NCBI RefSeq assembly: GCF_039655775.1
Contig: NZ_JBBYXJ010000002.1
Coordinates: forward strand, 1,240,001-1,304,000
Direction of reading: 5' to 3'
Source of the DNA: Iodidimonas sp. SYSU 1G8
Lineage (GTDB): Bacteria > Pseudomonadota > Alphaproteobacteria > SMXS01
DNA length: 64,000 bases
Numbering within the stretch: the first letter of the stretch is position 1; each line of letters starts with the position of its first letter. The notes below the pieces were generated by a model. It saw only the letters and a program-made list of their open reading frames with translations. It made no database searches and had not been told where the DNA came from. Shown here in pieces: positions 1 to 64,000 of the stretch. A program made the position numbers and the translations under genes.

Positions 1-31
1 TTCGCAATCAATCTGAGGCGCGAGACACAGC

Positions 32-1627
32 ATGCTTGGATTTTTCGAAGACTGGCCCCTCCAGCGCTCCAACAACGCCGCTTTTGCTCTGGGCGGCCTG
101 ACAATCGTCGCGGCCGGCGGCCTGGCGCTTCTGGCCGGACAGGATATGACGGTAACGGTCCTGGTGGCGGCGGCATCGCTGGCGAGCCTTCTTGGCATCT
201 GGCACGTAACGGGTCGCCGCCTGGCGGCGGCCTTGTCCCGGCTGGCCGCGGACGCCCATGAGACCGGGGCTCTCGCGGCCGAGCGGAAGGACGTGATCGG
301 ACAGATTGCCACGGCGATCGTTCGGCTGCGTGACGAGGCGGCGGCCCAGAAGCGACTTCGTGAGCAGCAGGGGCAGGAATACGGGGCGATCACCGCAGCG
401 CTCGCGACGGGCCTCGAAGCCCTGCGTTCCGGCGACCTGGCGACCAGTGTTTCAGCGGCGGTACCACCGGAACAGGAAGCGTTGAAAACGGCGTTCAACG
501 AGGCGGTTGTCCGTCTGCGCGAGTTGATCGCCGCCGTTAATCGCACGGCGGGCGGTATCACGCTGCGCAGCGACGAGATTGCCCGGGCGGCCGAGGATCT
601 CGCGCGCCGGACCGAGAGCAGCGCCGCCAGTCTCGAACAGAGCTCGGCGGCGCTGGTCACGATCGATGACAGGCTGCGCATGGCCGCGCAATTGGCAACG
701 GGCACGGCGAACCGGGCCAACGAGGCGGTGACGGGCGTGAAGCAGGGCGTGGATCTGGCCCACGGCGCCGTCGATGCGATGGGCCGCGTCCAGGAAAGCG
801 CGAAGGGGATTGCGTCGGTTATCGGCGGTCTCGACAAGATCGCGTTCCAGACGCGGGTGCTCGCCATGAACGCCGCCATTGAAGCCAGTCGGGCGGGAGA
901 CGCCGGCCGCGGCTTCTCGGTCGTCGCCGATCTGGTGAATTCGCTGGCGATGCGTGCCGAGGAAGAGGCCAAGCGCGCGCGTGACCAGCTCGCGGCCGCG
1001 CGGAGCGATATCGACATCGCGGTAGAGGCGGTGCATCTGGTGGACGGCACGTTCAACGGCATTTCCGACGAGATGTCGGAAGTCCACAGCCTGCTCGAGC
1101 GCATGGCGACCGACCACAAGACCCAGTCGGCGGTCATTTCCGAGATCAGCAACGCCATTCGTACCATGGAGCAGGTGACGCAGCAGAACGCCGCGACGGC
1201 CGAGCAGGCGGCGGCCGCATCGCGGAATCTTCACGGCGAGGTCGCCGCTCTGGGCGACCAGGTATCCCGCTTCCGTACCGGGGCCCCTGTGAGCCGCGCG
1301 TCAGCTGGTGCGAGGCTGGTCACCAGGATGCCTGAGAGCCCTGCCGCTCCGGCCCCGGCGACCACCGTGGCACGCACCGAGCCTCGCGCGATGGCGGAGC
1401 CGGCCCGAGCGCCTGTCGAGGCACCGGCCAGCGCAGCCGCCAAGCCCGCATCCGCGAAAGCGGTCATCATGCCGATCCGGCCCAAGGCCGCTCCGGTGGT
1501 CCCGGAAAAGACCGTACAGCTTCCGGTCAGGACCGTGCCGTCTCCGGTGAAGACCGTCTCGCCGCCAGCCAACGTCAATGATGTGCCCGCGTCGGCGGTC
1601 GGCGACGACGACTGGAGAAACTTTTAA
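32..1627 (+). CDS. Methyl-accepting chemotaxis protein without a large periplasmic sensor
   Basis: This is a chemoreceptor signalling protein of 531 aa. Two hydrophobic segments at about residues 15-60 are separated by only a few residues, so there is almost no periplasmic sensor domain and any input is probably membrane-borne or cytoplasmic. A HAMP-like linker follows, then a long coiled-coil MCP signalling domain with the hairpin-tip core (FQTRVLAMNAAIEASRAG, GRGFSVVAD). The tail from about residue 430 is rich in Ala, Pro and Val. It ends in DWRNF, which fits the W-x-x-F pentapeptide that tethers CheR/CheB in other receptors. The ATG follows a GAGGCG-like ribosome site. It lies beside the flagellar island and 20 kb from the che operon. 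Confidence 0.9.
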   Translation: MLGFFEDWPLQRSNNAAFALGGLTIVAAGGLALLAGQDMTVTVLVAAASLASLLGIWHVTGRRLAAALSRLAADAHETGALAAERKDVIGQIATAIVRLRDEAAAQKRLREQQGQEYGAITAALATGLEALRSGDLATSVSAAVPPEQEALKTAFNEAVVRLRELIAAVNRTAGGITLRSDEIARAAEDLARRTESSAASLEQSSAALVTIDDRLRMAAQLATGTANRANEAVTGVKQGVDLAHGAVDAMGRVQESAKGIASVIGGLDKIAFQTRVLAMNAAIEASRAGDAGRGFSVVADLVNSLAMRAEEEAKRARDQLAAARSDIDIAVEAVHLVDGTFNGISDEMSEVHSLLERMATDHKTQSAVISEISNAIRTMEQVTQQNAATAEQAAAASRNLHGEVAALGDQVSRFRTGAPVSRASAGARLVTRMPESPAAPAPATTVARTEPRAMAEPARAPVEAPASAAAKPASAKAVIMPIRPKAAPVVPEKTVQLPVRTVPSPVKTVSPPANVNDVPASAVGDDDWRNF

Positions 1628-1650
1628 GACCAAGGGAAGAGAACAGATCC

Positions 1651-1683
1651 AAGGGCTTTCCGGTATCCCCGGAAAGCCCTTTT
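1651..1683. terminator. Rho-independent terminator between the MCP gene and fliX
   Basis: A perfect 12-bp stem (AGGGCTTTCCGG / CCGGAAAGCCCT) with a 5-nt loop is followed by T residues on the + strand and preceded by A residues. It sits between the convergent MCP gene and fliX, so it probably terminates both. Confidence 0.85.
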
Positions 1684-1688
1684 CCCAT

Positions 1689-2087
1689 TCAGGGAGGGCG
1701 GCCCTGTTTGGCCAGCTCCACCCTGATGCGCAGATCGATTTCCTGCATCAGCGCCGCGAGGCGTTCGTCCTCGACCGGCGCGCCAGGGGCCAGCCAGTCG
1801 GCCAGCGCCTGTAGCTGGCTCTCCACAGGATCGCCGCTGAGCAAGCCGGCATGCAACCCGTCCAGGAGATCGAGCGCCGTCCTGCAGCGCCGAGCCTGTC
1901 GTTCCCGCTGATCCCTGGGGTCCACGGCATTCGCAATGGCGAGCAGCATGTCCACGCTGGCGGACTGCTGCCGGGGCGGCGGCGGAGCGGCATGGGCCGC
2001 CTCGTCGGGGACGCTGAACGTATCCGTCCGGATTCGGCTGACGGGCGCTACCGGCCCGCTCACGGGAGTTGTCGAAGGGATTCTCAT
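1689..2087 (-). CDS. fliX: Flagellar assembly regulator FliX
   Basis: In Caulobacter, FliX is a small regulator that couples early flagellar assembly to the activity of FlbD. The 132-aa product has the typical N-terminus (MRIPSTTPVSG), a variable proline-rich middle, and a conserved C-terminal helical region containing MLLAIANAVDP, LDLLDGLHAGLLSGD and a RIRVELAK-type end. The start at 2087 is chosen because it matches the family N-terminus; an upstream in-frame extension would run through flgI. It is divergent from flgI. A TCTATAAG sequence lies only about 15 nt upstream of the start, so the leader would be very short. A FlbD homologue is encoded at 11,063. Confidence 0.85.
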   Translation of the reverse strand: MRIPSTTPVSGPVAPVSRIRTDTFSVPDEAAHAAPPPPRQQSASVDMLLAIANAVDPRDQRERQARRCRTALDLLDGLHAGLLSGDPVESQLQALADWLAPGAPVEDERLAALMQEIDLRIRVELAKQGRPP

Positions 2088-2125
2088 AGAAACTCTTATA
2101 GACGCGGCTGGGCGGGAAAAAGCTT

Positions 2126-2134
2126 TCCTATAAT
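2126..2134 (+). promoter_or_regulatory. TCCTATAAT flagellar promoter box, flgI
   Basis: The box TCCTATAAT is preceded by a T/A-rich stretch (AAAAAGCTT) and lies 38 nt upstream of the flgI ATG. The same 8-9-mer occurs before seven other flagellar transcription units in this window. There is no TTGACA-like -35 and no sigma-54 -24/-12 element here. Confidence 0.7.
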
Positions 2135-2172
2135 GATTTTGTAACTGAGCGACCGCGGATCGGGGCTGAATC

Positions 2173-3276
2173 ATGCGTTTTCCGACTATGCTGACCGCCA
2201 TGCTGTGCGGCGTCCTCGCGTTCTCGGCAGTCCTTCCGGTCCAGGCGGCGACGCGGATCAAGGACATCGTCGACATCCAGAACGTCCGCAGCAACCAGCT
2301 GGTCGGCTACGGCCTGGTGGTCGGCCTGGCCGGCACGGGAGACCGGATCCGCAACGCGCCGTTCACCGAGGAATCCATGCAGGCCATGCTGGAGCGCATG
2401 GGCGTGAATATTCGCGGCACCCAGATGCGGACGCAAAACATCGCCGCCGTGTCCGTGACCGCGACCATGCCGCCCTTTGCCCGCGCCGGCTCGCGGATCG
2501 ATGTCCAGGTGTCGGCGATCGGCGATGCCACGAGCCTGCAGGGCGGGACCCTGATGGTGTCGTCGTTGCGCGCGCTCGATGGCGAAATCTATGCCGTGGC
2601 TCAGGGGCAGATCGCGGTGTCGGGTTTCAAGGCTCAGGGGGCCGGCGCCAGCGTCACGCGCGGGGTATCGACCTCCGGCCGTATCGCCGGCGGAGCGATC
2701 ATCGAGCGTGAGGTTCAGTTTGCCCTCAAATCCTCCGCGTCCCTGAAGCTGGCGCTCAAGAACCCTGACTTCACCACCGCACGACGCGTCGCCGAGGTCA
2801 TCAACCGCGAGTTTCCCGGCGCCGCCGAAGTGCTGGACCCGACGACGGTGGAGATCACGCCGGCGACGGGCTCGGTCGTCGAACTGATGGGCGCCGTTGA
2901 AAATCTCAGCGTGGACGTCGACCAGCCCGCGCGGATCATCATCAACGAGGCGTCCGGCACGGTCGTGATGGGCAAGGATGTCAAGGTCAGCCCCGTCGCG
3001 ATCGCCCAAGGGGGGTTGACCATCAGCGTCACGGAAAGCCCCGCCGTCTCGCAGCCGGCGCCCTTTTCGGACGGCGAGACCGTCGTCGTGCCGCGCAGTC
3101 AGATTTCGGTCGATGACGGCTCCGGCCGGTCGCTGGCCATGCTGGATCGGGGCGAGTCCCTCCGGTCGCTGGTCGGCGGCCTGAACGCCCTGGGCGTCAG
3201 CCCCCGCGACCTGATCACCATTCTCCAGGCGCTCAAATCAGCGGGCGCCATCCAAGCCGAAATCGAGGTGCAGTGA
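2173..3276 (+). CDS. flgI: Flagellar P-ring protein FlgI
   Basis: FlgI forms the periplasmic P-ring, the bushing around the rod in the peptidoglycan layer. The 367-aa protein has a Sec signal peptide (cleavage near VQAATR, residue 23) followed by the hallmark start of mature FlgI, RIKDIVDIQNVRSNQLVGYGLVVGLAGTG. Internal family motifs (QSMLERMGVN-like, SRIDVQVSAIGDATSLQGG) and the C-terminal SVDDGSG...LRSLVGGLNALGVSPRDLITILQALK are intact. It is first in a three-gene operon and its stop overlaps the flgJ start. Confidence 0.97.
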   Translation: MRFPTMLTAMLCGVLAFSAVLPVQAATRIKDIVDIQNVRSNQLVGYGLVVGLAGTGDRIRNAPFTEESMQAMLERMGVNIRGTQMRTQNIAAVSVTATMPPFARAGSRIDVQVSAIGDATSLQGGTLMVSSLRALDGEIYAVAQGQIAVSGFKAQGAGASVTRGVSTSGRIAGGAIIEREVQFALKSSASLKLALKNPDFTTARRVAEVINREFPGAAEVLDPTTVEITPATGSVVELMGAVENLSVDVDQPARIIINEASGTVVMGKDVKVSPVAIAQGGLTISVTESPAVSQPAPFSDGETVVVPRSQISVDDGSGRSLAMLDRGESLRSLVGGLNALGVSPRDLITILQALKSAGAIQAEIEVQ

Positions 3277-3566
3277 TGGACATGCCCGTTGTCTCCGCCG
3301 CGTCCGTGGCGGCCCAGTCCAAAACCGGCACCCAGCTGGAACAAACCGCGCGGGAGTTCGAGGGTGTGTTCCTGGGCCAGCTCACCCGTCTGATGATGGA
3401 AACGCTGGAGACCGGCGAGTTCGGCGGCGGCCATGGCGAAGAAATGTTTCGCGGCGTGCTGGCCGAGCAACTCGGCAATGAGATGTCACGGCGCGGCGGC
3501 ATCGGCCTTGCGCCGGTCGTGCTCGAGCAGATGATCCGCATGCAGGAGAGCGGCAGCAATGGTTGA
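3276..3566 (+). CDS. flgJ: Rod-binding protein, FlgJ N-terminal type
   Basis: This 96-aa protein corresponds only to the rod-capping half of FlgJ; the muramidase domain of enterobacterial FlgJ is absent, as is usual in alphaproteobacteria. The family signature is visible as AREFEGVFLGQLTRLMMETLETGEFGGG and EEMFRGVLAEQLGNEMSRRGGIGLAPVVLEQMIR. Either GTG 3273 or ATG 3276 could start it; ATG is preferred because it overlaps the flgI stop in a TGATG arrangement. Its likely role is to help rod polymerisation in the periplasm. It overlaps the following gene by 8 bp. Confidence 0.9.
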   Translation: MDMPVVSAASVAAQSKTGTQLEQTAREFEGVFLGQLTRLMMETLETGEFGGGHGEEMFRGVLAEQLGNEMSRRGGIGLAPVVLEQMIRMQESGSNG

Positions 3567-3981
3567 CGACATCATTGACCAGATCGTATCCCTTTCCGGC
3601 CTGATGGCGGACGAAACCGCCGCGCTGCGGCGCCATGGGCCCTTCCCCGCGCAGCAGGAAATCGCGGCGGCGAAGATGTTGCTGGCGAGCGGTCTTGACG
3701 CGGCCTTGTCCCGTATGGGCGGCACGGCATCCGCCTGGATACAGGGGCTGGACGAGGCCGACGGCGCGCGTCTCACGGCCGCGCTCGAGGCGCTGAGTGT
3801 CGCCGGTAACGAGAACGCCGCCATGCTGCGCCGGCACATCGAGCTTTCCAACGAACTGATGGCGGCGATCACCAACGAGGTGCGCCGCGTATCGGGAAGC
3901 CGCAGCGCGACCTATACCGCGGCCGGCCGCCTGTCGCAGACCGACATTCCGACGCCGATCTCGATCAACTCCGGCATCTGA
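3559..3981 (+). CDS. FlgN-like flagellar export chaperone candidate
   Basis: The 140-aa protein is predicted to be almost all helical and soluble. Its pattern (LSGLMADETAALRRHG..., a central LRRHIELSNELMAAITNEV helix and a Tyr/Ser-containing tail SATYTAAGRLSQ) is like FlgN-type chaperones for hook-associated proteins, which often follow flgJ. Translational coupling to flgJ (8-bp overlap) supports a flagellar role. The FlgN assignment is by pattern and context only, since this family is poorly conserved. Confidence 0.6.
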   Translation: MVDDIIDQIVSLSGLMADETAALRRHGPFPAQQEIAAAKMLLASGLDAALSRMGGTASAWIQGLDEADGARLTAALEALSVAGNENAAMLRRHIELSNELMAAITNEVRRVSGSRSATYTAAGRLSQTDIPTPISINSGI

Positions 3982-4014
3982 CACCGGAGCCTTCCGGACC
4001 CGGGCCGGGACGGC

Positions 4015-4437
4015 TTACACGCCGCCCCGGCCCGTCGCCGTTTTCAGCAACGACATCTGCTTGCGATAAAGGTTGGTCAAGGCGGTGAAATCCGCCTGGA
4101 CCTGAGCCATTTTCAGCAACTGGTCCTCGATGGTCACGTTGTTGCCGTCCGGTTTCGTTTCGCTGGTATGCTGATCCAGCATGGTCGCGCCATTTTCCGG
4201 CGCGCGCGCGCCCATCGCCGCCATGCCCTCGCTGAGGCGAACATGGGGCCTGGGGACGTGAACTTCCGACCCGGACTGGGACGCGACAAGCGCGCCGAAA
4301 TCCGGGGCCTCCACGTCGCGCGCCTTGTAGCCCGGTGTTTCGCTGTTGGCGATATTCTGGGCAATGGTCCGCTGACGTTCGGAGAGGTGCCGCATGGCAA
4401 GGCCGATGCCGTTCAGCAAGGCGGGGGTGTCGGACAT
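4015..4437 (-). CDS. flgB: Flagellar proximal rod protein FlgB
   Basis: FlgB is a proximal-rod component assembled on the MS ring. The 140-aa protein shows the rod-family N-terminus (RHLSERQRTIAQNIANSETPGYKARD) and the C-terminal ALTNLYRKQMSLLKTATGR helix. The start is at ATG 4437 (MSDTPALLNG); a longer in-frame reading extends into the neighbouring gene and has no family similarity. In many flagellar clusters flgB and flgC are adjacent. Here flgC lies 24 kb away and flgB instead follows the FlaEY-like gene on the minus strand. A GC-rich hairpin (about 4001-4034) spans its stop codon. Confidence 0.93.
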   Translation of the reverse strand: MSDTPALLNGIGLAMRHLSERQRTIAQNIANSETPGYKARDVEAPDFGALVASQSGSEVHVPRPHVRLSEGMAAMGARAPENGATMLDQHTSETKPDGNNVTIEDQLLKMAQVQADFTALTNLYRKQMSLLKTATGRGGV

Positions 4438-4451
4438 GAAAAGTGCCTTTC

Positions 4452-7091
4452 TCAGCTTGCCGTCAGTGCCGAAAGACGCGTCAGCGCCGCCTGGTACTGA
4501 TCCAGCTGGGTCTGTTGCCTGGACGTCAGTGAATAGCCGGTCACGCCATCCACAAGATTGGCCTTGGTCGCATCCCAATAAAGCGAGCGATAGGCGGTCT
4601 GACTGGTCGAGAGGGCCGCCAGCACGCTCTTGAGCGCTCCTTTGGCGGCGTCGGCCGTATCGAGCGAAAGGGATGTGCTCAGTCCCAGACCGAAGCGCCC
4701 GCCGGGTTCGACCTTGGGGGCGCCGGATGCGCGCGGCGCGGGATTTGCCAGGCGTGTCGGGGCGAGCCCCAGCTTGCCCAGCGCATCCTTGCCGTCGGCG
4801 CCGGCGATCAGTTCCACCGGATATCCGCGAACCGCGTCGATCTTCAACGCCAGTGTGTCGCCCGAGCGCCAGGTACTGGCCTTGACCCGGTTCCACGTGA
4901 CCAGGCTGATGCATTTGGCGAGGCTGGCCAGGGTATCGTCGGCTTCGATGGTGATCTTTCGGGTCACGCCGCCAACCCTGATCTTGAATTCATCTCCGGC
5001 GCGAAGACTTGTCAGGCTCACCAGATCAGCGGCCGGGACGGGGTTCAGGACGCCCCGGTGCAAGCCAAGCGCACCCGTCACGCCGCCGCCGCCGATCCCG
5101 GCCGATAGACGGACCGGTGCGGCGGTGACGCCGCGCTGACCAAACTGGGTGACGTCGGCGAGGGCGCCGGTCGCGGGATCGACCTTGCCGATGAAGCCGT
5201 CGACCGTTCCCTGGGGCTCACCGCTCAAGGCGCCGGTCGTTCGGCCGGCGGCATAGAGCGCATCGCCGATGAAGGCCAGGCTGTCGATCTCGTCCGTGCC
5301 GCCAGTGCCGACATGCTGAAGGGAGGCCAGGGAAAAGGCGCCATCGATCCGGGCAATGAAGCCGTCCCGGCCACCCGAGGCTCCCTGCGCGACGGCGCCG
5401 CCGATGGCGACCGTGCCGTCTGGCGCGATGGCCATCACGCGGGCGTCGACGGTACCGAGATCCACCAGTGCCGATTCCGTCGTCAGGGCACCGGCGTCCA
5501 GCCGGCGCAGGGTGGACGTCCCATTGCCGCGGGCGAGCACGAGCAGGGCGCCGTCGCCGTCGATCGCCAGCGCGCTGACCGTGTCCGGTCCCGCGCCGCC
5601 AAACAGGCGCTTTTCCTTGACGGCGCCGCTGCCGTCCAGCCGGGCGAGGAAGGCGTCCGATTCAAGATCACCGCTGCGTCCGCCGACGAAGATCGAGCCA
5701 TCCTGGCCCACGGTCACGGCACGAGCCTCCTGATTGCCGAGCAGATGGAGGGAGGTCGCGAAGCGTTCCTCGCCGTCCTCGTCATAGCGGGCAACCACGA
5801 TATCGGTCTGTGCCACGCCGGTCGCGCTGATGTTGCCGGCGACCACGATGCCGCCGTCCGGCGCCAACGCGACCGACGCGCCTTGCGCCGCGCCGGCCAT
5901 GCCGAGCGTCCGCTGCCAGACCGTGCGACCTTCGCTGTCCAATTTGGTCAGGAAGAGGTCGGAGGCGGTATCGACCCGATTGGCGCCGAGGTCGCCGGAG
6001 GACGTGCCGACCATGTAACTGAAGCCGTCCGGCGCCGTGACGATGGCCCTGGCGTCGAGCGCGGCCGATACCGGCGTGGCTTTGGAATCCTTCAGCTGGA
6101 CAGCCTCTGTCGCGGGCCGGTTCGTTGCCGAGAGGGTGCCGAGCATGGTGCGGGTGAACGCACCAGCCGGATCGTCATACCGCAACAGCCGGACGGTTCC
6201 GCTTGCGCCCGTCTGCGTTTCTCCCGCGGCGACGACCAGGGTATCGGGCGCAGCAACCTGGTCCAGCGCGACGCGCTCGCTTGGCGGTGCCTGAAGGGCA
6301 AGGCCCCATTTCCCATCATGTTTCTCGACGGCAAAGCGCGCCGTGTAGCGGGACAGGGGCGCGCCGCCCGCGTCGGTCACGACGGCGCCCGATGAATCCC
6401 GCTGCGGTATCGAGGCGATGGCCGCGTTCAGGGCATTCGCCACCGTATCGAGCGTGGGCGGTTGCGGCGCGGATGACAGGTCGATGTCGATGCTGTCGGC
6501 GGTGCTGCCGCGGGTGAGGGCAACGCGCAGCACTTCGGTACCGGAGAGACCTGCCAGGGGAGCATCGCGCTGTTCGCTGACTCCATCGCCAAGGGTGGTC
6601 ATGCTCGCTGGCGGAAGGTCCACGGCCAGCGATTTGGCGGACCGTTCCGGCATGTTGAACGAAAGCAGCAAGGCGTCCGTCGGCGCGGCGGCCAGAAAAG
6701 TCCGCAGGTCGGCAAGTCCTTTGGAGAAGGTCTTGCTCAGCGCGGCGCGCTCTCCCGCGGAGCGCGTCGAACTGGCGGCGGTGTCCGCCAGGAGCCGCAG
6801 GCGGTCGAGCGCCTTGTAGGTCACGAAGGCGGTCTGGATGTCGGCGGGCAGGCTGGTATCGACCTTGTCGATGAGCGACGCGCGTTGCTTGATCGCCGCG
6901 ACCTGCGACGACACGGGTTGAGTGGCCGCCGTCTCCTTCCAGGGTGGCGTGGTCGCGGGCGTCGTGAACGCGGCCTTCGCCTTGCGAACGGCGAGGCTTT
7001 CGACCGCGGGGGCGCTGGTGGATGAAAGAGTCACGGCGCCGCCGGACAGGAGCGTCAGGCCGATCTGGCTGTTCAGATAAGTGCTCGTCAT
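4452..7091 (-). CDS. FlaEY-like flagellar protein: beta-propeller between flagellin-IN-like motifs
   Basis: This 879-aa protein resembles what is annotated as regulatory protein FlaEY in alphaproteobacteria; that link is from memory. Residues 1-140 are helical. Near 185-235 and 690-730 are two flagellin-IN-like motifs (VLRVALTRGSTADSIDIDL...LDTVANALNAAI; GDEFKIRVGGVTRKITIEADDTLASLAKCI). Between them (about 340-640) lie six or so propeller-like repeats of the type DGSIFVGGRSGDL...DAFLARLDGSG. The C-terminus (GYSLTSRQQTQLDQYQAALTRLSALTAS) is amphipathic helix, like axial flagellar proteins. No signal peptide is visible, so export by the flagellar type III system is plausible. It is divergent from fliG and 14 nt upstream of flgB. 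Confidence 0.65.
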   Translation of the reverse strand: MTSTYLNSQIGLTLLSGGAVTLSSTSAPAVESLAVRKAKAAFTTPATTPPWKETAATQPVSSQVAAIKQRASLIDKVDTSLPADIQTAFVTYKALDRLRLLADTAASSTRSAGERAALSKTFSKGLADLRTFLAAAPTDALLLSFNMPERSAKSLAVDLPPASMTTLGDGVSEQRDAPLAGLSGTEVLRVALTRGSTADSIDIDLSSAPQPPTLDTVANALNAAIASIPQRDSSGAVVTDAGGAPLSRYTARFAVEKHDGKWGLALQAPPSERVALDQVAAPDTLVVAAGETQTGASGTVRLLRYDDPAGAFTRTMLGTLSATNRPATEAVQLKDSKATPVSAALDARAIVTAPDGFSYMVGTSSGDLGANRVDTASDLFLTKLDSEGRTVWQRTLGMAGAAQGASVALAPDGGIVVAGNISATGVAQTDIVVARYDEDGEERFATSLHLLGNQEARAVTVGQDGSIFVGGRSGDLESDAFLARLDGSGAVKEKRLFGGAGPDTVSALAIDGDGALLVLARGNGTSTLRRLDAGALTTESALVDLGTVDARVMAIAPDGTVAIGGAVAQGASGGRDGFIARIDGAFSLASLQHVGTGGTDEIDSLAFIGDALYAAGRTTGALSGEPQGTVDGFIGKVDPATGALADVTQFGQRGVTAAPVRLSAGIGGGGVTGALGLHRGVLNPVPAADLVSLTSLRAGDEFKIRVGGVTRKITIEADDTLASLAKCISLVTWNRVKASTWRSGDTLALKIDAVRGYPVELIAGADGKDALGKLGLAPTRLANPAPRASGAPKVEPGGRFGLGLSTSLSLDTADAAKGALKSVLAALSTSQTAYRSLYWDATKANLVDGVTGYSLTSRQQTQLDQYQAALTRLSALTAS

Positions 7092-7123
7092 CGGCGCTTT
7101 CGCGGCCTTTCAATAAAAACCTT

Positions 7124-7132
7124 TCCTATAAT
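7124..7132 (+). promoter_or_regulatory. TCCTATAAT flagellar promoter box, fliG
   Basis: TTTCCTATAATATAG lies 54 nt upstream of the fliG start and only about 35 nt from the divergent FlaEY-like start. The sequence CTATAATATAG is nearly self-complementary, so the same element might serve both directions. Confidence 0.7.
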
Positions 7133-7186
7133 ATAGCATGAACGAGCCGCGCACGCGGCGCAGGCTGAACTTTTGGGGGCCAGTGC

Positions 7187-8221
7187 ATGTCCATGCTGAC
7201 GCCGGTCGGCGAGCCGATCGAAATGAAACGATACACGGGGCCTCAGCGCGCGGCGGCGCTGATGCTGGCTCTGGGCAAGGACCACGGCGCACCGATATGG
7301 GCGCAGTTGTCGGTGGAGGAAATCAAGGAACTCTCCTCGGCCATCGCCCAACTGGGCCGCGTGCCGGCCACGGTCGTCGAACATCTCCTCGTCCGCTTCA
7401 CCGGCGAGTTGAGCGGCCGGAGTTCGCTGCATGGCTCCTTCGATTCCGTCGAGCGCCTGCTGGATGGCGTTGTTCCGGAAGACCGCGTGAAGGAGATCAT
7501 GGAAGACATTCGCGGTCCGTCCGGCCGGACCATGTGGGACAAGCTGTCGAACGTGAACGAGAACGTGCTCGCGGCCTATCTCAAGCACGAATATCCGCAA
7601 ACCATCGCGGTCATCGTCCACAAGTTGAGCTCGGATCACGCCGCCCGCGTGCTCGCCGCGCTGCCGCGCGAGCTGTCGGTGGACGTGGTGATGCGCATGC
7701 TGCGGATCGACACGGTGCAGAAGGAGATCATCCAGCAGGTCGAGGACACGCTGAAGCACGAGTTCATGAGCAATCTTTCACGCGCCCAGCGCCGCGATCC
7801 GTTCGAGACCATGGCGGAGGTGTTCAACGCCCTCGACCGGTCGACCGAGGAGCAGATGCTCGGCGCCCTCGACGAGGCGGCGCCCGATGCCGCCGCGCGC
7901 ATCCGCGCGCTCATGTTCACCTTCGAGGATTTGGCCAGCCTGATGCCGAAATCGATCCAGGTGATCGTGAAGAACGCGGACAAGCGCGAAATCGCGCTCG
8001 CGCTGAAGGGCGCGACGGACGAGATGAAGCAGGTGTTCTTCGCCGGGATGACGGAACGCGCGGCCAAGCTGCTGCGGGACGACATGGCGGCCATGGGACC
8101 GGTACGGGCGCGAGAGTGCGAGGAGGCGCAGAGCAGCCTCGTGCGTCTTGCCAAATCGCTCGCGGACCGGCGGCAGATCCTGCTCGTCGATCCAAAAGCC
8201 GAAGAGTCGATGATCTATTGA
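7187..8221 (+). CDS. fliG: Flagellar motor switch protein FliG
   Basis: FliG is the C-ring component that transmits torque from the stators and links to FliF. The 344-aa length is normal. Visible features are the N-terminal RAAALMLALGKDHGAPIWAQLS, the middle-domain EHPQTIAVI-like segment (KHEYPQTIAVIVHKLSSDHAARVLAALP) and the C-terminal torque region with charged residues (FTFEDLASLMPKSIQVIVKNADKREIALALKGA ... SERAAKLL-like MTERAAKLLRDDMAAMGPVRAREC). It is the first gene of a fliG-fliH unit behind its own TCCTATAAT box. Confidence 0.96.
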   Translation: MSMLTPVGEPIEMKRYTGPQRAAALMLALGKDHGAPIWAQLSVEEIKELSSAIAQLGRVPATVVEHLLVRFTGELSGRSSLHGSFDSVERLLDGVVPEDRVKEIMEDIRGPSGRTMWDKLSNVNENVLAAYLKHEYPQTIAVIVHKLSSDHAARVLAALPRELSVDVVMRMLRIDTVQKEIIQQVEDTLKHEFMSNLSRAQRRDPFETMAEVFNALDRSTEEQMLGALDEAAPDAAARIRALMFTFEDLASLMPKSIQVIVKNADKREIALALKGATDEMKQVFFAGMTERAAKLLRDDMAAMGPVRARECEEAQSSLVRLAKSLADRRQILLVDPKAEESMIY

Positions 8222-8254
8222 TGCGCGCAGCGCGCGGCAACGGAAAGGCCACCG

Positions 8255-8971
8255 ATGAATATTGTCAGCCGGATCGAACAGTTTGATTTTGGCCGTGTCT
8301 TTACCGGTCTGCCCGAATTGCCGGGCGCGCCGGACGGCTGTGATCGCGACCTGACGCGGCAGCTTCTCGACCTTCAGTCGGAGCTGGAAAGGCTCCGGTC
8401 GGATCATCGGGCGGAACTGGCCGTCGTCCGCGCGGAAGCGTTCCAGGCCGGGCTTGACCAGGCCCGGCGGGAAACCGAGATGGCGACGCTTCAGGCCGTG
8501 GACGCGGTGCAGGCCGAACTGGAACAGATGGCGGGCGCCCAGGAGGCGGTGACCGCGGCGCTGACACGGGATGCGGCGGAACTGGCCCTGGTGGCGGCGG
8601 ACGTTCTGGCGGGCTGGGCTCTCGATGTCCGGCCGGCCGAGGCCATCGAGCAGGCGGTGTCGCGGATCATCGGCCGCGAAGCGCGCGGGCGGCGGATCGA
8701 GATCAGGGTCCATCCCGACCTCGTGGCGCCGATCCGCGAACGGCTGGCGGCAGAGCCGGCGGATGGAGCGGAACAGACGCGCCTCGTTGTGCTGGCTGAT
8801 GCGGCCCTTTCCCGCGGTGACGCGCGCGTCAGCTGGGATCTCGGCGGTCTGGTGCTCGATGCCGCGGCACGGCGGGACGCCATCCTCGCCGAACTGGCGC
8901 CGGTGCTCGATCCACCGCGCGACAGCGATGCCGCCATCGTGACGTCGCTGGCGGCCCGCCGCGCCGCCTGA
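8255..8971 (+). CDS. fliH: Flagellar export regulator FliH
   Basis: FliH binds and regulates the export ATPase FliI; fliI itself is not in this window. The 238-aa protein has a glutamate/alanine-rich coiled-coil middle (about residues 35-100) and a C-terminal globular part containing ADVLAGWALDVRPAEAIEQAVSRIIG and IRVHPDLVAPIRERLAA, plus the characteristic RLVVLADAALSRGDARVSWDLGGLVLD, which corresponds to the FliH/SctL double-psi-like motif. It follows fliG by 33 nt. The two are likely cotranscribed. Confidence 0.85.
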   Translation: MNIVSRIEQFDFGRVFTGLPELPGAPDGCDRDLTRQLLDLQSELERLRSDHRAELAVVRAEAFQAGLDQARRETEMATLQAVDAVQAELEQMAGAQEAVTAALTRDAAELALVAADVLAGWALDVRPAEAIEQAVSRIIGREARGRRIEIRVHPDLVAPIRERLAAEPADGAEQTRLVVLADAALSRGDARVSWDLGGLVLDAAARRDAILAELAPVLDPPRDSDAAIVTSLAARRAA

Positions 8972-8975
8972 TCAT

Positions 8976-9012
8976 CCACCCGGCAAATATTTCCCACCCG
9001 GCAGAACTTTCC
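8976..9012 (+). repeat. Tandem 19-bp direct repeats upstream of fliF
   Basis: Two copies, CCACCCGGCAAATATTTCC at 8976-8994 and CCACCCGGCAGAACTTTCC at 8994-9012, match at 16 of 19 positions with an 18-bp period. They lie between the fliH stop and the fliF TCCTATAAT box. The arrangement suggests activator sites, FlbD being the obvious candidate. A related GGCAAATTCTTCC precedes the flgC box. Confidence 0.6.
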
Positions 9013-9023
9013 GGCTCACGTTA

Positions 9024-9032
9024 TCCTATAAT
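9024..9032 (+). promoter_or_regulatory. TCCTATAAT flagellar promoter box, fliF
   Basis: ATCCTATAAT precedes fliF by about 40 nt and follows the tandem repeats. It is one of the eight matching boxes in the window. Confidence 0.7.
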
Positions 9033-9070
9033 TTTGTTGCAGGCCATCGGCCCTCGTCAACGAAGGAAGC

Positions 9071-10702
9071 GTGCTCACCGTGAATGGATTGCGAAACTCC
9101 CTGCTGAATCTGGGACTGCAGCGCCTGCTCATCATGGGTGGCGTGGCGCTGACCTTGCTGGTCGTCATCGGACTGGTCGCGTTCCGTGGGTCCGAGCCCG
9201 AAATGGGGTTCCTGTTCACCGATCTCGATCCGTCCTCGGCGCAGTCGATCACGCAAAAGCTCGCGGCCCAGAATGTGCCGTATCAGATTTCCGCCGATGG
9301 CGCCGCGATCATGGCGCCGCGCGAGCGTCTCGCCGAGTTGCGCATGGGCCTTGCCGGAGAGCGGGTCGGCGCCAAGATGGGCTACGAGGTGCTCGATGCC
9401 GAGGAGCCGTTCGGCGTCTCGGCGTCGCGGGCGAAGATGAACGAGACGCGTGCCATCGAGGGCGAACTGGCGCGGTCCATCGAAAGCCTGGATCAGGTCG
9501 CCGGCGCCCGTGTCCACATCGTCATGCCCGAGCGCGCCCTGTTTTCGGCGGAGGCACGCAAGGCGACGGCCTCCATCACGTTGAAGACACAGGGGCGTCT
9601 GCCGGGCAGCGCCATCGAGGCGATCCGTTATCTGGTGTCTTCGGCCGTGCCGGAGCTGTCACCGGAGAGCGTGTCGATCATCGACCAGAACGGTACGCTG
9701 CTGGCGCGGGCGGGCGAAGGCAGCCAGGTCAGCGGCTCCCAGCTCGAGGAGCGCCAGGCGGCGCTGGAGGCGCGGATGCGGGCCGAGGTCGAATCCTTGC
9801 TGGAGCCGATCGTGGGCGCGGGCAAGGCCCGGGTGGAGGTGGCGATCGCGCTCGATCGCTCCAGCACCCAGGAGGAAACCGAGACCTACGATCCCGATGC
9901 GCAGGTGATCGCCCGGCAGATCAGCGTGGACTCCTCGGACCAGAGCAATGAGAACGAGCCCGGCGCGCGCGCGGCATCCGTCGCGTCGCAACTGCCTGAA
10001 AACCAGGACCAGCCGGGCGAGGCGGGCAAGAACAGCCGGCTCGCCGCCAGGAAGGAAACCTCGGAGGACGTGACCTACCAGAACAGCCGAACCCGCAAGG
10101 TCAGCCAGGAAGCTCCCGGCAAGATCAGCCGGCTCAGCGTCGCGGTGATGCTGGACGGCGGCCCGAAAGGCTTGCCGGAGGCACAGGTCAAGCGCCTGAC
10201 GAGGCTGGTGGAAAACGCCGTTGGCGCGGATGCGGGCCGGGGCGACAGCGTGATCGTCGAGAGCATGGCCTTCGCGGCCGCGCCAGACGTGGACGCGGCG
10301 CTGGGCGGCCTGCCGCTCGGCATCACCATGGACCAGATTTTCAGCGCGCTGAAGCTGCTCATCATCAGCGCGACGGGCCTGATTGCCCTGATGATGCTGC
10401 GCTCGCGGCTGGGCCTGGGCCCGGCTCAGACGACGCCTGCTCAAGCCATGGCGCCGACCCTGCTGACCGCCCAGCCCGAGCTGGCCGCGCTGACGGCCCG
10501 CGCCGAAGCGGGGGATCCGCAGGCGGTTCAGCAGCTTCAGGCCATGCGGAGCGAACAGTCCGACATACCACGCGGCGAGGACGTCATCCTGGCGCAGGTC
10601 GATGGCGGCGTCCGCCTGTCGGCGCTGACCCAGGTGGGCGACGTCGTCGCCAGCAGTCCCGCCGAAGCCACCGCGCTGATCCGCCAATGGATGGCGGCAT
10701 AG
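9071..10702 (+). CDS. fliF: Flagellar MS-ring protein FliF
   Basis: FliF builds the MS ring in the inner membrane, the base for rod and export gate. The 543-aa protein has an N-terminal TM (LLIMGGVALTLLVVIGLVAF), ring-building motifs (FTDLDPSSAQSITQKLAAQNVPYQ; SLDQVAGARVHIVMPERALF; GSAIEAIRYLVSSAVPELSPESVSIIDQNG), and a second TM near residue 430 (LLIISATGLIALMMLRS). The C-terminal tail would bind FliG. GTG 9071 and GTG 9080 are both possible starts; the AAGGAAG ribosome site (about 9063-9069) is better spaced for 9080. It heads the fliF-fliN-flbD-flhA unit. Confidence 0.95.
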   Translation: MLTVNGLRNSLLNLGLQRLLIMGGVALTLLVVIGLVAFRGSEPEMGFLFTDLDPSSAQSITQKLAAQNVPYQISADGAAIMAPRERLAELRMGLAGERVGAKMGYEVLDAEEPFGVSASRAKMNETRAIEGELARSIESLDQVAGARVHIVMPERALFSAEARKATASITLKTQGRLPGSAIEAIRYLVSSAVPELSPESVSIIDQNGTLLARAGEGSQVSGSQLEERQAALEARMRAEVESLLEPIVGAGKARVEVAIALDRSSTQEETETYDPDAQVIARQISVDSSDQSNENEPGARAASVASQLPENQDQPGEAGKNSRLAARKETSEDVTYQNSRTRKVSQEAPGKISRLSVAVMLDGGPKGLPEAQVKRLTRLVENAVGADAGRGDSVIVESMAFAAAPDVDAALGGLPLGITMDQIFSALKLLIISATGLIALMMLRSRLGLGPAQTTPAQAMAPTLLTAQPELAALTARAEAGDPQAVQQLQAMRSEQSDIPRGEDVILAQVDGGVRLSALTQVGDVVASSPAEATALIRQWMAA

Positions 10703-10712
10703 GAGAGCGATC

Positions 10713-11063
10713 ATGACCGAGCAGATGCCAACCGCCGATGCGCTGGAAAATCCCAAGCCCGTCCTTCCCGACCTTGGGGCGGCCCCCGAGCACGCTGAAC
10801 CGGCGCCCGAGAGTGACGCGGCCGAGAGCCTGAAGGCGGTCTATGACGTGCCGATCCGGGTACAGGCCGTACTGGGCCGCTCACGCATGGATATCAGTAC
10901 ACTGATGCGGCTGCGCTCGGGCGATGTGGTCGAGTTGGACCGCCGCGTCGGGGAACCCGTCGATATTCTTGTCAACAACCGGATGATCGCCCGAGGCGAA
11001 GTGGTGCTGATCGATGGCCGGCTGGGCGTGACCCTGACCGAGGTCGTGAAGCAGGAACGCTGA
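10713..11063 (+). CDS. fliN: Flagellar motor switch protein FliN
   Basis: This is a C-ring switch component. The 116-aa protein has an acidic N-terminal extension (about 40 residues) and a SpoA/FliN domain: YDVPIRVQAVLGRSRMDISTLMRLRSGDVVELDRRVGEPVDILVNNRMIARGEVVLIDGRLGVTLTEVV. It starts 10 nt after fliF and its stop overlaps the flbD ATG. A second, shorter SpoA protein is encoded at 28,368-28,601, so the motor may contain two FliN-type subunits. Confidence 0.94.
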   Translation: MTEQMPTADALENPKPVLPDLGAAPEHAEPAPESDAAESLKAVYDVPIRVQAVLGRSRMDISTLMRLRSGDVVELDRRVGEPVDILVNNRMIARGEVVLIDGRLGVTLTEVVKQER

Positions 11064-12412
11064 TGTTCAGATCCTTCGACATACCTGTCCGCATGCTGCT
11101 GGTCGGCACCGGCTCGGGCGAGTTCAGGAGCGCCGCGGAGATGGCCCGTGACCAGGGCGCGCAGGTCGTGACCGCCGGGTCTGTGCCTGATGCCATGGCC
11201 GATCTGAGAGCGTCCGGGGCCGATCTGGTCATGATCGACGTGACGCTGGACGTGGGTGCCTTTCTTCGTCAGATGGCTCTGGAACGCATGAACGTACCGG
11301 TGCTTGCGTGCGGCATTGAGGCGCCGGCCGCCTTGGCCGTCGGCGCGATCCGTGCCGGCGCGCGCGACTACGTGCCGCTGCCTCCTCATCCCGAGCTGAT
11401 CGCCGCCGCCATCCTCTCTGTCACCAATCATGCGGTGCAGATGATCGGGGACGATCCCGCCTATCTGCGTGCGGTCGATTTCGGCCTGGCCATGAGCCGG
11501 GCCGATCTCCCGGTTCTGGTGGTGGGTGAGAGCGGCAGCGGCAAGGAGATGATGGCCCGCGCGATTCACGCGGCGTCCGGGCGGCCGGGCCGCTTCGTGG
11601 CGGTGAACTGCGCGACGGCGGCAACGGAGATGCTCGAAGCGGAACTCTTCGGGCAGGAGTCCGGCGCGTTCGAAGGCGCCGTCGCCCGGCGCCGGGGCCG
11701 TATCGAGGAGGCCGCCAGCGGCACGCTCTATCTGCGGGACATCGCCGCGCTGGAGAGCTGTGTGCAGTCGCGTCTACAGAGGATGATGGATACCCGCGCG
11801 ATGTGCCGGCTCGGTGGCAGTGAGGATATTCCCGTCACGGCCCGCATCATCGCCGGCAGCTGTCACGACCTGACAAGTCTGGCTGAAGCAGGCGCCTTGC
11901 GCCCCGAACTGCAGTCGCGGCTCGGTCTCGTCACCATCGGCGTCCCGCCGCTGCGCGAACGGCCGGCCGATATGGACGCAATGGCCGCGTATTTCGCGCG
12001 GCGTTTCGCGGTTCTGAACGGTCTGACCCCACCGCAGATCGATCCCGCTGCCATCGCCGTCCTGAGCGCCTATGGCTGGCCGGGGAACGTGCGGGAGCTG
12101 GAGCACGTCATGCTGCGTGCCGTGCTGCTGACCCGCGGTGCCGCCATTGACGCCGACGCCTTGCGATTGGCCGATGGAACGCGCCTCGCGGATTTGCCAT
12201 CCCGCTCGGCCGTGGCGCCTGCGCCGGTCGTCGAGGGGCTCGTCGGTCACACCGTCGCGGATGTGGAGCGCGAACTTATCCTCCACACGCTGGAGCATTG
12301 CCGGGGCAATCGGACCTATGCCTCGTCCATTCTCGGCATCTCCGTCAGGACCATGCGCAACAAGATCCGCAGCTTCATCGAGGCCGGTATTCCGGTCGCT
12401 CCGACGCTCTGA
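11063..12412 (+). CDS. flbD: FlbD-type flagellar regulator with altered AAA+ motifs
   Basis: FlbD is the bacterial enhancer-binding protein that controls middle and late flagellar genes in Caulobacter. The 449-aa protein has a degenerate receiver (1-120), an AAA+ domain (about 140-370) and a Fis-type HTH (NRTYASSILGISVRTMRNKI). Walker A is intact (GESGSGK, residues 155-161). The sigma-54-contacting loop reads GAFEGA (201-206) instead of GAFTGA. The Walker B region reads GTLYLRDI, so the canonical Asp-Glu pair is Arg225-Asp226. These substitutions argue against normal sigma-54 activation. Position between fliN and flhA, and FliX in the window, support the FlbD identity. Confidence 0.88.
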   Translation: MFRSFDIPVRMLLVGTGSGEFRSAAEMARDQGAQVVTAGSVPDAMADLRASGADLVMIDVTLDVGAFLRQMALERMNVPVLACGIEAPAALAVGAIRAGARDYVPLPPHPELIAAAILSVTNHAVQMIGDDPAYLRAVDFGLAMSRADLPVLVVGESGSGKEMMARAIHAASGRPGRFVAVNCATAATEMLEAELFGQESGAFEGAVARRRGRIEEAASGTLYLRDIAALESCVQSRLQRMMDTRAMCRLGGSEDIPVTARIIAGSCHDLTSLAEAGALRPELQSRLGLVTIGVPPLRERPADMDAMAAYFARRFAVLNGLTPPQIDPAAIAVLSAYGWPGNVRELEHVMLRAVLLTRGAAIDADALRLADGTRLADLPSRSAVAPAPVVEGLVGHTVADVERELILHTLEHCRGNRTYASSILGISVRTMRNKIRSFIEAGIPVAPTL

Positions 12413-12441
12413 CGGTCACGGCATCGAAAAGGAATACGCGG

Positions 12442-14523
12442 ATGGCCCCTGTGCTCGAGACCATGATGCGCCGTCTGGGCGCCAGCCGCGACCTGGTGCT
12501 GGCCGTGGGGATCATCGGTATCATCGGGATGCTAATCCTGCCCATGCCCGGCTGGCTGCTCGACATGGGCCTTGCGCTGTCGATCACGCTGTCGGTGATG
12601 ATCCTGATGACGTCGCTGTTCATCGAAAAGCCGCTGCAACTCTCCGCGTTTCCCACGATCCTGCTGATCGCGACCATGCTCAGGCTGGGCCTCAATCTGG
12701 CCTCGACCCGGCTGATCCTGGGAAAGGGCCATGAAGGCATTCACGCCGCCGGCGGCGTGATCGCGGCCTTCGGTGAATTCCTGATGGGCGGCGAGGCGGT
12801 CATCGGCCTGACCATTTTCCTCATCCTCATCGTGATCAATTTCGTCGTCATCACCAAGGGCGCGGGCCGTATCGCCGAGGTCGCGGCACGGTTCAGCCTC
12901 GATGCCATGCCGGGCAAGCAGATGGCGATCGACGCCGATCTTTCCGCGGGTATGATCAGCGAGACGCAGGCGCGCGAGCGCCGTACGGAGATCGAGGCCG
13001 AAAGCGGATTCTACGGCGCCATGGACGGCGCCTCCAAATTCGTGAAGGGCGACGCGGTCGCGGGCCTGCTGATCACGGGCATCAATGTGTTCGTGGGCCT
13101 GATCATCGGCGTGGCGATTCACGGCGTGCCGTTCGGCGAGGCGTTCAAGACCTATACCATCCTCACGGTCGGCGACGGCCTGGTCAGCCAGATCCCCGCG
13201 CTGATCGTTTCCACGGCGGCGGGCCTTCTCGTGTCCAAGGGCGGCACGGCGGGGAAGACCGGCGTCGCCCTGACCGAGCAGCTCGGCCGTTTTCCTAAGG
13301 CGTTTGGCATGGCGGCCTTTCTCATGCTGGCGCTGGCGCTGATGCCCGGGTTGCCGTTCCTGCCGTTCGCTATCCTTGGCGTGGCGACGGGATGGATCGG
13401 CTGGCAGATGCACCGCAAGGCGGAACAGAGCGCGCTGGCCGAGCGCCGTGACGAAGCGCGGCGCGACGCCGAGGCGGCGAAGGTCGAGGCGCCGATTTCC
13501 ACGTCGCTCGCGATCGATGCGGTCCGCGTCGAAATCGGTTACGGGCTGCTGCCGCTGATCAACGCCAGCGGGAACGAACCTCGCCTCGACGACCAGGTGC
13601 GCGCGCTGCGGCGCCAGATGGCCGTGGAATACGGATTTGTGCTGCCGACGGTGCGCATCCTGGACAATGTGACTCTGAAGGCGAACGAGTACGTCATCTA
13701 TATCCGCGAAACGGTCTCGGCGCGGGGCGAGCTGCGGCTCGACAAGCTGCTGGTCATCAATCCGGGCGGCGACAACATGGGACTGCCGGGCGAGCCGGCC
13801 CGCGAGCCCGTCTTTAATCTGCCCGCGCTCTGGATCGACAAGGATCTCAGGGACGAAGCCGGGGTGCGGGGCTTTACCGTCGTCGACAGCGGTACGGTGA
13901 TCACCACGCACCTGACCGAGATGGTCAAGGAAAGCATCGCCGACATGCTGTCCTACATGGAGACGCAAAAGCTGCTGCGCGAGGTACACAAGGATTCCGA
14001 GAAGCTGGTGAACGACATCGTCCCATCGCGTATCTCGGTCTCGGGCGTGCAGCGCGTCCTGCAGAACCTGCTGGCCGAAGGCATTTCCATCCGCGACATT
14101 CCGGGAATCCTGGAAGGGATCGCCGAGGCGACGGCCTTCACCCAGAACATCATGCAGATCACCGAGCATGTGCGCGGGCGTCTCGCGCGGCAGATTTCGG
14201 CGGCGCAGACCCGCGACGGCGCGGTACCGATCGTGACTCTTTCGCCCGAGTGGGACAACGAGTTCGCCGAAAGCATCATCGGCCAGGGGGACGAACGGCA
14301 TCTGGCCATGGCGCCTTCACGGCTGCAGGCCTTCATCGCGGCGGTGCGCGAAACCTATGACCGGCTCGCGGCAGATGGCAATATCCCGTGCCTTCTGACA
14401 AATCCCGCCATCCGTCCCTTCGTGCGTTCGATCATCGAGCGCGTCCGCCCAGCGACGGTCGTTCTGTCGCAGAACGAAATCCATGCGCGCTCGCGTATCC
14501 GGAATCTGGGAACTATCGGCTGA
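12442..14523 (+). CDS. flhA: Flagellar export gate protein FlhA
   Basis: FlhA is the large export-gate protein; its cytoplasmic ring docks chaperone-substrate complexes. The 693-aa protein has eight predicted TM segments in the first 330 residues, the conserved FHIPEP-type region (GKQMAIDADLSAGMISETQARERRTEIEAESGFYGAMDGASKFVKGDAVAG) and the soluble domain with IRILDNVTLKANEYVI and SRISVSGVQRVLQNLLAEGISIRDIPGILE. ATG 12442 is chosen because AAAGGA lies just upstream and the N-terminus matches the family. A longer in-frame reading begins inside flbD and is not supported. Confidence 0.96.
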   Translation: MAPVLETMMRRLGASRDLVLAVGIIGIIGMLILPMPGWLLDMGLALSITLSVMILMTSLFIEKPLQLSAFPTILLIATMLRLGLNLASTRLILGKGHEGIHAAGGVIAAFGEFLMGGEAVIGLTIFLILIVINFVVITKGAGRIAEVAARFSLDAMPGKQMAIDADLSAGMISETQARERRTEIEAESGFYGAMDGASKFVKGDAVAGLLITGINVFVGLIIGVAIHGVPFGEAFKTYTILTVGDGLVSQIPALIVSTAAGLLVSKGGTAGKTGVALTEQLGRFPKAFGMAAFLMLALALMPGLPFLPFAILGVATGWIGWQMHRKAEQSALAERRDEARRDAEAAKVEAPISTSLAIDAVRVEIGYGLLPLINASGNEPRLDDQVRALRRQMAVEYGFVLPTVRILDNVTLKANEYVIYIRETVSARGELRLDKLLVINPGGDNMGLPGEPAREPVFNLPALWIDKDLRDEAGVRGFTVVDSGTVITTHLTEMVKESIADMLSYMETQKLLREVHKDSEKLVNDIVPSRISVSGVQRVLQNLLAEGISIRDIPGILEGIAEATAFTQNIMQITEHVRGRLARQISAAQTRDGAVPIVTLSPEWDNEFAESIIGQGDERHLAMAPSRLQAFIAAVRETYDRLAADGNIPCLLTNPAIRPFVRSIIERVRPATVVLSQNEIHARSRIRNLGTIG

Positions 14524-14545
14524 TGCCTGAGATACCGTAAAATTA

Positions 14546-14554
14546 TCCTATAAT
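14546..14554 (+). promoter_or_regulatory. TCCTATAAT flagellar promoter box, fliK
   Basis: AATTATCCTATAATAG lies about 43 nt upstream of the fliK start, immediately after flhA. It separates fliK-flgD from the fliF operon. Confidence 0.7.
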
Positions 14555-14596
14555 AGACTTTGAAAACGCCCCGAGTGGGGTTAACTGGCGGTATGC

Positions 14597-16009
14597 ATGG
14601 ATATTGCGATGATGGGGCTGGCGGCTGTGCCGCCTTCGATAGCGCCTGACCTTTCCGCCGCGGCACCCGATGGGGTGTTCGCGGACGCCCTGGATGCTGC
14701 CGACTGCGCAAACGCCCTCATGGTGTCGCCGGATCCGGCCGCCGCATTGCCGCCGCTGGCATTCAACGGTCCGCGGCTGGCGTTCATCGACGCCGCGCCC
14801 ATTCCCGGGACCATGCCCGCCGCGCCGGAAAAGACAGCTGGAGCGAACCCATCGCCGCCGCCGGTGCCCGCTGCCGTCACGCCGCAGACCGCGCTCGCTG
14901 ATGTCGCGGAGCAGGCCGCGCCTGTTGCGCTCAAGCCGCAGGTGGAGGCGGGCGAGGCGGATCGCAGCGCTCCTGCCGAGAGCGAGGCAGCGGTCAGCAC
15001 AAGCGAGACATCGCGGCCAGACCAACCGGAGGACTCGGCGCCGGAGCCGTCGGCGACGCAGATCGCCGCCCCTGCCATGGCGCACCCGCCGACTCCGCCT
15101 TCTCTGTCCGTGAAGCCGGCGATGCCCGCCCTGGAGTCCGCGGTGGCACCCGGGGAGCAGGCGCCCGCCGACGAGACCGATGTCGACCCGGCGCAGACGC
15201 AGCCCGCCACGCGCCGGCGCAACTGGCCCGACGCGGTTGTCGGATCACCGCTGAGCGGCCCAGGACTGCTAGTTCCGGCCCATACCGCGCATTCCTCTCC
15301 GCTGTCGCCGGCCGGCGACGCGTCCCCGGAGGCGCGGCCGGGGAAGCCGGAGGGTTTGTCTGACCGGGCGGATGTCGGTGGTCGCGCCGGCGACCGCGCG
15401 GGCGTCCCGCACTCTGGTGCGGGGCCGCTCGAGGCGCGGCCCTTCGCCGCCGCGCCGGATCAGCCTGTCGATACCCGCATTGCCGCCGCCGCCGGGCCTG
15501 CCGGCGCGCCGGCGGCGCCCGCTTCCGCCGTCCAGCTCCCGCCGGGTCCCGTGCCGGCCCGGGCGGATGGCCATGCTCTCGCCGTGGCACCGGGCCGTTT
15601 CGGCCGCGACCTGGGTGTCGAGATTTCGCATCGTGTGCTCAAGGGAGATGACGAGATCACCATCCGTCTCGATCCGGCCGAACTGGGACGCGTCGAGGTC
15701 CGTCTCTCCATCGACCGGGACAACGGGCTGAAAGCGGTGGTGTCGGCGGACAATCCGGCCGTACTCGATCTCATGCGACGGGAGGCCGGCGATCTGGTGC
15801 GCGCTCTCGGCGACGCCGGGGTGCGCTCGGATAGCCAGTCGCTGCGGTTTGACGCGCGCGACGGCGGGTCGGGCCAGGGTGGTCAGACCGGCGGGCAGGG
15901 CGGACAACCCGACGGTCGGCGTCAGCCCGCCACGCCCTGGTTCGAGGAAAAGACGAAAGCCAGCCTGCGCCTCGCGGGCGCGGGCGGCCAGATAGACATG
16001 ATGGCCTGA
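14597..16009 (+). CDS. fliK: Flagellar hook-length control protein FliK
   Basis: FliK is a secreted molecular ruler that sets hook length and switches FlhB export specificity. The 470-aa protein has a long low-complexity Ala/Pro/Glu-rich N-terminal region (to about residue 340), typical of the ruler part. The conserved C-terminal Flg_hook domain follows: DDEITIRLDPAELGRVEVRLSIDRDNGLKAVVSADNPAVLDLMRREAGDLVRALGDAGV. Next comes a Gly/Gln-rich stretch (GGSGQGGQTGGQGGQ). flgD starts 9 nt downstream. The N-terminal part has strong GC bias, which creates many spurious frames. Confidence 0.88.
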   Translation: MDIAMMGLAAVPPSIAPDLSAAAPDGVFADALDAADCANALMVSPDPAAALPPLAFNGPRLAFIDAAPIPGTMPAAPEKTAGANPSPPPVPAAVTPQTALADVAEQAAPVALKPQVEAGEADRSAPAESEAAVSTSETSRPDQPEDSAPEPSATQIAAPAMAHPPTPPSLSVKPAMPALESAVAPGEQAPADETDVDPAQTQPATRRRNWPDAVVGSPLSGPGLLVPAHTAHSSPLSPAGDASPEARPGKPEGLSDRADVGGRAGDRAGVPHSGAGPLEARPFAAAPDQPVDTRIAAAAGPAGAPAAPASAVQLPPGPVPARADGHALAVAPGRFGRDLGVEISHRVLKGDDEITIRLDPAELGRVEVRLSIDRDNGLKAVVSADNPAVLDLMRREAGDLVRALGDAGVRSDSQSLRFDARDGGSGQGGQTGGQGGQPDGRRQPATPWFEEKTKASLRLAGAGGQIDMMA

Positions 16010-16017
16010 AAGGAAAA

Positions 16018-16698
16018 GTGATGACGACGATCGGCTCGACGGCGGGCGCCAGCCAGGCCAGCCTCCTCTCCAGCGCCAGTCAGAACACCGGCGGCTCGGG
16101 AGCGGATTTCAACATGTTCCTGAAGCTGCTCACCAGTCAGATGCAGAACCAAGACCCGTTGGATCCCATGAAAACCTCTGAATACACCCAGCAACTCGTA
16201 CAATATGCCCAGGTCGAGCAATCGCTGCAGCAGACGGCGACACTCAAGGACATGTTGTCACGCATGTCGTCGCAGGATATGGCGCAGGCCGCCAACTTCA
16301 TCGGCCGAGAGGCGCGCTTCGATAGTGCCACCGCGGGGCTGGATGCCCAGGGCGGCACCGCCGCGTGGAGCTATACGCTGGACCGTGCGGCGTCCTCGGC
16401 CACCGCGACCATCACCGACGGCAGCGGCAAGGCGGTCCAGCGCCTGACGCTCGATCCGACCGACACCGATGGACGCATCGTTTGGGACGGCCAGATGGCG
16501 AATGGCGTGAGGGCTCCCGAAGGCCCCTATACTCTGACGATCGCAGCGGTGGACGCGGCAGGCAAGCCGGTGACAGCCAGCATCAATTCAATGGGCACCG
16601 TCAAAAACGTGGCGCTGGATGGTAACCAGGTGATGTTGGGCATGAGCGGCGTCAGCCTGCCTGTGAGCTCTCTCCTGGCGGTATCCGCAGCGGACTGA
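16018..16698 (+). CDS. flgD: Flagellar hook cap/assembly protein FlgD
   Basis: FlgD caps the growing hook so that FlgE subunits can assemble. The 226-aa protein has the defining N-terminal motif (FNMFLKLLTSQMQNQDPLDPMKTSEYTQQLVQYAQVEQSLQQ), followed by a FlgD Ig-like/FLG_D4 region (WSYTLDRAASSATATITDGSGKAVQRL...GRIVWDGQMANGVRAPEGPYTLTIAAVDAAGKPV). It is probably cotranscribed with fliK. The hook gene flgE is not present in the window. Confidence 0.94.
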   Translation: MMTTIGSTAGASQASLLSSASQNTGGSGADFNMFLKLLTSQMQNQDPLDPMKTSEYTQQLVQYAQVEQSLQQTATLKDMLSRMSSQDMAQAANFIGREARFDSATAGLDAQGGTAAWSYTLDRAASSATATITDGSGKAVQRLTLDPTDTDGRIVWDGQMANGVRAPEGPYTLTIAAVDAAGKPVTASINSMGTVKNVALDGNQVMLGMSGVSLPVSSLLAVSAAD

Positions 16699-16877
16699 TG
16701 TTGGTGGCGCGCCGAGGGTCGGGCGGCAACGAAATGGTGAGGTCGCCAGTTTCCTAGATAAAAATTCCATAATCCGGACCAATTCAGTTGACTTCACCGG
16801 GACGTATCCTAGATTTCTTGGGCGCGCACCCCTTATCGTGCGAGCGAGGCGAGACGAGCGGGTCGAAGAGGACGAAG

Positions 16878-18095
16878 ATGCCGAACAGGGCCAGGAAAAT
16901 GGGAACCGGGGGAATGGGGAAGAGCTCCACGCCATCGCGGGCGGTTGGTGACCGGATCATCTTCGATCCTTACAGGGCAATCGTTTTTCCCAACAATCTT
17001 CGTGTGCTTCGAAAGCAGCGCGGTTATGGGAAATTACTGGGGCTCTCATCCAAGCTGCCTGACATCCCCTATATCCGCCTTTCCAAGATTGAACGCGGCG
17101 AAGTCGTCGCCAAGCCCGAGGAACTGGTGCGCATCGCCTCCGCGCTTCAGGTCGATCCGCTGGCTCTGCTGATCGATGTGGAGGATGCCGGCTTCGATAT
17201 GACCGACTGGGCGTCCGATCTGGTCGATATCGAGGGTATCGACCGTGACGAGGAAGAATTCGCGGTCCTTCTGGGCGCCGCGCTTCGTTTGCGCCGCACC
17301 CATGACGACGCCCTTTCCATAGCGGTGCTCGATAAGGAGTTCGGGCTTCCTCCGGTCATCCTCTCTCGCGTCGAGAACGCACAGAAGACACTGGATCGCT
17401 GGAACGAACAGACCGTCCGCTCTCTCTGCCGGGTATTCGGCGTGCCGGATATGGCGGCCTTGCGGGATGCGGTGCTCGCATCCTATCAGCACGGGGATCT
17501 GGCACCCTATCTGTCCAGCGTGAGCAATCCCGAACACCGGGTCGCCAAGACGGCGGCGAAGGTCGCGGAGCTCCGCGCGGCGCTGGGTGGCTCGCCCGTG
17601 CTAGCGGCCCAAGCGGAAGTCTCTTCCGCAGCAAAACCCCAATCCGCCGCTTCGACGGTAGCGCCGTCCGTCAAGACCGACACAACGACTGGTGAGACGG
17701 CAGGCGCGAGTGCATCGCCTGATGTGCCTGCGGCTCGTCTGGTTCCCGTCTATGGGGCTGCTCTACCGGACGGCCTCGTCGCTCGTGCGCCAACTGGCGA
17801 CACGGTCGAATCGCCCCGCAACGCCGGGCCGCGCGCCTGGGGATTACGGGTCTGCCGCGCGACCCTGGGCATCGGATTGCCGGCGCGTTCGGTCGTCATC
17901 GTCGATCCGGACCGGTTTCCCTCTCCGGGGGGACTGGCCGTCATCGATGAGGGCGAGGGTGTGCGCGTGCTGATGGTAACGGTGGATCGCCAGGGCGCGC
18001 TCATCGGCTACAGTGAAAACCCGGCGCGCGAAATCCCCGTGGACACGCTCGACCCGTCCAAGGTCGCCGCCGTCGTGAGCGCCGTGTTCGAATAG
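16878..18095 (+). CDS. Double-HTH XRE regulator with an S24-like, non-catalytic C-terminus
   Basis: The 405-aa protein, counted from ATG 16878 behind a GAGGA sequence, has two helix-turn-helix regions. The first (about 35-100) contains NNLRVLRKQRGYGKLL...YIRLSKIERGEVVAKPEELVRIASALQV. The second (about 135-205) contains LGAALRLRRTHDDALSIAVLDKEFGLPPVILSRVENAQKTLDRW. An Ala/Ser/Thr-rich linker leads to a C-terminal beta-rich domain with the layout of LexA/CI S24 domains (LVPVYGAA..., SVVIVDPDRFPSPGGLAVIDEG). The GDSM-type catalytic serine is missing (CRATLGIG at that place). It sits alone between flgD and flaF. TTCCTAGATA and TTCCATAAT, near-misses of the flagellar box, lie at 16751 and 16765. 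Target genes are unknown. Confidence 0.75.
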   Translation: MPNRARKMGTGGMGKSSTPSRAVGDRIIFDPYRAIVFPNNLRVLRKQRGYGKLLGLSSKLPDIPYIRLSKIERGEVVAKPEELVRIASALQVDPLALLIDVEDAGFDMTDWASDLVDIEGIDRDEEEFAVLLGAALRLRRTHDDALSIAVLDKEFGLPPVILSRVENAQKTLDRWNEQTVRSLCRVFGVPDMAALRDAVLASYQHGDLAPYLSSVSNPEHRVAKTAAKVAELRAALGGSPVLAAQAEVSSAAKPQSAASTVAPSVKTDTTTGETAGASASPDVPAARLVPVYGAALPDGLVARAPTGDTVESPRNAGPRAWGLRVCRATLGIGLPARSVVIVDPDRFPSPGGLAVIDEGEGVRVLMVTVDRQGALIGYSENPAREIPVDTLDPSKVAAVVSAVFE

Positions 18096-18118
18096 GCATC
18101 ACGCCTTCCCATACGATA

Positions 18119-18158
18119 ATGGCCCGCCGATTGCCCTTCAGGGCTATCGGCGGGCCAT
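18119..18158. terminator. Strong inverted repeat between the XRE regulator and flaF
   Basis: There are perfect 13-bp arms, ATGGCCCGCCGAT at 18119-18131 and ATCGGCGGGCCAT at 18146-18158. A nested GCCC/GGGC pair lies in the loop. It lies between convergent genes and has no long T tract. It is probably a shared terminator. Confidence 0.65.
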
Positions 18159-18187
18159 GTCTTCTGCGCTGGACCGGACGTGGGGAA

Positions 18188-18553
18188 TCAGGCGGCGTGA
18201 GCCTGGGGAGCGCCGGCCAGACCGGCGATGATCGCGCGATTGACGTCGATCAATTCGTCGATGTGGTCGCGGCCGGTGACGACCTCGGTGGTAAAGCGGT
18301 CGACCCAGAGCGCCAGGGAAATGATGCTGGCACGCAAGTCCGGCGGCAGCTGATTGCCTTCGGTCGCGCAGAGCGACGAAAAGGCACTCCACACTTCCCG
18401 GTTTCGGTGCAGCGCCGGCATCAGGCCGGCGCCGCTCATGCCCATGTCGCGCGCGGCGATCATCTCGCTCGTGATCTCGCTCATCAGTCTGTGTTCGGTC
18501 GCTCTGGGCGAGGCCGAAAGGGTTTGGACGCGGCGGTAATGATCCAGAGACAT
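18188..18553 (-). CDS. flaF: Flagellin synthesis regulator FlaF
   Basis: FlaF promotes flagellin synthesis and secretion and acts opposite FlbT in Caulobacter. The 121-aa protein has the family pattern: a Tyr near the N-terminus, SPRATEHRLMSEITSEM, LHRNREVWSAFSSLC, LPPDLRASIISLALWVDRFTTEVV and DELIDVNRAIIAGL. Neither flbT nor a flagellin gene is adjacent, which is unusual because flaF normally travels with them. It has its own TCCTATAAT box on the minus strand and a GGAG ribosome site. Confidence 0.92.
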   Translation of the reverse strand: MSLDHYRRVQTLSASPRATEHRLMSEITSEMIAARDMGMSGAGLMPALHRNREVWSAFSSLCATEGNQLPPDLRASIISLALWVDRFTTEVVTGRDHIDELIDVNRAIIAGLAGAPQAHAA

Positions 18554-18579
18554 GCAAACTCCTGTTGTTGCTCCTCATA

Positions 18580-18588
18580 ATTATAGGA
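18580..18588 (-). promoter_or_regulatory. TCCTATAAT flagellar promoter box, flaF
   Basis: On the minus strand ATCCTATAATTATG lies 27 nt upstream of the flaF ATG. The short leader places the ribosome site close to the predicted transcript start. Confidence 0.7.
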
Positions 18589-18706
18589 TGTCGAGGCAGC
18601 CCCTCGTGTCGACGTCAGCCAATTTGCAAAACTTCAATGTTTTCCGCGCGTCATCGCTCTGAGAGGAAGGAAATCACCTCGTGAGACACCTTCATGGTGA
18701 ACTTCT

Positions 18707-18715
18707 TCCTATAAT
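18707..18715 (+). promoter_or_regulatory. TCCTATAAT flagellar promoter box, motA-che operon
   Basis: CTTCTTCCTATAATCTCGTTG lies about 40 nt upstream of motA. It probably drives motA and the coupled STAS-che genes, so chemotaxis would be in the flagellar regulon. Confidence 0.7.
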
Positions 18716-18754
18716 CTCGTTGTCGGCGACTTGCCGTCCGGCGCGAGGAACCAA

Positions 18755-19636
18755 ATGCTCAACGGTGTCGGCTTCATCATCATCCTGGTCTGTGTCTTCG
18801 GCAGCTTCCTGATCTCGGGAGGCAAGATGGAGATCATTCTCCACGCGCTGCCGCACGAAATGATGGCGATCGCCGGCGCGGCGCTGGGCGCGTTCATCGT
18901 CAGCAACTCGATGGATACGGTCAAGAAGGCCGGCAAGGGCATGGGGCATGCGTTCAAGGGACCCTACTGGAAAGAGCAGGACTACAGGGATCTGCTCGCC
19001 CTGCTGTTCGGCCTTCTCACCACCTTTCGCAAGGGCGGTGCCACGGCCATCGAGCCGCACCTGGACACGCCGGAACAAAGTTCGCTGTTCTCGCGGTATC
19101 CGCGTCTTCTGGGCGACCACCACCTGATCGTCTTCATCTGCGACTACCTGCGCATGATGACCGTCAATTTCGAGGATCCAAACCAGCTCGCCGAAGCCAT
19201 GGAGAACGATATCGACCGTCACCATGCGGAAGAACTGGAGCCTCAGTCCGCGCTCCAGACCATGGCGGACGGTTTGCCGGCCATCGGCATCGTCGCCGCG
19301 GTTCTGGGCGTGATCAAGACCATGGGCTCCATCGACCAGCCCACCGACGTGCTGGGCGCCATGATCGGCGGCGCGCTGGTCGGCACCTTCCTGGGCGTTC
19401 TGCTCAGCTACTGCGTCGTCGGTCCGATGGCGGCGAAGCTCAAGCAGATCATCGAGGCGGAGGCCAAGCCCTATGGCATCGTCAAGACCGCCATCATCGC
19501 GCATGCGAACGGTATCTCCACGCCCGTCGCCATAGAGATCGCCCGGCGCATGGCGCCGTCAATCTACGCTCCTTCCTTCTCGCAACTCGAGACAGCCCTC
19601 GAAGAGGTCAGCAATGAACTCACTGCCACCGCCTGA
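18755..19636 (+). CDS. motA: Flagellar stator protein MotA
   Basis: MotA forms the ion channel with MotB and pushes on FliG. The 293-aa length (from ATG 18755) is typical. Four TM segments are seen (residues 3-20, 30-50, about 165-190 and 200-220). Other landmarks are the cytoplasmic loop with DHHLIVFICDYLRMM and the conserved proline region ADGLPAIGIVAAVLGVIKTMGSIDQP. A TTG further upstream is in frame, but the GAGGAA ribosome site and MLNGVGFIIILVCVFGSFLISGG fix the start here. motB is not adjacent: it lies 6.4 kb downstream, after the che genes. The gene overlaps the STAS gene. Confidence 0.95.
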   Translation: MLNGVGFIIILVCVFGSFLISGGKMEIILHALPHEMMAIAGAALGAFIVSNSMDTVKKAGKGMGHAFKGPYWKEQDYRDLLALLFGLLTTFRKGGATAIEPHLDTPEQSSLFSRYPRLLGDHHLIVFICDYLRMMTVNFEDPNQLAEAMENDIDRHHAEELEPQSALQTMADGLPAIGIVAAVLGVIKTMGSIDQPTDVLGAMIGGALVGTFLGVLLSYCVVGPMAAKLKQIIEAEAKPYGIVKTAIIAHANGISTPVAIEIARRMAPSIYAPSFSQLETALEEVSNELTATA

Positions 19637-19937
19637 CGACATGGCGCCTGATCGCACCATTCGCCTCCCGGCCCACTGCGTCACCACCACCGCGGACGAA
19701 CTTCGCGCCCGGCTGGTCATGGCGTCCGACGATGGCGGGGAAATCCTCGTGGACGCGTCCGAGGTAGAGAGCCTGGGACAAGCCGTGCTCCAGCTCCTGC
19801 TCGCCGCCCATACGGAAGCGAAGGATGGCGCAGGGCTGGCCATCGTCAAACCGAGCGCGGCTTTCCGCCAACGCGTGGTGGCCTGCGGCCTCGCCGAGAC
19901 CATTGGACTTGAACCAAACAATGAGGTCATCCCGTGA
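19614..19937 (+). CDS. STAS-domain protein of the chemotaxis operon
   Basis: The 107-aa protein has the anti-anti-sigma/STAS layout: a beta strand (RTIRLP), a helix (TADELRARLVM), then EILVDASEVESLGQAVLQLLLAAHTEAKDGAGLAIVKPSAAFRQRVVACGL. The residue at the usual phosphorylated serine position sits in ESLGQAV, where the serine precedes Leu. Single STAS proteins in front of cheY-cheA occur in many alphaproteobacteria; their role may be to regulate array or kinase activity. It overlaps both motA and cheY, so it is translationally coupled. Confidence 0.75.
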   Translation: MNSLPPPDDMAPDRTIRLPAHCVTTTADELRARLVMASDDGGEILVDASEVESLGQAVLQLLLAAHTEAKDGAGLAIVKPSAAFRQRVVACGLAETIGLEPNNEVIP

Positions 19938-20299
19938 GCAAACTGATCCTGACCGTGGATGATTCCGCGAGCATGCGCATGCTCCTTCGCGCGTCGCTGA
20001 CAGCGCAGGGGTTTCGTATCGAAAGCGCCAATGACGGCGCTCACGGACTGGAGCGCATGCGCGTCTGCCAGCCTGATCTGCTGATCACGGACATCAACAT
20101 GCCGATCATGGATGGGTTCGAGCTCATCGAGGCGGTTCGCCGCGAAGCGGCTTTCCGAGGCGTGCCCATCCTGGTCCTCTCCACGGAATTCTCCGATGAA
20201 AAGAAGGCCCGTGCCCGCACCGCCGGCGCGACGGGTTGGATTACCAAGCCTTTCGACGCCGACAAGCTCGGCGCCGCGATCCGCAAGGTGTGTCCATGA
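19934..20299 (+). CDS. cheY: CheY-type response regulator (first copy)
   Basis: This is a single-domain receiver of 121 aa. It has the acidic pocket (TVDDS), the phospho-acceptor aspartate in LLITDINMPIMDG, the Ser in VLSTEFSDE and the Lys in ITKPFDADKL. The GTG start overlaps the STAS stop and its own stop overlaps the cheA ATG. A second CheY is encoded at 24,771, so one may act on the motor and the other as a phosphate sink. Confidence 0.94.
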   Translation: MSKLILTVDDSASMRMLLRASLTAQGFRIESANDGAHGLERMRVCQPDLLITDINMPIMDGFELIEAVRREAAFRGVPILVLSTEFSDEKKARARTAGATGWITKPFDADKLGAAIRKVCP

Positions 20300-22371
20300 G
20301 CACGGCGATGGACATCGACGACATCCAGCGGGTGTTCTTCGAGGAATGCGCCGAAGGTCTGGACACGGCCGAGAAGAGCCTGACGGCCATGCTGGGCGGC
20401 GACTGTTCGGTGGAAACCATCGCTTCGGTGTTTCGCGCCATCCACTCCATCAAGGGAGGCGCCGGGGCATTCGGACATGTGGCGCTGACGACATTCGCGC
20501 ACCGGTTCGAGACCCTGCTGGACGAGATCCGCAGCGGCCGGATCCCGCCGCTGCCTGACGTGATCCGGGCCATGCTGAGTGCGCTGGACGTGCTGTCGGA
20601 CCATGTGGCCGCCGCCCAGTCCGGCGCCGGCGCGCCGGCCGACCAGGTCATCCTCGCGACCCTGGACACCATCCTGGCCGGCGGCGCGTCCGCTGCCGCC
20701 GCGCCGGTCGCTCCGGCCAGCGATGATTTCGGCTTCACGCCGGTATCCATCGAACTCGACATGCTGGATGCGCTCGAGGCGCCCGCCGGGGGCGAGGCCC
20801 AGAATGCGTCGGCGGCACGGTGGATCGTCACATTCGCGCCGTCGCGTACCGCGATGGCCAATGGCGGAGAGCCTCTGCTGGTCATCCGCGAACTCGAGCG
20901 CATGGGCGGCGTCATCACCAGCGTCGACAGGACGGCATTGCCGCCGTTGCGCGAGCTCGATCCGGAAAACGGATATCTGCGCTGGACACTCTCCCTTCCG
21001 GAGACGGTGGAACAAGCGGAAATTGGCGAGTGCTTCGATTTCGTCGCACCGGATTCCGTCGTGACCATCGAGCGCCTGGCCGAACCTGACGTCACCCTTC
21101 CCGGTGCGGTGCCCGTGGCGGCGAATGACGGGCAGGACCGCGCCGAAACCATCGAGGCGTCACGCCCCAGCGAACCCGCCGCCCAGACCATTCGCGTCGA
21201 TCTCAACAAGCTCGACATGCTGCTCAATCTGGTCGGCGAACTGGTGATCCGGGGCTCCATTCTGGCGGACCGCTTGTCGGCCCAGGAACAGGAGCGGGTC
21301 GAGTTGCCCGAGCTGTCCCGACTGACCCGCGAGATACAAGACAACGTCATGTCGCTTCGCGCGCAGCCGATCCGTCATGCCTTCTCGCGCGTGCCCCGGC
21401 TGCTCCGCGATCTCACCGCGGAAACCGGCAAGACGGTGATGCTCGAAACCTCGGGCGAAACCACCGAGGTCGACAAGGGCGTCATCGAGAAGATTGGCGA
21501 ACCGTTGACCCACATGATCCGGAATGCCGTGGATCATGGAATCGAATCTTCTCAGGACCGTCTGGCGGCCGGCAAACCGGCAAAAGGCCTGATCCGTCTG
21601 TCCGCCGAGCAGAAAGGTGGCCGGATCCTGGTCTCGGTCCGCGACGACGGACGGGGCATCAACCGCGAACGGGTTTTCGCCAAGGCGGTCGAGCGGGGCA
21701 TCATCGGTCCCGACGCGTCTCTCAGCGATCAGGAAATCGACAGCCTGATCTGCGCGCCCGGTTTTTCCACCGCCGAAACCGTGTCCAACATCTCTGGCCG
21801 CGGCGTCGGCATGGACGTGGTCCGGAGCAATGTGGAAGCGATGGGCGGCCGGGTCGAGATTTCCTCGACTCCGGGAGAGGGCGCGACCTTCACCATGGTG
21901 CTGCCGCTCACCCTGGCCATTCTGGACGGCATGATCGTCCGTCTTGGCCGGCAGCGCTTCGTTCTGCCGCTCGCCAATGTGATCGAGGCCGTCAAGCCGG
22001 AAGCCGGGCAGGTTCGCCCGCTGACGCCGACCTCCGAGGTGATCGACCTGCGGGGAACCTATCTGCCCGTCAGGCGGCTGGGCGACCTGCTCGGAATCGC
22101 GGGGCTCGAGCGCCGGCGCGCCGAGGACTGCCCGGTGATCATCGTCGAAAGCGAGGTTTCCGGCCATGTCGGGCTGATGGTCGATGCCATCGACGACCGC
22201 CGCGAAGTGGTCATCAAGAGTCTCGACGCCAATTTGCACCCGATCCGCGGTCTGGGCGGCGCGACCATACTCGGCGACGGATCAATTGCTCTCATTCTGG
22301 ATATCGACGCCCTGGTCGCGACCGCGGCGGGTACCGGTGTCCGCTATGCCATGAAAGGACTTGCAGCATGA
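20296..22371 (+). CDS. cheA: Chemotaxis histidine kinase CheA
   Basis: CheA autophosphorylates in response to receptors and passes phosphate to CheY and CheB. The 691-aa protein begins at ATG 20296. In order it has an HPt/P1 domain with His50 in AIHSIKGGAGAFG; an alphaproteobacterial P2-like region (about 165-280, WIVTFAPS...PPLRELDPENGYLRWTL); the dimerisation domain (about 295-360, NKLDMLLNLVGELVI); an ATPase domain with N-box HMIRNAVDHGIE and G-boxes DDGRGIN and GRGVGMDVV; and a C-terminal CheW-like domain. All catalytic motifs are intact. A longer upstream frame inside cheY is spurious. Confidence 0.97.
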   Translation: MSTAMDIDDIQRVFFEECAEGLDTAEKSLTAMLGGDCSVETIASVFRAIHSIKGGAGAFGHVALTTFAHRFETLLDEIRSGRIPPLPDVIRAMLSALDVLSDHVAAAQSGAGAPADQVILATLDTILAGGASAAAAPVAPASDDFGFTPVSIELDMLDALEAPAGGEAQNASAARWIVTFAPSRTAMANGGEPLLVIRELERMGGVITSVDRTALPPLRELDPENGYLRWTLSLPETVEQAEIGECFDFVAPDSVVTIERLAEPDVTLPGAVPVAANDGQDRAETIEASRPSEPAAQTIRVDLNKLDMLLNLVGELVIRGSILADRLSAQEQERVELPELSRLTREIQDNVMSLRAQPIRHAFSRVPRLLRDLTAETGKTVMLETSGETTEVDKGVIEKIGEPLTHMIRNAVDHGIESSQDRLAAGKPAKGLIRLSAEQKGGRILVSVRDDGRGINRERVFAKAVERGIIGPDASLSDQEIDSLICAPGFSTAETVSNISGRGVGMDVVRSNVEAMGGRVEISSTPGEGATFTMVLPLTLAILDGMIVRLGRQRFVLPLANVIEAVKPEAGQVRPLTPTSEVIDLRGTYLPVRRLGDLLGIAGLERRRAEDCPVIIVESEVSGHVGLMVDAIDDRREVVIKSLDANLHPIRGLGGATILGDGSIALILDIDALVATAAGTGVRYAMKGLAA

Positions 22372-22856
22372 CGACGACCACGCAAACCCCGGGCGACCGC
22401 AAGATCGTCACCTTTTCGCTGGATCACCAGTCGTTCGGCATCGACATGCGTTCGCTGATCGAGATCCGCGAGTGGGAAGAGCCGACGCCGCTGCCGGGCG
22501 TGCCGAGCTATATTCTCGGCGTCACCAACCTTCGCGGGACCGTGGTTCCGGTCATCGGCCTGGCGGAAAGGCTTGGCTGGAGGCCCAGCACGATCCATTC
22601 CCGATCCTGCCTGCTGGTCGTGAACCTGGCGGGCAAGCAGGCCGGCTTCCTGGTCGATGAAGTCGCCGACATCGTTCTGATCCATGACCAGGAAATCCAG
22701 CCGGCGCCGGATATCGAGATCGGCGAGCCGGCCATCATCAGCGGACTGGTGAAGGTGCAGGAGCGGTCCGTCAGCGCCAATGACAACGGCAAGATGGTCC
22801 TGCTGCTCGACCTCGAAGCGCTGGGCATCTCTCGGGTCATGGACAACGCGGCGTGA
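22368..22856 (+). CDS. cheW: Chemotaxis coupling protein CheW
   Basis: CheW links CheA to chemoreceptors. The 162-aa protein shows the whole domain: IVTFSLDHQSFGIDMRSLIEIREWEEPTPLPGVPSYILGVTNLRGTVVPVIGLAERLG and a C-terminal SGLVKVQERS...MVLLLDLEAL. It overlaps cheA by ATGA and cheR by GTGA, which indicates tight translational coupling. Confidence 0.96.
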   Translation: MTTTTQTPGDRKIVTFSLDHQSFGIDMRSLIEIREWEEPTPLPGVPSYILGVTNLRGTVVPVIGLAERLGWRPSTIHSRSCLLVVNLAGKQAGFLVDEVADIVLIHDQEIQPAPDIEIGEPAIISGLVKVQERSVSANDNGKMVLLLDLEALGISRVMDNAA

Positions 22857-23740
22857 CTCACGATCCCGTCATGGACAGCGCGCAGGCCTTGCAGCAGGCG
22901 TTCAACGTCGAGGTCACGAAAAGCGACTTCGCTGAAATCGCCGCGCTCATGCAGCACGAGGCGCGCATTCACCTGGCCGAAACCAAGATCGCCCTGGTGC
23001 ACTCGCGTTTGTCCAAGCGGGTGCGCGAACGCGGCCTGACGCGGTTCTCGGACTACGTGGCGCTGGTGAAGAAGGACAAGGAGGAGCTGTCGCGCATGGT
23101 GGTCGCGCTGACCACCAACCACACGCATTTCTTTCGCGAGGCGCACCATTTCGACCATCTGCGGCAAGTCGTGATGCCGGAGTTGAAGGCGCATGCCGAG
23201 GAGGGGCGGCCCGTCCGCATCTGGTCGGCCGGTTGTTCGAGCGGCGAGGAAGTCTACACCATCGCCATGTGCCTTCTGGGCCAGGATCGCGGCGCATCGA
23301 GCTGGGTACGGCAGGGCGACGTCAAACTCCTGGCCACCGATATCGCGCCCACCATGGTCAGCGCCACGCGGCGCGCGGTTTATACCGAGGCCATGGTGCA
23401 GCCGGTTCCCTCGGTCTACCGCAGTCTGTGGATGCAGCCCGAGGGCGAGGACTACGCCATGACCAGCGACGCGAAGAGCCTGGTCACCGCCAATGTCCTC
23501 AACCTGTTCGCGCCCTGGCCGCTGCGGCGGAAATACGACGTGATCTTCTGCCGCAACGTCATGATCTATTTCGACGACAAGGCGAAGATGGAGCTCGAGG
23601 CGCGTTTCGTGGATCTGCTCGCGCCCGGCGGTTATCTGTACATCGGCCATTCCGAAAGGCTGAACGGCGAGGCCGCCAGAGTGATGCAGCGCGCCGGACA
23701 GACCGTGTTCGTCAAGCCGGCCGGAGGCCTCGCGGCATGA
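22853..23740 (+). CDS. cheR: Chemoreceptor methyltransferase CheR
   Basis: CheR uses S-adenosylmethionine to methylate receptor glutamates. The 295-aa protein has an N-terminal helical domain, the THFFREAHHFDHL motif, the SAM-binding loop WSAGCSSGEEVYTIAM, LATDIAPTMVSATRRAVYTE and the FCRNVMIYFDDKAKMELEARFVDLLAPGGYLYIGHSE signature. GTG 22853 overlaps the cheW stop; ATG 22871 is an alternative start. The DWRNF tail of the MCP at the left edge is a possible docking site. Confidence 0.96.
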   Translation: MTHDPVMDSAQALQQAFNVEVTKSDFAEIAALMQHEARIHLAETKIALVHSRLSKRVRERGLTRFSDYVALVKKDKEELSRMVVALTTNHTHFFREAHHFDHLRQVVMPELKAHAEEGRPVRIWSAGCSSGEEVYTIAMCLLGQDRGASSWVRQGDVKLLATDIAPTMVSATRRAVYTEAMVQPVPSVYRSLWMQPEGEDYAMTSDAKSLVTANVLNLFAPWPLRRKYDVIFCRNVMIYFDDKAKMELEARFVDLLAPGGYLYIGHSERLNGEAARVMQRAGQTVFVKPAGGLAA

Positions 23741-24762
23741 CCGACCCGGTACGCGTGATGATCGTGGACGACAGCGCCGCCATGCGCGCCACCCTGCGCC
23801 GATTGCTCTCGTCAGACCCGGAGATCGAGGTTGTCGGCATGGCGCCGGAGACCCGGACCGCGAGAAGCATGATCAAGGAGTTGAACCCCGACGTGCTGAC
23901 TCTCGACATCGAGATGCCGGGGATGGACGGTCTGTCGTTCCTCGAGAAGATCATGACCCTGCGGCCCATGCCGGTGATCATGTGCTCGACACAGACGGCG
24001 CGGGGCGCGAAGGCGACCATTGAAGCGCTGCGCCTTGGCGCCGTGGACTGTTTCGCCAAACCGTCCGGAGACCCGGCCGAAATCGCCAGCGAAGGCGAGC
24101 GCTTGCGCCGCATGGTCAAGGCGGCCGGGCGCTCGGCCCTGCTGCGCCCCGTGGTTTCGGCCACGAGCGTCATCAAGCCCCAGGGTCAGACGCAGCGTGA
24201 TGTGGTCATCGCCATCGGTGCGTCGACGGGCGGCGTCGAGGCGCTGTTCAGGCTGCTGCGGGTCTTTCCCGCCGATTGCCCGCCCGTGCTCGTGGTGCAG
24301 CATATGCCGCTGACCTTCACGGGGGGATTTGCCGAACGCCTGTCGCAGGAGTGCCAGGCGCACGTCGTCGAGGCCCAGCAAGGCATGGCGCTGAAGCGCG
24401 GTACGATCTTCATCGCCCCGGGGACCAGGACCCATATGGAACTGGCGGGCGGCCTGAAGGGGCGAATCCGGTTGCGCGACGGCGATCTGGTCAGCGGGCA
24501 TCGCCCGTCGGTCGACATCCTGTTCCATTCCGTCGCCAAGCTGGGGGCGAACGGTATCGGCGTCATTCTGACCGGCATGGGCCGCGATGGCGCCGAAGGC
24601 CTGAAGGCCATGCGTGACGCCGGCGCCCGGACCTTCGGTCAGAACGAGGCGAGCTGCGTCGTCTACGGCATGCCAAAGGCGGCCTGGGAACTGGGCGCCG
24701 TCGAGCGCGAGATGAGTTTGTTTACCATGCCCGAGGCCATCCTCGCGGCGTGCCGCAAGTAG
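23737..24762 (+). CDS. cheB: Chemotaxis methylesterase/deamidase CheB
   Basis: CheB is a phosphorylation-activated receptor methylesterase of 341 aa. The N-terminal receiver has MIVDDSAAM and DVLTLDIEMPGMDGLSFLEKIM. The C-terminal catalytic domain has the triad in IGASTGGVEAL (Ser), VVQHMPLTFTGGFAERL (His) and GVILTGMGRDGAEGLKAMRDAGA (Asp). The start at 23737 overlaps the cheR stop. A longer frame starting inside cheR is not credible. Confidence 0.96.
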   Translation: MTDPVRVMIVDDSAAMRATLRRLLSSDPEIEVVGMAPETRTARSMIKELNPDVLTLDIEMPGMDGLSFLEKIMTLRPMPVIMCSTQTARGAKATIEALRLGAVDCFAKPSGDPAEIASEGERLRRMVKAAGRSALLRPVVSATSVIKPQGQTQRDVVIAIGASTGGVEALFRLLRVFPADCPPVLVVQHMPLTFTGGFAERLSQECQAHVVEAQQGMALKRGTIFIAPGTRTHMELAGGLKGRIRLRDGDLVSGHRPSVDILFHSVAKLGANGIGVILTGMGRDGAEGLKAMRDAGARTFGQNEASCVVYGMPKAAWELGAVEREMSLFTMPEAILAACRK

Positions 24763-24770
24763 AGGGACAC

Positions 24771-25160
24771 ATGCCAGCAGCAGCAGCCATCAAGGTTATG
24801 GTCGTGGACGACCAGACGAGCATGCGCGCCATGATCCGCCGGAGCCTCCAGGACATCGGATTCAAGGATATCCGCGACAGGCCCGCGGCGTCCGAGGCGC
24901 TGTCGGCGGTCCGGTCCGATCGGGTCCATCTGATCATCTCCGATTACAACATGCCGGAGATGGATGGGCTGCAGTTCCTGGAGGCCGTGCGGGGCGATCC
25001 TGTGATCGGCAAAACGGTCTTCATCATGCTGACGGGCTCCGCCGACCGCGAAATTGTCCAGCGGGCCGCCGCCCTGGGCGTCAACAACTACATCGTCAAG
25101 CCTTTCGCGCCGGCCGCGCTCAAGGAGAAGATCGAACGCGTCTTCGGCGAGCTGACCTGA
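24771..25160 (+). CDS. cheY: CheY-type response regulator (second copy)
   Basis: This 129-aa receiver has VMVVDDQTSMRAMIRRSL, the acceptor aspartate in LIISDYNMPEMDGLQFLEAV, Thr in IMLTGSADRE and Lys in YIVKPFAPAALKEKIERVF. ATG 24771 has an AGAGGGA ribosome site, so it is preferred to GTG 24750. It sits between cheB and cheD. Confidence 0.94.
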   Translation: MPAAAAIKVMVVDDQTSMRAMIRRSLQDIGFKDIRDRPAASEALSAVRSDRVHLIISDYNMPEMDGLQFLEAVRGDPVIGKTVFIMLTGSADREIVQRAAALGVNNYIVKPFAPAALKEKIERVFGELT

Positions 25161-25162
25161 GC

Positions 25163-25690
25163 ATGCCCCCGCGCCGCATCAATATCATGCAGGGCGAACA
25201 CTGCGTCATGTCGGACCCGCAGGTCATCATTACAACCTTGCTCGGCTCCTGCGTGGCCGTGTGTCTCTATGACAGCGTTGCCCATGTCGGCGGGATGAAC
25301 CACTTCCTGCTGCCGCAGCCGCGGATGGATACCCATGTCGAAAAGGCGGAGATGCAGCGCTACGGGGTGCACGCCATGGAACTGCTCATCAACGAAATGA
25401 TGAAGCAGGGCGCCGCACGCCCGAGACTGCGCGCGCACCTCTATGGCGGCGCGAACATCTTTTCGGGTCTTGGCGGGATCGGAACCGCGAATGGCGACTT
25501 CGCCCGTCAGTTCATGACGACGGAAGGTATTCCCATCGGCCACGCCGAACTGGGCGGCCGCCTCGCCCGGAAGGTGGAGTTTCAGCCTTATGAAGGAAAA
25601 GTCCGCTCCAGTGTGGTCGCCGACACGCCCGCGCCCGTGGCACAGCCGCTTCCGGTCAAGACGTCCGGTGGCGATCTCGAACTCTTCTGA
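25163..25690 (+). CDS. cheD: Chemoreceptor glutamine deamidase CheD
   Basis: CheD deamidates receptor glutamines and can interact with CheC-type phosphatases. The 175-aa protein has the catalytic Cys in TTLLGSCVAVCLYD, the His in GGMNHFLLPQP, and the LYGGANIFSGLGGIG and GRLARKVEFQPYEGKVR segments. The start is 2 nt after the cheY stop. Confidence 0.94.
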   Translation: MPPRRINIMQGEHCVMSDPQVIITTLLGSCVAVCLYDSVAHVGGMNHFLLPQPRMDTHVEKAEMQRYGVHAMELLINEMMKQGAARPRLRAHLYGGANIFSGLGGIGTANGDFARQFMTTEGIPIGHAELGGRLARKVEFQPYEGKVRSSVVADTPAPVAQPLPVKTSGGDLELF

Positions 25691-25736
25691 TGGCCCACCG
25701 GTGCCACAATCTCAGACAACAGATGGATTGCTCGTG

Positions 25737-26035
25737 ATGAACAAGCCGCTCAGAGACAACCCCGTGCAGGCACACATGCACGTCGCCATCGCCGAGGAGA
25801 TGCGGGACCTTCGTGGCCTGATCGAAACGCTGGCCGAAACGTTGGTGCAGGACGAGCGTTTCGTCATCGAGTACGTCTCGCAGCTGCAGGTCTTCGACCT
25901 CATCGTCCAGCGGCTGGACGAAAGCGCCAATCTGCTCGACCGCATGGCGCACGGCGCCTCCGTCAGCGATGTGCTCGCCAATGTCAGGCTGTCCATGGTG
26001 CAGACGCGTCTGCGCGATGCCGTGATGCAGGGCTG
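25737..26035 (+). CDS. Small helical protein with a CheZ-like D-x-x-x-Q motif
   Basis: The 99-aa protein (from ATG 25737; GTG 25701 is a possible longer start) is predicted to be one long helical hairpin: AEEMRDLRGLIETLAETLV, then YVSQLQVFDLIVQRLDESANLLDRM, then VSDVLANVRLSMVQTRLRDAVM. Asp54 and Gln58 in FDLIVQ reproduce the D-x-x-x-Q spacing of the catalytic pair of CheZ phosphatase, in a helix of similar pattern. No other phosphatase of CheY-P (CheZ, CheC, CheX) is seen in the operon. The function is therefore inferred from context; I do not recognise the family with certainty. Confidence 0.6.
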
Positions 26036-26040
26036 ATCCC

Positions 26041-26883
26041 ATGCGCGGTGACGACGACAGACCCAAGATCATCATCCGCAAGGTCAAGAAGGGCGGCCAT
26101 GAAGGGCATCATGGCGGTGCATGGAAGGTCGCCTATGCCGACTTCGTGACGGCCATGATGGCATTCTTTCTGCTGCTCTGGCTGGTATCGAGCCCGGATG
26201 ACGCGCGGTTGAAGGGACTGGCCGAGTATTTCTCGCCAGAGCCCCCGAGCGTGACCTCGGGCAGCAATGGGGCAAAGATTCCCATGCCCAGTCCGGCGTC
26301 CCGCGCCAGTGGCAATACCAACGCCAGCCTGGAGGCAGCGCCGCCGCGCACCGTGGGGGCTTCGCGGGGCGGATCGGCCAACGTTCCAGAGGCGGCCCTG
26401 CGGGTCATGGCTCAGGAGATGAAGATCGCCATCGATGCCCTGCCAGAGGTCAAGGAGAGTCCGGACAGCGTCCATGTGGAGGCGGCCCAAGAGGGCATCC
26501 GGATCACCCTGATGGACACGGACAAGCGCGCCATGTTTCGCGGCACGACCGCGCAGTTGAACGATTACGCGCGGCGCATGCTCGCCAGCGTCGCCCGCAA
26601 GCTCCGGGACTCGCGGGCGCAGATCGCCATCGAGGGTCACACCGACTCCGTGGGCGGGCAGAGCGAGTTCAACTGGCGGCTGTCCGCCGAACGCGCCTTG
26701 TCGGCGCGCGCCGCGATGGCCGAAGCCGGATTATTGCCTGATCGCTTCGCCGAGATCGTGGCGATGGCCGGCTCGCGTCCCGTTTACCCTGACCAACCGG
26801 AACGCCCGGAAAACCGACGGATCACCATCGTGGTTCTCGCCGAGGCCGCGTCACTGCCCAGCGACGTCAGCTTCCAGTTCTGA
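26041..26883 (+). CDS. motB: Flagellar stator protein MotB
   Basis: MotB anchors the stator to peptidoglycan and supplies the proton-binding aspartate. The 280-aa protein has a basic N-terminus (IIIRKVKKGGHEGHHGGAWKVAYADFVTAMMAFFLLLWLVSS) whose single TM contains the conserved Asp in AYADF. A plug/linker follows, then an OmpA-like C-terminal domain (IAIEGHTDSVGGQSEFNWRLSAERALSARAAMAEAG). It is separated from motA by the whole che operon but on the same strand. Confidence 0.96.
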   Translation: MRGDDDRPKIIIRKVKKGGHEGHHGGAWKVAYADFVTAMMAFFLLLWLVSSPDDARLKGLAEYFSPEPPSVTSGSNGAKIPMPSPASRASGNTNASLEAAPPRTVGASRGGSANVPEAALRVMAQEMKIAIDALPEVKESPDSVHVEAAQEGIRITLMDTDKRAMFRGTTAQLNDYARRMLASVARKLRDSRAQIAIEGHTDSVGGQSEFNWRLSAERALSARAAMAEAGLLPDRFAEIVAMAGSRPVYPDQPERPENRRITIVVLAEAASLPSDVSFQF

Positions 26884-26890
26884 GACTCCC

Positions 26891-27346
26891 ATGAGCAAGA
26901 TCGTCCTGCCCGTTATCATTCTGGTGCTTGGCCTCGGGACAGGGGCCGGCGCAAGTCTGGGTACGAGTGTTCTGCTGATGCACGGTAGAGCGGCGCCGGC
27001 AGTCGCCAAGCCAGTTTCACCGGACGCCACCGCCAAGTCCGTCTTCGTGCCCGTGGGCGCCGTGAAGGCTCCGGTGGTGTTCGAAGATGGCCGGCTGGCC
27101 GGCTACGTCGTGTTCAACGTCCAGCTGGAAGTGCCGGAAACCCGGGAGGCCGATGTAACGGCGGCTCTGCCCTTGTTGCTGAACGCGATCAATATGCGCA
27201 CGTTCAAGACGCCCATGGCTCAGAGCCCGGACGGCCGTATTCCCGATCTGGATGTGTTTCGGACGCTGGTCGTGGAGGCCGGGGCCGAGGCGTTCGGCCA
27301 TGACGTCGTAAGACGGGCGCTGATCACCGAAGTGGGCGCGGTGTGA
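26891..27346 (+). CDS. FliL-like membrane-anchored protein
   Basis: The 151-aa protein has one N-terminal TM (VLPVIILVLGLGTGAGASLGTSVLL) and a periplasmic domain of about 100 residues with alternating strands (GRLAGYVVFNVQLEVPET...ADVTAALPLLLNAINMRTF...LDVFRTLVVEAGAEAFGHDVVRRALITEVGAV). The topology, size and place just after motB fit FliL, which supports stators. Sequence identity to FliL is not obvious by eye. A 9-bp hairpin (27,334-27,357) overlaps its stop and separates it from the convergent fliP. Confidence 0.55.
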   Translation: MSKIVLPVIILVLGLGTGAGASLGTSVLLMHGRAAPAVAKPVSPDATAKSVFVPVGAVKAPVVFEDGRLAGYVVFNVQLEVPETREADVTAALPLLLNAINMRTFKTPMAQSPDGRIPDLDVFRTLVVEAGAEAFGHDVVRRALITEVGAV

Positions 27347-27359
27347 GAACCGCGCCCCG

Positions 27360-28097
27360 CTAGCCGAAGCTGCGGATCAGCGAGCCGGCAACCAGTGCCC
27401 ACCCATCTACGAGAACGAAGAAGATGATCTTCATGGGCAGGGAAATGGTGGGCGGGGGCAGCATCATCATGCCCATGGCCATCAGGACGGCTGATACCGC
27501 CAGATCGATGATGAGAAACGGCAGCAGGAGCATGAAGCCGATCTCGAAAGCCCGGCGCAATTCCGAGATCATGAAGGCGGGCGCCAGCGTGGTCAGCGGC
27601 AAGTCGGCGCGTTTGGCCACCGGCTTGCCCGACAGCTCGACGAACAGCCTGACGTCGTCTTCCCGGACCTGGCGCAGCATGAAGGTACGAAAGGGCGCGG
27701 TTGTCCGGATGAAGGCCTCTTCCTCGGTGATCGTACCCGCGTTGTAGGGGGCGACTCCCTCTTTCCAGGCCGCCTCGAACGTCGGCGCCATGACGAAGAA
27801 CGAGAGGAACAGCGCCAGGCTGATGATGACAGGATTGGGCGGTACGCCCGGTGCGCCAATCCCCGAGCGCAGCAAGGAAAGCGCCACGACGATGCGGGTA
27901 AAGGATGTGACCGTCATCAGGATCCCGGGAGCCAGACTAAGGACGGTAAGCAGCAGTACCAGCTGGATCGCGCGTCCCGAGACGCTGCCGTCGCCGAGAT
28001 CGATGGTCGTGCCGGCGGCGAACGCGGCGGAAGGCAGCGCGGCACAGGCAAACGCCGCGCAGGCCCGGATGGCCCATCTCGTGGATCTGGTCATCAT
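27360..28097 (-). CDS. fliP: Flagellar export gate protein FliP
   Basis: FliP is the core of the FliPQR export gate in the inner membrane. The 245-aa protein has a cleavable signal peptide (cleavage near AFAAG) and four TM segments. The family signatures are present: TSFTRIVVALSLLR, PPNPVIISLALFLSFFVM, TLAPAFMISELRRAFEIGFMLLLPFLIIDLAVSAVLMAMGMMMLPP and KIIFFVLVDGWALVAGSLI. It overlaps fliO by ATGA. FliQ and FliR are encoded on the other strand nearby. Confidence 0.97.
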   Translation of the reverse strand: MMTRSTRWAIRACAAFACAALPSAAFAAGTTIDLGDGSVSGRAIQLVLLLTVLSLAPGILMTVTSFTRIVVALSLLRSGIGAPGVPPNPVIISLALFLSFFVMAPTFEAAWKEGVAPYNAGTITEEEAFIRTTAPFRTFMLRQVREDDVRLFVELSGKPVAKRADLPLTTLAPAFMISELRRAFEIGFMLLLPFLIIDLAVSAVLMAMGMMMLPPPTISLPMKIIFFVLVDGWALVAGSLIRSFG

Positions 28098-28366
28098 TTT
28101 TCTCCGAGGCCGTTTCCGGGCTGGATCAGCAGTGTTCCCTCGGGACCGACGAGAACCAGATGCTCGCGTGCGTCGCAGCGGAGCAGAAGGAGAACCCGCT
28201 TCTGGTCAACGGCAATGCGCTCGACCACCGCGAGGCGCCGTTCGCTGGCCGCGGCCCGGCCCGGCAGGCGCAGATCGAAGCGTCTGACCGCCCACAGGGC
28301 AAACATGAGCAGCCCGAGTACGACCCCGAGCGACCCGAGCATCCGCGCGATGGCGTAAAAATCCAT
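28094..28366 (-). CDS. fliO: Flagellar biosynthesis protein FliO
   Basis: FliO helps assemble the FliP ring. The 90-aa protein has one TM (MLGSLGVVLGLLMFALWAVRRF), then a small cytoplasmic domain with ERRLAVVERIAVDQKRVLLLLRCDAREHLVLVGPEGTLLIQ, the typical FliO beta-rich pattern. It lies between the short FliN and FliP with 1-nt and 4-nt junctions. Confidence 0.85.
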   Translation of the reverse strand: MDFYAIARMLGSLGVVLGLLMFALWAVRRFDLRLPGRAAASERRLAVVERIAVDQKRVLLLLRCDAREHLVLVGPEGTLLIQPGNGLGEK

Positions 28367-28367
28367 G

Positions 28368-28601
28368 TCAGCGGCCCTTCTGGGCGACGCCGGTCACTTC
28401 CAGCGACATCCGGTCGCCTTCGACCACGATCTTGCCTTCAGCGATCAGCTGGTCGTTCACATAGACGACGGTCGGGTCATCATGCCCGCAGTTCAGCGGG
28501 ATCATGGAGCCTCGGCCCATTTTCAGCATTTGCCGGATCGGCACGTCGGCGAAGCCGAGCACGATCGTCAGATCGACGGTAATGTCATCCAGTGCGGACA
28601 T
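28368..28601 (-). CDS. fliN: Short FliN/SpoA-domain protein
   Basis: This 77-aa protein is little more than a SpoA domain: DITVDLTIVLGFADVPIRQMLKMGRGSMIPLNCGHDDPTVVYVNDQLIAEGKIVVEGDRMSLEVTGV. It is upstream of fliO-fliP, the usual position of fliN in many bacteria. The longer copy at 10,713 sits in the fliF operon. It may be a second C-ring subunit or an export-related SpoA protein. It has its own TCCTATAAT box and a GGAG ribosome site. Confidence 0.88.
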   Translation of the reverse strand: MSALDDITVDLTIVLGFADVPIRQMLKMGRGSMIPLNCGHDDPTVVYVNDQLIAEGKIVVEGDRMSLEVTGVAQKGR

Positions 28602-28621
28602 AAGTGTCTCCTCTCGCCAAA

Positions 28622-28630
28622 ATTATAGGA
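28622..28630 (-). promoter_or_regulatory. TCCTATAAT flagellar promoter box, fliN-fliO-fliP
   Basis: On the minus strand TTTTTATCCTATAATTTTGG lies 21 nt upstream of the fliN start. It faces away from the flgC box, and the two are separated by a GC-rich palindromic stretch (GGCGCCGGCGCC). Confidence 0.7.
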
Positions 28631-28668
28631 TAAAAATGCCGAGGCGCCGGCGCCACTAGGCAAATTCT

Positions 28669-28677
28669 TCCTATAAG
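28669..28677 (+). promoter_or_regulatory. TCCTATAAG flagellar promoter box, flgC operon
   Basis: GGCAAATTCTTCCTATAAG lies about 35 nt upstream of flgC. It is the only one of the eight boxes ending in G. The preceding GGCAAATTCTTCC resembles the tandem repeats in front of fliF. Confidence 0.7.
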
Positions 28678-28712
28678 ATTGCTGTGTCGGCGGTCGGCAC
28701 CGGGAGGCGTGA

Positions 28713-29120
28713 ATGGAATTCAAATCGGCTATCGATGTCTCGGCATCCGGACTGCGGGCCCAGTCGCTTCGCATGCGGATCATCGCCGAGAATCTGGCGA
28801 ATACGGACTCGGTCGCGACGACGCCTGGCGGAACGCCCTATGCGCGCAAGGTGGTGAACTTCCAGGCGGAAGTGGATCGCGAGACCGGGGCGACGGGTGT
28901 GGCGGTTTCCTCCATCGAAACCGACAAGAGCGCGTTCGCGCGGGTCTACAAGCCCGGAAATCCCGGCGCAGACGCGGCAGGCTATGTGCAGATGCCCAAC
29001 GTGAACGGCTTGGTCGAGATGGCCGACATGAAGGCGGCGCAGCGTTCCTACGAGGCCAATCTCAACGTCATCGAGGCCTCGAAGAACCTGACCATGCGCA
29101 CAATCGATCTCCTGAAATAA
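28713..29120 (+). CDS. flgC: Flagellar proximal rod protein FlgC
   Basis: This is a rod protein of 135 aa. It has the N-terminal SASGLRAQSLRMRIIAENLANTDSVATTPGGTPYARKVV and the C-terminal VNGLVEMADMKAAQRSYEANLNVIEASKNLTMRTIDLL, both diagnostic. It is first in flgC-fliE-fliQ-fliR-flhB. Its usual partner flgB is far away at 4,015. Confidence 0.97.
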   Translation: MEFKSAIDVSASGLRAQSLRMRIIAENLANTDSVATTPGGTPYARKVVNFQAEVDRETGATGVAVSSIETDKSAFARVYKPGNPGADAAGYVQMPNVNGLVEMADMKAAQRSYEANLNVIEASKNLTMRTIDLLK

Positions 29121-29136
29121 CGAAGGAATTTACCTA

Positions 29137-29451
29137 ATGTCGGTAGGATCTCTCGATGCGGCGATGGCCTATGGCCGGATTGCTCGCACGCCGCAGAGCG
29201 GCGCATCGTCGTCGGAAGCCGCGCCCGCTGGCGAGGCCGGTTTCGGCGACATGCTTTCCAGCATGGTGACGAACGCCGCATCCAGCATGCGCGCCTCGGA
29301 GGCAGCCAGTGCCCGTCAGGTCGCCGGCAAGGGCGATCTGATCGACGTGGTGACGGCCATCGGCGCCGCCGAGATGGCGCTGGATACGGTCGTCGCGGTG
29401 CGCGACCGGGTCGTCGGCGCCTATTCCGAAATCATGCGCATGCAGATCTAG
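29137..29451 (+). CDS. fliE: Flagellar hook-basal body protein FliE
   Basis: FliE joins the MS ring/export gate to the rod. The 104-aa protein has the C-terminal family pattern GFGDMLSSMVTNAASSMRASEAASARQVAGKGDLIDVVTAIGAAEMALDTVVAVRDRVVGAYSEIMRMQI. It lies 16 nt after flgC and 3 nt before fliQ. Confidence 0.95.
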   Translation: MSVGSLDAAMAYGRIARTPQSGASSSEAAPAGEAGFGDMLSSMVTNAASSMRASEAASARQVAGKGDLIDVVTAIGAAEMALDTVVAVRDRVVGAYSEIMRMQI

Positions 29452-29454
29452 GTC

Positions 29455-29718
29455 ATGACTCCGTCCGCTACCATGGAACTGGCCCAGTCCGGTCTGATCC
29501 TGCTGCTGACCGTGGTAGGGCCGATGCTGCTGACCTCGCTCATCGTCGGTGTCGGCATCGGTCTGTTCCAGGCCTTGACCCAGATTCAGGAGATGACGCT
29601 GACTTTCGTGCCCAAGCTGCTCGCCATGGGCGTCGTGATGCTGCTTTCCCTGCCGATGATCGGCCGGGCATTCTCGGCGTTCATGCTGCAGATATCGGGA
29701 CGCATCGTTGCCGGCTGA
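29455..29718 (+). CDS. fliQ: Flagellar export gate protein FliQ
   Basis: This 87-aa protein has two TM segments. Family motifs are LLTVVGPMLLTSLIVGVGIGLFQALTQIQEMTLTFVPKLLAM and MIGRAFSAFMLQISGRI. It is part of the FliPQR channel. Its end overlaps the fliR start. Confidence 0.96.
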   Translation: MTPSATMELAQSGLILLLTVVGPMLLTSLIVGVGIGLFQALTQIQEMTLTFVPKLLAMGVVMLLSLPMIGRAFSAFMLQISGRIVAG

Positions 29719-30475
29719 CGCGATCAGCGCGCTGCCCGGGCTCGCGGCAGGCTTCCTGGTGCTCTTTGCCAGGATCGGCAGCATTCTCATGCTGCTCCCG
29801 GCATTTTCCGAGGAGGCCGTGCCGCCTCGAATCCGGCTGACCATCGCGCTGGGCATCACGCTTAGCCTCGACGGGCTGCTTGCTCCCAGACTCCCGGTGC
29901 TGGACCTGGAGAGCACGGCGCTACCGGGCCTGATTCTGGCCGAACTCATGGTCGGTCTCGCCGTCGGCTTTATCATCAAGGTCATGTTTCAGGCCGCCGC
30001 GATGGCTGGTTCCATCATCGCCTTGCAGATCGGCCTGTCGTCGGTTCTTGTGCCTGACGCCTCGCAGGGCGGCCAGTCGCTTCTGCTGTCCCGCTTCATC
30101 GCGCTGGCCGCGACCGTCGCCTGCTTCACCGCGGGCATCCATCACCTCTGGATCGGGGCCATGGTCCGCTCTTACCTGGTTTTTCCTCCGGGGGTGTTGC
30201 CACCGGCGGCCGATTTCGCGCAACTGGCCATCGCGACGGTGGGCGCGGCCATGTCGCTGTCCCTGGGACTGGCGGCGCCACTGCTGATCTACGGCATCAT
30301 ATTCAATGTGGCCCTGGGTCTCGCCGCGCGGTTGACGCCGACAATTCAAGTCTTTTTCATCGGTCAGCCGCTGAACATCCTGTTCGGCCTGTCGCTGTTC
30401 GCCGTTCTGTTCGGCACCATCATCAATGTCTTCGCCCAGTCCATGATGGGCTGGATGCAGACGGCGGGTTTTTGA
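29708..30475 (+). CDS. fliR: Flagellar export gate protein FliR
   Basis: This is an inner-membrane export gate protein of 255 aa with about six TM segments. Recognisable parts are LFARIGSILMLLPAFSEEAVPPRIRLTIALGITL, LILAELMVGLAVGFIIKVMFQAAAMAGSIIALQIGLS and PTIQVFFIGQPLNILFGLSLFAVLF. The start is probably TTG 29708, overlapping fliQ. flhB begins 3 nt after its stop. Confidence 0.95.
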   Translation: MPADAISALPGLAAGFLVLFARIGSILMLLPAFSEEAVPPRIRLTIALGITLSLDGLLAPRLPVLDLESTALPGLILAELMVGLAVGFIIKVMFQAAAMAGSIIALQIGLSSVLVPDASQGGQSLLLSRFIALAATVACFTAGIHHLWIGAMVRSYLVFPPGVLPPAADFAQLAIATVGAAMSLSLGLAAPLLIYGIIFNVALGLAARLTPTIQVFFIGQPLNILFGLSLFAVLFGTIINVFAQSMMGWMQTAGF

Positions 30476-30478
30476 CCC

Positions 30479-31555
30479 ATGTCCGACGATCAGGAAAAAA
30501 CGGAACAACCGACCGACAAGAAACTCGACGATGCGCGCCGCAAGGGCGATGTCGCGACGGCGATGGAGATGCGCCATGCCGTCATGTTCGTCGCCGCGCT
30601 GTTCGTGACCGGCGGCATGGGGCTGACGGCGCTCGGCGCGCTGGGGCGATTGTTCGCCGGGTGGTGGGGCCGGGCGGACATGTATGCCGTCGAGCCGGGC
30701 GGGGCCACGGCACTGGCGACCGGGGTGATGTGGTCCGTGACGGCGGCGCTGGCACCACTGTTCGGCTTGTTGTTCGCCGGCGCCCTGCTGATCATGTTCG
30801 TGCAGGGCCGGCCCACGCTGTCATGGTCGAGGCTGGCTCCGAAATGGTCGAAATTTTCACCAGTCTCCGGGCTCGGGCGGCTTTTCGGCATGCGTGCCAT
30901 GGTCGAATTCGGCAAGACGCTGCTCAAATGCGCGCTGGTCATCGGCATTGCCATCATCATGGTGCTGCCGAAACTCTCAGGGCTCGACACGCTCGTGGGG
31001 ATCTCACCGCTCGACGCCGCGCGTATCAGCGGTTCCGTCGCGGGCGATATGGTTGGCGCCGTCGCCATGCTGGTGGCCGCGCTCGCGCTGTTCGATTTCG
31101 TCTACCAGCACCATTCGTTTCTCAAGCGGATGCGGATGTCGCTGCAGGAGATACGCGACGAGATCAAACAGAATGATGGTGATCCGAAGATCAAGGCGCG
31201 GGTGCGGTCCATCCGGCTGCAACGCTCTCGGCACAGGATGATGGCGGCGGTGCCGACGGCCAGTGTCATCATCACCAATCCGACGCATTATGCCGTCGCG
31301 CTCAGATACGAGCACGGCGTCACGGCGGCGCCTGTCGTCGTCGCCAAGGGCATGGACGACGTGGCGCTGAAAATCCGGCAGGTGGCCACCGAGGCGGGCG
31401 TTCCCATCGTCGAAAATCCACCGCTCGCGCGCGCGCTGTATGCCATGGTCGACCTGGAACATCCGATTCCGGTGGACTATTACGCCGCCGTCGCGGAGAT
31501 CATCGGCTTCGTTCTGAAACTGCGCGCCAAGCGGAGCGCAGGCGCGCCGTCCTGA
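30479..31555 (+). CDS. flhB: Flagellar export specificity switch protein FlhB
   Basis: FlhB controls the switch from rod/hook to filament export by self-cleavage. The 358-aa protein has the N-terminal EKTEQPTDKKLDDARRKGDVA, four TM segments and the cytoplasmic domain. The NPTH autocleavage site is intact (Asn267-Pro268-Thr269-His270 in IITNPTHYAVALRYE). It is the last flagellar gene on the right. Confidence 0.97.
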   Translation: MSDDQEKTEQPTDKKLDDARRKGDVATAMEMRHAVMFVAALFVTGGMGLTALGALGRLFAGWWGRADMYAVEPGGATALATGVMWSVTAALAPLFGLLFAGALLIMFVQGRPTLSWSRLAPKWSKFSPVSGLGRLFGMRAMVEFGKTLLKCALVIGIAIIMVLPKLSGLDTLVGISPLDAARISGSVAGDMVGAVAMLVAALALFDFVYQHHSFLKRMRMSLQEIRDEIKQNDGDPKIKARVRSIRLQRSRHRMMAAVPTASVIITNPTHYAVALRYEHGVTAAPVVVAKGMDDVALKIRQVATEAGVPIVENPPLARALYAMVDLEHPIPVDYYAAVAEIIGFVLKLRAKRSAGAPS

Positions 31556-31611
31556 CCTGTTCGACACTCCCTCGGCCTTTCTGTCCGTCTGGTCGAAAAG
31601 AGGCGCCGCTG

Positions 31612-31624
31612 TCGCATAATGCGA
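31612..31624. promoter_or_regulatory. Palindrome TCGCATAATGCGA, weaker enhancer-like site
   Basis: This is a perfect palindrome. It matches the LuxO-type pattern TTGCA-N3-TGCAA with one symmetrical change in each half. Its centre is 22 bp from the next palindrome, about two helical turns, so two dimers could bind on the same face. Confidence 0.55.
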
Positions 31625-31633
31625 GCCGGGCTG

Positions 31634-31646
31634 TTGCAAATTGCAA
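31634..31646. promoter_or_regulatory. Palindrome TTGCAAATTGCAA, LuxO-like enhancer site
   Basis: This fits the LuxO binding pattern TTGCA-W3-TGCAA known from Vibrio (from memory). It lies about 120 bp upstream of a sigma-54 promoter and 3.4 kb from a LuxO-like activator gene, a distance order consistent with a local target. Confidence 0.6.
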
Positions 31647-31764
31647 CGTCGTCTGCAGAACGACACTGAGTTCAAGCGATATTGGAGTGGTTATGAGGAC
31701 GGCTTTGTCGCCCGTTTGACGGGCAGCCAAGGAAATCCGCCAACTCTGCTGCTTATCCCTGATC

Positions 31765-31780
31765 TGGCACGATCCTTGTA
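31765..31780 (+). promoter_or_regulatory. Sigma-54 promoter (-24/-12)
   Basis: TGGCACG-ATCC-TTGTA matches the consensus TGGCACG-N4-TTGCA except at one base in the -12 element (GT for GC). The GG-to-GT spacing is correct. Initiation is expected about 12 nt downstream. It is the only clear sigma-54-type promoter I found in the window. Confidence 0.65.
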
Positions 31781-31860
31781 AGTGAAGGTGCATGAGCGGA
31801 AGTCCGATGCCAACGGTTCTTCCGCGATGTCGTCACTCTAGGCCATTGGGGGCTAAGCAA

Positions 31861-32319
31861 ATGCAGATCCAGAAATCCAGCACGTCCGGCTCATACGCCA
31901 TGGACGCTTCGCACCATCCGGTCGCCCATCAGGTGCTGGCCACAGTAAGTCTGGAAGATCCCGACCTCTTGTGGATATCTGCGGCAAGGGCGCTGGACGG
32001 CTACGAGACCCTCACGGCCGATGAGATCGCCGAGTTGATCGGGCCGCGCGAGGACCCCGATCTGGAAGCCTGCATCGTCACCCTGATGACATCGCCCGGA
32101 CATTTGCCTGGCTGCACGTCCGAGGACGTGATTACCGTACCGAGCGCGCTGTCCGGCACGATCGACACAGAACCGCCCTCCGGCATGTCACCGGCCGCAA
32201 TCATGACGTTGCGCGGTGACCTCTGCTCCTGGGCAGATCAACCGCTCGAGAGCGCAATGCGCCGCCCGCTGGCCAGCGCCAACGACAATCACCCTCACCG
32301 GATGTCGAGCAACAGCTGA
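31861..32319 (+). CDS. Unknown protein downstream of a sigma-54 promoter
   Basis: I do not recognise this protein. From ATG 31861 (behind GGGGGC) it is 152 aa; an in-frame ATG at 31792 would give 175 aa but falls at the predicted transcript start. It looks soluble, acidic in the middle (AARALDGYETLTADEIAELIGPREDPDLEACIVTLM), without TM segment or signal peptide, and ends in a polar tail (ASANDNHPHRMSSNS). Its promoter architecture and its position beside the LuxO-like pair suggest it is the output, or part of the output, of that phosphorelay. A non-coding role for the transcript cannot be excluded. Confidence 0.55.
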   Translation: MQIQKSSTSGSYAMDASHHPVAHQVLATVSLEDPDLLWISAARALDGYETLTADEIAELIGPREDPDLEACIVTLMTSPGHLPGCTSEDVITVPSALSGTIDTEPPSGMSPAAIMTLRGDLCSWADQPLESAMRRPLASANDNHPHRMSSNS

Positions 32320-32472
32320 TCGGTCGTCGGCCAGACTAATGTTCGTGTCGTTGAAGCGGGGAGACAAGACAAGCCATAGTGCTTGAGGACACCATATCGA
32401 GGATGATCCATATTCATCCAGCCTGGTAGCGCAGAGGGGGCGTAGATTGGGTAAGGACGAGAGGAGCGCAAC

Positions 32473-35400
32473 GTGCTGAAGAGTGGCTGGAACAGTGCGC
32501 TTTCAGCGGCCGGGGTGTCGTATCACGATGAGGTAGACGGCGCCTCGATCCTCCGCCGCCAGATGGAGCAGGCTTACGCGGCGCTGCCGCTTGCCACCAT
32601 GACCAACGTCCTGCTGGCCGTGCTTCTGGCGATCGGTGTCCAGGGCGCGGTGAATCCCCCCTTTATTCTCGCATGGCTGATTGCGCTGAGCGTGGCGCTC
32701 GGTCTTCGAGGGGTGATTTATCTTCGTTACATGAAAGCCGATGCCGACGAACAAGCCCATGTCCGCTGGCGTTGGGGGCTGGTTCTGTCGACGGGACTTC
32801 TCGGGGTCGTCTGGGGCGCGACCACCTTCGCCTTCTACGTCCCCAATCATCCGATGATCCAACTCTTGCTCGCCTTTACCGTAGGCGGCCTTGGCGCCGG
32901 GTCGTTGGTCACGACGGCCGTCTACCTGCCGCTGGCCCTTGCGTTCATCGTGCCGCTGCTGTTGCCTGTCGCCGGTCGCATGGCCGCCGAGGGCGATCAG
33001 GTCCATCTGCTGATGTCGGCGATGATCCTGCTGTTTCTGTCGATGCTGGTGGTTTTGGGACGCAGGCTCAATCGCTGGCTGGTGCGAGACCTGGTCAACC
33101 AGGACAAGCTCGAGGTCACCAATGCGCGGCTTGTGACCGAAACCGGGCAGCTGGAACAGCAGCGCCAGCTTCTCGAGTTGCTTACCTTCACGCAGTCGGA
33201 ATTCATTGCATCAGATAACTGGCGCGGCACTTTCGACCCGATCCTGCAACGGATCATCGCTTTCACCGGCAGTGAATATGGCTTCATCGGCGAGGTGCTT
33301 CACGATCCAGACGGCAAGCCCTATCTGCGGACGTTCGCCATGACGAACCTGGCCTGGAACGATGAAACCCGCGCATTCTTCGAGAGTGGTATCGGCCGAG
33401 GGCTGGAGTTCCGGAACCTCAAGACCCTGTTCGGCGCGGCGCTCGAAAGCGGGCGTGTCGTTATCTCCAATAATGCGCACGATGATCCGCGCGCCGGTGG
33501 GCTGCCGAGCGGGCATCCGCCTCTGCGGCATTTTCTCGGATTGCCGCTTGTGAGAGGCGGTGAGTTCGTAGGGCTGATCGGGCTGGCGAACCGCGAGGGC
33601 GGGTATGACAAGGCGTATGTGGATTTTCTTTGGCCGCTCGCTCTGACATGCGGGCAGGTCATCGAGGCGCTCCGTCTCGCCGACCGCCGCCGCGATGCCG
33701 AATATGCCCTTGGCGAGAGCGAAGCCATGAAATCCGGCATCCTCAACACCGCACTCGATGCCGTGATCACCATGGATCAGGTCGGCCGTGTGATGGAATT
33801 CAACCCTGCCGCCGAGCAGATATTCGGCTACACGGCGAAGGAGGCAAAAGGGCGTCTTGTCGGTGATCTGGTGGTGCCGCCCGCGCTTCGTCAGGCGCAT
33901 AAGGAGGGCCTGGAGCGCTTCCTCAAAACCGGGGAAGGCGCTGTCATCAACAAGCGCATCGAAGTGAGCGCCGTCCGCGCGAACGGCGAGGAGTTTCCCG
34001 CCGAAATCTCGATCGTGCCGGTCGTGACGTCCGGCGGTCTCGTCTTCTCGGCTTATGTCCGCGACATTTCCAGCCGCAAGGAGGCCGACCAGGCGTTGCG
34101 CCAGGCCAAGGAGGAGGCGGAAAAATCCAACCGGGCCAAATCGGAATTTCTGGCGATCATGAGTCACGAGATCCGGACGCCGATGAATGGCCTCCTTGGA
34201 ATGCTCGACCTGCTGCTCGGGAGCGATCTGGGGCCCGAGCAAAAGCAGTATGTAGCGACCGCGATCGAGGCGGGCTCGGGACTCGAGACACTGCTGAATG
34301 ACATGCTGGACCTGACGCGGCTCGAGGCCGGCAAACTGGTCGTCGAGCACGCGCCGTTCGATCTCTACCGGGTGGTTCGCGGGGCAACCGACATCTTCTC
34401 CCGCGAGGCCGAACGAAAGGGCGTGGCGCTGAAGGCCAACATCTCCCGGTCGACGCCTGCGACAGTCGTCGGCGATGCGGGACGTCTGCGCCAGATCATC
34501 AACAATCTGGTCAGCAACGCGGTCAAGTTCACCGACCATGGCGAGATACGCTTGGATGTCAGTGATGTCGGCAGACATGACGACAAGGTGTCTCTCCGTT
34601 TCGAGGTGACCGATACCGGAGTGGGTATTCCGCCCGAGTTCCAGCCGCGTCTCTTCGACGATTTCGCCCAGGCCGATCAGCAGAGCGACAGGCGCCACAT
34701 GGGCGCTGGTCTCGGCCTCGGCATCGTGCGCCGACTGATCGACCTGCTGGGCGGACGGATCGGGTTCGAGAGCACGCCCGGCTTAGGGACCCGGTTCTGG
34801 TTCGAACTGGATCTGCAGGTCGGAAGTGCCAAGGCATGGACAAAGACGGAGGCCTACCCGCAAGCGGTATCCCGTTCAGGCAATCTCTCAGGTCTTTCGA
34901 TCCTGGTGGTGGACGACAGTCCCGTAAATCGCATGGTGGTTAGCCAGTATCTCGCCCGGGAAGGGGCGTCAGCCGACGAGGCCGTCAGTGGCGAGGATGC
35001 GATCCTGGTGGCGGGCGAACGGCGGTACGACGCCATCCTGATGGATATCGCCATGCCGGGCATGAACGGTCTCGACGCCTTTCGGGCCATCCGCGCGGGC
35101 GGGGGGCCGAATGCCGCGACGCCGGTCATCGCGGTGACGGCGTATGTTTCCCGGGTCGATCAGGAGCGCTTTTCCGCCGAGGGTATGGCGGGGTTTCTCG
35201 GCAAACCGCTGCAGCGGGACGCCCTGGTGCGCACCATCGTCGATGGCATCAGTGCCGATCATGAGGTTAACCGGCATGCCCCGCCGTCGGAGCTGATCGA
35301 TGCCGACACGATCGAGCGAATGCGCTTCGATGTGGGCGTTGCCGCACAGGAGCGGCTGGTGAACGAGTTCGCAAGCGAGGCGGAGAAGCGGATCGGCGCG

Positions 35401-35646
35401 CTGGAGGCCGCGGCCCGTGAGCAGGATCTGGAACGCCTGTCGCTCGAGGCGCACACCTTAAAAGGCATGGTCGGCTTTTTCGGCCTGAGCGCGCTTGCCG
35501 AGCTGGCCCGGATTCTCGAGGAGGCGGGGAGGGACAAGAACCTGACCGTGGTCCTGGAGCGTATCGGAGAAACCCGCGGTCTTTTCCAGCGATCGATCGC
35601 CGAACTGCATCAGGCGGTGGTGCCGTCCCTGAGCGTCATGATCTGA
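32473..35646 (+). CDS. Hybrid histidine kinase with GAF, PAS, receiver and HPt domains
   Basis: This is a 1057-aa membrane sensor kinase. The order is: an N-terminal membrane region with about six TM segments (35-205); a GAF domain (about 245-405); a PAS domain (about 415-540, AVITMDQVGRVMEFNPAAEQIFGY); HisKA with His565 in MSHEIRTPMNG; HATPase with NNLVSNAVKF, DTGVGI and GAGLGLGIVRRL; a receiver with Asp858 in ILMDIAMPGMNG; and a C-terminal HPt with His994 in EAHTLKGMVGFFG. The chain His-Asp-His could pass phosphate to the convergent LuxO-like regulator, replacing a separate LuxU. The start is GTG 32473 after GAGGAG. No extracellular sensor domain is apparent. Confidence 0.9.
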   Translation: MLKSGWNSALSAAGVSYHDEVDGASILRRQMEQAYAALPLATMTNVLLAVLLAIGVQGAVNPPFILAWLIALSVALGLRGVIYLRYMKADADEQAHVRWRWGLVLSTGLLGVVWGATTFAFYVPNHPMIQLLLAFTVGGLGAGSLVTTAVYLPLALAFIVPLLLPVAGRMAAEGDQVHLLMSAMILLFLSMLVVLGRRLNRWLVRDLVNQDKLEVTNARLVTETGQLEQQRQLLELLTFTQSEFIASDNWRGTFDPILQRIIAFTGSEYGFIGEVLHDPDGKPYLRTFAMTNLAWNDETRAFFESGIGRGLEFRNLKTLFGAALESGRVVISNNAHDDPRAGGLPSGHPPLRHFLGLPLVRGGEFVGLIGLANREGGYDKAYVDFLWPLALTCGQVIEALRLADRRRDAEYALGESEAMKSGILNTALDAVITMDQVGRVMEFNPAAEQIFGYTAKEAKGRLVGDLVVPPALRQAHKEGLERFLKTGEGAVINKRIEVSAVRANGEEFPAEISIVPVVTSGGLVFSAYVRDISSRKEADQALRQAKEEAEKSNRAKSEFLAIMSHEIRTPMNGLLGMLDLLLGSDLGPEQKQYVATAIEAGSGLETLLNDMLDLTRLEAGKLVVEHAPFDLYRVVRGATDIFSREAERKGVALKANISRSTPATVVGDAGRLRQIINNLVSNAVKFTDHGEIRLDVSDVGRHDDKVSLRFEVTDTGVGIPPEFQPRLFDDFAQADQQSDRRHMGAGLGLGIVRRLIDLLGGRIGFESTPGLGTRFWFELDLQVGSAKAWTKTEAYPQAVSRSGNLSGLSILVVDDSPVNRMVVSQYLAREGASADEAVSGEDAILVAGERRYDAILMDIAMPGMNGLDAFRAIRAGGGPNAATPVIAVTAYVSRVDQERFSAEGMAGFLGKPLQRDALVRTIVDGISADHEVNRHAPPSELIDADTIERMRFDVGVAAQERLVNEFASEAEKRIGALEAAAREQDLERLSLEAHTLKGMVGFFGLSALAELARILEEAGRDKNLTVVLERIGETRGLFQRSIAELHQAVVPSLSVMI

Positions 35647-37026
35647 TCAGTTGCCGGCACCCCAACGTTCCATCTTCCGGTAAATGGTCGATGGGCTGAT
35701 TTCGAGCGCGGCGGCGGCCTTGTTGATGTTGCCATCCCAATGGGCAATCGCCCGTTCAATCGCTTCCTTCTCGACCTGCCACAACGGCACGATGGGCGGG
35801 TCCGAGGAGATGGAAGGCACAGGCGTCTGAGGAATGGCGAACTCGGCGTCTTTCGCCGGGGCGGCAATGCCCAGATCCTGCGGACCGATCTCGCTGCCTT
35901 GAGTCAGCACGAGAGCGCTGTGAATGCGGTTGCGCATTTCTCGCACGTTTCCAGGCCAGCGATACGCCAGCAGCGCCGCTTCCGCCTGGGGTGTCAGAAC
36001 TTTCAGCGGCAGGCCTTCCTCCTCGGAAAATTCCTCGAGGAACGCATGTGCCAGCAAAAGAATGTCGTCGCCCCGGTCGCGCAGCGGCGGCAGGTCAATG
36101 GGAATGACGTGCAGCCGGTAGTAGAGATCCTCGCGAAAACGCCCGGCGCGAACCTCCTCGAGCGGGTCCTTGTTGGTCGCGCAGACGAAGCGCACGTTGA
36201 CCTGGCGCGGCACGTCATCGCCTACGCGTGAGTAACTTTGAGTCTGCAGGAACCGGAGCAGCTTTGCCTGCAGCGCGATGTCCATCTCGCAGATTTCGTC
36301 GAGGAACAGGGTGCCGCCATCGGCACGGCCGGCCGCGCCCTCCCGGTCGGCGACGGCGCCCGTGAACGCGCCCTTGCGGTGGCCAAAGACCTCGCTTTCC
36401 ATCAGCTCGCGCGGGATCGCGGCACAGTTCAGCGCCACGAAAGGGCCATCGCGCCGGGCACTGGCCTGATGAATGGCTTGGGTGCACAACTCCTTGCCGG
36501 TGCCGCTTTCGCCGTAGATGAAGATCGACGCCTTGCTCTGGGCGGCGCTTTCGATGGATCGGTAGACCGCCTGCATGGGCAGCGAGGCGCCGATCAGCCC
36601 ATGAAACCGGTCCCGGCCCAACGTGCTGCGCAGGGTCAGGACCTCGGTCTGAAGCTGGCGGTGCGACAGCGCGTTTCGAATGGTCGTCACAAGCCGGTCG
36701 GCGGCGAAGGGCTTCATCAGGAAATCGAAGGCACCGCCACGCATGGCATCCACCGCGGCATTGATCGACCCGTGCGCGGTCATCACGATCACGGGCGAGA
36801 TCAGCTTTCTCGCCTGAACGTTCTTCAGAATTTCCATCCCATCCATGTCGGGAAGGCGCAGATCGAGCAAAATGGCCGCAGGCGTATTCGTCTTCAGCCA
36901 TTCCATGGCCTGTGTGCCGTTCTCCACGGCGACCACCGATGCAGCAACCTGTCGCAGGTATTCCCGGTAGGTCGAGGCGAGTGCCACCGAATCTTCGACA
37001 ATCAGAATGGTCGGTTCTTCCATCAT
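35647..37026 (-). CDS. LuxO-like sigma-54-dependent response regulator
   Basis: This is an NtrC-family activator of 459 aa. It has a receiver with Asp55 in ILLDLRLPDMDG; an AAA+ domain with Walker A (YGESGTGKE), intact GAFTGA in FGHRKGAFTGAV, Walker B GTLFLDEICEMD, and RWPGNVREMRN; and a Fis-type HTH (NINKAAAALEISPSTIYRKMERW) whose recognition end closely recalls LuxO. It ends 3 bp from the hybrid kinase stop, convergently. In contrast to the FlbD homologue in this window, all sigma-54 activation motifs are intact. The TTGCAAATTGCAA palindrome and sigma-54 promoter at 31.6-31.8 kb are its likely target. Confidence 0.9.
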   Translation of the reverse strand: MMEEPTILIVEDSVALASTYREYLRQVAASVVAVENGTQAMEWLKTNTPAAILLDLRLPDMDGMEILKNVQARKLISPVIVMTAHGSINAAVDAMRGGAFDFLMKPFAADRLVTTIRNALSHRQLQTEVLTLRSTLGRDRFHGLIGASLPMQAVYRSIESAAQSKASIFIYGESGTGKELCTQAIHQASARRDGPFVALNCAAIPRELMESEVFGHRKGAFTGAVADREGAAGRADGGTLFLDEICEMDIALQAKLLRFLQTQSYSRVGDDVPRQVNVRFVCATNKDPLEEVRAGRFREDLYYRLHVIPIDLPPLRDRGDDILLLAHAFLEEFSEEEGLPLKVLTPQAEAALLAYRWPGNVREMRNRIHSALVLTQGSEIGPQDLGIAAPAKDAEFAIPQTPVPSISSDPPIVPLWQVEKEAIERAIAHWDGNINKAAAALEISPSTIYRKMERWGAGN

Positions 37027-37272
37027 GACTTCACAGATACGCGCCTGTGGATCGGCGTCAAGCGATCCCGGCGTCGCGGTGCCCAGAATGGGAGGCTGGG
37101 CGGCGAAGACAGATCAGGCTCTGGGGGCTTCTCAAGGATGGCTGATCGGCAAAAAGAAGCGCCGGGATACGTGGATCCCGGCGCCAGGTGCGTCTCGGGG
37201 AGAGGCGCAGCGAAGTGGAACAGCCAGCTTTCGTCGACCTAAACCGCCTCAGGTTCTGGCTGCTCCCAATAG

Positions 37273-39654
37273 TTAGAAGCGACTGGTCACCTGGAACGTG
37301 ATTTCCCGGGTTCGCGGCGAGTAGCTGTATACATCGCCGGCCAGTCCTCCTGGCTTGTCGGCCGAGCCGCCAAGGATCCGCTTGTTGCCCAGGTTGCGAC
37401 CGATGAGAGCGAACTCCCACCGATCATCGTCGGAATACAACCGGACGCTTGCGTTCACTTTGGCGTAGCTGTCCTGGTAGGCGAACGGGCTGATCGTAAA
37501 CAGCGTATAGTAAGCGGCTGAATACGTGACGTCGCTGCTGAGGCCCAAGCTCCAGCCATTGAAGACTGGGGTGTCGTAACTGAACCCTAAACCCGCGGTG
37601 ACGTCCGGCGCGAATACGGTTGGTGCCCCGGAAAGGTCCTGCACGCCGCCGACGCAGCCCTGAGCCGCACCTTGTCCGCCATAGCACGGCGCCTGCGTGA
37701 ACGACACATACCGCGCGCGGTTGTAGCCGATCTGACCGCGCAAGGTCAGGCCTTCCCCAACGAGCAAGCTCGCCTCGGCCTCAATGCCCGTGGTGCGGGC
37801 ACTCGCGGCGTTGCGGATCTGGAACGAGGTGGTCGATGCGTCGAAGGCGGAAACCTGGAGGTTCTTGAACGTGTACCGGTAACCAGTGACATTCAGCCTC
37901 AGCGCGCCGTCGAACAGCATCGTCTTGGCGCCGATTTCGAAGCCTTCGGATGATTCCGGATCATACGAGACCGTATCTGAAGTCGCGCCCGCCGAGATGA
38001 CCGTGTTCGTCGAAAAACCGCCCGATTTGTAGCCGGTTTTGTAGGCGCCGTACAAAGTCACGTTATTGCTGGGCGTCCATGTGAGCGTTGCCTCGGGCGA
38101 GACATTGCTGTCCCGGAACGAGCTGGCGACGACGACTCCCGGGGCCTTCAGAAAAGTCATGACAGGATGTCTGTAGGTGTTCTGCTGCGTGGCGTCCTTT
38201 TCCTCGCGGGTAAAGCGGGCGCCGCCGGCCAATTCGATGTCCGGGGTAATATCCCAGATCAGTTGTCCGAACGCGGAGTAGGTATCGCCCTTGACGGTCG
38301 AAATCGCGTTCCAGCTGTTGCTCCGGCCGGAGACCGGGTCAGGACCATGGGCGGCAATCTTGCCGTTATTGTCCGAGTCTCGCTTCGCCTTCTCGTAATA
38401 CACACCGACCATGAAATTGAGCGGAAAATCAAATGTCGACAGAAAACGCAGCTCCTGGCTCACATTGAGGTTGTCTTCGAACTGTATGCCCAGCAGCTGG
38501 TTGAACGTGGTGCCGTCGAAGTTGTCGAACCTCGTGTAATCGTAGTAGTAAATGCCGGTTTGCGAGGTCAGGGTGAAGTTATCGGTCTGATAGTTCATGT
38601 TCAGGGTGGTAAGCAGCGTGTCGACCATCATGAACGAGCGTCCACCCTTCCGGTCGACATCGCCATCATAGGCCGCGGCCACTTCCGGAGCGAGTTCGCC
38701 CGATGCCATGCGGCCATCCAGCTTGCAATCGCCATAGACGTCAACGAGGGTGACACGGCTTGCTACCGGAATGCTGATGGGGAGAGGGCCCGAGCATGAG
38801 GTGACCTCCTGAAGCGAAGGGCCGTCGTCGGAATAGTGGGCGCCCAATATTTTCAGGGTGGCGTCGAACGCGTCGCTCGGTGTGAACGCAAGCGTGAGAC
38901 GTCCGATGTGTTCCTGTTGCGATCCGCGCCGCGGGTCACTGGTGCCCGGGAATGCATAGGGTTCGGCGTTGAACACGTAACCGGGGACATAGGGAGCCTG
39001 ATCGGTCACGGGGCCCGCGGTATTCTTGATCCACCCTTTCTGGGTTCGGCCGCGATAGGCAAACCGGATCCCGACCTTGTCATTGATCGGCCCCGAAGCG
39101 ATGGCCTCACCAATGAATTCGTCGGCTTCAATTTCGTAGGAGAGACGGCCGATGAATTCCCAATCGGGTGTCGGGTTGTTGCTGGTGAGTGAAATCACGC
39201 CGGCCGGGCTGTTCTTGCCGAAGAAAAGTGCCTGCGGCCCCTTCATTACCTGAACGCCCGCCAGATCGAACATGCCCGCACGGATGACATGACCTCGGTT
39301 GATCTGCATTCCGTCGATATCGAGCACGACGCTGGAATCCACGCCTGAATCATTGGCCGCCGAGCCAAGACCCCGAACGGTGAATGAAGCGCCGGCGCCC
39401 GAGGAGGTCGGGATGATACTGACCTGGCTCGCCATCTCGCCGATCTTCGACAGATCGTTGGACTGATATTTCTGAAGGTCTTCTTGCGAGAAAGCCTGGA
39501 TGGCTACTGGAACGTCCTGAACGCTTTCCTCTCGCTTTCGCGCGGTTACCGTAATCGTGTCCGTTTCAGCGGCAGAGCCCGCATCCACCCAGGCGGTCGT
39601 CATCATGGCACTCGCTCCTATCACCAGCGCAGCGCCATTTCTCAATTTAAGCAT
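37273..39654 (-). CDS. TonB-dependent outer membrane receptor (TetR-linked)
   Basis: This is an outer membrane active-import receptor of 793 aa. It has a signal peptide (to about residue 29, DAGSAAETD) and a TonB box-like ITVTARKREESVQDVPVAI. The plug domain contains LGSAANDSGVDSSVVLDIDGMQINRG and VMKGPQALFFGKNSPAGVISLTS. A long beta-barrel ends in Phe (REITFQVTSRF). The sequence type is the broad family common in sphingomonads, so the ligand is unpredictable. The promoter region carries GTTAGCGATAACTAA at 39,673, related to the operator at the tetR gene 4.3 kb away. Confidence 0.92.
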   Translation of the reverse strand: MLKLRNGAALVIGASAMMTTAWVDAGSAAETDTITVTARKREESVQDVPVAIQAFSQEDLQKYQSNDLSKIGEMASQVSIIPTSSGAGASFTVRGLGSAANDSGVDSSVVLDIDGMQINRGHVIRAGMFDLAGVQVMKGPQALFFGKNSPAGVISLTSNNPTPDWEFIGRLSYEIEADEFIGEAIASGPINDKVGIRFAYRGRTQKGWIKNTAGPVTDQAPYVPGYVFNAEPYAFPGTSDPRRGSQQEHIGRLTLAFTPSDAFDATLKILGAHYSDDGPSLQEVTSCSGPLPISIPVASRVTLVDVYGDCKLDGRMASGELAPEVAAAYDGDVDRKGGRSFMMVDTLLTTLNMNYQTDNFTLTSQTGIYYYDYTRFDNFDGTTFNQLLGIQFEDNLNVSQELRFLSTFDFPLNFMVGVYYEKAKRDSDNNGKIAAHGPDPVSGRSNSWNAISTVKGDTYSAFGQLIWDITPDIELAGGARFTREEKDATQQNTYRHPVMTFLKAPGVVVASSFRDSNVSPEATLTWTPSNNVTLYGAYKTGYKSGGFSTNTVISAGATSDTVSYDPESSEGFEIGAKTMLFDGALRLNVTGYRYTFKNLQVSAFDASTTSFQIRNAASARTTGIEAEASLLVGEGLTLRGQIGYNRARYVSFTQAPCYGGQGAAQGCVGGVQDLSGAPTVFAPDVTAGLGFSYDTPVFNGWSLGLSSDVTYSAAYYTLFTISPFAYQDSYAKVNASVRLYSDDDRWEFALIGRNLGNKRILGGSADKPGGLAGDVYSYSPRTREITFQVTSRF

Positions 39655-39672
39655 CTCAAGCCTCCCCTGTAT

Positions 39673-39688
39673 GTTAGCGATAACTAAT
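39673..39688. promoter_or_regulatory. TetR-type operator candidate in front of the TonB receptor
   Basis: GTTAGCGATAACTAAT lies 19 bp upstream of the receptor start and matches the perfect operator at 43,975 in 12 of 16 positions. A further half-site, ACTAAC, is at 39,784. Repressor binding here would block the receptor promoter. Confidence 0.5.
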
Positions 39689-39930
39689 ATAGGCTCCGCG
39701 ATGACGGTCGCGGTTCTATCGCGCCGATGGGTGCCTCGCGATTCAGCCTCTTCCCTCTCGAAACGCTATAATAGTTTTTATTAACTAACAATACTATTGG
39801 AGCTTGTTCCGATATTGCCGGCCAAAGCGCACATCGTCACACGAACACCCGCACGCGCTGAAGCTGCTCCTATACGCTCGCTGTCGTATGAATCGGGCCG
39901 AGACCACGCGCTGCCACACTCGGAAAGGGC

Positions 39931-40302
39931 TTATGCAGTCGTTATGTCGCTAGGTCCGTAGAAGGCGCGCATGGTTGTTATCAACCCCTGCTCGTCGAAG
40001 GTAAGTACACCGATAACCTTCAGTGTCGTCGTGCCGCGTGTTACGCGGAATGCATATGCCGCCGCATCTCCGAACGACCCTCGGGGCTCCGTCTCGAGCT
40101 GAACCGTCAGGGGGACAGCGAAAGCGTTTTCGTAGAACGCTCGAATATCCTCGTGACCGACTAGAAGTTTTCCCGAGCCTACAGGGTCCTCGACGCGCGC
40201 ATCGGAGCGGTAGAGCTGAACCATGGCTTCCGGAACATTGCTGTTGACGGTTTCCAGATATCGGCGAACCGCGTCCTTCAAGCGGGTGTCCGACGTCGTC
40301 AT
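39931..40302 (-). CDS. Ketosteroid-isomerase-like (NTF2 fold) protein
   Basis: The 123-aa protein closely follows bacterial delta5-3-ketosteroid isomerase: AVRRYLETVNSNVPEAMVQLYRSDARVEDPVGSGKLLVGHEDIRAFYENAF...MRAFYGPSDI. Tyr15 corresponds to the catalytic Tyr14 and Asp39 to the general base Asp38. At the place of Asp99, the second oxyanion-hole residue, the sequence reads IGVLTF, so that acid is lacking. It may therefore isomerise a different substrate or be a related SnoaL-type protein. The start at 40302 (MTTSDTRLKD) is chosen by family length. It ends the minus-strand operon after the phosphatase gene, with a gap of about 100 nt. Confidence 0.75.
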   Translation of the reverse strand: MTTSDTRLKDAVRRYLETVNSNVPEAMVQLYRSDARVEDPVGSGKLLVGHEDIRAFYENAFAVPLTVQLETEPRGSFGDAAAYAFRVTRGTTTLKVIGVLTFDEQGLITTMRAFYGPSDITTA

Positions 40303-40405
40303 CGCAGATCCCGCATGGTTAGCCAATCCTCCAGAAACTGAACGCGGTAGACCGAACGCGGGCTCGTCCCGCCCCGGACGTCGAGGTGACGACGGCATCG
40401 GGACG

Positions 40406-41167
40406 TCACCTGAGATACGCATTCTGCAGCAGTTGTCGCTGTTCGGAACCCACCCCCAGGGTTTCCGCGATAAACCGTTCGAGGCTGCCAGCGTCCTCGT
40501 CGATTCTCTTGAACACGGCTCCGATGTATTCCGGGTGCACGGTGAAGACGTCCTTCACGAGAGTGAGGTCGATTCCCAGCGCGTCCAAACCGTGATTGCG
40601 CGCGAAGACCAGTTCCTTGTCCCGATATACGTCGGCGGAAATCAGGTAGTCCTCCAGCACCGTCGTCTTCGAAACACCGAGGGCGGACAGGAGCAGGGCG
40701 GACACCACGCCCGTCCTGTCCTTGCCCGTCGAGCACATGATCATGAAGGGCCCTTGATCCCCGACAAGGCGAGCGAAAAATTCGCGAAACCGCGGAGTTC
40801 CCTCTTCGAGCATTTCACGGTGCATCCGTGTCATCGCCGATTTGCAATCGGCTTCCGCGGCCGGCAGGTTCCTGAGGCTTTGAAGATACGGCCCCATGCT
40901 GCCGGGGCTGATCCCCAGTTCGTGGATCTGCACCGACTCTCTTATCCGGGGGCCGAGAGGGCGCTTTTCCCGCTCCGCTGTGCTGCGAAAATCGAAGATG
41001 CGCCGTATTCCGGTCGCGGCGAACCGGGCGGCGTCATCGTCATCGGCGATCTCGAACCATCCGCCCCGGAACAAGGCGTCTTCACGCGTGCGCCGGCCGC
41101 CGGCACCCTCATATCCCCCGAGGTGCCGGAAGTTCACGCTGTCGCCAATAGGTATGAATCGGCTCAT
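40406..41167 (-). CDS. Tyrosine-phosphatase-fold phosphatase
   Basis: The 253-aa protein has the C-x5-R signature CSTGKDRTG (Cys145, Arg151) and the typical N-terminal region of bacterial PTP-like phosphatases (NFRHLGGY, ALFRGG, IFDFRSTAERE). Members act on phosphotyrosine, phosphoinositides or other small phosphate esters. It lies 5 bp downstream of a dikinase-like gene, so it may remove the phosphate that enzyme adds or handle a related product. The start at 41167 (MSRFIPIGDS) is set by homology pattern. The substrate is unknown. Confidence 0.85.
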   Translation of the reverse strand: MSRFIPIGDSVNFRHLGGYEGAGGRRTREDALFRGGWFEIADDDDAARFAATGIRRIFDFRSTAEREKRPLGPRIRESVQIHELGISPGSMGPYLQSLRNLPAAEADCKSAMTRMHREMLEEGTPRFREFFARLVGDQGPFMIMCSTGKDRTGVVSALLLSALGVSKTTVLEDYLISADVYRDKELVFARNHGLDALGIDLTLVKDVFTVHPEYIGAVFKRIDEDAGSLERFIAETLGVGSEQRQLLQNAYLR

Positions 41168-41172
41168 CCCCG

Positions 41173-43935
41173 TCACGCGGCTTCTTCGGCAGGCGCCGGG
41201 TCGTGGATGATGACCCGGCCTCTGCCGCCATCGATGGTGATGGTGGCGCCGTCGGGGATCAGATCGCACGCGGAACCGAGATTGGCCACGCACGGTATGC
41301 CATACTCGCGGGAGATCATCACCGCGTGGGCAACCACACCGCCGCTTTCGACGACAACGCCGCCAATGATCGAAAACACCGTGGTCCAGCCTGGATCGGT
41401 GGCGACGGTGATCAGGATGTCGCCTTTCTCGATCTTGCTGATCTCGCTGAGATGCCGACAGACGCGGGCCCGACCGGTCACCACGCCGCTACTTGCCCCG
41501 ATTCCGCGCAAACCTTCACCGTCATCGGGCAACTGGTTGTCGTCAAACGTCTCCCAACCGCGAATATATTTCGGCGGCTCCTTCTGCGAGTACCGCTCGT
41601 ATGTACGGCGCCGGGACCGAATTCTGAGCTCGATGTCCTTGGCGCTGAGAGAGCCGGCGTCGGCCAGGAGGATTTCGTCCTTGCCCAGGAAGAAAATGTC
41701 TTCTTCATCGTGCATGAGACCCCGCTTGATGAACTTGCGGCCGATGGCGGTCAGGAAGTCACGTGGCCGTCCCATGTTCTTGTCGTTGTAGAAGCGCTCG
41801 AAATCCCGGTAATAAAAATAATCCTGTACCAGCTTGACGAAGCGCTCGAACAGCCAGACCTGTGCAAAACCCATGGGTTCGGCCATCAGTTTCGCCTTGC
41901 ACTCCTCAAGAGTGTGTTTCATGCGTTCGTGAAGCCTCTGCTCATGCGCCGGGGGGCCGTCCTCTTCACTCAACTTCAACATTGGCTTGATGGAATGGAA
42001 CACCATTTCGGGCTTGTGGCGCCACCGGTGATGGATCGGGTCCCGCTCCGCGCCACCGCGATGGCCATATTCCTTCAGGAACGCGTCCAGATGGGTTCTG
42101 AATTCCGCGCCGCCTTCCGTGCCTTCCAGCGAAGCCAGGATTTTTCCATGGTCTTCCTCTGACGAGACCAGTTCCCGCAGTGCCGGATGCCGCCGAATGA
42201 CGAGCGCCAGTTTCCATACAGCGACATTTTCCTCGCTGGTCTTGGTGAAGAGGCCCGAGACCAGACTGTTGTAAATGCGCTGATCCTGATCATCGAACAA
42301 CTGGACGCACAGGGTCCTGAGCGCGGCGGGCAGCACGAACAGATAGATGGTGAACGGCAAAGTGACATTGGCGCCGAACTCGCTGTCGCCCAAGGCCCGG
42401 ATTTCCGTGTCGAAGATCTCCCTGACGCTCGCCGCCTCGAGGTCGAGCTGATCCCACACGGATTGCGTGTAGTCGGTCCACCGCTCCAGATTGTCGAAGA
42501 CCTGCTTGGGCGTGTTGAGCAGGGCCACCTTGGGCCGCGTGAAATGCAGGCGCACGATCAACTGGATGAACTTCATCCAGTTGAAGGGCATGTTGCGTAT
42601 TTCTTCCCGTTCCTCGACCGGAAAGGGCCAGAGGGCCGCGTCGTCACGGGCGAACGGGGGGATGAACCGGCGAATTCGCTCGCGTTCGAATTGGGCATTG
42701 TAGTAGGCGCGTGCGCCATACCAACGATAGAGCGGCATGTCGCGGAAATTTGCCCTGGTGTAGCCGAGCCATTCTTCCGTGTCGGTGAATTCGAGCAGGT
42801 TCCATTTGAGCATGGTCATGCCGCGCTCGAGAATCGAATAGAAATAGGGGCTGGATGGTCCTGTTTGAACCTCGTCGGAATACGCCCGCGACCACACCCA
42901 GCGTTCGTCATACAGACCCTCGAGCGCACCCGGGGTTTGCCAGGCCTCCATGCCCTCGGGAAAGTCGATATCCGCCGCGGTCACTTCCCGGGACTGAAGA
43001 ATGGCGAAGCGCCCCTGGGAGAAACCCCATTCGATATCCTGCGGGAAACCATAGTGCTTCTCGATGCCTTGTCCGATCCGGGCCAGCTCGGCGATCTGAC
43101 TGTCCGTCAGTGTTTCGCTGGACCGCTTCTCGGACGGCACGGGAACTTCGGTGCTCCCCAAGCCATCGTCGCGACCGACCGTCATCACCAGCTTGTCATT
43201 GATGATGCGTTCCTTAACCTTCAGGCCTTCCTTCAGCACGATGTACTGATCCGGATTGACCCGGCCCGAAACGATGGCTTCTCCCAACCCCCAACTGGTG
43301 TTGAGAAAAATTTCCCGTGTGTCGCCCGTGACGGGGTTGGCGGTGAACATCACCCCGGCGACCTCGGACGGAAACATTTCCTGCACCACGACGGCCAGCA
43401 GCACGTCGGCATGGTTAAAGCCCTGACGGTGGCGATAGGAAATCGCTCTGTCAGTCCATAACGACGCCCAGCAGCGCTTGACATGATCGAGCACTGCGTC
43501 GATGCCAGAAATATGCAGATAGGTATCCTGCTGGCCGGCAAAGGATGTACCGGGCAGGTCCTCGGCCGTGGCTGAAGACCGCACGGAGACACTGACGCGG
43601 CTTCCGAGCGTCGCCTCAATCGCGGCATAGGCTTCGCGGATGGACGCCGAAATTTCGGCCGGCACGTCGGCCGCGATGATGCTCTTGCGGATTTCGGCGG
43701 CGCATTGCTCCAACTGGGCCACGTCGTCGTAATTCAGTCCATCCAGCCGCGCCAAGATCGGCTGTTGGAGGGCGTTGGCGCCGATGAATGCTTTGTAGGC
43801 TTCGGTCGTCACACAGAATGCTTCAGGAACCGGCAGGCCGGCCTTGGTGAGTTCACCGAGATTGGCTCCCTTGCCGCCCACCAACGAGATTGACCCTGAA
43901 TCGATATCTTTCAAAAAGGCTGTGTAGCTTGGCAC
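41173..43935 (-). CDS. Rifampin-phosphotransferase/PEP-synthase-like dikinase
   Basis: This 920-aa enzyme has the three-part layout of ATP-dependent dikinases. An N-terminal ATP-grasp domain (about 1-325) contains LVGGKGANLGELTKAGLPVPEAFCVT, VSVRSSATAEDLPGTSFAGQQDTYL, PSEVAGVMFTANPVTGD and DIEWGF. A long middle domain (about 330-810) is unlike PEP synthase and would bind the acceptor. A swivelling domain carries the phospho-histidine His870 in GGVVAHAVMISREYGIPCV. The overall design matches rifampin phosphotransferase and phenylphosphate synthase, which convert ATP and an acceptor to phosphorylated acceptor, AMP and Pi. The real acceptor is unknown. It is divergent from tetR, with an operator between. 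Confidence 0.82.
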   Translation of the reverse strand: MPSYTAFLKDIDSGSISLVGGKGANLGELTKAGLPVPEAFCVTTEAYKAFIGANALQQPILARLDGLNYDDVAQLEQCAAEIRKSIIAADVPAEISASIREAYAAIEATLGSRVSVSVRSSATAEDLPGTSFAGQQDTYLHISGIDAVLDHVKRCWASLWTDRAISYRHRQGFNHADVLLAVVVQEMFPSEVAGVMFTANPVTGDTREIFLNTSWGLGEAIVSGRVNPDQYIVLKEGLKVKERIINDKLVMTVGRDDGLGSTEVPVPSEKRSSETLTDSQIAELARIGQGIEKHYGFPQDIEWGFSQGRFAILQSREVTAADIDFPEGMEAWQTPGALEGLYDERWVWSRAYSDEVQTGPSSPYFYSILERGMTMLKWNLLEFTDTEEWLGYTRANFRDMPLYRWYGARAYYNAQFERERIRRFIPPFARDDAALWPFPVEEREEIRNMPFNWMKFIQLIVRLHFTRPKVALLNTPKQVFDNLERWTDYTQSVWDQLDLEAASVREIFDTEIRALGDSEFGANVTLPFTIYLFVLPAALRTLCVQLFDDQDQRIYNSLVSGLFTKTSEENVAVWKLALVIRRHPALRELVSSEEDHGKILASLEGTEGGAEFRTHLDAFLKEYGHRGGAERDPIHHRWRHKPEMVFHSIKPMLKLSEEDGPPAHEQRLHERMKHTLEECKAKLMAEPMGFAQVWLFERFVKLVQDYFYYRDFERFYNDKNMGRPRDFLTAIGRKFIKRGLMHDEEDIFFLGKDEILLADAGSLSAKDIELRIRSRRRTYERYSQKEPPKYIRGWETFDDNQLPDDGEGLRGIGASSGVVTGRARVCRHLSEISKIEKGDILITVATDPGWTTVFSIIGGVVVESGGVVAHAVMISREYGIPCVANLGSACDLIPDGATITIDGGRGRVIIHDPAPAEEAA

Positions 43936-43974
43936 TATGGGCTCCCCGTGCTAGTTCTGCGCGACAATGCATAT

Positions 43975-43990
43975 GTTAGCAGTAGCTAAC
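43975..43990. promoter_or_regulatory. TetR operator candidate GTTAGC-AGTA-GCTAAC
   Basis: This is a perfect inverted repeat (6-bp arms, 4-bp spacer) in the 87-bp divergent region between the dikinase and tetR genes. Additional TTAGC half-sites surround it (TTAATTGCTAAG). A closely related site precedes the TonB receptor gene. Confidence 0.7.
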
Positions 43991-44022
43991 TTAATTGCTA
44001 AGATCATACGAAAGGCCTAGCG

Positions 44023-44652
44023 GTGTCAACTAGCGCGCGCGCCAACTCCTCGACAAAGCAACGACGAGCCAAAGGCGTTCGCGACGGTGCCTATACCCGC
44101 GAGCGAATCCTGGACGAGGCCACGCGGCTGATCGCCGAGCGCGGTTTCCGCAACACGACGATGAAGTCGGTCGCGGCCTCCGTCGGCGTCACCGAACCCG
44201 CTGTCTACCGGCATTTCGATGGCAAGGAGGAGTTGCTCGTCGCGGTCTTCGCGGAGGCGGTTTCCCGAGTGTTGCGGCCCGTGGCGAGGGATACGTCCGG
44301 TCCGGCGATTGAAGGGATCGGCCGTCAGCTCACGCTGCTGATGAGCCCGGATCAGTCGACGCTCCGACGCCTGATCGCGGAGATGTACGCCGCCGCATTG
44401 GTGGAGCCCAAGGTCGCGATTCTCGCAAAGGAGTTCATCGATAACGCATCCAGCTTGCTGATCAGCGAGCTTGGACGCGCAATCGAAGAAGGGGATGCCG
44501 CCCCTGATCTGAACCTCACTTTCGCGCGGGCCTCGCTTCATATTTTCATGACCGGGCTAGCGCACCATGAGACGCTGGCAAACGACTTGATCGGTGACAA
44601 GGCCTGGGCCGACTTCATCGACAAGGGGCTGAGGAAGTTTCTCGCCGGTTGA
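44023..44652 (+). CDS. TetR-family transcriptional regulator
   Basis: The 209-aa protein has the TetR DNA-binding domain: TRERILDEATRLIAERGFRNTTMKSVAASVGVTEPAVYRHFDGKEELLVAVF (about residues 25-75), preceded by a basic Arg/Lys tail. The C-terminal ligand-binding domain is not diagnostic. It is divergent from the dikinase gene and probably represses that gene and the TonB receptor through GTTAGC...CTAA sites. The inducer is unknown and may be the imported compound. Confidence 0.92.
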   Translation: MSTSARANSSTKQRRAKGVRDGAYTRERILDEATRLIAERGFRNTTMKSVAASVGVTEPAVYRHFDGKEELLVAVFAEAVSRVLRPVARDTSGPAIEGIGRQLTLLMSPDQSTLRRLIAEMYAAALVEPKVAILAKEFIDNASSLLISELGRAIEEGDAAPDLNLTFARASLHIFMTGLAHHETLANDLIGDKAWADFIDKGLRKFLAG

Positions 44653-44725
44653 TACCCTTCGGTACTGTTGGTCAGCAGAGGCATGTATCAGCAACGCGGG
44701 GGTGAGCCCGCAACGTCGAGGCGTT

Positions 44726-45469
44726 TCAGCCCAGCGAGAAATCAGGAGGATCGACCCGCTCCGCGGTGCGCTCCTTGCTGAGTTTGACCCGGACCTCTCC
44801 CGTTTCGCCGCCCAGCAGCAGATCAAGGACTTCCCGCGCCACATCTTCTGGTGTCATGGTCGCCTCGGTTTTCACGCCCTGAGGAAGCAGGGCGCTCGAG
44901 AAGCCGCCAGGGCACAAGGCGTTTATCCGGATGGTCCGTGCGGCATATGCGAGGGCGGTACTCCTGACCAAGCCGATCACGGCATGTTTCGTTAGCGCAT
45001 ACACGGGATCGAAGTGGATCGGAACAAGCCCTGCCGCTGATCCCGTGACGGTGATGGCGCCGGATCTTGGTATCAGTCTCGGTATCAATGCCTGCAGGCC
45101 GAAGAAGACACCTTCGACATTGACGGCCATCACCGCCTTGAACCGCTCCAACGTGACGTCTTCCAGCCGGGCAGGGCCCAGCGGGGCCTTTAGGGGTTGT
45201 GTCATGATTCCCGCATTGAGATGCGCGAAACGCACCGGCCCGAGGTCCTGTTCGATCTGATGGACAATCCCCGACCAAGAGTCCTGGCGGGAGGCGTCGA
45301 AGAAGTAGAATTTACCGTTTGCCCTGGCCGCCGTGTCGCGACCTTGAGCTTCGTTCACATCCAGGATGGCGACCCTGGCGCCGGCCGCGGCCGCCAGCAT
45401 GGCGGTCGCCGCGCCCAGACCAGCGGAGCCCCCGGTTACAAGAAGCGTCGATCCAGTAATGTCGTCCAT
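44726..45469 (-). CDS. Short-chain dehydrogenase/reductase
   Basis: This is an NAD(P)-dependent oxidoreductase of 247 aa with the classical fold. It has the cofactor loop TGGSAGLGAAT, the acidic residue after beta2 (AILDVNEAQ, suggesting NAD), LNAGIM, the catalytic Ser in TGSAAG and Tyr-x3-Lys in YALTK. Insertion near residues 100-115 is normal. It is convergent to tetR. A GTTAG/CAAC element (45,605-45,618) upstream loosely resembles the TetR operator. The substrate cannot be told. Confidence 0.9.
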   Translation of the reverse strand: MDDITGSTLLVTGGSAGLGAATAMLAAAAGARVAILDVNEAQGRDTAARANGKFYFFDASRQDSWSGIVHQIEQDLGPVRFAHLNAGIMTQPLKAPLGPARLEDVTLERFKAVMAVNVEGVFFGLQALIPRLIPRSGAITVTGSAAGLVPIHFDPVYALTKHAVIGLVRSTALAYAARTIRINALCPGGFSSALLPQGVKTEATMTPEDVAREVLDLLLGGETGEVRVKLSKERTAERVDPPDFSLG

Positions 45470-45937
45470 GGATTCCCCGAGATGTGATCATGGTCAAAAC
45501 GCCGCAGGCCGTGACGCCTGCGAAGCCGGCGGTGCGTCCGTGCCATGGATAGGCGGGCCACAGAGGGCCCTAGCCACGGCATAGACCAGTTTCGAACCGA
45601 TGTAGTTAGTTAGTCAACACTCTTGATCAGTTCGCGCAGATCATGGTGATTCCCGCAGGGCCGATTCAGTTCACAAGGCATGGGGTCTTTTGTCGTCGAT
45701 GGAAGCCACTGCCCGCCGGCATCTAGCCAGATAAATTGCAAGATAAAGGCCGGATTAGGCAGCGATGCCCACTCATTCAAAGGCATTGAAAATGGGAGGC
45801 GGAGGCTATCGCCGCTTTTCCGCGGAACGCCGATTGATCTAATTGCCGCAACGTGCGGTCTTACCGATAGCGGTGAGGCAGACAAGCGCCGTTACGCCCC
45901 CGCTTCATCTCTTCGCAGTGAACGGGGGCGTCCGCGG
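45470..45937. other. Intergenic region upstream of the short-chain dehydrogenase
   Basis: No convincing gene is present. A 91-codon open frame on the minus strand (45,610-45,885) lacks family features. The only notable sequence is GTTAGTTAGTCAAC at 45,605-45,618. Confidence 0.5.
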
Positions 45938-46561
45938 TCAGGCGCGGTAGTGCACGACCAGATGGAACACGGCGCTTTCGTAGCCAGTGTTGGCGTAGGC
46001 GTGAGGCAGGTCGGCTTGAAAGTTGATGGTGTCGCCCGATTCCAGCCGGTAGGGCGGCTCGCGCCCGACGGTGATTTCGACCACGCCCTTTGTAACGGTC
46101 AGGGCCTCCGTCGTGCCAGCGGCATGGGCTTCGGCCCGTTCCACATGGCCCGGGACGATGCGGACCTCATAAAATTCGACGGGTGAATTCTGGTCAAAGG
46201 GCACGAGCGCGCGGCTCGTGAAATATCCGTCCGGGGAAGAAAGCGCCTCGGACCGGTCACGGCGAACCACCACCGCGCCGCGCGGAGCCTGAGCCGCGAT
46301 CAGCGCGGCGAAAGGCACGCCCAGGCCGCCGGCAATGCGCCACAACAGAGCAATGGACGCGTCCGCGGCGCCTGCTTCGAGGCGAACGATGTCCCAGCGG
46401 TCCAGTCCGGTTTTCACCGCAAGAGCTTCCTGGCTCAGTTTGGCGCGGAAGCGCAACCGGCTGATATTGCGGGCGATGATCGTGGCCAGATTGGGCCAGA
46501 GTGTCTTTGGACGGTCCTGCGACACCGATGTGGCCTCAGGTAGCGAAAAATGGATCGTCAT
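45938..46561 (-). CDS. XRE regulator with C-terminal cupin domain
   Basis: This 207-aa protein has an HTH_3 domain (NISRLRFRAKLSQEALAVKTGLDRWDIVRLEAGAADASIALLWRIAGGLGVPFAALI) and a cupin domain (EFYEVRIVPGHVERAEAHAAGTTEALTVTKGVVEITVGREPPYRLESGDTINFQADLPHAYAN). Such proteins usually sense a small metabolite. The start at 46561 (MTIHFSLPEA) follows a GAGGAG site. It lies 72 nt downstream of the sulfatase gene on the same strand and is a candidate regulator of the sulfur cluster. Confidence 0.88.
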   Translation of the reverse strand: MTIHFSLPEATSVSQDRPKTLWPNLATIIARNISRLRFRAKLSQEALAVKTGLDRWDIVRLEAGAADASIALLWRIAGGLGVPFAALIAAQAPRGAVVVRRDRSEALSSPDGYFTSRALVPFDQNSPVEFYEVRIVPGHVERAEAHAAGTTEALTVTKGVVEITVGREPPYRLESGDTINFQADLPHAYANTGYESAVFHLVVHYRA

Positions 46562-46633
46562 GGGTTGCTCCTCTCGACGATATGGAGAGGACGTCCGATG
46601 CGGACGCCCCTCCCCTGGCAATGGCGGTACGCG

Positions 46634-50844
<4,211 letters not shown>

Positions 50845-51441
50845 CGTAACCTCCGATGGTCTTGTCGGTCTGCTATGCAGAAACTCTAGTTTATAGATGT
50901 AAGTAATAGGCTTTTGGCTCGTACGGCGCGGCCTGGGCCGGGAGAGCAGTGTCAGTACCGCCAGAAACCGATATCACTCAATTGGTTAGTCTGGGATCAC
51001 CCGACACGAGTGCCGTTGGAACCTGGTGCCTTCACTCGGCTTGAACCGTGCTATAAACTTATTAACCCTATCTAGTCAATATGGTATAAATGCGTTTCCG
51101 GGATGGCAGCCCTGCCGGGATCTCATAATCCCAAGTTGACAGATAGGAAAAATAGGATATTTCTGAAGAGGACAGGCTGGATGCGATTCGGTCCAGCCCA
51201 GAACCGGAACTCGATGGAGAATGGTGTGACCAACGCAGTTGCATTGACGCCGGTACGATTGGCGTTTTCGCGTGCCGACCGCGACGCCACTCATGCGGTG
51301 CGCGCGAGAATGAGCCGCGGACGGGGTTCCGATCCGCTCCTAGCGAATAGAAGGGCACCGACCATGACGCGATGTAGGCACTGAAAATGACGCAAGTCCG
51401 CCCGACTTATCGACACATTCAAGACTCTCAGGAGCATTTCC
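50845..51441. other. Divergent promoter region of the sulfur cluster
   Basis: No gene is supported; short minus-strand frames here are unlike proteins. AT-rich parts contain a minus-strand TTGACTAGATAGGG (51,066-51,079) and a plus-strand TTGACAGATAGG (51,136-51,147). These resemble the promoter of the second dioxygenase gene. Confidence 0.55.
51066..51079 (-). promoter_or_regulatory. TTGACT-AGATAGGG promoter element
   Basis: On the minus strand TTGACT acts as a possible -35, with TTATAG/TATAGC 17-18 bp further. AGATAGGG follows directly. The same GATAGGG lies between the -35 and -10 of the dioxygenase gene at 57,767. It would serve the receptor-sulfatase operon with a leader of about 200 nt. 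Confidence 0.4.
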
Positions 51442-52371
51442 ATGACGACCCAGAATATCGAAACCATCGGCACCGCCATTGACGTCAAACCGGTTACGGG
51501 ACGTATCGGCGCCGAGATCACGGGTGTTCGCCTCTCCGGCAGCCTGCCCCCCGAGACCGTCGCGACCATCCGCGACGCATTGCTCAAGCACAAGGTGATC
51601 TTCTTTCGCGGTCAGGATCATCTGACGATCCGTGAGCAGGAGGCGTTCGCCGGCCTGCTGGGTGATCCGGTCGCGCATCCGACGGTGCCAGCCTACGAAA
51701 ATCACGAATATGCATTGGCCATCAAGTCCGACGGCTCGTTCGCCGCCAATGTCTGGCACACCGACGTAACCTTCGAACAGGCCTACCCGCTGGCATCCAT
51801 CCTGCGCGCGGTCACCATCCCTTCGAAGGGCGGCGACACGTTGTGGGCCAATACGGTCACTGCCTATGACGATCTGCCCGAGAACCTGAAGCAGCTCGCC
51901 GATGGTCTGTGGGCCCTCCACACCAATGCCTATGATTATGCGACGCGCCGTCCCGACGCCAATGATGAACGGCTCAAGTTCCATCAGGAGATTTTCTCGT
52001 CGACCGTGTACGAGACCGAACATCCGGTCGTTCGGGTCCACCCGGAAACCGGCGAGAAATCGCTGCTGCTGGGCGGGTTCGCGCAGAAGCTGATCGGTTA
52101 TTCCTCTGCCGAGACCCAGCACCTTCTGTCGATCTTCCAGAACTACATCACCCGGCCCGAGAATACCGTGCGCTGGCGCTGGACGGCCGGCGATGTGGCG
52201 ATCTGGGATAACCGTGCGACTCAGCACTACGGCGTCGGCGACTTCAACGAGCCGCGTGAGCTGTACCGCGTCACGGTCGATGGCGACGTGCCTGTCAGCG
52301 TCGATGGGCGCCGCAGCGTCGTGAAGCGCAAAGAGACGAACCCTGCTCTGCTCCGGGCGGCAGCGGAATAG
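51442..52371 (+). CDS. TauD/AtsK-type 2-oxoglutarate dioxygenase (copy 1)
   Basis: This 309-aa Fe(II)/2-oxoglutarate dioxygenase belongs to the TauD family, which cleaves sulfonates or alkyl sulfates to release sulfite or sulfate. The iron triad is visible as His-x-Asp in VWHTDVTFE and the distal His in [10 protein letters not shown]; the 2OG-binding Arg is in the C-terminal [11 protein letters not shown]. Together with the sulfatase and ABC importer it resembles alkylsulfate dioxygenase AtsK more than taurine dioxygenase; this is inference. It is paralogous to the gene at 56,835. Confidence 0.9.
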
Positions 52372-52465
52372 GGTTCCCGGTCTGGCGCCGCCCGACCGCC
52401 ATGTCTCCGGCGGGCGGCGTCAGACCTCCAATACCACCGGGCGGATATGGGGCCGCTGGAACGGC

Positions 52466-52495
52466 AAAAGGGCGGACCTCCAGGTCCGCCCTTTT
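52466..52495. terminator. Bidirectional terminator between dioxygenase and ABC operon
   Basis: A perfect 14-bp inverted repeat (AAAAGGGCGGACCT / AGGTCCGCCCTTTT) with a 2-nt centre has A residues on one side and T residues on the other. It terminates both the + strand dioxygenase and the minus-strand transporter operon. Confidence 0.88.
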
Positions 52496-52530
52496 CTCTA
52501 TCCGTGATCCCGGGAAGTGTCCTAAGCCGG

Positions 52531-53052
52531 TTACGGCATGGCCGTCGCGGCATAAAGTCTGTCGAGCAGCTGTGTCGCGGTCGCGGCGACTACCGGTGGC
52601 ACCTGCCTCAGAACGTCGTTCCGCAGGAGGGGATTGGTCCATGGGTCGTCGTCCTGCCCGGGCCACTCGCCCGTCAGGGCGATCCGCCGGTATGTTTGCC
52701 GACGCGCGGCATCAAGCAGACACACGACAGCTCGCTCCCAGCGCGACAGGGGAGATTCACCGTCCGGCAGCACCAGGACGGTGGCGGCGCTCGACTGGAT
52801 CAGACTGCCGGTGCGCCAGAGAATGTAATTGCGCGGGGACCCCTGGCGGAGCGACCAGCCCTGATCCGCCAGTCCACGCAGCACGGCGTGAGCGGGCGTG
52901 CCCTGAATGCGGTTGAACGCCGCCCCGTCGAAGGGCGACGTCGTCAGCTTGAGCAGCCAGCGTTGCAGCCGCGTCGGATCCGCGCCAACCCTGGGCGCTA
53001 CCCGGGCACCAGTCTGTTTGCCGGCGGTTCTATGACTCTGAACCGGGTACAT
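52531..53052 (-). CDS. Unknown protein at the end of the ABC importer operon
   Basis: I do not recognise this 173-aa protein. It is basic at the N-terminus, with no signal peptide or TM segment, and contains LRGLADQGWSLRQGSPRNYILWRTGSLIQSSAATVLVLPDGESPLSRWERAVVCLLDAARRQTYRR. It starts 10 nt after the ATPase stop and ends before the shared terminator, so it is cotranscribed with the sulfonate-type importer. A role in sulfur-compound use is only guilt by association. Confidence 0.6.
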   Translation of the reverse strand: MYPVQSHRTAGKQTGARVAPRVGADPTRLQRWLLKLTTSPFDGAAFNRIQGTPAHAVLRGLADQGWSLRQGSPRNYILWRTGSLIQSSAATVLVLPDGESPLSRWERAVVCLLDAARRQTYRRIALTGEWPGQDDDPWTNPLLRNDVLRQVPPVVAATATQLLDRLYAATAMP

Positions 53053-53062
53053 GCGCGCGCCA

Positions 53063-53821
53063 TTAAACGGGATCGCCGAGCGAGGTCAGAATTCGCGCCT
53101 TGAGGGCTGCGAAGTCCGCGCTCACCCGATCTCGCGGCCTTGGAAGACTGACGTCGACAATGCTTTGGATCCGGCCGGGCCGCGGCGACATGACCACCAC
53201 CCGGTCTCCCAGGAAAACAGCCTCGTCCACGTCATGGGTGACCAGGATCATGGTGATCCCCTCCTGTTCCCATATCCGCTGCAGCTCATTCTGAAGGCGG
53301 GTGCGGGTAAGCGCATCCAGCGCGCCGAAGGGCTCGTCCAGCAAGAGGACTTCGGGACGTCCGACAAGGCCGCGGGCAATGGCGACGCGTTGCGACATGC
53401 CTCCCGACAACTGATAGGGATAGGCGTATTCGAAGCCTTCCAGACCCACGAGCGAGATATGCTCCGCGATGGCCGCGCGCTTTTCTTCGCGGCTCAGCGG
53501 GACATTCTCCAGTGCCAGGCCGATGTTGTCGGTGACCGTGAGCCATGGAAACAGCCGGTGCTCCTGGAACACGATGCCGCGCGACAGGCTGGTGCCGCGA
53601 ACCGCGACGCCGTCGTGCAGGATGGTGCCATCATAGGATGTGTCGAGGCCGGCGATCAGGCGCAGCAAGGTCGACTTGCCGCATCCCGACGATCCGACAA
53701 GGGTCAGGAACTCACCAGGCTTTACCCCGAGGTTGATCCCTTCAAGGGCCGAGAAGACCGATTTTTCGACCTGAAAGCGCTTGCTGACGTGGCTGATGCT
53801 GAGAGTGCCTGGAGCGGTCAT
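53063..53821 (-). CDS. ssuB: ABC transporter ATPase, SsuB/TauB/AtsC type
   Basis: The 252-aa ATPase energises import of sulfonates or sulfate esters. It has Walker A GSSGCGKST, Q-loop FQEHRLFPWLTV, signature LSGGMSQR, Walker B LLLDEPFGALD and the switch VTHDVDEAVFL. The pattern ISHVSKRF...ALEGINLGVKPGEFLTLVG fits the nitrate/sulfonate/taurine family. It overlaps the upstream permease gene by 4 bp. Confidence 0.93.
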   Translation of the reverse strand: MTAPGTLSISHVSKRFQVEKSVFSALEGINLGVKPGEFLTLVGSSGCGKSTLLRLIAGLDTSYDGTILHDGVAVRGTSLSRGIVFQEHRLFPWLTVTDNIGLALENVPLSREEKRAAIAEHISLVGLEGFEYAYPYQLSGGMSQRVAIARGLVGRPEVLLLDEPFGALDALTRTRLQNELQRIWEQEGITMILVTHDVDEAVFLGDRVVVMSPRPGRIQSIVDVSLPRPRDRVSADFAALKARILTSLGDPV

Positions 53822-54642
53822 GGGCGGATAAGTCCTTTTGGTTTGGCGCGCGCGGAACCTTGCCAGCGCAGGAGCCGGCCTTCGGCGCGGCGCGCGAGCT
53901 GGATGTAGCCGAAACCGATCAGGCCGATGACCAGCATGTCGAAGATCACCACGTCCATCTGGAAGTGATCGCGGCCTTCCAGCATGGAGGTGCCAAGGCC
54001 CGGCGCGGCGATGAAGAAGTAATCGGCGCCGATAACCGCCAGCCAGGCGAAGATCAGCGCCAGCTGCAAACCGCCCAGGATGGCGGGCAGCGCGGACGGA
54101 ATAATCAAACGACGTATTTTCTGCGCCCGTGTCAGCTGCAGCGCGTCCGCGACTTCGCGGAAGCGCGGGTCGATCCCACGCACGCCTTCATACGCGCCCA
54201 GCATCACCGGAAACACGCAGGCGAGAGCAATGAACGTCACCTTGGCCAGTTCGCCGGAGCCGACCCAGATCGACAGCAGCGGAATCCAGGTAAAGATCGC
54301 GACCTGCTTGATGGCGTGAAGCAGCGGGCCGAACAGCTGGTCCGCCAGGCGGGAGCTCGCCAGGACGACGCCCAGCGCCAGGCCGATCGACGAACCCAGT
54401 ACGAAGCCGAGGATCTGGCGCTGCAGACTGGCGAGCACGTGGACGAACACCGTCCCGTCCGAAATCTGGACAAACGCGGTGGAGATTACCTCGGCGGGAG
54501 GCGCCCACAATCGAGGATCGACCCATGCCAGCCTGGCGGAAAGATCCCACACGGCGAGCACGAGCAGGGGGATCACCCACCCCTCGGCCGATGTGAGCCG
54601 CCCGCTCCAGCGGCGCTTTCCCGATGCGTGAAGGGCGCTCAT
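53818..54642 (-). CDS. ssuC: ABC transporter permease, SsuC type (second)
   Basis: This 274-aa inner-membrane permease has about six TM segments and the EAA loop (ALQLTRAQKIRRLIIPSALPAILGGLQLALIFAWLAVIGADYF). The start is ATG 54642 (MSALHASGKRR). The long in-frame extension upstream overlaps the other permease and is not real. It is adjacent to a second, different permease, so the transporter probably uses a heterodimer, or the two serve alternative importers. Confidence 0.93.
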   Translation of the reverse strand: MSALHASGKRRWSGRLTSAEGWVIPLLVLAVWDLSARLAWVDPRLWAPPAEVISTAFVQISDGTVFVHVLASLQRQILGFVLGSSIGLALGVVLASSRLADQLFGPLLHAIKQVAIFTWIPLLSIWVGSGELAKVTFIALACVFPVMLGAYEGVRGIDPRFREVADALQLTRAQKIRRLIIPSALPAILGGLQLALIFAWLAVIGADYFFIAAPGLGTSMLEGRDHFQMDVVIFDMLVIGLIGFGYIQLARRAEGRLLRWQGSARAKPKGLIRP

Positions 54643-55490
54643 CGGCTCCTCCCGCCAAAGCGCTTGACCAGCGCTGCCTCGCTCAGGACCAAACCCTTGT
54701 CCATGGCGAACCCGATGAACCCGATCACCGCCATCATGGCGATCATCAGGTCGAGCTGGAAAAGCTGCCGACCCCAGACGAGCAGGTAGCCGACACCTTC
54801 GGTGGAGGCCAGCATTTCCACCACGACGAGCGAGATCCAGGCGGTGGTCAGACCAATGCGCAGCCCGGTAAAGATGGGCAGGATGGTCGATGGCAGGACG
54901 ATGCGGCGCAGGGTTTGCCACGGGGAGAAGCCATAGACACGGCCGACCTCCCTATAGGTATTGGGTACCGAAGCGATCCCGTTCATCGTATGCAGGGCCA
55001 CGGGGAGCAAGGCGGCCTTGGCGATCACCACGATCTTCAGCGCCTCTCCGATGCCCAGCAGCATCATCAGGAGCGGCAGCCAGCCGATCACGGGAATGAT
55101 CCCGAGGAGCAGGAACGATGGCCGAAGCCAGCGCTCGGTCCGCTGCGACAGGCCCATGGCGATGCCTGTCAGCAGACCAGCCGAAGCGCCGATGCCGAAG
55201 CCATAGGCCACGCGCTGGAAGCTGATCCACAAATTCCCGGCGAGCTCGCCGCTGTCGATCAGATCGAGAAACGTCTCGATGACCATGGCGGGCGCGGGAA
55301 GGACCTGCGGCGCCACGAGACCACGGCTAGATGCGGCATGCCACGTCCAGAGCAACAGAGCGGGGACGATCAGGCCGACAAGACCCTTCGCCTTGCCGAA
55401 AGGAAAGCTCCAGTTCGCCGGGACCAAAGGCGTCCGTGCGCGGGATCCGAGTCCCAGCCCAGCGCGCGCGCTGAAATCGATATCGGTCAT
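54639..55490 (-). CDS. ssuC: ABC transporter permease, SsuC type (first)
   Basis: This 283-aa permease has about six TM segments. Its EAA loop reads YREVGRVYGFSPWQTLRRIVLPSTILPIFTGLRIGLTTAWISLVVVEML, with TEGVGYLLVWGRQLFQLDLMIAMMAVIGFIGF downstream, as in the sulfonate/taurine family. It overlaps the binding-protein gene and the second permease gene by 4 bp each. Confidence 0.93.
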   Translation of the reverse strand: MTDIDFSARAGLGLGSRARTPLVPANWSFPFGKAKGLVGLIVPALLLWTWHAASSRGLVAPQVLPAPAMVIETFLDLIDSGELAGNLWISFQRVAYGFGIGASAGLLTGIAMGLSQRTERWLRPSFLLLGIIPVIGWLPLLMMLLGIGEALKIVVIAKAALLPVALHTMNGIASVPNTYREVGRVYGFSPWQTLRRIVLPSTILPIFTGLRIGLTTAWISLVVVEMLASTEGVGYLLVWGRQLFQLDLMIAMMAVIGFIGFAMDKGLVLSEAALVKRFGGRSR

Positions 55491-56614
55491 GGCGCTTTAC
55501 CCTCCGCGTCCCGGGATTTCGGTTTCGCCGGATGCCAGCCGGCGTCGCGTGGTTGCCAGTAACCAGTCAATTTCAGCTCCACCAGCGCGGCCTGAAGCGG
55601 CGCGGGATCAATCCATTTGCCAAGATCGACATCGCGGCGGATCAGCCTGTAGGTGCGCGCGTCGTCGATGGCGTGGCGCAGCAATCCCTGCACGTACCCA
55701 TCCAGACGCGGACTGAGCCTGTCATGCAGGGTTTCCGGGGGATATTCGGTCTTGAAGTGGCGCGCGGGCAGTCCGGTCCTGGACCATATCTCATAGAGGG
55801 CGTCCGCATTCTCCGGCTGGCTCGACCAGTGGGCCGCGGCGACGGTTTCCTTGACCACCTGCTTGACGGCGTCCGGATACTTGTCCGCGAAGGCGCCTCG
55901 AACCAGAAGGATGCCCTGCATGCCGAGCCGGGGTGATCTACCTTTCGTGGAATAGATGATGTCGGCGATGCCTTTGTCGCGCAGCAGCAGAAGATTGTAG
56001 CTGCTGACCATGGCGTCGATCTGGCCTGTCGCCAGCGCGGTCTGGGCGTTGGCGGGCTCCAGATTGATGACCTTGAGATCCCGTTCGCTCAAGCCGGCCT
56101 CCGCCAGCACGCGGTTCGCGGACAGGTGCAGGGCCGTGCCCTTGAAGTTGGCGATGACCTTGCCCTTCAGATCCTTGACACTCCGGATCTTCGAACCCTT
56201 GGCGACGGCGATGTAGGTGTTGTTGCCGGTGGCGGTCGACAGCAGGACGCGAGTATCGAGACCGGCGGAGCGGGCCATGATGGCGGGCAGCTCGCCCAGA
56301 TACGCGAAATCGATCTTGCCGTTCGCCATGCCTTCGTTGATCGCGGGACCGGCGCCCTTGTAGAACTCCCAGGTGATCCTGGTGCCGTCCTTGGCGAAGG
56401 CCTTTTCCAGACGCCGCTGGACGTGGACGACGGCGGCGGCGTTGCCGCCTCCGAATTGCTTGCCGCCAATTCCCACGCCCGGAAAGGCGATGGTGATCGT
56501 CTTCGGCGCTTCCGCTGACGCGGCCGGTGTCGCGAGGATCAGCAGGGCGATACCCGCCGCGATCCTGGCGATATGAGTGACAAGGCGCGTTGGGCGAGAG
56601 GGCAGGATTGTCAT
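55487..56614 (-). CDS. ssuA: Periplasmic sulfonate/sulfate-ester binding protein
   Basis: This 375-aa SsuA/AtsR-like solute-binding protein has a signal peptide (cleavage about residue 34, PAASAEAPK). Family features follow: TITIAFPGVGIGGKQFGGGN, ITWEFYKGAGPAINEGMANGKIDFAYLGELPAIMARSAGLDTRVLLST and VKDLKGKVIANFKGTALHLSANRVLAEAGL. The start is ATG 56614. It is the first gene of the importer operon after a 220-nt gap from the dioxygenase gene. Confidence 0.92.
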   Translation of the reverse strand: MTILPSRPTRLVTHIARIAAGIALLILATPAASAEAPKTITIAFPGVGIGGKQFGGGNAAAVVHVQRRLEKAFAKDGTRITWEFYKGAGPAINEGMANGKIDFAYLGELPAIMARSAGLDTRVLLSTATGNNTYIAVAKGSKIRSVKDLKGKVIANFKGTALHLSANRVLAEAGLSERDLKVINLEPANAQTALATGQIDAMVSSYNLLLLRDKGIADIIYSTKGRSPRLGMQGILLVRGAFADKYPDAVKQVVKETVAAAHWSSQPENADALYEIWSRTGLPARHFKTEYPPETLHDRLSPRLDGYVQGLLRHAIDDARTYRLIRRDVDLGKWIDPAPLQAALVELKLTGYWQPRDAGWHPAKPKSRDAEGKAP

Positions 56615-56834
56615 GGCAAACTCATTCTTCCTGGTCGGGCAATACGGCGCCCCATGCCCGGGATGGCACACCGGACATGGGGCATGGCCTAAGGGGAGTC
56701 AGGCTGCCGAATGGGCTGGGGAGGTCCGGCCCGGTTACTGTTCAGTGCTGTCGCGTTCACGTGACGCGCTCCACATCCGGTCCCGGCGTCGTGAATGGGG
56801 AGTTGAAGCCGGGACCGGGTCCCTCGGGGAGAAG

Positions 56835-57767
56835 CTATTCGGCGGCGACGGCGACCGGCGCCGGCCGACGGACGACGCTGCGGCGGCCGTCGGTGGATAC
56901 AGGAACGTCGCCATCCAGGGTTACGCGCCGTACGATCCGCTCCTGGTCGCCATAATCGTTGATTGCATAATGCTGCGTGGCGCGGTTGTCCCAGATGGCG
57001 ACGTCGCCCTCGGTCCAGCGCCAGCGGACCGTATTCTCCAGCCGGGTCACATGCGCCTGGAGAACGTTGAAGAGCTGCGCGGAATCCGGCGAGGACAGCC
57101 CGATGATCTTCTTGATGAAGTGACCCAGGAGCAGGGTGTGTTCCCCCGTTTCAGGATGCACCCGCACCAGTGGGTGCTCGGTCTCGTAGACGGTCGAGGC
57201 GAAGATCTGTCGATACGCCTTGGCCGCCTCTTCGGAAACCTTCGGACGGCTGCCCGCGTAGTCGTATTCGTTGGTGTGAACCGCCCACAAAGTGTCTGCC
57301 AGGGCGCGTAGCGGCTCGGGCAGATCGGTGTAGGCGCTCGCCGTGTTGGCCCACACGGTGTCACCCCCAGATGCCGGAATCTTCACGCCTCGCAGGATGG
57401 AGGCGAACGGATAGGCATCGACGAATGTCACATCCGTATGCCAGGAATTCGCGCGGCCGCCCCGCCTGGAGTCCAACTCGAGGAGATAGCTGGAGCCCGC
57501 CGCGACGGGAACAGTCGGATGGGCGACCGGTGTACCGAGCAAGGCCGCGAACGCTTCCTGGCCCGCATCATCAAGATGGGTCTGGCCTCGGAAGAAAATC
57601 ACCTTGTACTTCAGCAGCGCGCGCCTGATGGCCGCGACTGTATCCGTATCCAGATCTGCCGACAGCTCCAGTCCGCGAATTTCAGCGCCGATGCGTCCGG
57701 CAACCGGAACGATATCGAGGACGGTCGCGCTACCAGCGCCCACATTGATGTCTACCTTGGCATTCAT
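56835..57767 (-). CDS. TauD/AtsK-type 2-oxoglutarate dioxygenase (copy 2)
   Basis: This 310-aa paralogue of the 51,442 dioxygenase has the same metal motifs ([61 protein letters not shown]). It lies upstream of the importer operon on the same strand. Its promoter has TTGACT (-35), a perfect palindrome CTATCAATTTGATAG (minus strand) in the spacer and an AT-rich -10. Having two copies suggests different substrate ranges, for example different alkyl sulfates or sulfonates. Confidence 0.9.
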
Positions 57768-57837
57768 GACGCGCTCCCTTGCGGTCTGGTTGCGGCTGGC
57801 TCCCCGATGAGGAGCAGCGCCGTATATAGAATATAAT

Positions 57838-57860
57838 CCCTATCAAATTGATAGAGTCAA
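57838..57860 (-). promoter_or_regulatory. Promoter with operator palindrome for dioxygenase copy 2
   Basis: Read on the minus strand: TTGACT, then the 15-bp palindrome CTATCAATTTGATAG, GGG and an ATTATA/TATATT -10. The palindrome fills the spacer, a classical repressor position. GATAGGG after TTGACT is shared with the receptor-sulfatase promoter at 51,066. Confidence 0.55.
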
Positions 57861-58575
57861 GGTATTTTAAGCTCATGCTGATTTCCCTGCTTGGCTTGAA
57901 AGGCTTTTAAACGGAGGCGGATGCCAACATGCGGCAATGCCATATGCATTTTTTGCCAGTGGAGCCGCGCAGAGGTCGCGATTCGGCTCCCGATGCCTGC
58001 GATCTGACGAGACACATCCAATACCGCATGCCCGTCATTCTGGAGCAGAATCAGGTTGCCGCGGGCCGGAGCAGCCAGATGTCGCGCTCCTGAAGCCCCA
58101 TCCGGGCGACATCAAGATCCGGCCGCCCAGGATTGCCGAAGAGGCGTGGCTGGACGCTCAACGCAGTCCCTGACTACCGAGGGCCCCTGTCGCATATCGA
58201 GTCGCCCACGCGCATCTGCTGGGTGTACGCATCTCACGTCAACGACAGGCCTTCGCTTCGGCGTGAAGGCATGCTGTGCCGGCCAGTATCGAGGCGTGAA
58301 ATGACCCCTTGGCGACGGCGCACGATGCTCTAGCGCGGGTGCATTACGATCAGCTCGGATTGGAGAACGGATAGTGGGAACCGGTCATCCGCAACCCGAC
58401 GTTCGATCAGCGGGAGAGGGATCTCCTGGAGCGCGTGGGATGCATCGCGTGAGAACGGGCAGGGGCGAGGCTGGCAGACATGGGGGCGGTCATCCGGGAA
58501 CATTCAATGAGCCGCTTCATGTTTGGAGGAGTGTTCGACTTATTTGATCAGAATCAATGTTTTACAGAGCTAAAA
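57861..58575. other. Gene-poor region with degraded coding remnants
   Basis: No intact gene is seen between the dioxygenase promoter and tRNA-Ser. Short coding-like pieces interrupted by stops occur (one near 58,020-58,140 listed as a pseudogene; another near 58,325-58,450 reading VHYDQLGLENG, stop, WEPVIRNPTFDQRERDLLERVG). The region looks like decayed accessory DNA next to a tRNA. Confidence 0.45.
58005..58140 (+). pseudogene. Possible remnant of an SRAP (YedK/HMCES-like) peptidase gene
   Basis: One frame reads TRHIQYRMPVIL, close to the IHxRMPVIL segment of SOS-response-associated peptidases. A shifted frame reads VALLKPHPGDIKIRPP, which recalls the later LLxPYP segment. Frames are broken by stops and the N-terminal catalytic Cys region is absent. 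This is a tentative pattern match. Confidence 0.35.
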
Positions 58576-58665
58576 TGGCGGAGGGGATGGGATTCGAACC
58601 CACGAAGGGCTTGCACCCTTACACACTTTCCAGGCGTGCGCCTTCAACCGCTCGGCCACCCCTCC
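58576..58665 (-). tRNA. tRNA-Ser (anticodon GGA)
   Basis: On the minus strand the 90-nt gene has a GGAGGGG acceptor pairing with CCCCTCC, a D-arm TGGCCGAGCGGTTGAAGG and an anticodon loop CTGGAAA giving GGA (Ser, UCC/UCU). It also has a long variable arm (AGGGTGCAAGCCCT), the T-loop GGTTCGAATCC and an encoded CCA. All class II tRNA features are present. Confidence 0.95.
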
Positions 58666-58791
58666 GGAAGGGGCGCACTATAGCCGATCGCGCGCGGCTG
58701 GCAACGGTTCCGGCGAGGAGTCGCGCATTTTCTTGGTCCCGCGGCGGGCATGGTGTAACAGCCGGTGGGTTGGCAGCGCGCAGGAGGCATC

Positions 58792-59265
58792 GTGAACTGG
58801 ATAACCGTGTCGGAGGACGCCGCGGCAACCCACCGGCTTTACGGCATGGGCGGCTGGCTGCACCTGTTCTACTGGCTGGCGCTGGGCTGGCTGGCCTGGA
58901 CGGCGGTGCAGGTGCCGGGCGCGCTGGCGCAAGCGGACGGGCTCGATCCGTTGATGGGCGACGTGGCGGTGATCCTGGTCGCGCTGGCGCTGGCGCTGCG
59001 GGTGCCGTTTCCGTTTCTGGCGGTGACCCGGCATCCGGGCATGCCGCTGGCGGCCATCGGCACGCACTGGCTGGCGCTCGCGCTGGACGGGCTGTTGCTG
59101 GTGCTGGGACTGGCCACGCGGCAATGGATGCTGGCCAGCCTGGCGGCGCTGGCGATCGGGCCGGTGTTCAGCCTGTACCTGCTGCGCTCGCGGCGGGTGA
59201 ACGTCACCTATCGCCAGCGCGTGCGGCAGGGCGACCCGTTGGCCGCGCCTGAGGACGATACCTGA
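58792..59265 (+). CDS. Small inner-membrane protein of unknown function
   Basis: The 157-aa protein is predicted to have four TM segments (WLHLFYWLALGWLAWTAVQV; VAVILVALALALRVPF; GTHWLALALDGLLLVLGLA; MLASLAALAIGPVFSLYLL), with a basic C-terminal tail. GTG 58792 is preferred because GGAGG lies 5 nt upstream; GTG 58765 is also in frame. The GGWLHLFYWL start loosely recalls DUF2569-like proteins. It is convergent with lepA. Confidence 0.65.
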   Translation: MNWITVSEDAAATHRLYGMGGWLHLFYWLALGWLAWTAVQVPGALAQADGLDPLMGDVAVILVALALALRVPFPFLAVTRHPGMPLAAIGTHWLALALDGLLLVLGLATRQWMLASLAALAIGPVFSLYLLRSRRVNVTYRQRVRQGDPLAAPEDDT

Positions 59266-59274
59266 TCCGCTGTT

Positions 59275-61077
59275 TCAGTCGTCCATCTTGAGGGCGGCGA
59301 TGAAGGCTTCCTGCGGGATCTCCACCTTGCCGAAGGAGCGCATGCGCTTCTTGCCCTCTTTCTGCTTCTCCAGCAGCTTCTTCTTGCGGGTCACGTCGCC
59401 GCCATAGCACTTGGCGGTCACGTCCTTGCGCATGGCGCTGATGGTCTCGCGGGCCACGACCCGGCCGCCGATGGCCGCCTGGATCGGAATCTTGAACAGC
59501 TGGCGGGGGATCAGGTCCTTCAGCTTCTCGCACATGCCGCGGCCACGCTGTTCGGCGCGGCCCCGATGAACGATCATGGACAGGGCGTCGACCGGCTCGG
59601 CGTTGACCAGCACCGACATCTTCACAAGGTCGCCTTCCTCGTAGCCGTCCAGCGTGTAGTCGAAGCTGGCATAGCCGCGCGAGACCGACTTCAGGCGGTC
59701 GTAGAAGTCGAACACCACCTCGTTCAGCGGCAGCCGATAGACGGCCATGGCGCGCGCGCCGGCATAGGTCAACTCGATCTGATTGCCGCGCCGGTCCTCG
59801 CACAGCTTGAGGATCGCGCCCAGATATTCGTCCGGCACGATGATCGACGCCTTGATCCACGGCTCCTCGATCCGGTCGATCTTGACCGGGTCCGGCATGT
59901 CGGCCGGATTGTGCAGCTCGATCATGGTGCCGTCGGTCATGTGCATGCGGTAGACGACGCTGGGCGCGGTGGTGATGAGGTCGAGATTGAACTCGCGCTC
60001 CAGCCGCTCCTGGATGATCTCCAGATGCAGGAGGCCGAGGAAGCCGCAGCGGAAGCCGAAGCCGAGCGCGGCCGAGGTCTCCATCTCGAACTCGAAGCTG
60101 GCGTCGTTGAGGCGCAGCTTGGCCAGCGAGGAACGGAGCTCCTCGAACTCGCCGGCGTCTGTCGGGAACAGGCCGCAGAACACCACGGGCTGGCTCGGCT
60201 TGAAGCCGGGCAGGGGCTCGGCGGCCTGGCGCTTTTCCTCGGTGATGGTGTCGCCGACATTGGTTTCGGCGACTTCCTTGATGGCGGCGTTGATGAATCC
60301 CATCTCGCCGGGACCCAGTTCGTCGATGGATTCGGGTTTGGGCGTGAACACGCCGACGCGCTCGACCGTATGGGTCGTCTTGGCGGCCATCATGCGGATC
60401 TGCTGGCCCTTCTTCAGGACGCCGTCGACGACGCGGACCAGGATCATGACGCCCAGATAGGTGTCGTACCAGCTGTCGACCAGCATGACCTTCAGCGGCG
60501 CGTTGCGGTCGCCCTTGGGCGGCGGCAGGCGGGTGGCGACGGCTTCCAGCAGTTCCTCGATGCCGACGCCGGTCTTGGCCGAGGTGGCGATGGCGTCACT
60601 GGCGTCGAGGCCGATGACGTCCTCGATCTGGGCACGCACGCGCTCGGGCTCGGCGGCGGGCAGGTCGATCTTGTTGAGGACGGGGATGATCTCGTGGTCG
60701 TTCTCGATGGCCTTGTAGACATTGGCCAGGGTCTGCGCCTCGACGCCCTGCGAGGCGTCGACCACCAGAATCGATCCTTCGCACGCGGCGAGCGACCGGC
60801 TGACCTCGTAGGCGAAGTCGACGTGGCCGGGCGTGTCCATCAGGTTGAACACATAGGTCTGGCCGTCCTTGGCCTTGTAGTTCAGGCGGACGGTCTGGGC
60901 CTTGATGGTGATGCCGCGCTCGCGCTCGATGTCCATGTTGTCGAGCACCTGTTCCGTCATCTCGCGCGCGGTCAGACCGCCGCAGGTCTGGATCAGGCGG
61001 TCGGACAGGGTCGACTTGCCGTGGTCGATATGGGCGATGATCGCGAAGTTGCGGATTTTGGAAAGATCTGTGGTCAT
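59275..61077 (-). CDS. lepA: Elongation factor 4 (LepA)
   Basis: This 600-aa ribosome-associated GTPase back-translocates or remodels stalled ribosomes. G-motifs are [39 protein letters not shown] and the SAKTG region. The LepA-specific C-terminal domain ends in [67 protein letters not shown], complete. Confidence 0.98.
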
Positions 61078-61132
61078 GGTCGCGGGTTTTACACGGCGTC
61101 GGGGTTGCTGCCAAGCGGCGGATTCAGCGGGT

Positions 61133-61339
61133 TCAGAAGTCCCAGGGAGAAATGAGTTCCAGCCCTGTCGTCCGAAAATCCGACAGGTTGCGGGTGGCGA
61201 GACTGCCGCCGTTGACCCGCGCGATGGCGGCGATCATGCCGTCCGGTATGGACATGGCGGCACCTTGCTGTTTGGCCGCGCCCATGATCTCGCCATGTGC
61301 TGGATCAGACATGCCACTGCTGGTGTCGAGAAAGATCAA
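61133..61339 (-). pseudogene. VapC-type PIN toxin with an internal deletion
   Basis: The 68-codon frame begins like VapC (TTG start, IFLDTS) but jumps directly to the C-terminal third ([57 protein letters not shown]). Normal VapC is about 130-140 aa, so around 65 residues including central acidic catalytic residues are missing, in frame. The toxin is probably inactive. The start overlaps the antitoxin stop, as in intact vapBC pairs. Confidence 0.7.
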
Positions 61340-61581
61340 ATATCCGAGCCCTCATGCGTCCGGTTTTCAAGGATGACAGCCTCGAGGTCGATATCAGGTC
61401 CGGGCCGCGCCGAGAGTCTTGCATAGAATGCCGCCGCCGGCTCGCGTCCGGCCTCGCGCACTTCATAGGCTTCCAGCGCCCGCTCGACGATTTCGGCGAT
61501 CGAGCGCTTTTCCCGCCGTCCGAGCCGGTGGGCGAGCTCGCGCGCCTTCGCGCTTCGCACGGAGAATTGCGGCTCGGCCAT
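61336..61581 (-). CDS. vapB: VapB-like antitoxin
   Basis: The 81-aa protein has an N-terminal FSVRSAKARELAHRLGRREKRSIAEIVERALEAYE, typical of Rv0623-like VapB antitoxins, and a polar toxin-binding C-terminus. ATG 61581 has GGAG upstream; ATG 61605 is an alternative. Its toxin partner is internally deleted, so it may persist as an autoregulator or a neutralising relic. Confidence 0.75.
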   Translation of the reverse strand: MAEPQFSVRSAKARELAHRLGRREKRSIAEIVERALEAYEVREAGREPAAAFYARLSARPGPDIDLEAVILENRTHEGSDI

Positions 61582-61620
61582 GGGACACTCCATCTGTTTG
61601 GGCATAAGTCTATCCCGAAC

Positions 61621-61658
61621 CCTTCTGCCATCAAGATGGCAGAAGGTATCTTGATGGC
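61621..61658. repeat. Overlapping inverted repeats between pheT and vapB
   Basis: A perfect palindrome with 12-bp arms (CCTTCTGCCATC / GATGGCAGAAGG, 61621-61646) overlaps a second inverted repeat ATCAAGAT-N10-ATCTTGAT. TGATGGCAGA repeats downstream. It probably serves as the VapB operator and may also limit read-through from pheT; no T tract follows. Confidence 0.6.
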
Positions 61659-61661
61659 AGA

Positions 61662-64000
61662 TCAGCCCCTCAGCTTGCCGCCGGTGGCCTTTTCCACCGC
61701 CGCGATGATCTTCTTTGACACGCTGTCGATGTCGGTGTCGGTCAGGGTGCGGTCCGTTGGCTGCAGGCGCACGGCGATGGCCAGTGACTTGTTGCCTTCG
61801 CCGACGCCCGGGCCTTCATAGATGTCGAACAGGGACACGGACTCGATCAGCTGCTTGTCGGCGCCGGCGGCGGCGTTCAGCAGATCCTGGGCGTTGACGC
61901 TCGCGGCGACGACGAAGGCGAAGTCGCGCTCGACGGCCTGGAAGGGCGAGGCGGCCAGCGCCGGCTTGGAGGTGCGCTTGCGCTCCTTCACCGGGATGGT
62001 GTCGATGAAGACCTCGAACGCGACCACGGGACCCTTCACGTCCATGGCCTTCAGCACTTTGGGGTGCAGCTCGCCGAAGCGGGCAAGGCAGTTCTTCGGG
62101 CCGAGCATCAGCCGGCCGCTGCGGCCCGGATGGTACCAGGCCGGCGCGTCGGTGGTGATGCGCAGGTTCGCGGTCGCCGCGCCGAGCGCGTCGAGCAGGG
62201 CGAGTGCATCGGCCTTGGCGTCGAAGACGGTCACGGGGGCGGTCGCTTCCGACCAGTGCCGGCCGTGGTTGATGCCGGCGCGGACGCCGCCCGCGACGGT
62301 GGTCTGGTCCTCGGGCGCGTCGCCGGCGTACTGGGCGCCGACCTCGAACAGGGCGACCGAGGTGAAGCCGCGATCGGCGTTGCGGCCAGCGGCGTCCACC
62401 AGGTTCGGAAGCAGGCTGGGGCGCATGGCGTCCAGTTCCGAGCTGATCGGGTTGACCAGCTTCAGGCTGTCCGGCACGCCGCCGAACAGCTTGGCCAAGG
62501 CGGACGAGGTGAACGACCAGGTGACCGCCTCGTTCATGCCGCGCGCGGCCAGCGCCCGGCGGGCGATGCGGACCTGGCGCTGGCGGGCATTGACCGCCGG
62601 CTTGATGGTCTCGGTGAGGCGGGGCAGGACGGTCGATGGAATGGCGTGGTAGCCGTGAATACGGGCCACTTCCTCGACCAGATCGGCTTCACCCTCGATA
62701 TCGGTGCGCCAGCTCGGAACCTGGGCGACGATGACGCCGCCCATTTCCTCGGCCTTGAAGCCCAGCGATTCCAGGCGCCGCACGGAGTCGGCGGCGGGAA
62801 TGTCGATCCCGGTCAGGGTGCGCACCCAGTCGGGGCGCATTTCGGCGGTTTTGCTCCACTCGGGCACCGCGCCGGCGATCACCAGCTCGCTGGCTTCGCC
62901 GCCGCAGATCTCTTGGATCAGGCGGGTCGCTTCCTCGGCGCCGCCGATGACGAACTGGCTGTCCACGCCGCGCTCGAAGCGATAGCGGGCGTCGCTGTTG
63001 ATGCCCAGCGTGCGGCCCGTATAGGCGATGCGCAGCGGGTCGAACAGGGCCGATTCCAGCACGATTTCGGTGGTCTCTCCCGTGCAGCCCGAGGCTTCGC
63101 CGCCCATGATGCCGCCCAGGCCCAGCGCCCCGGCATCGTCGGCGATGACGCAGGCGGCTTCGGGCAGGTCGTAGGTCTTGCCGTCCAGCGCCGCCAGCTG
63201 TTCGCCGGGGTTGGCGACGCGCACATGAATGCCGCCGGTCAGTTTGGCGGCGTCATAGACATGCAGCGGGCGGGCGCGGTCGAAGGAGAGATAGTTGGTG
63301 ATGTCGACCAGCGCCGAGATCGGACGCAGGCCAATGGCCTTCAGGCGGCGCTGCATCCAGGCCGGGCTGGGGCCGTTCCTGACGCCGCGAATGGTGCGGC
63401 CGACGAAGACCGGGCAGGCGGGGGCGTCTTCCGGGGCCAGCTTCAGACTGATGCCGACCGGGCTCGCGAACGTGCCCTTCACCGGCGTGACCGGCGCGGG
63501 CTTCAGCGTGCCGATGCCGGCGGCGGCCAGATCGCGGGCGATGCCGCGCACGCCCAGGCAATCCTGCCGGTTGGGCGTGATGTTGATCTCGATGACCGGA
63601 TCGTCCATGCCCAGCACCTTGGCGAAGGGCACGCCCAGCGGCGCGTCCTCGGGCATCTCGATGATGCCGTCATGGGCTTCCGACAGACCCATCTCGCGCT
63701 CGGACACCAGCATGCCGTTGGAGGCGACGCCGCGAATCTCGCTGGGCTTCAGCACCAGGCCGGTGGCCGGCACGGTCAGGCCGCTGTGCGCGAACACCGC
63801 TTTCAGACCGGTGCGCGCATTGGGCGCGCCGCACACGACCTGGACGGTCTCGCTGCCGGTGTCCACCTGGCAGACCCGCAGCTTGTCCGCATTGGGGTGC
63901 GGCTCGGCCTTGATGACATGGGCGACCGTGAACGGCGCCAGCACCGAGCCATTGTCCTCGACGCCTTCGACCTCGAGGCCGATGGCGGTCAGGGTATCGG
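61662..64000 (-). CDS. pheT: Phenylalanyl-tRNA synthetase beta subunit, 5' end outside the window
   Basis: This is the beta chain of Phe-tRNA synthetase. The visible part has the tRNA-binding OB domain (FTVAHVIKAEPHPNADKLRVCQVDTG...VVCGAPNAR), B3/4 editing domain (VDITNYLSFDRARPLHVYDAAKL), B5, the catalytic-like core and the C-terminal ferredoxin-fold anticodon domain (FQAVERDFAFVVAASVNAQDLLNAA...IYEGPGVGEGNKSLAIAVRLQPTDRTLTDTDI). The reading frame continues to the right edge (TAIGLEVEGVEDNGS), so the N-terminal 25-30 residues lie beyond it; GTG 63944 is not the start. Confidence 0.96.
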   Translation of the reverse strand, partial: DTLTAIGLEVEGVEDNGSVLAPFTVAHVIKAEPHPNADKLRVCQVDTGSETVQVVCGAPNARTGLKAVFAHSGLTVPATGLVLKPSEIRGVASNGMLVSEREMGLSEAHDGIIEMPEDAPLGVPFAKVLGMDDPVIEINITPNRQDCLGVRGIARDLAAAGIGTLKPAPVTPVKGTFASPVGISLKLAPEDAPACPVFVGRTIRGVRNGPSPAWMQRRLKAIGLRPISALVDITNYLSFDRARPLHVYDAAKLTGGIHVRVANPGEQLAALDGKTYDLPEAACVIADDAGALGLGGIMGGEASGCTGETTEIVLESALFDPLRIAYTGRTLGINSDARYRFERGVDSQFVIGGAEEATRLIQEICGGEASELVIAGAVPEWSKTAEMRPDWVRTLTGIDIPAADSVRRLESLGFKAEEMGGVIVAQVPSWRTDIEGEADLVEEVARIHGYHAIPSTVLPRLTETIKPAVNARQRQVRIARRALAARGMNEAVTWSFTSSALAKLFGGVPDSLKLVNPISSELDAMRPSLLPNLVDAAGRNADRGFTSVALFEVGAQYAGDAPEDQTTVAGGVRAGINHGRHWSEATAPVTVFDAKADALALLDALGAATANLRITTDAPAWYHPGRSGRLMLGPKNCLARFGELHPKVLKAMDVKGPVVAFEVFIDTIPVKERKRTSKPALAASPFQAVERDFAFVVAASVNAQDLLNAAAGADKQLIESVSLFDIYEGPGVGEGNKSLAIAVRLQPTDRTLTDTDIDSVSKKIIAAVEKATGGKLRG

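Follow-up and report, generated by a model that had tools for sequence, protein, structure and literature searches.

In Iodidimonas sp. SYSU 1G8, a nearly invariant box, TCCTATAA, precedes flagellar and chemotaxis genes, and it probably defines a class of flagellum-only promoters recognised by a divergent member of the sigma-70 family whose gene lies in the same flagellar island. Recognition of the box by this protein is inferred without transcript-start, binding or mutant data, and genetic linkage is no proof that the sigma factor reads the box. The preliminary description of this DNA had proposed a flagellar regulon promoter class. This class exists and is conserved in many sphingomonads. 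The description had left two options open, an activator-dependent sigma-70 -10 element or a variant flagellar sigma; in the absence of any experiment, the evidence favours the second.

Box distribution and promoter elements

The window, i.e., the whole stretch of 64,000 nucleotides analysed here (contig NZ_JBBYXJ010000002.1, termed C2, positions 1,240,001 to 1,304,000), includes a portion of the flagellar island at 1..31555 (unstranded) and eight copies of TCCTATAA vs. 0.09 expected (100 dinucleotide shuffles, none reaching eight). All eight boxes listed in the preliminary description were thus present, and their distance to the likely start codon, given there as 20–55 nt, was measured from the open reading frame list as 20–54 nt. 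Seven of them read TCCTATAAT. On the plus strand, the window word count placed these at 2126..2134, 38 nt before flgI; at 7124..7132, 54 nt before fliG (start 7187); at 9024..9032, 38 nt before fliF (GTG 9071); at 14546..14554, 42 nt before a fliK-like ORF (14597) followed by flgD; and at 18707..18715, ~39 nt before motA at the head of the motA-che unit. FlgD was named by Pfam, and the name fliK was taken from the preliminary description without a family search. Two further copies lie on the minus strand, 26 nt before flaF (18580..18588) and 20 nt before fliN-fliO-fliP (28622..28630). The remaining box, TCCTATAAG, is found on the plus strand at 28669..28677, 35 nt before flgC-fliE-fliQ-fliR-flhB.

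A genome-wide scan, suggested earlier as a check, bore out the enrichment at flagellar genes. The box and its concentration in the island are read directly from the genome sequence: 17 of the 20 genomic copies of TCCTATAA fall within the 48-kb island at C2:1220685-1268676 (binomial P ~3e-30 for 48 kb of 3.92 Mb), and the reversed pattern occurs 51 times in the genome. Fifteen of the 17 immediately precede flagellar, chemotaxis or island-conserved genes; a facing pair at C2:1227021-1227037 is not clearly ahead of such genes, one box of the pair lying ~115 nt before a cysteine-protease-like gene. The earlier statement that no copy exists outside the island holds within the window (none beyond 2126-28677) and nearly so for the genome, where three of the 20 copies lie outside, all on contig C1 and one of them 14 nt before an ndk-like gene (identified by eye). 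All 14 genomic copies with T at position 9 are in the island.

The other promoter elements whose absence had been remarked on at the outset were not found at the boxes either. No -35 element is common to the 17 island sites, and no conserved column was found 16–18 bp upstream of TATAAT in these sites or in 68 non-redundant sites of relatives, although activator-dependent promoters can lack a -35. The sigma-54 promoter TGGCAC-N5-TTGC (-24/-12) was absent at the boxes with up to one mismatch allowed in a 139-kb scan. The -10 word of the flagellar sigma-28, FliA, is GCCGATAA, which the boxes do not match; of eight CCGATAA words in the 139 kb, only one is located at a flagellar promoter (flagellin, C2:1220672, beyond the window).

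The island-encoded sigma-like protein

The divergent sigma-70-family gene lies on the plus strand at C2:1238741-1239835 (L022:18741-19835; window coordinates -1259 to -165), so that it ends 165 nt left of the window, inside the flagellar island, near flbT-fliI in this genome as in its relatives. Its product matches Pfam Sigma70_r2 (25.7 bits, cut-off 24; 9.9e-6) and scores just under the cut-offs of Sigma70_r4 (23.9 vs. 24.1 bits; 3e-5) and of the NCBIfam sigma-70 superfamily model (39.8 vs. 42.9 bits). The predicted structure has a mean pLDDT of 80 (94–98 across residues 1-100), and sigma factors are among the structural-aligner matches listed for both domains; residues 2-113 align with sigma-E region 2 bound to a -10 strand (4lup) with Z 10.3 and an rmsd of 2.7 Å over 94 residues. 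The fold match is modest (Z 9–12, below the 13 that the tool calls common for helical models). Foldseek against the PDB returned nothing at an E-value of 0.001 or lower; the fold assignment rests on structural alignment and family models. On sequence and predicted structure combined, the protein is a member of the sigma-70 family by the criterion of region 2 plus region 4. A PDB profile search gave RpoS region 4 as best match (1.6e-5) and did not place the protein in any group. Mean conservation over 84 sequences is 0.92 in region 2 vs. 0.72 in region 4 (region borders set by us; L111 left out of the alignment), and a nearly fixed region 2 with a less constrained region 4 matches promoters without a -35. 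Two observations count against a private sigma reading these promoters: the genome also encodes RpoN, and its sigma gene has no exact box immediately upstream.

The protein was rejected as a FliA/WhiG sigma-28, as it scores ~30 bits on TIGR02479 vs. a cut-off of 189.6 and the boxes are not GCCGATAA. FliA itself was not found in the host genome, the best TIGR02479 matches being taken as RpoD and RpoH.

Relatives of the sigma were reached via a plasmid collection and then an alignment query, which gave 113 in genome contigs; the best 80 of these were kept, all titled sphingomonads except one uncultured bacterium. Together with four plasmids they make up the 84 loci studied, some from the same genome. 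Flagellar genes, usually flgLKE-flbT-fliI, adjoin the sigma in 68 of the 84, and the exact box occurs in the stretch examined in 58 of these 68 vs. two of the 16 others. Among the ten box-less flagellar loci, the four genomes examined in more detail all carry exact boxes before other flagellar operons (two on the contig of the sigma, two on other contigs). TCCTATAA ranks first among the over-represented 8-mers around the sigma relatives, and upstream of flgI the exact box is present in 8/9 sigma-bearing genomes vs. 0/29 loci without the sigma. Several findings among the relatives also weigh against the private-sigma reading. Given the 16 loci without flagellar genes nearby, the family may have other roles as well; 81 of the 188 boxes in sigma loci are not tied to any gene of the query set. 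The island genes of Erythrobacter aureus have just three exact boxes, several promoters carry versions with one or two mismatches, and 25 kb of locus L250 are without an exact copy. Variants of the flbT box (GCCTATAA, GCTATAA) are accompanied by an unchanged region 2, and no covariation between sigma and box could be demonstrated, region 2 being practically identical in the clade with the variant flbT box.

Beyond these loci, a single-protein scan of genome contigs with the sigma gave no match, a search of ten genomes of the order recovered only its own gene, and phage and viral collections yielded none. Among 385 genomes of the class, with no more than five candidates scored per genome, only weak matches appeared (25–39% identity, RpoH-like by eye where read).

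Nineteen of the 26 genomes tested have a distinct gene for a FliA-like protein (157–221 bits, 12 of them above the cut-off of 189.6). In seven genomes with such an added gene, no box was found closer than 50 kb to that gene on the same contig vs. 65 in the sigma islands of the same genomes (8–11 each); full box counts cover eight of 17 genomes. The FliA-like gene adjoins a second flhA in six of the seven (six examined).

FlbD, its probable site and alternative readings of the box

The family search identified FlbD at 11063..12409 on the plus strand (NF050807, 470 bits, cut-off 750), with GAFEGA for GAFTGA and with LYLRDI where the Walker B DE would be expected. All 23 FlbD orthologs that have the AAA+ domain are without the T of GAFTGA and without the Walker B DE, so that FlbD was rejected as a sigma-54 activator (bEBP), and on these motif losses the FlbD proteins of the relatives examined are probably unable to act as one. 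Other bEBPs of nine other sigma-bearing genomes keep both motifs (9/9). In 16 of 16 further genomes (of 17 without a FlbD match, L146 excluded) and in Sphingobium V4, FlbD is reduced to a mini-FlbD that retains the HTH, and the box persists. These counts omit a second FlbD copy of G426.

Upstream of some boxes, the loose GGC-A/T-rich-TT stretch noted in the preliminary description is real and resolves across related promoters to the palindrome GGCAANNNTTGCC, which is probably the FlbD site; it appears to resemble the Caulobacter ftr element, the site of FlbD there. In the flbT group, where it is centred ~35 nt upstream of the box, it occurs at 24 of 31 non-redundant sites (two mismatches or fewer), 19 of them with the centre at -34 to -36; four of 38 flgE-flbT stretches exceed 1 kb, which eases palindrome matches. 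In the window, a copy with one mismatch at 8982..8994 (unstranded) has its centre 36 nt ahead of the fliF box, and the palindrome-like GGCAAATTCTTCC (two mismatches; 28659..28671, unstranded) lies between the boxes of the divergent fliN and flgC units. Palindromes with two or fewer mismatches are not above chance across the window (26 found vs. 33.7 expected).

This site bears on the possibility that the box is a strong -10 element of RpoD and owes its flagellar specificity to an activator, for which FlbD as a non-sigma-54 regulator is the likeliest candidate. TATAAT is a perfect sigma-70 -10, FlbD keeps its HTH while the sigma-54 motifs are lost, and a palindrome or A/T tract stands ~35 nt upstream of many boxes. 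Regulators of the NtrC type that lack GAFTGA (Rhodobacter capsulatus NtrC, Caulobacter NtrC, VspR) reportedly act on sigma-70 promoters (PMC10274813). We nevertheless consider this reading unlikely. TCC is no less fixed than TATAA, both in the exact island set and in most promoters of the relatives, and RpoD would need no TCC; moreover, a palindrome with two or fewer mismatches is near only six of the 17 own boxes (centres -36 to -4) and none of the non-redundant sigma (11) and motA (14) promoters, and a conserved sigma would be left without a role. It is very improbable that the box is not a -10 at all and serves as the operator of another DNA-binding protein, e.g., the HTH protein at 16788-18095 of the window. 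That protein matches HTH_31/HTH_3 and is a conserved neighbour of the sigma in many loci, the box often lying between the two, but an Erythrobacter aureus plasmid has boxes and sigma without a match to it at E 1e-5 (plasmid only), and the box has no palindromic symmetry and lies, as a -10 would, close to the start codons in the window. Chance, or common descent of the upstream regions by duplication, has nothing but the shared word in its favour and can be dismissed from the counts in window, genome and relatives. The 17 flanks are alike only in the box and in weak A/T positions, and species whose proteins have diverged still carry the exact 8-mer.

Discussion

If the island sigma reads the box, as we prefer, the box would serve as the -10 element of promoters confined to flagellar genes, and the sigma would bind core RNA polymerase and recognise TCCTATAA(T) via region 2 without requiring a -35; such direct recognition is inferred. 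FlbD, having lost its sigma-54 machinery, would bind the palindrome ~50 bp upstream of an inferred start at a subset of promoters and might help there as an ordinary activator, a role that is likewise inferred. The sigma may also activate its own gene; this putative autoregulation would probably make the circuit self-reinforcing, since the sigma gene bears a box in many relatives.

As the RpoD of the host is not sphingomonad-like, the island was probably acquired by transfer together with its own sigma. We see a somewhat better than even chance that it represents a portable flagellar regulon, in which the island with its private sigma and -10-only promoters moves among alphaproteobacterial lineages and on plasmids, the switch to that sigma having released FlbD from sigma-54, whereupon its ATPase decayed and was deleted. 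If true, transcription of the island in a new host could dispense with the FliA, sigma-54 and flagellar regulators of that host, an example of a gene island possibly carrying its own transcription specificity. The graded series of FlbD forms from degenerate to deleted would trace the decay of a sigma-54 activator after a different sigma has taken control of its genes. For Sphingomonas sp. WG, whose clusters lack FliA, a scheme like that of Caulobacter was inferred, in which FlbD is the sigma-54 activator (PMC8921679). The present analysis names a candidate for the missing sphingomonad flagellar sigma, along with its promoter word, and cultured strains would allow the predicted reading of the box by this sigma to be tested. 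Among the matches listed in our literature search on flagellar sigma factors and promoters of sphingomonads and Novosphingobium, this class was not described; subscription journals were mostly outside its coverage.

Several known systems offer partial parallels. CRP at the sigma-28 promoters of Escherichia coli aer and trg is reported to be centred 49.5 bp upstream of the start (PMC2859248), and the palindrome here would likewise be centred near -50 if transcription starts 7 nt after TATAAT, although activator and sigma differ and the start site is only inferred. FlbD resembles the NtrC-type regulators without GAFTGA in being a former sigma-54 activator. Unlike them, it has also lost the Walker B DE (23 examined), and 17 further records have no ATPase domain left. 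The Caulobacter sigma-54 hierarchy shares FlbD, FlaF, FlbT and the alpha-type gene set with the island, but Caulobacter FlbD retains GAFTGA (PMC10274813), whereas FlbD here is without GAFTGA and Walker B DE or without the AAA+ domain, and the boxes have no -24/-12 sites. Compared with sigma-28, the island boxes have no common -35; similarities are a dedicated flagellar sigma with a long fixed -10 word, the identity of TCCTATAA and GCCGATAA at six of eight positions, and, by eye, an IRG[AE] stretch in region 2 with similar gap placement to FliA.

The box and its place in the genome

The word TCCTATAA marks a real, conserved flagellar promoter class, and a divergent sigma-70-family protein encoded just left of the window is a candidate for its reader, direct recognition not having been shown. 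Eight copies lie in the window (0.09 in shuffled sequence), and all eight boxes that the preliminary description had placed before flagellar and chemotaxis units are present, 20–54 nt before likely start codons of such genes. Its remark that no copy lies outside the flagellar island holds for the window and nearly so for the host genome (3.92 Mb, two contigs), where 17 of 20 copies fall within positions 1220685–1268676 of contig NZ_JBBYXJ010000002.1 (C2), a span that begins at the flagellin gene, left of the window, and ends at flgC within it; the other three lie elsewhere. Fifteen island boxes immediately precede flagellar, chemotaxis or island-conserved genes; the facing pair at C2:1227021–1227037 has no clear placement ahead of such genes. 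There, two boxes stand head-to-head and nearly overlap (TCCTATAATTTATAGGA), flanked by two minus-strand genes. The 17 island sites give the consensus TTW-TCCTATAAT and no common -35 was found among them, as had been inferred from the window alone. At the flagellin promoter (C2:1220672–1220692, minus strand) the box takes the form TCCTATAAA, and a sigma-28-like CCGATAA word lies 11 nt further, although the host genome yielded no FliA.

Co-occurrence of box and sigma gene

An alignment query of genome contigs returned 113 relatives of the sigma-like protein, and the best 80 of them carry sphingomonad record titles, bar one uncultured bacterium. Orthologs with 52–55% identity reside on plasmids of Sphingobium sp. 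V4, Sphingosinicella sp. BN140058 and Erythrobacter aureus, those of Sphingobium sp. V4 and E. aureus within the same kind of flagellar island, and a Sphingopyxis indica plasmid encodes a shorter relative (36%). Flagellar genes, usually flgL-flgK-flgE, flbT-fliI and a flgJ-like gene, adjoin the sigma gene in 68 of 84 loci (the best 80 plus four plasmids, some sharing a genome) and are not adjoining in 16. Seven of these 16 (L123, L124, L129, L143, L154, L158 and L181) have a common non-flagellar neighbourhood, housekeeping-like by eye, and several of the genomes also hold a flagellar copy.

Measured against base composition, no 8-mer in the 1.76 Mb around the sigma genes is more over-represented than TCCTATAA (188 vs. 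8.8 expected), which is also the commonest of the 560 permutations of its own letters, the reversed word occurring 14 times. The exact box is found in 58 of the 68 flagellar loci vs. two of the 16 non-flagellar ones. Most of the ten flagellar loci without it carry variants such as GCCTATAA at flbT, and all four of their genomes that were followed have exact boxes before other flagellar operons, on the sigma gene's own contig in two (G398, G405) and on other contigs in two (G402, G426); since G426 has two flbD genes, a second island may account for its boxes. Of the 188 boxes, 107 have an island-type gene start no more than 220 nt downstream, 22 of them standing before the sigma gene itself, and 81 have none; many of the 40 listed among these 81 have an ATG closely downstream. 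Within 300 nt upstream of flgI, the exact box occurs in eight of nine sigma-bearing genomes, the ninth having TTCTATAAG, and in none of 29 loci from other alphaproteobacteria, in whose genomes a search found no sigma ortholog.

By hand count in eight of 17 sigma-bearing genomes, those with complete match lists, 70 of 127 boxes genome-wide fall within the sigma island (G390, 10/20; G407, 9/17; G417, 11/20; G420, 8/13; G425, 9/15; G427, 8/16; G422, 10/13; G401, 5/13). Seven of these eight also carry a FliA-like gene, two above the curated cut-off and five at 158–176 bits, which adjoins a second flhA in six, the seventh lying outside that search; no box was found within 50 kb of the FliA-like gene on its contig in any of the seven. 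Overall, FliA-like genes occur in 19 of 26 genomes (12 above the cut-off) and are absent from seven, including the host, where the best matches to the FliA model are the proteins taken as RpoD and RpoH.

The candidate reader

The sigma-like ORF (C2:1238741–1239835, plus strand; 364 aa, probable true start at residue 7) lies between a protoglobin chemoreceptor and a second chemoreceptor. Its matches to sigma-70 regions 2 and 4 are weak yet significant, that to region 2 being the weakest of 13 in the host genome; it scores just under the cut-off of the general sigma-70 superfamily model (39.8 vs. 42.9 bits) and far under those of specific sigma families. A model of its structure based on 44 family members aligns with sigma factors at Z = 9–12, modest for a helical model, and its residues 2–113 superpose on sigma-E region 2 with bound -10 strand (rmsd 2.7 Å, 94 residues). 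The rmsd above 12 Å in multi-domain alignments is probably due to a disordered linker; Foldseek alone returned no match to the model at E 0.001. Across 84 sequences, the majority residue averages 92% in region 2 vs. 72% in region 4, which is visibly eroded in both aligned Novosphingobium members. A fixed region 2 with a loose region 4 fits promoters that have a fixed -10 and lack a -35.

FlbD and the palindrome

The FlbD of the window (11063–12409, plus strand) reads GAFEGA and LYLRDI. Orthologs with an AAA+ domain occur in 21 of 38 sigma genomes, and these, with the E. aureus FlbD, lack the GAFTGA threonine and the Walker B DE, whereas nine other activators, each in a different one of the remaining genomes, retain both. 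As read from its sequence, FlbD has left sigma-54; sigma-54 itself is not lost, since RpoN is present in the host. AAA+-bearing FlbD is absent from the other 17 genomes, and in the 16 of these examined an ORF of 82–190 aa directly upstream of flhA keeps the Fis-type HTH (61–81% identity) without any AAA+ match. Sphingobium V4 shows the same arrangement, its HTH-only ORF lying between fliN and flhA. These mini-FlbD genes, their AAA+ domain lost, are found at L215–L230 and L184:18149–18595.

The palindrome GGCAANNNTTGCC, a probable FlbD site, is present with at most one mismatch in the flgE-flbT stretch of 20 of the 21 genomes with the larger FlbD vs. 11 of the 17 without. Its position in the flbT group is ~35 nt ahead of the box. 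Downstream of the box, the flbT (27/31) and motA (11/14) groups, unlike the other promoter groups, have an A at constant spacing that could be the start site.

Two further island genes were observed. An HTH protein (window 16788–18095, plus strand), possibly an extra regulator, is kept in sphingomonad flagellar islands, often right after the sigma gene and behind a box. Beside fliG, an 879-aa ORF (window 4452–7091, minus strand) has only a weak beta-propeller match and 46% identity to a counterpart in the Sphingobium V4 island.

Origin of the island and comparison with described systems

Island FlgI shares 72–80% identity with sphingomonad islands where the alignment is long (86% in a 156-residue one) and at most 62% with others in the class sample. 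Host RpoD is 67–69% identical to nine sphingomonads vs. 72–74% to the best of several other families, and all four same-genus or same-family genomes in the sample lack flgI. Sphingomonad-like FlgI, an RpoD that is not, and the missing flgI in kin point to horizontal acquisition of the island together with its sigma gene; this is likely from sequence comparison and not shown, because one marker is thin and the sigma-like protein is only 45–61% identical to its relatives.

Among the papers listed in searches on sphingomonad and Novosphingobium flagellar sigma factors and promoters, none described the box or the sigma-like protein. In Sphingomonas sp. WG, according to the paper on that strain, neither of the two clusters yielded a FliA, and a scheme like that of Caulobacter was inferred (PMC8921679). 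Clusters that include FliA and FlgM, a different set, are described for S. wittichii and Sphingopyxis granuli TFA (PMC3238334, PMC6472365).
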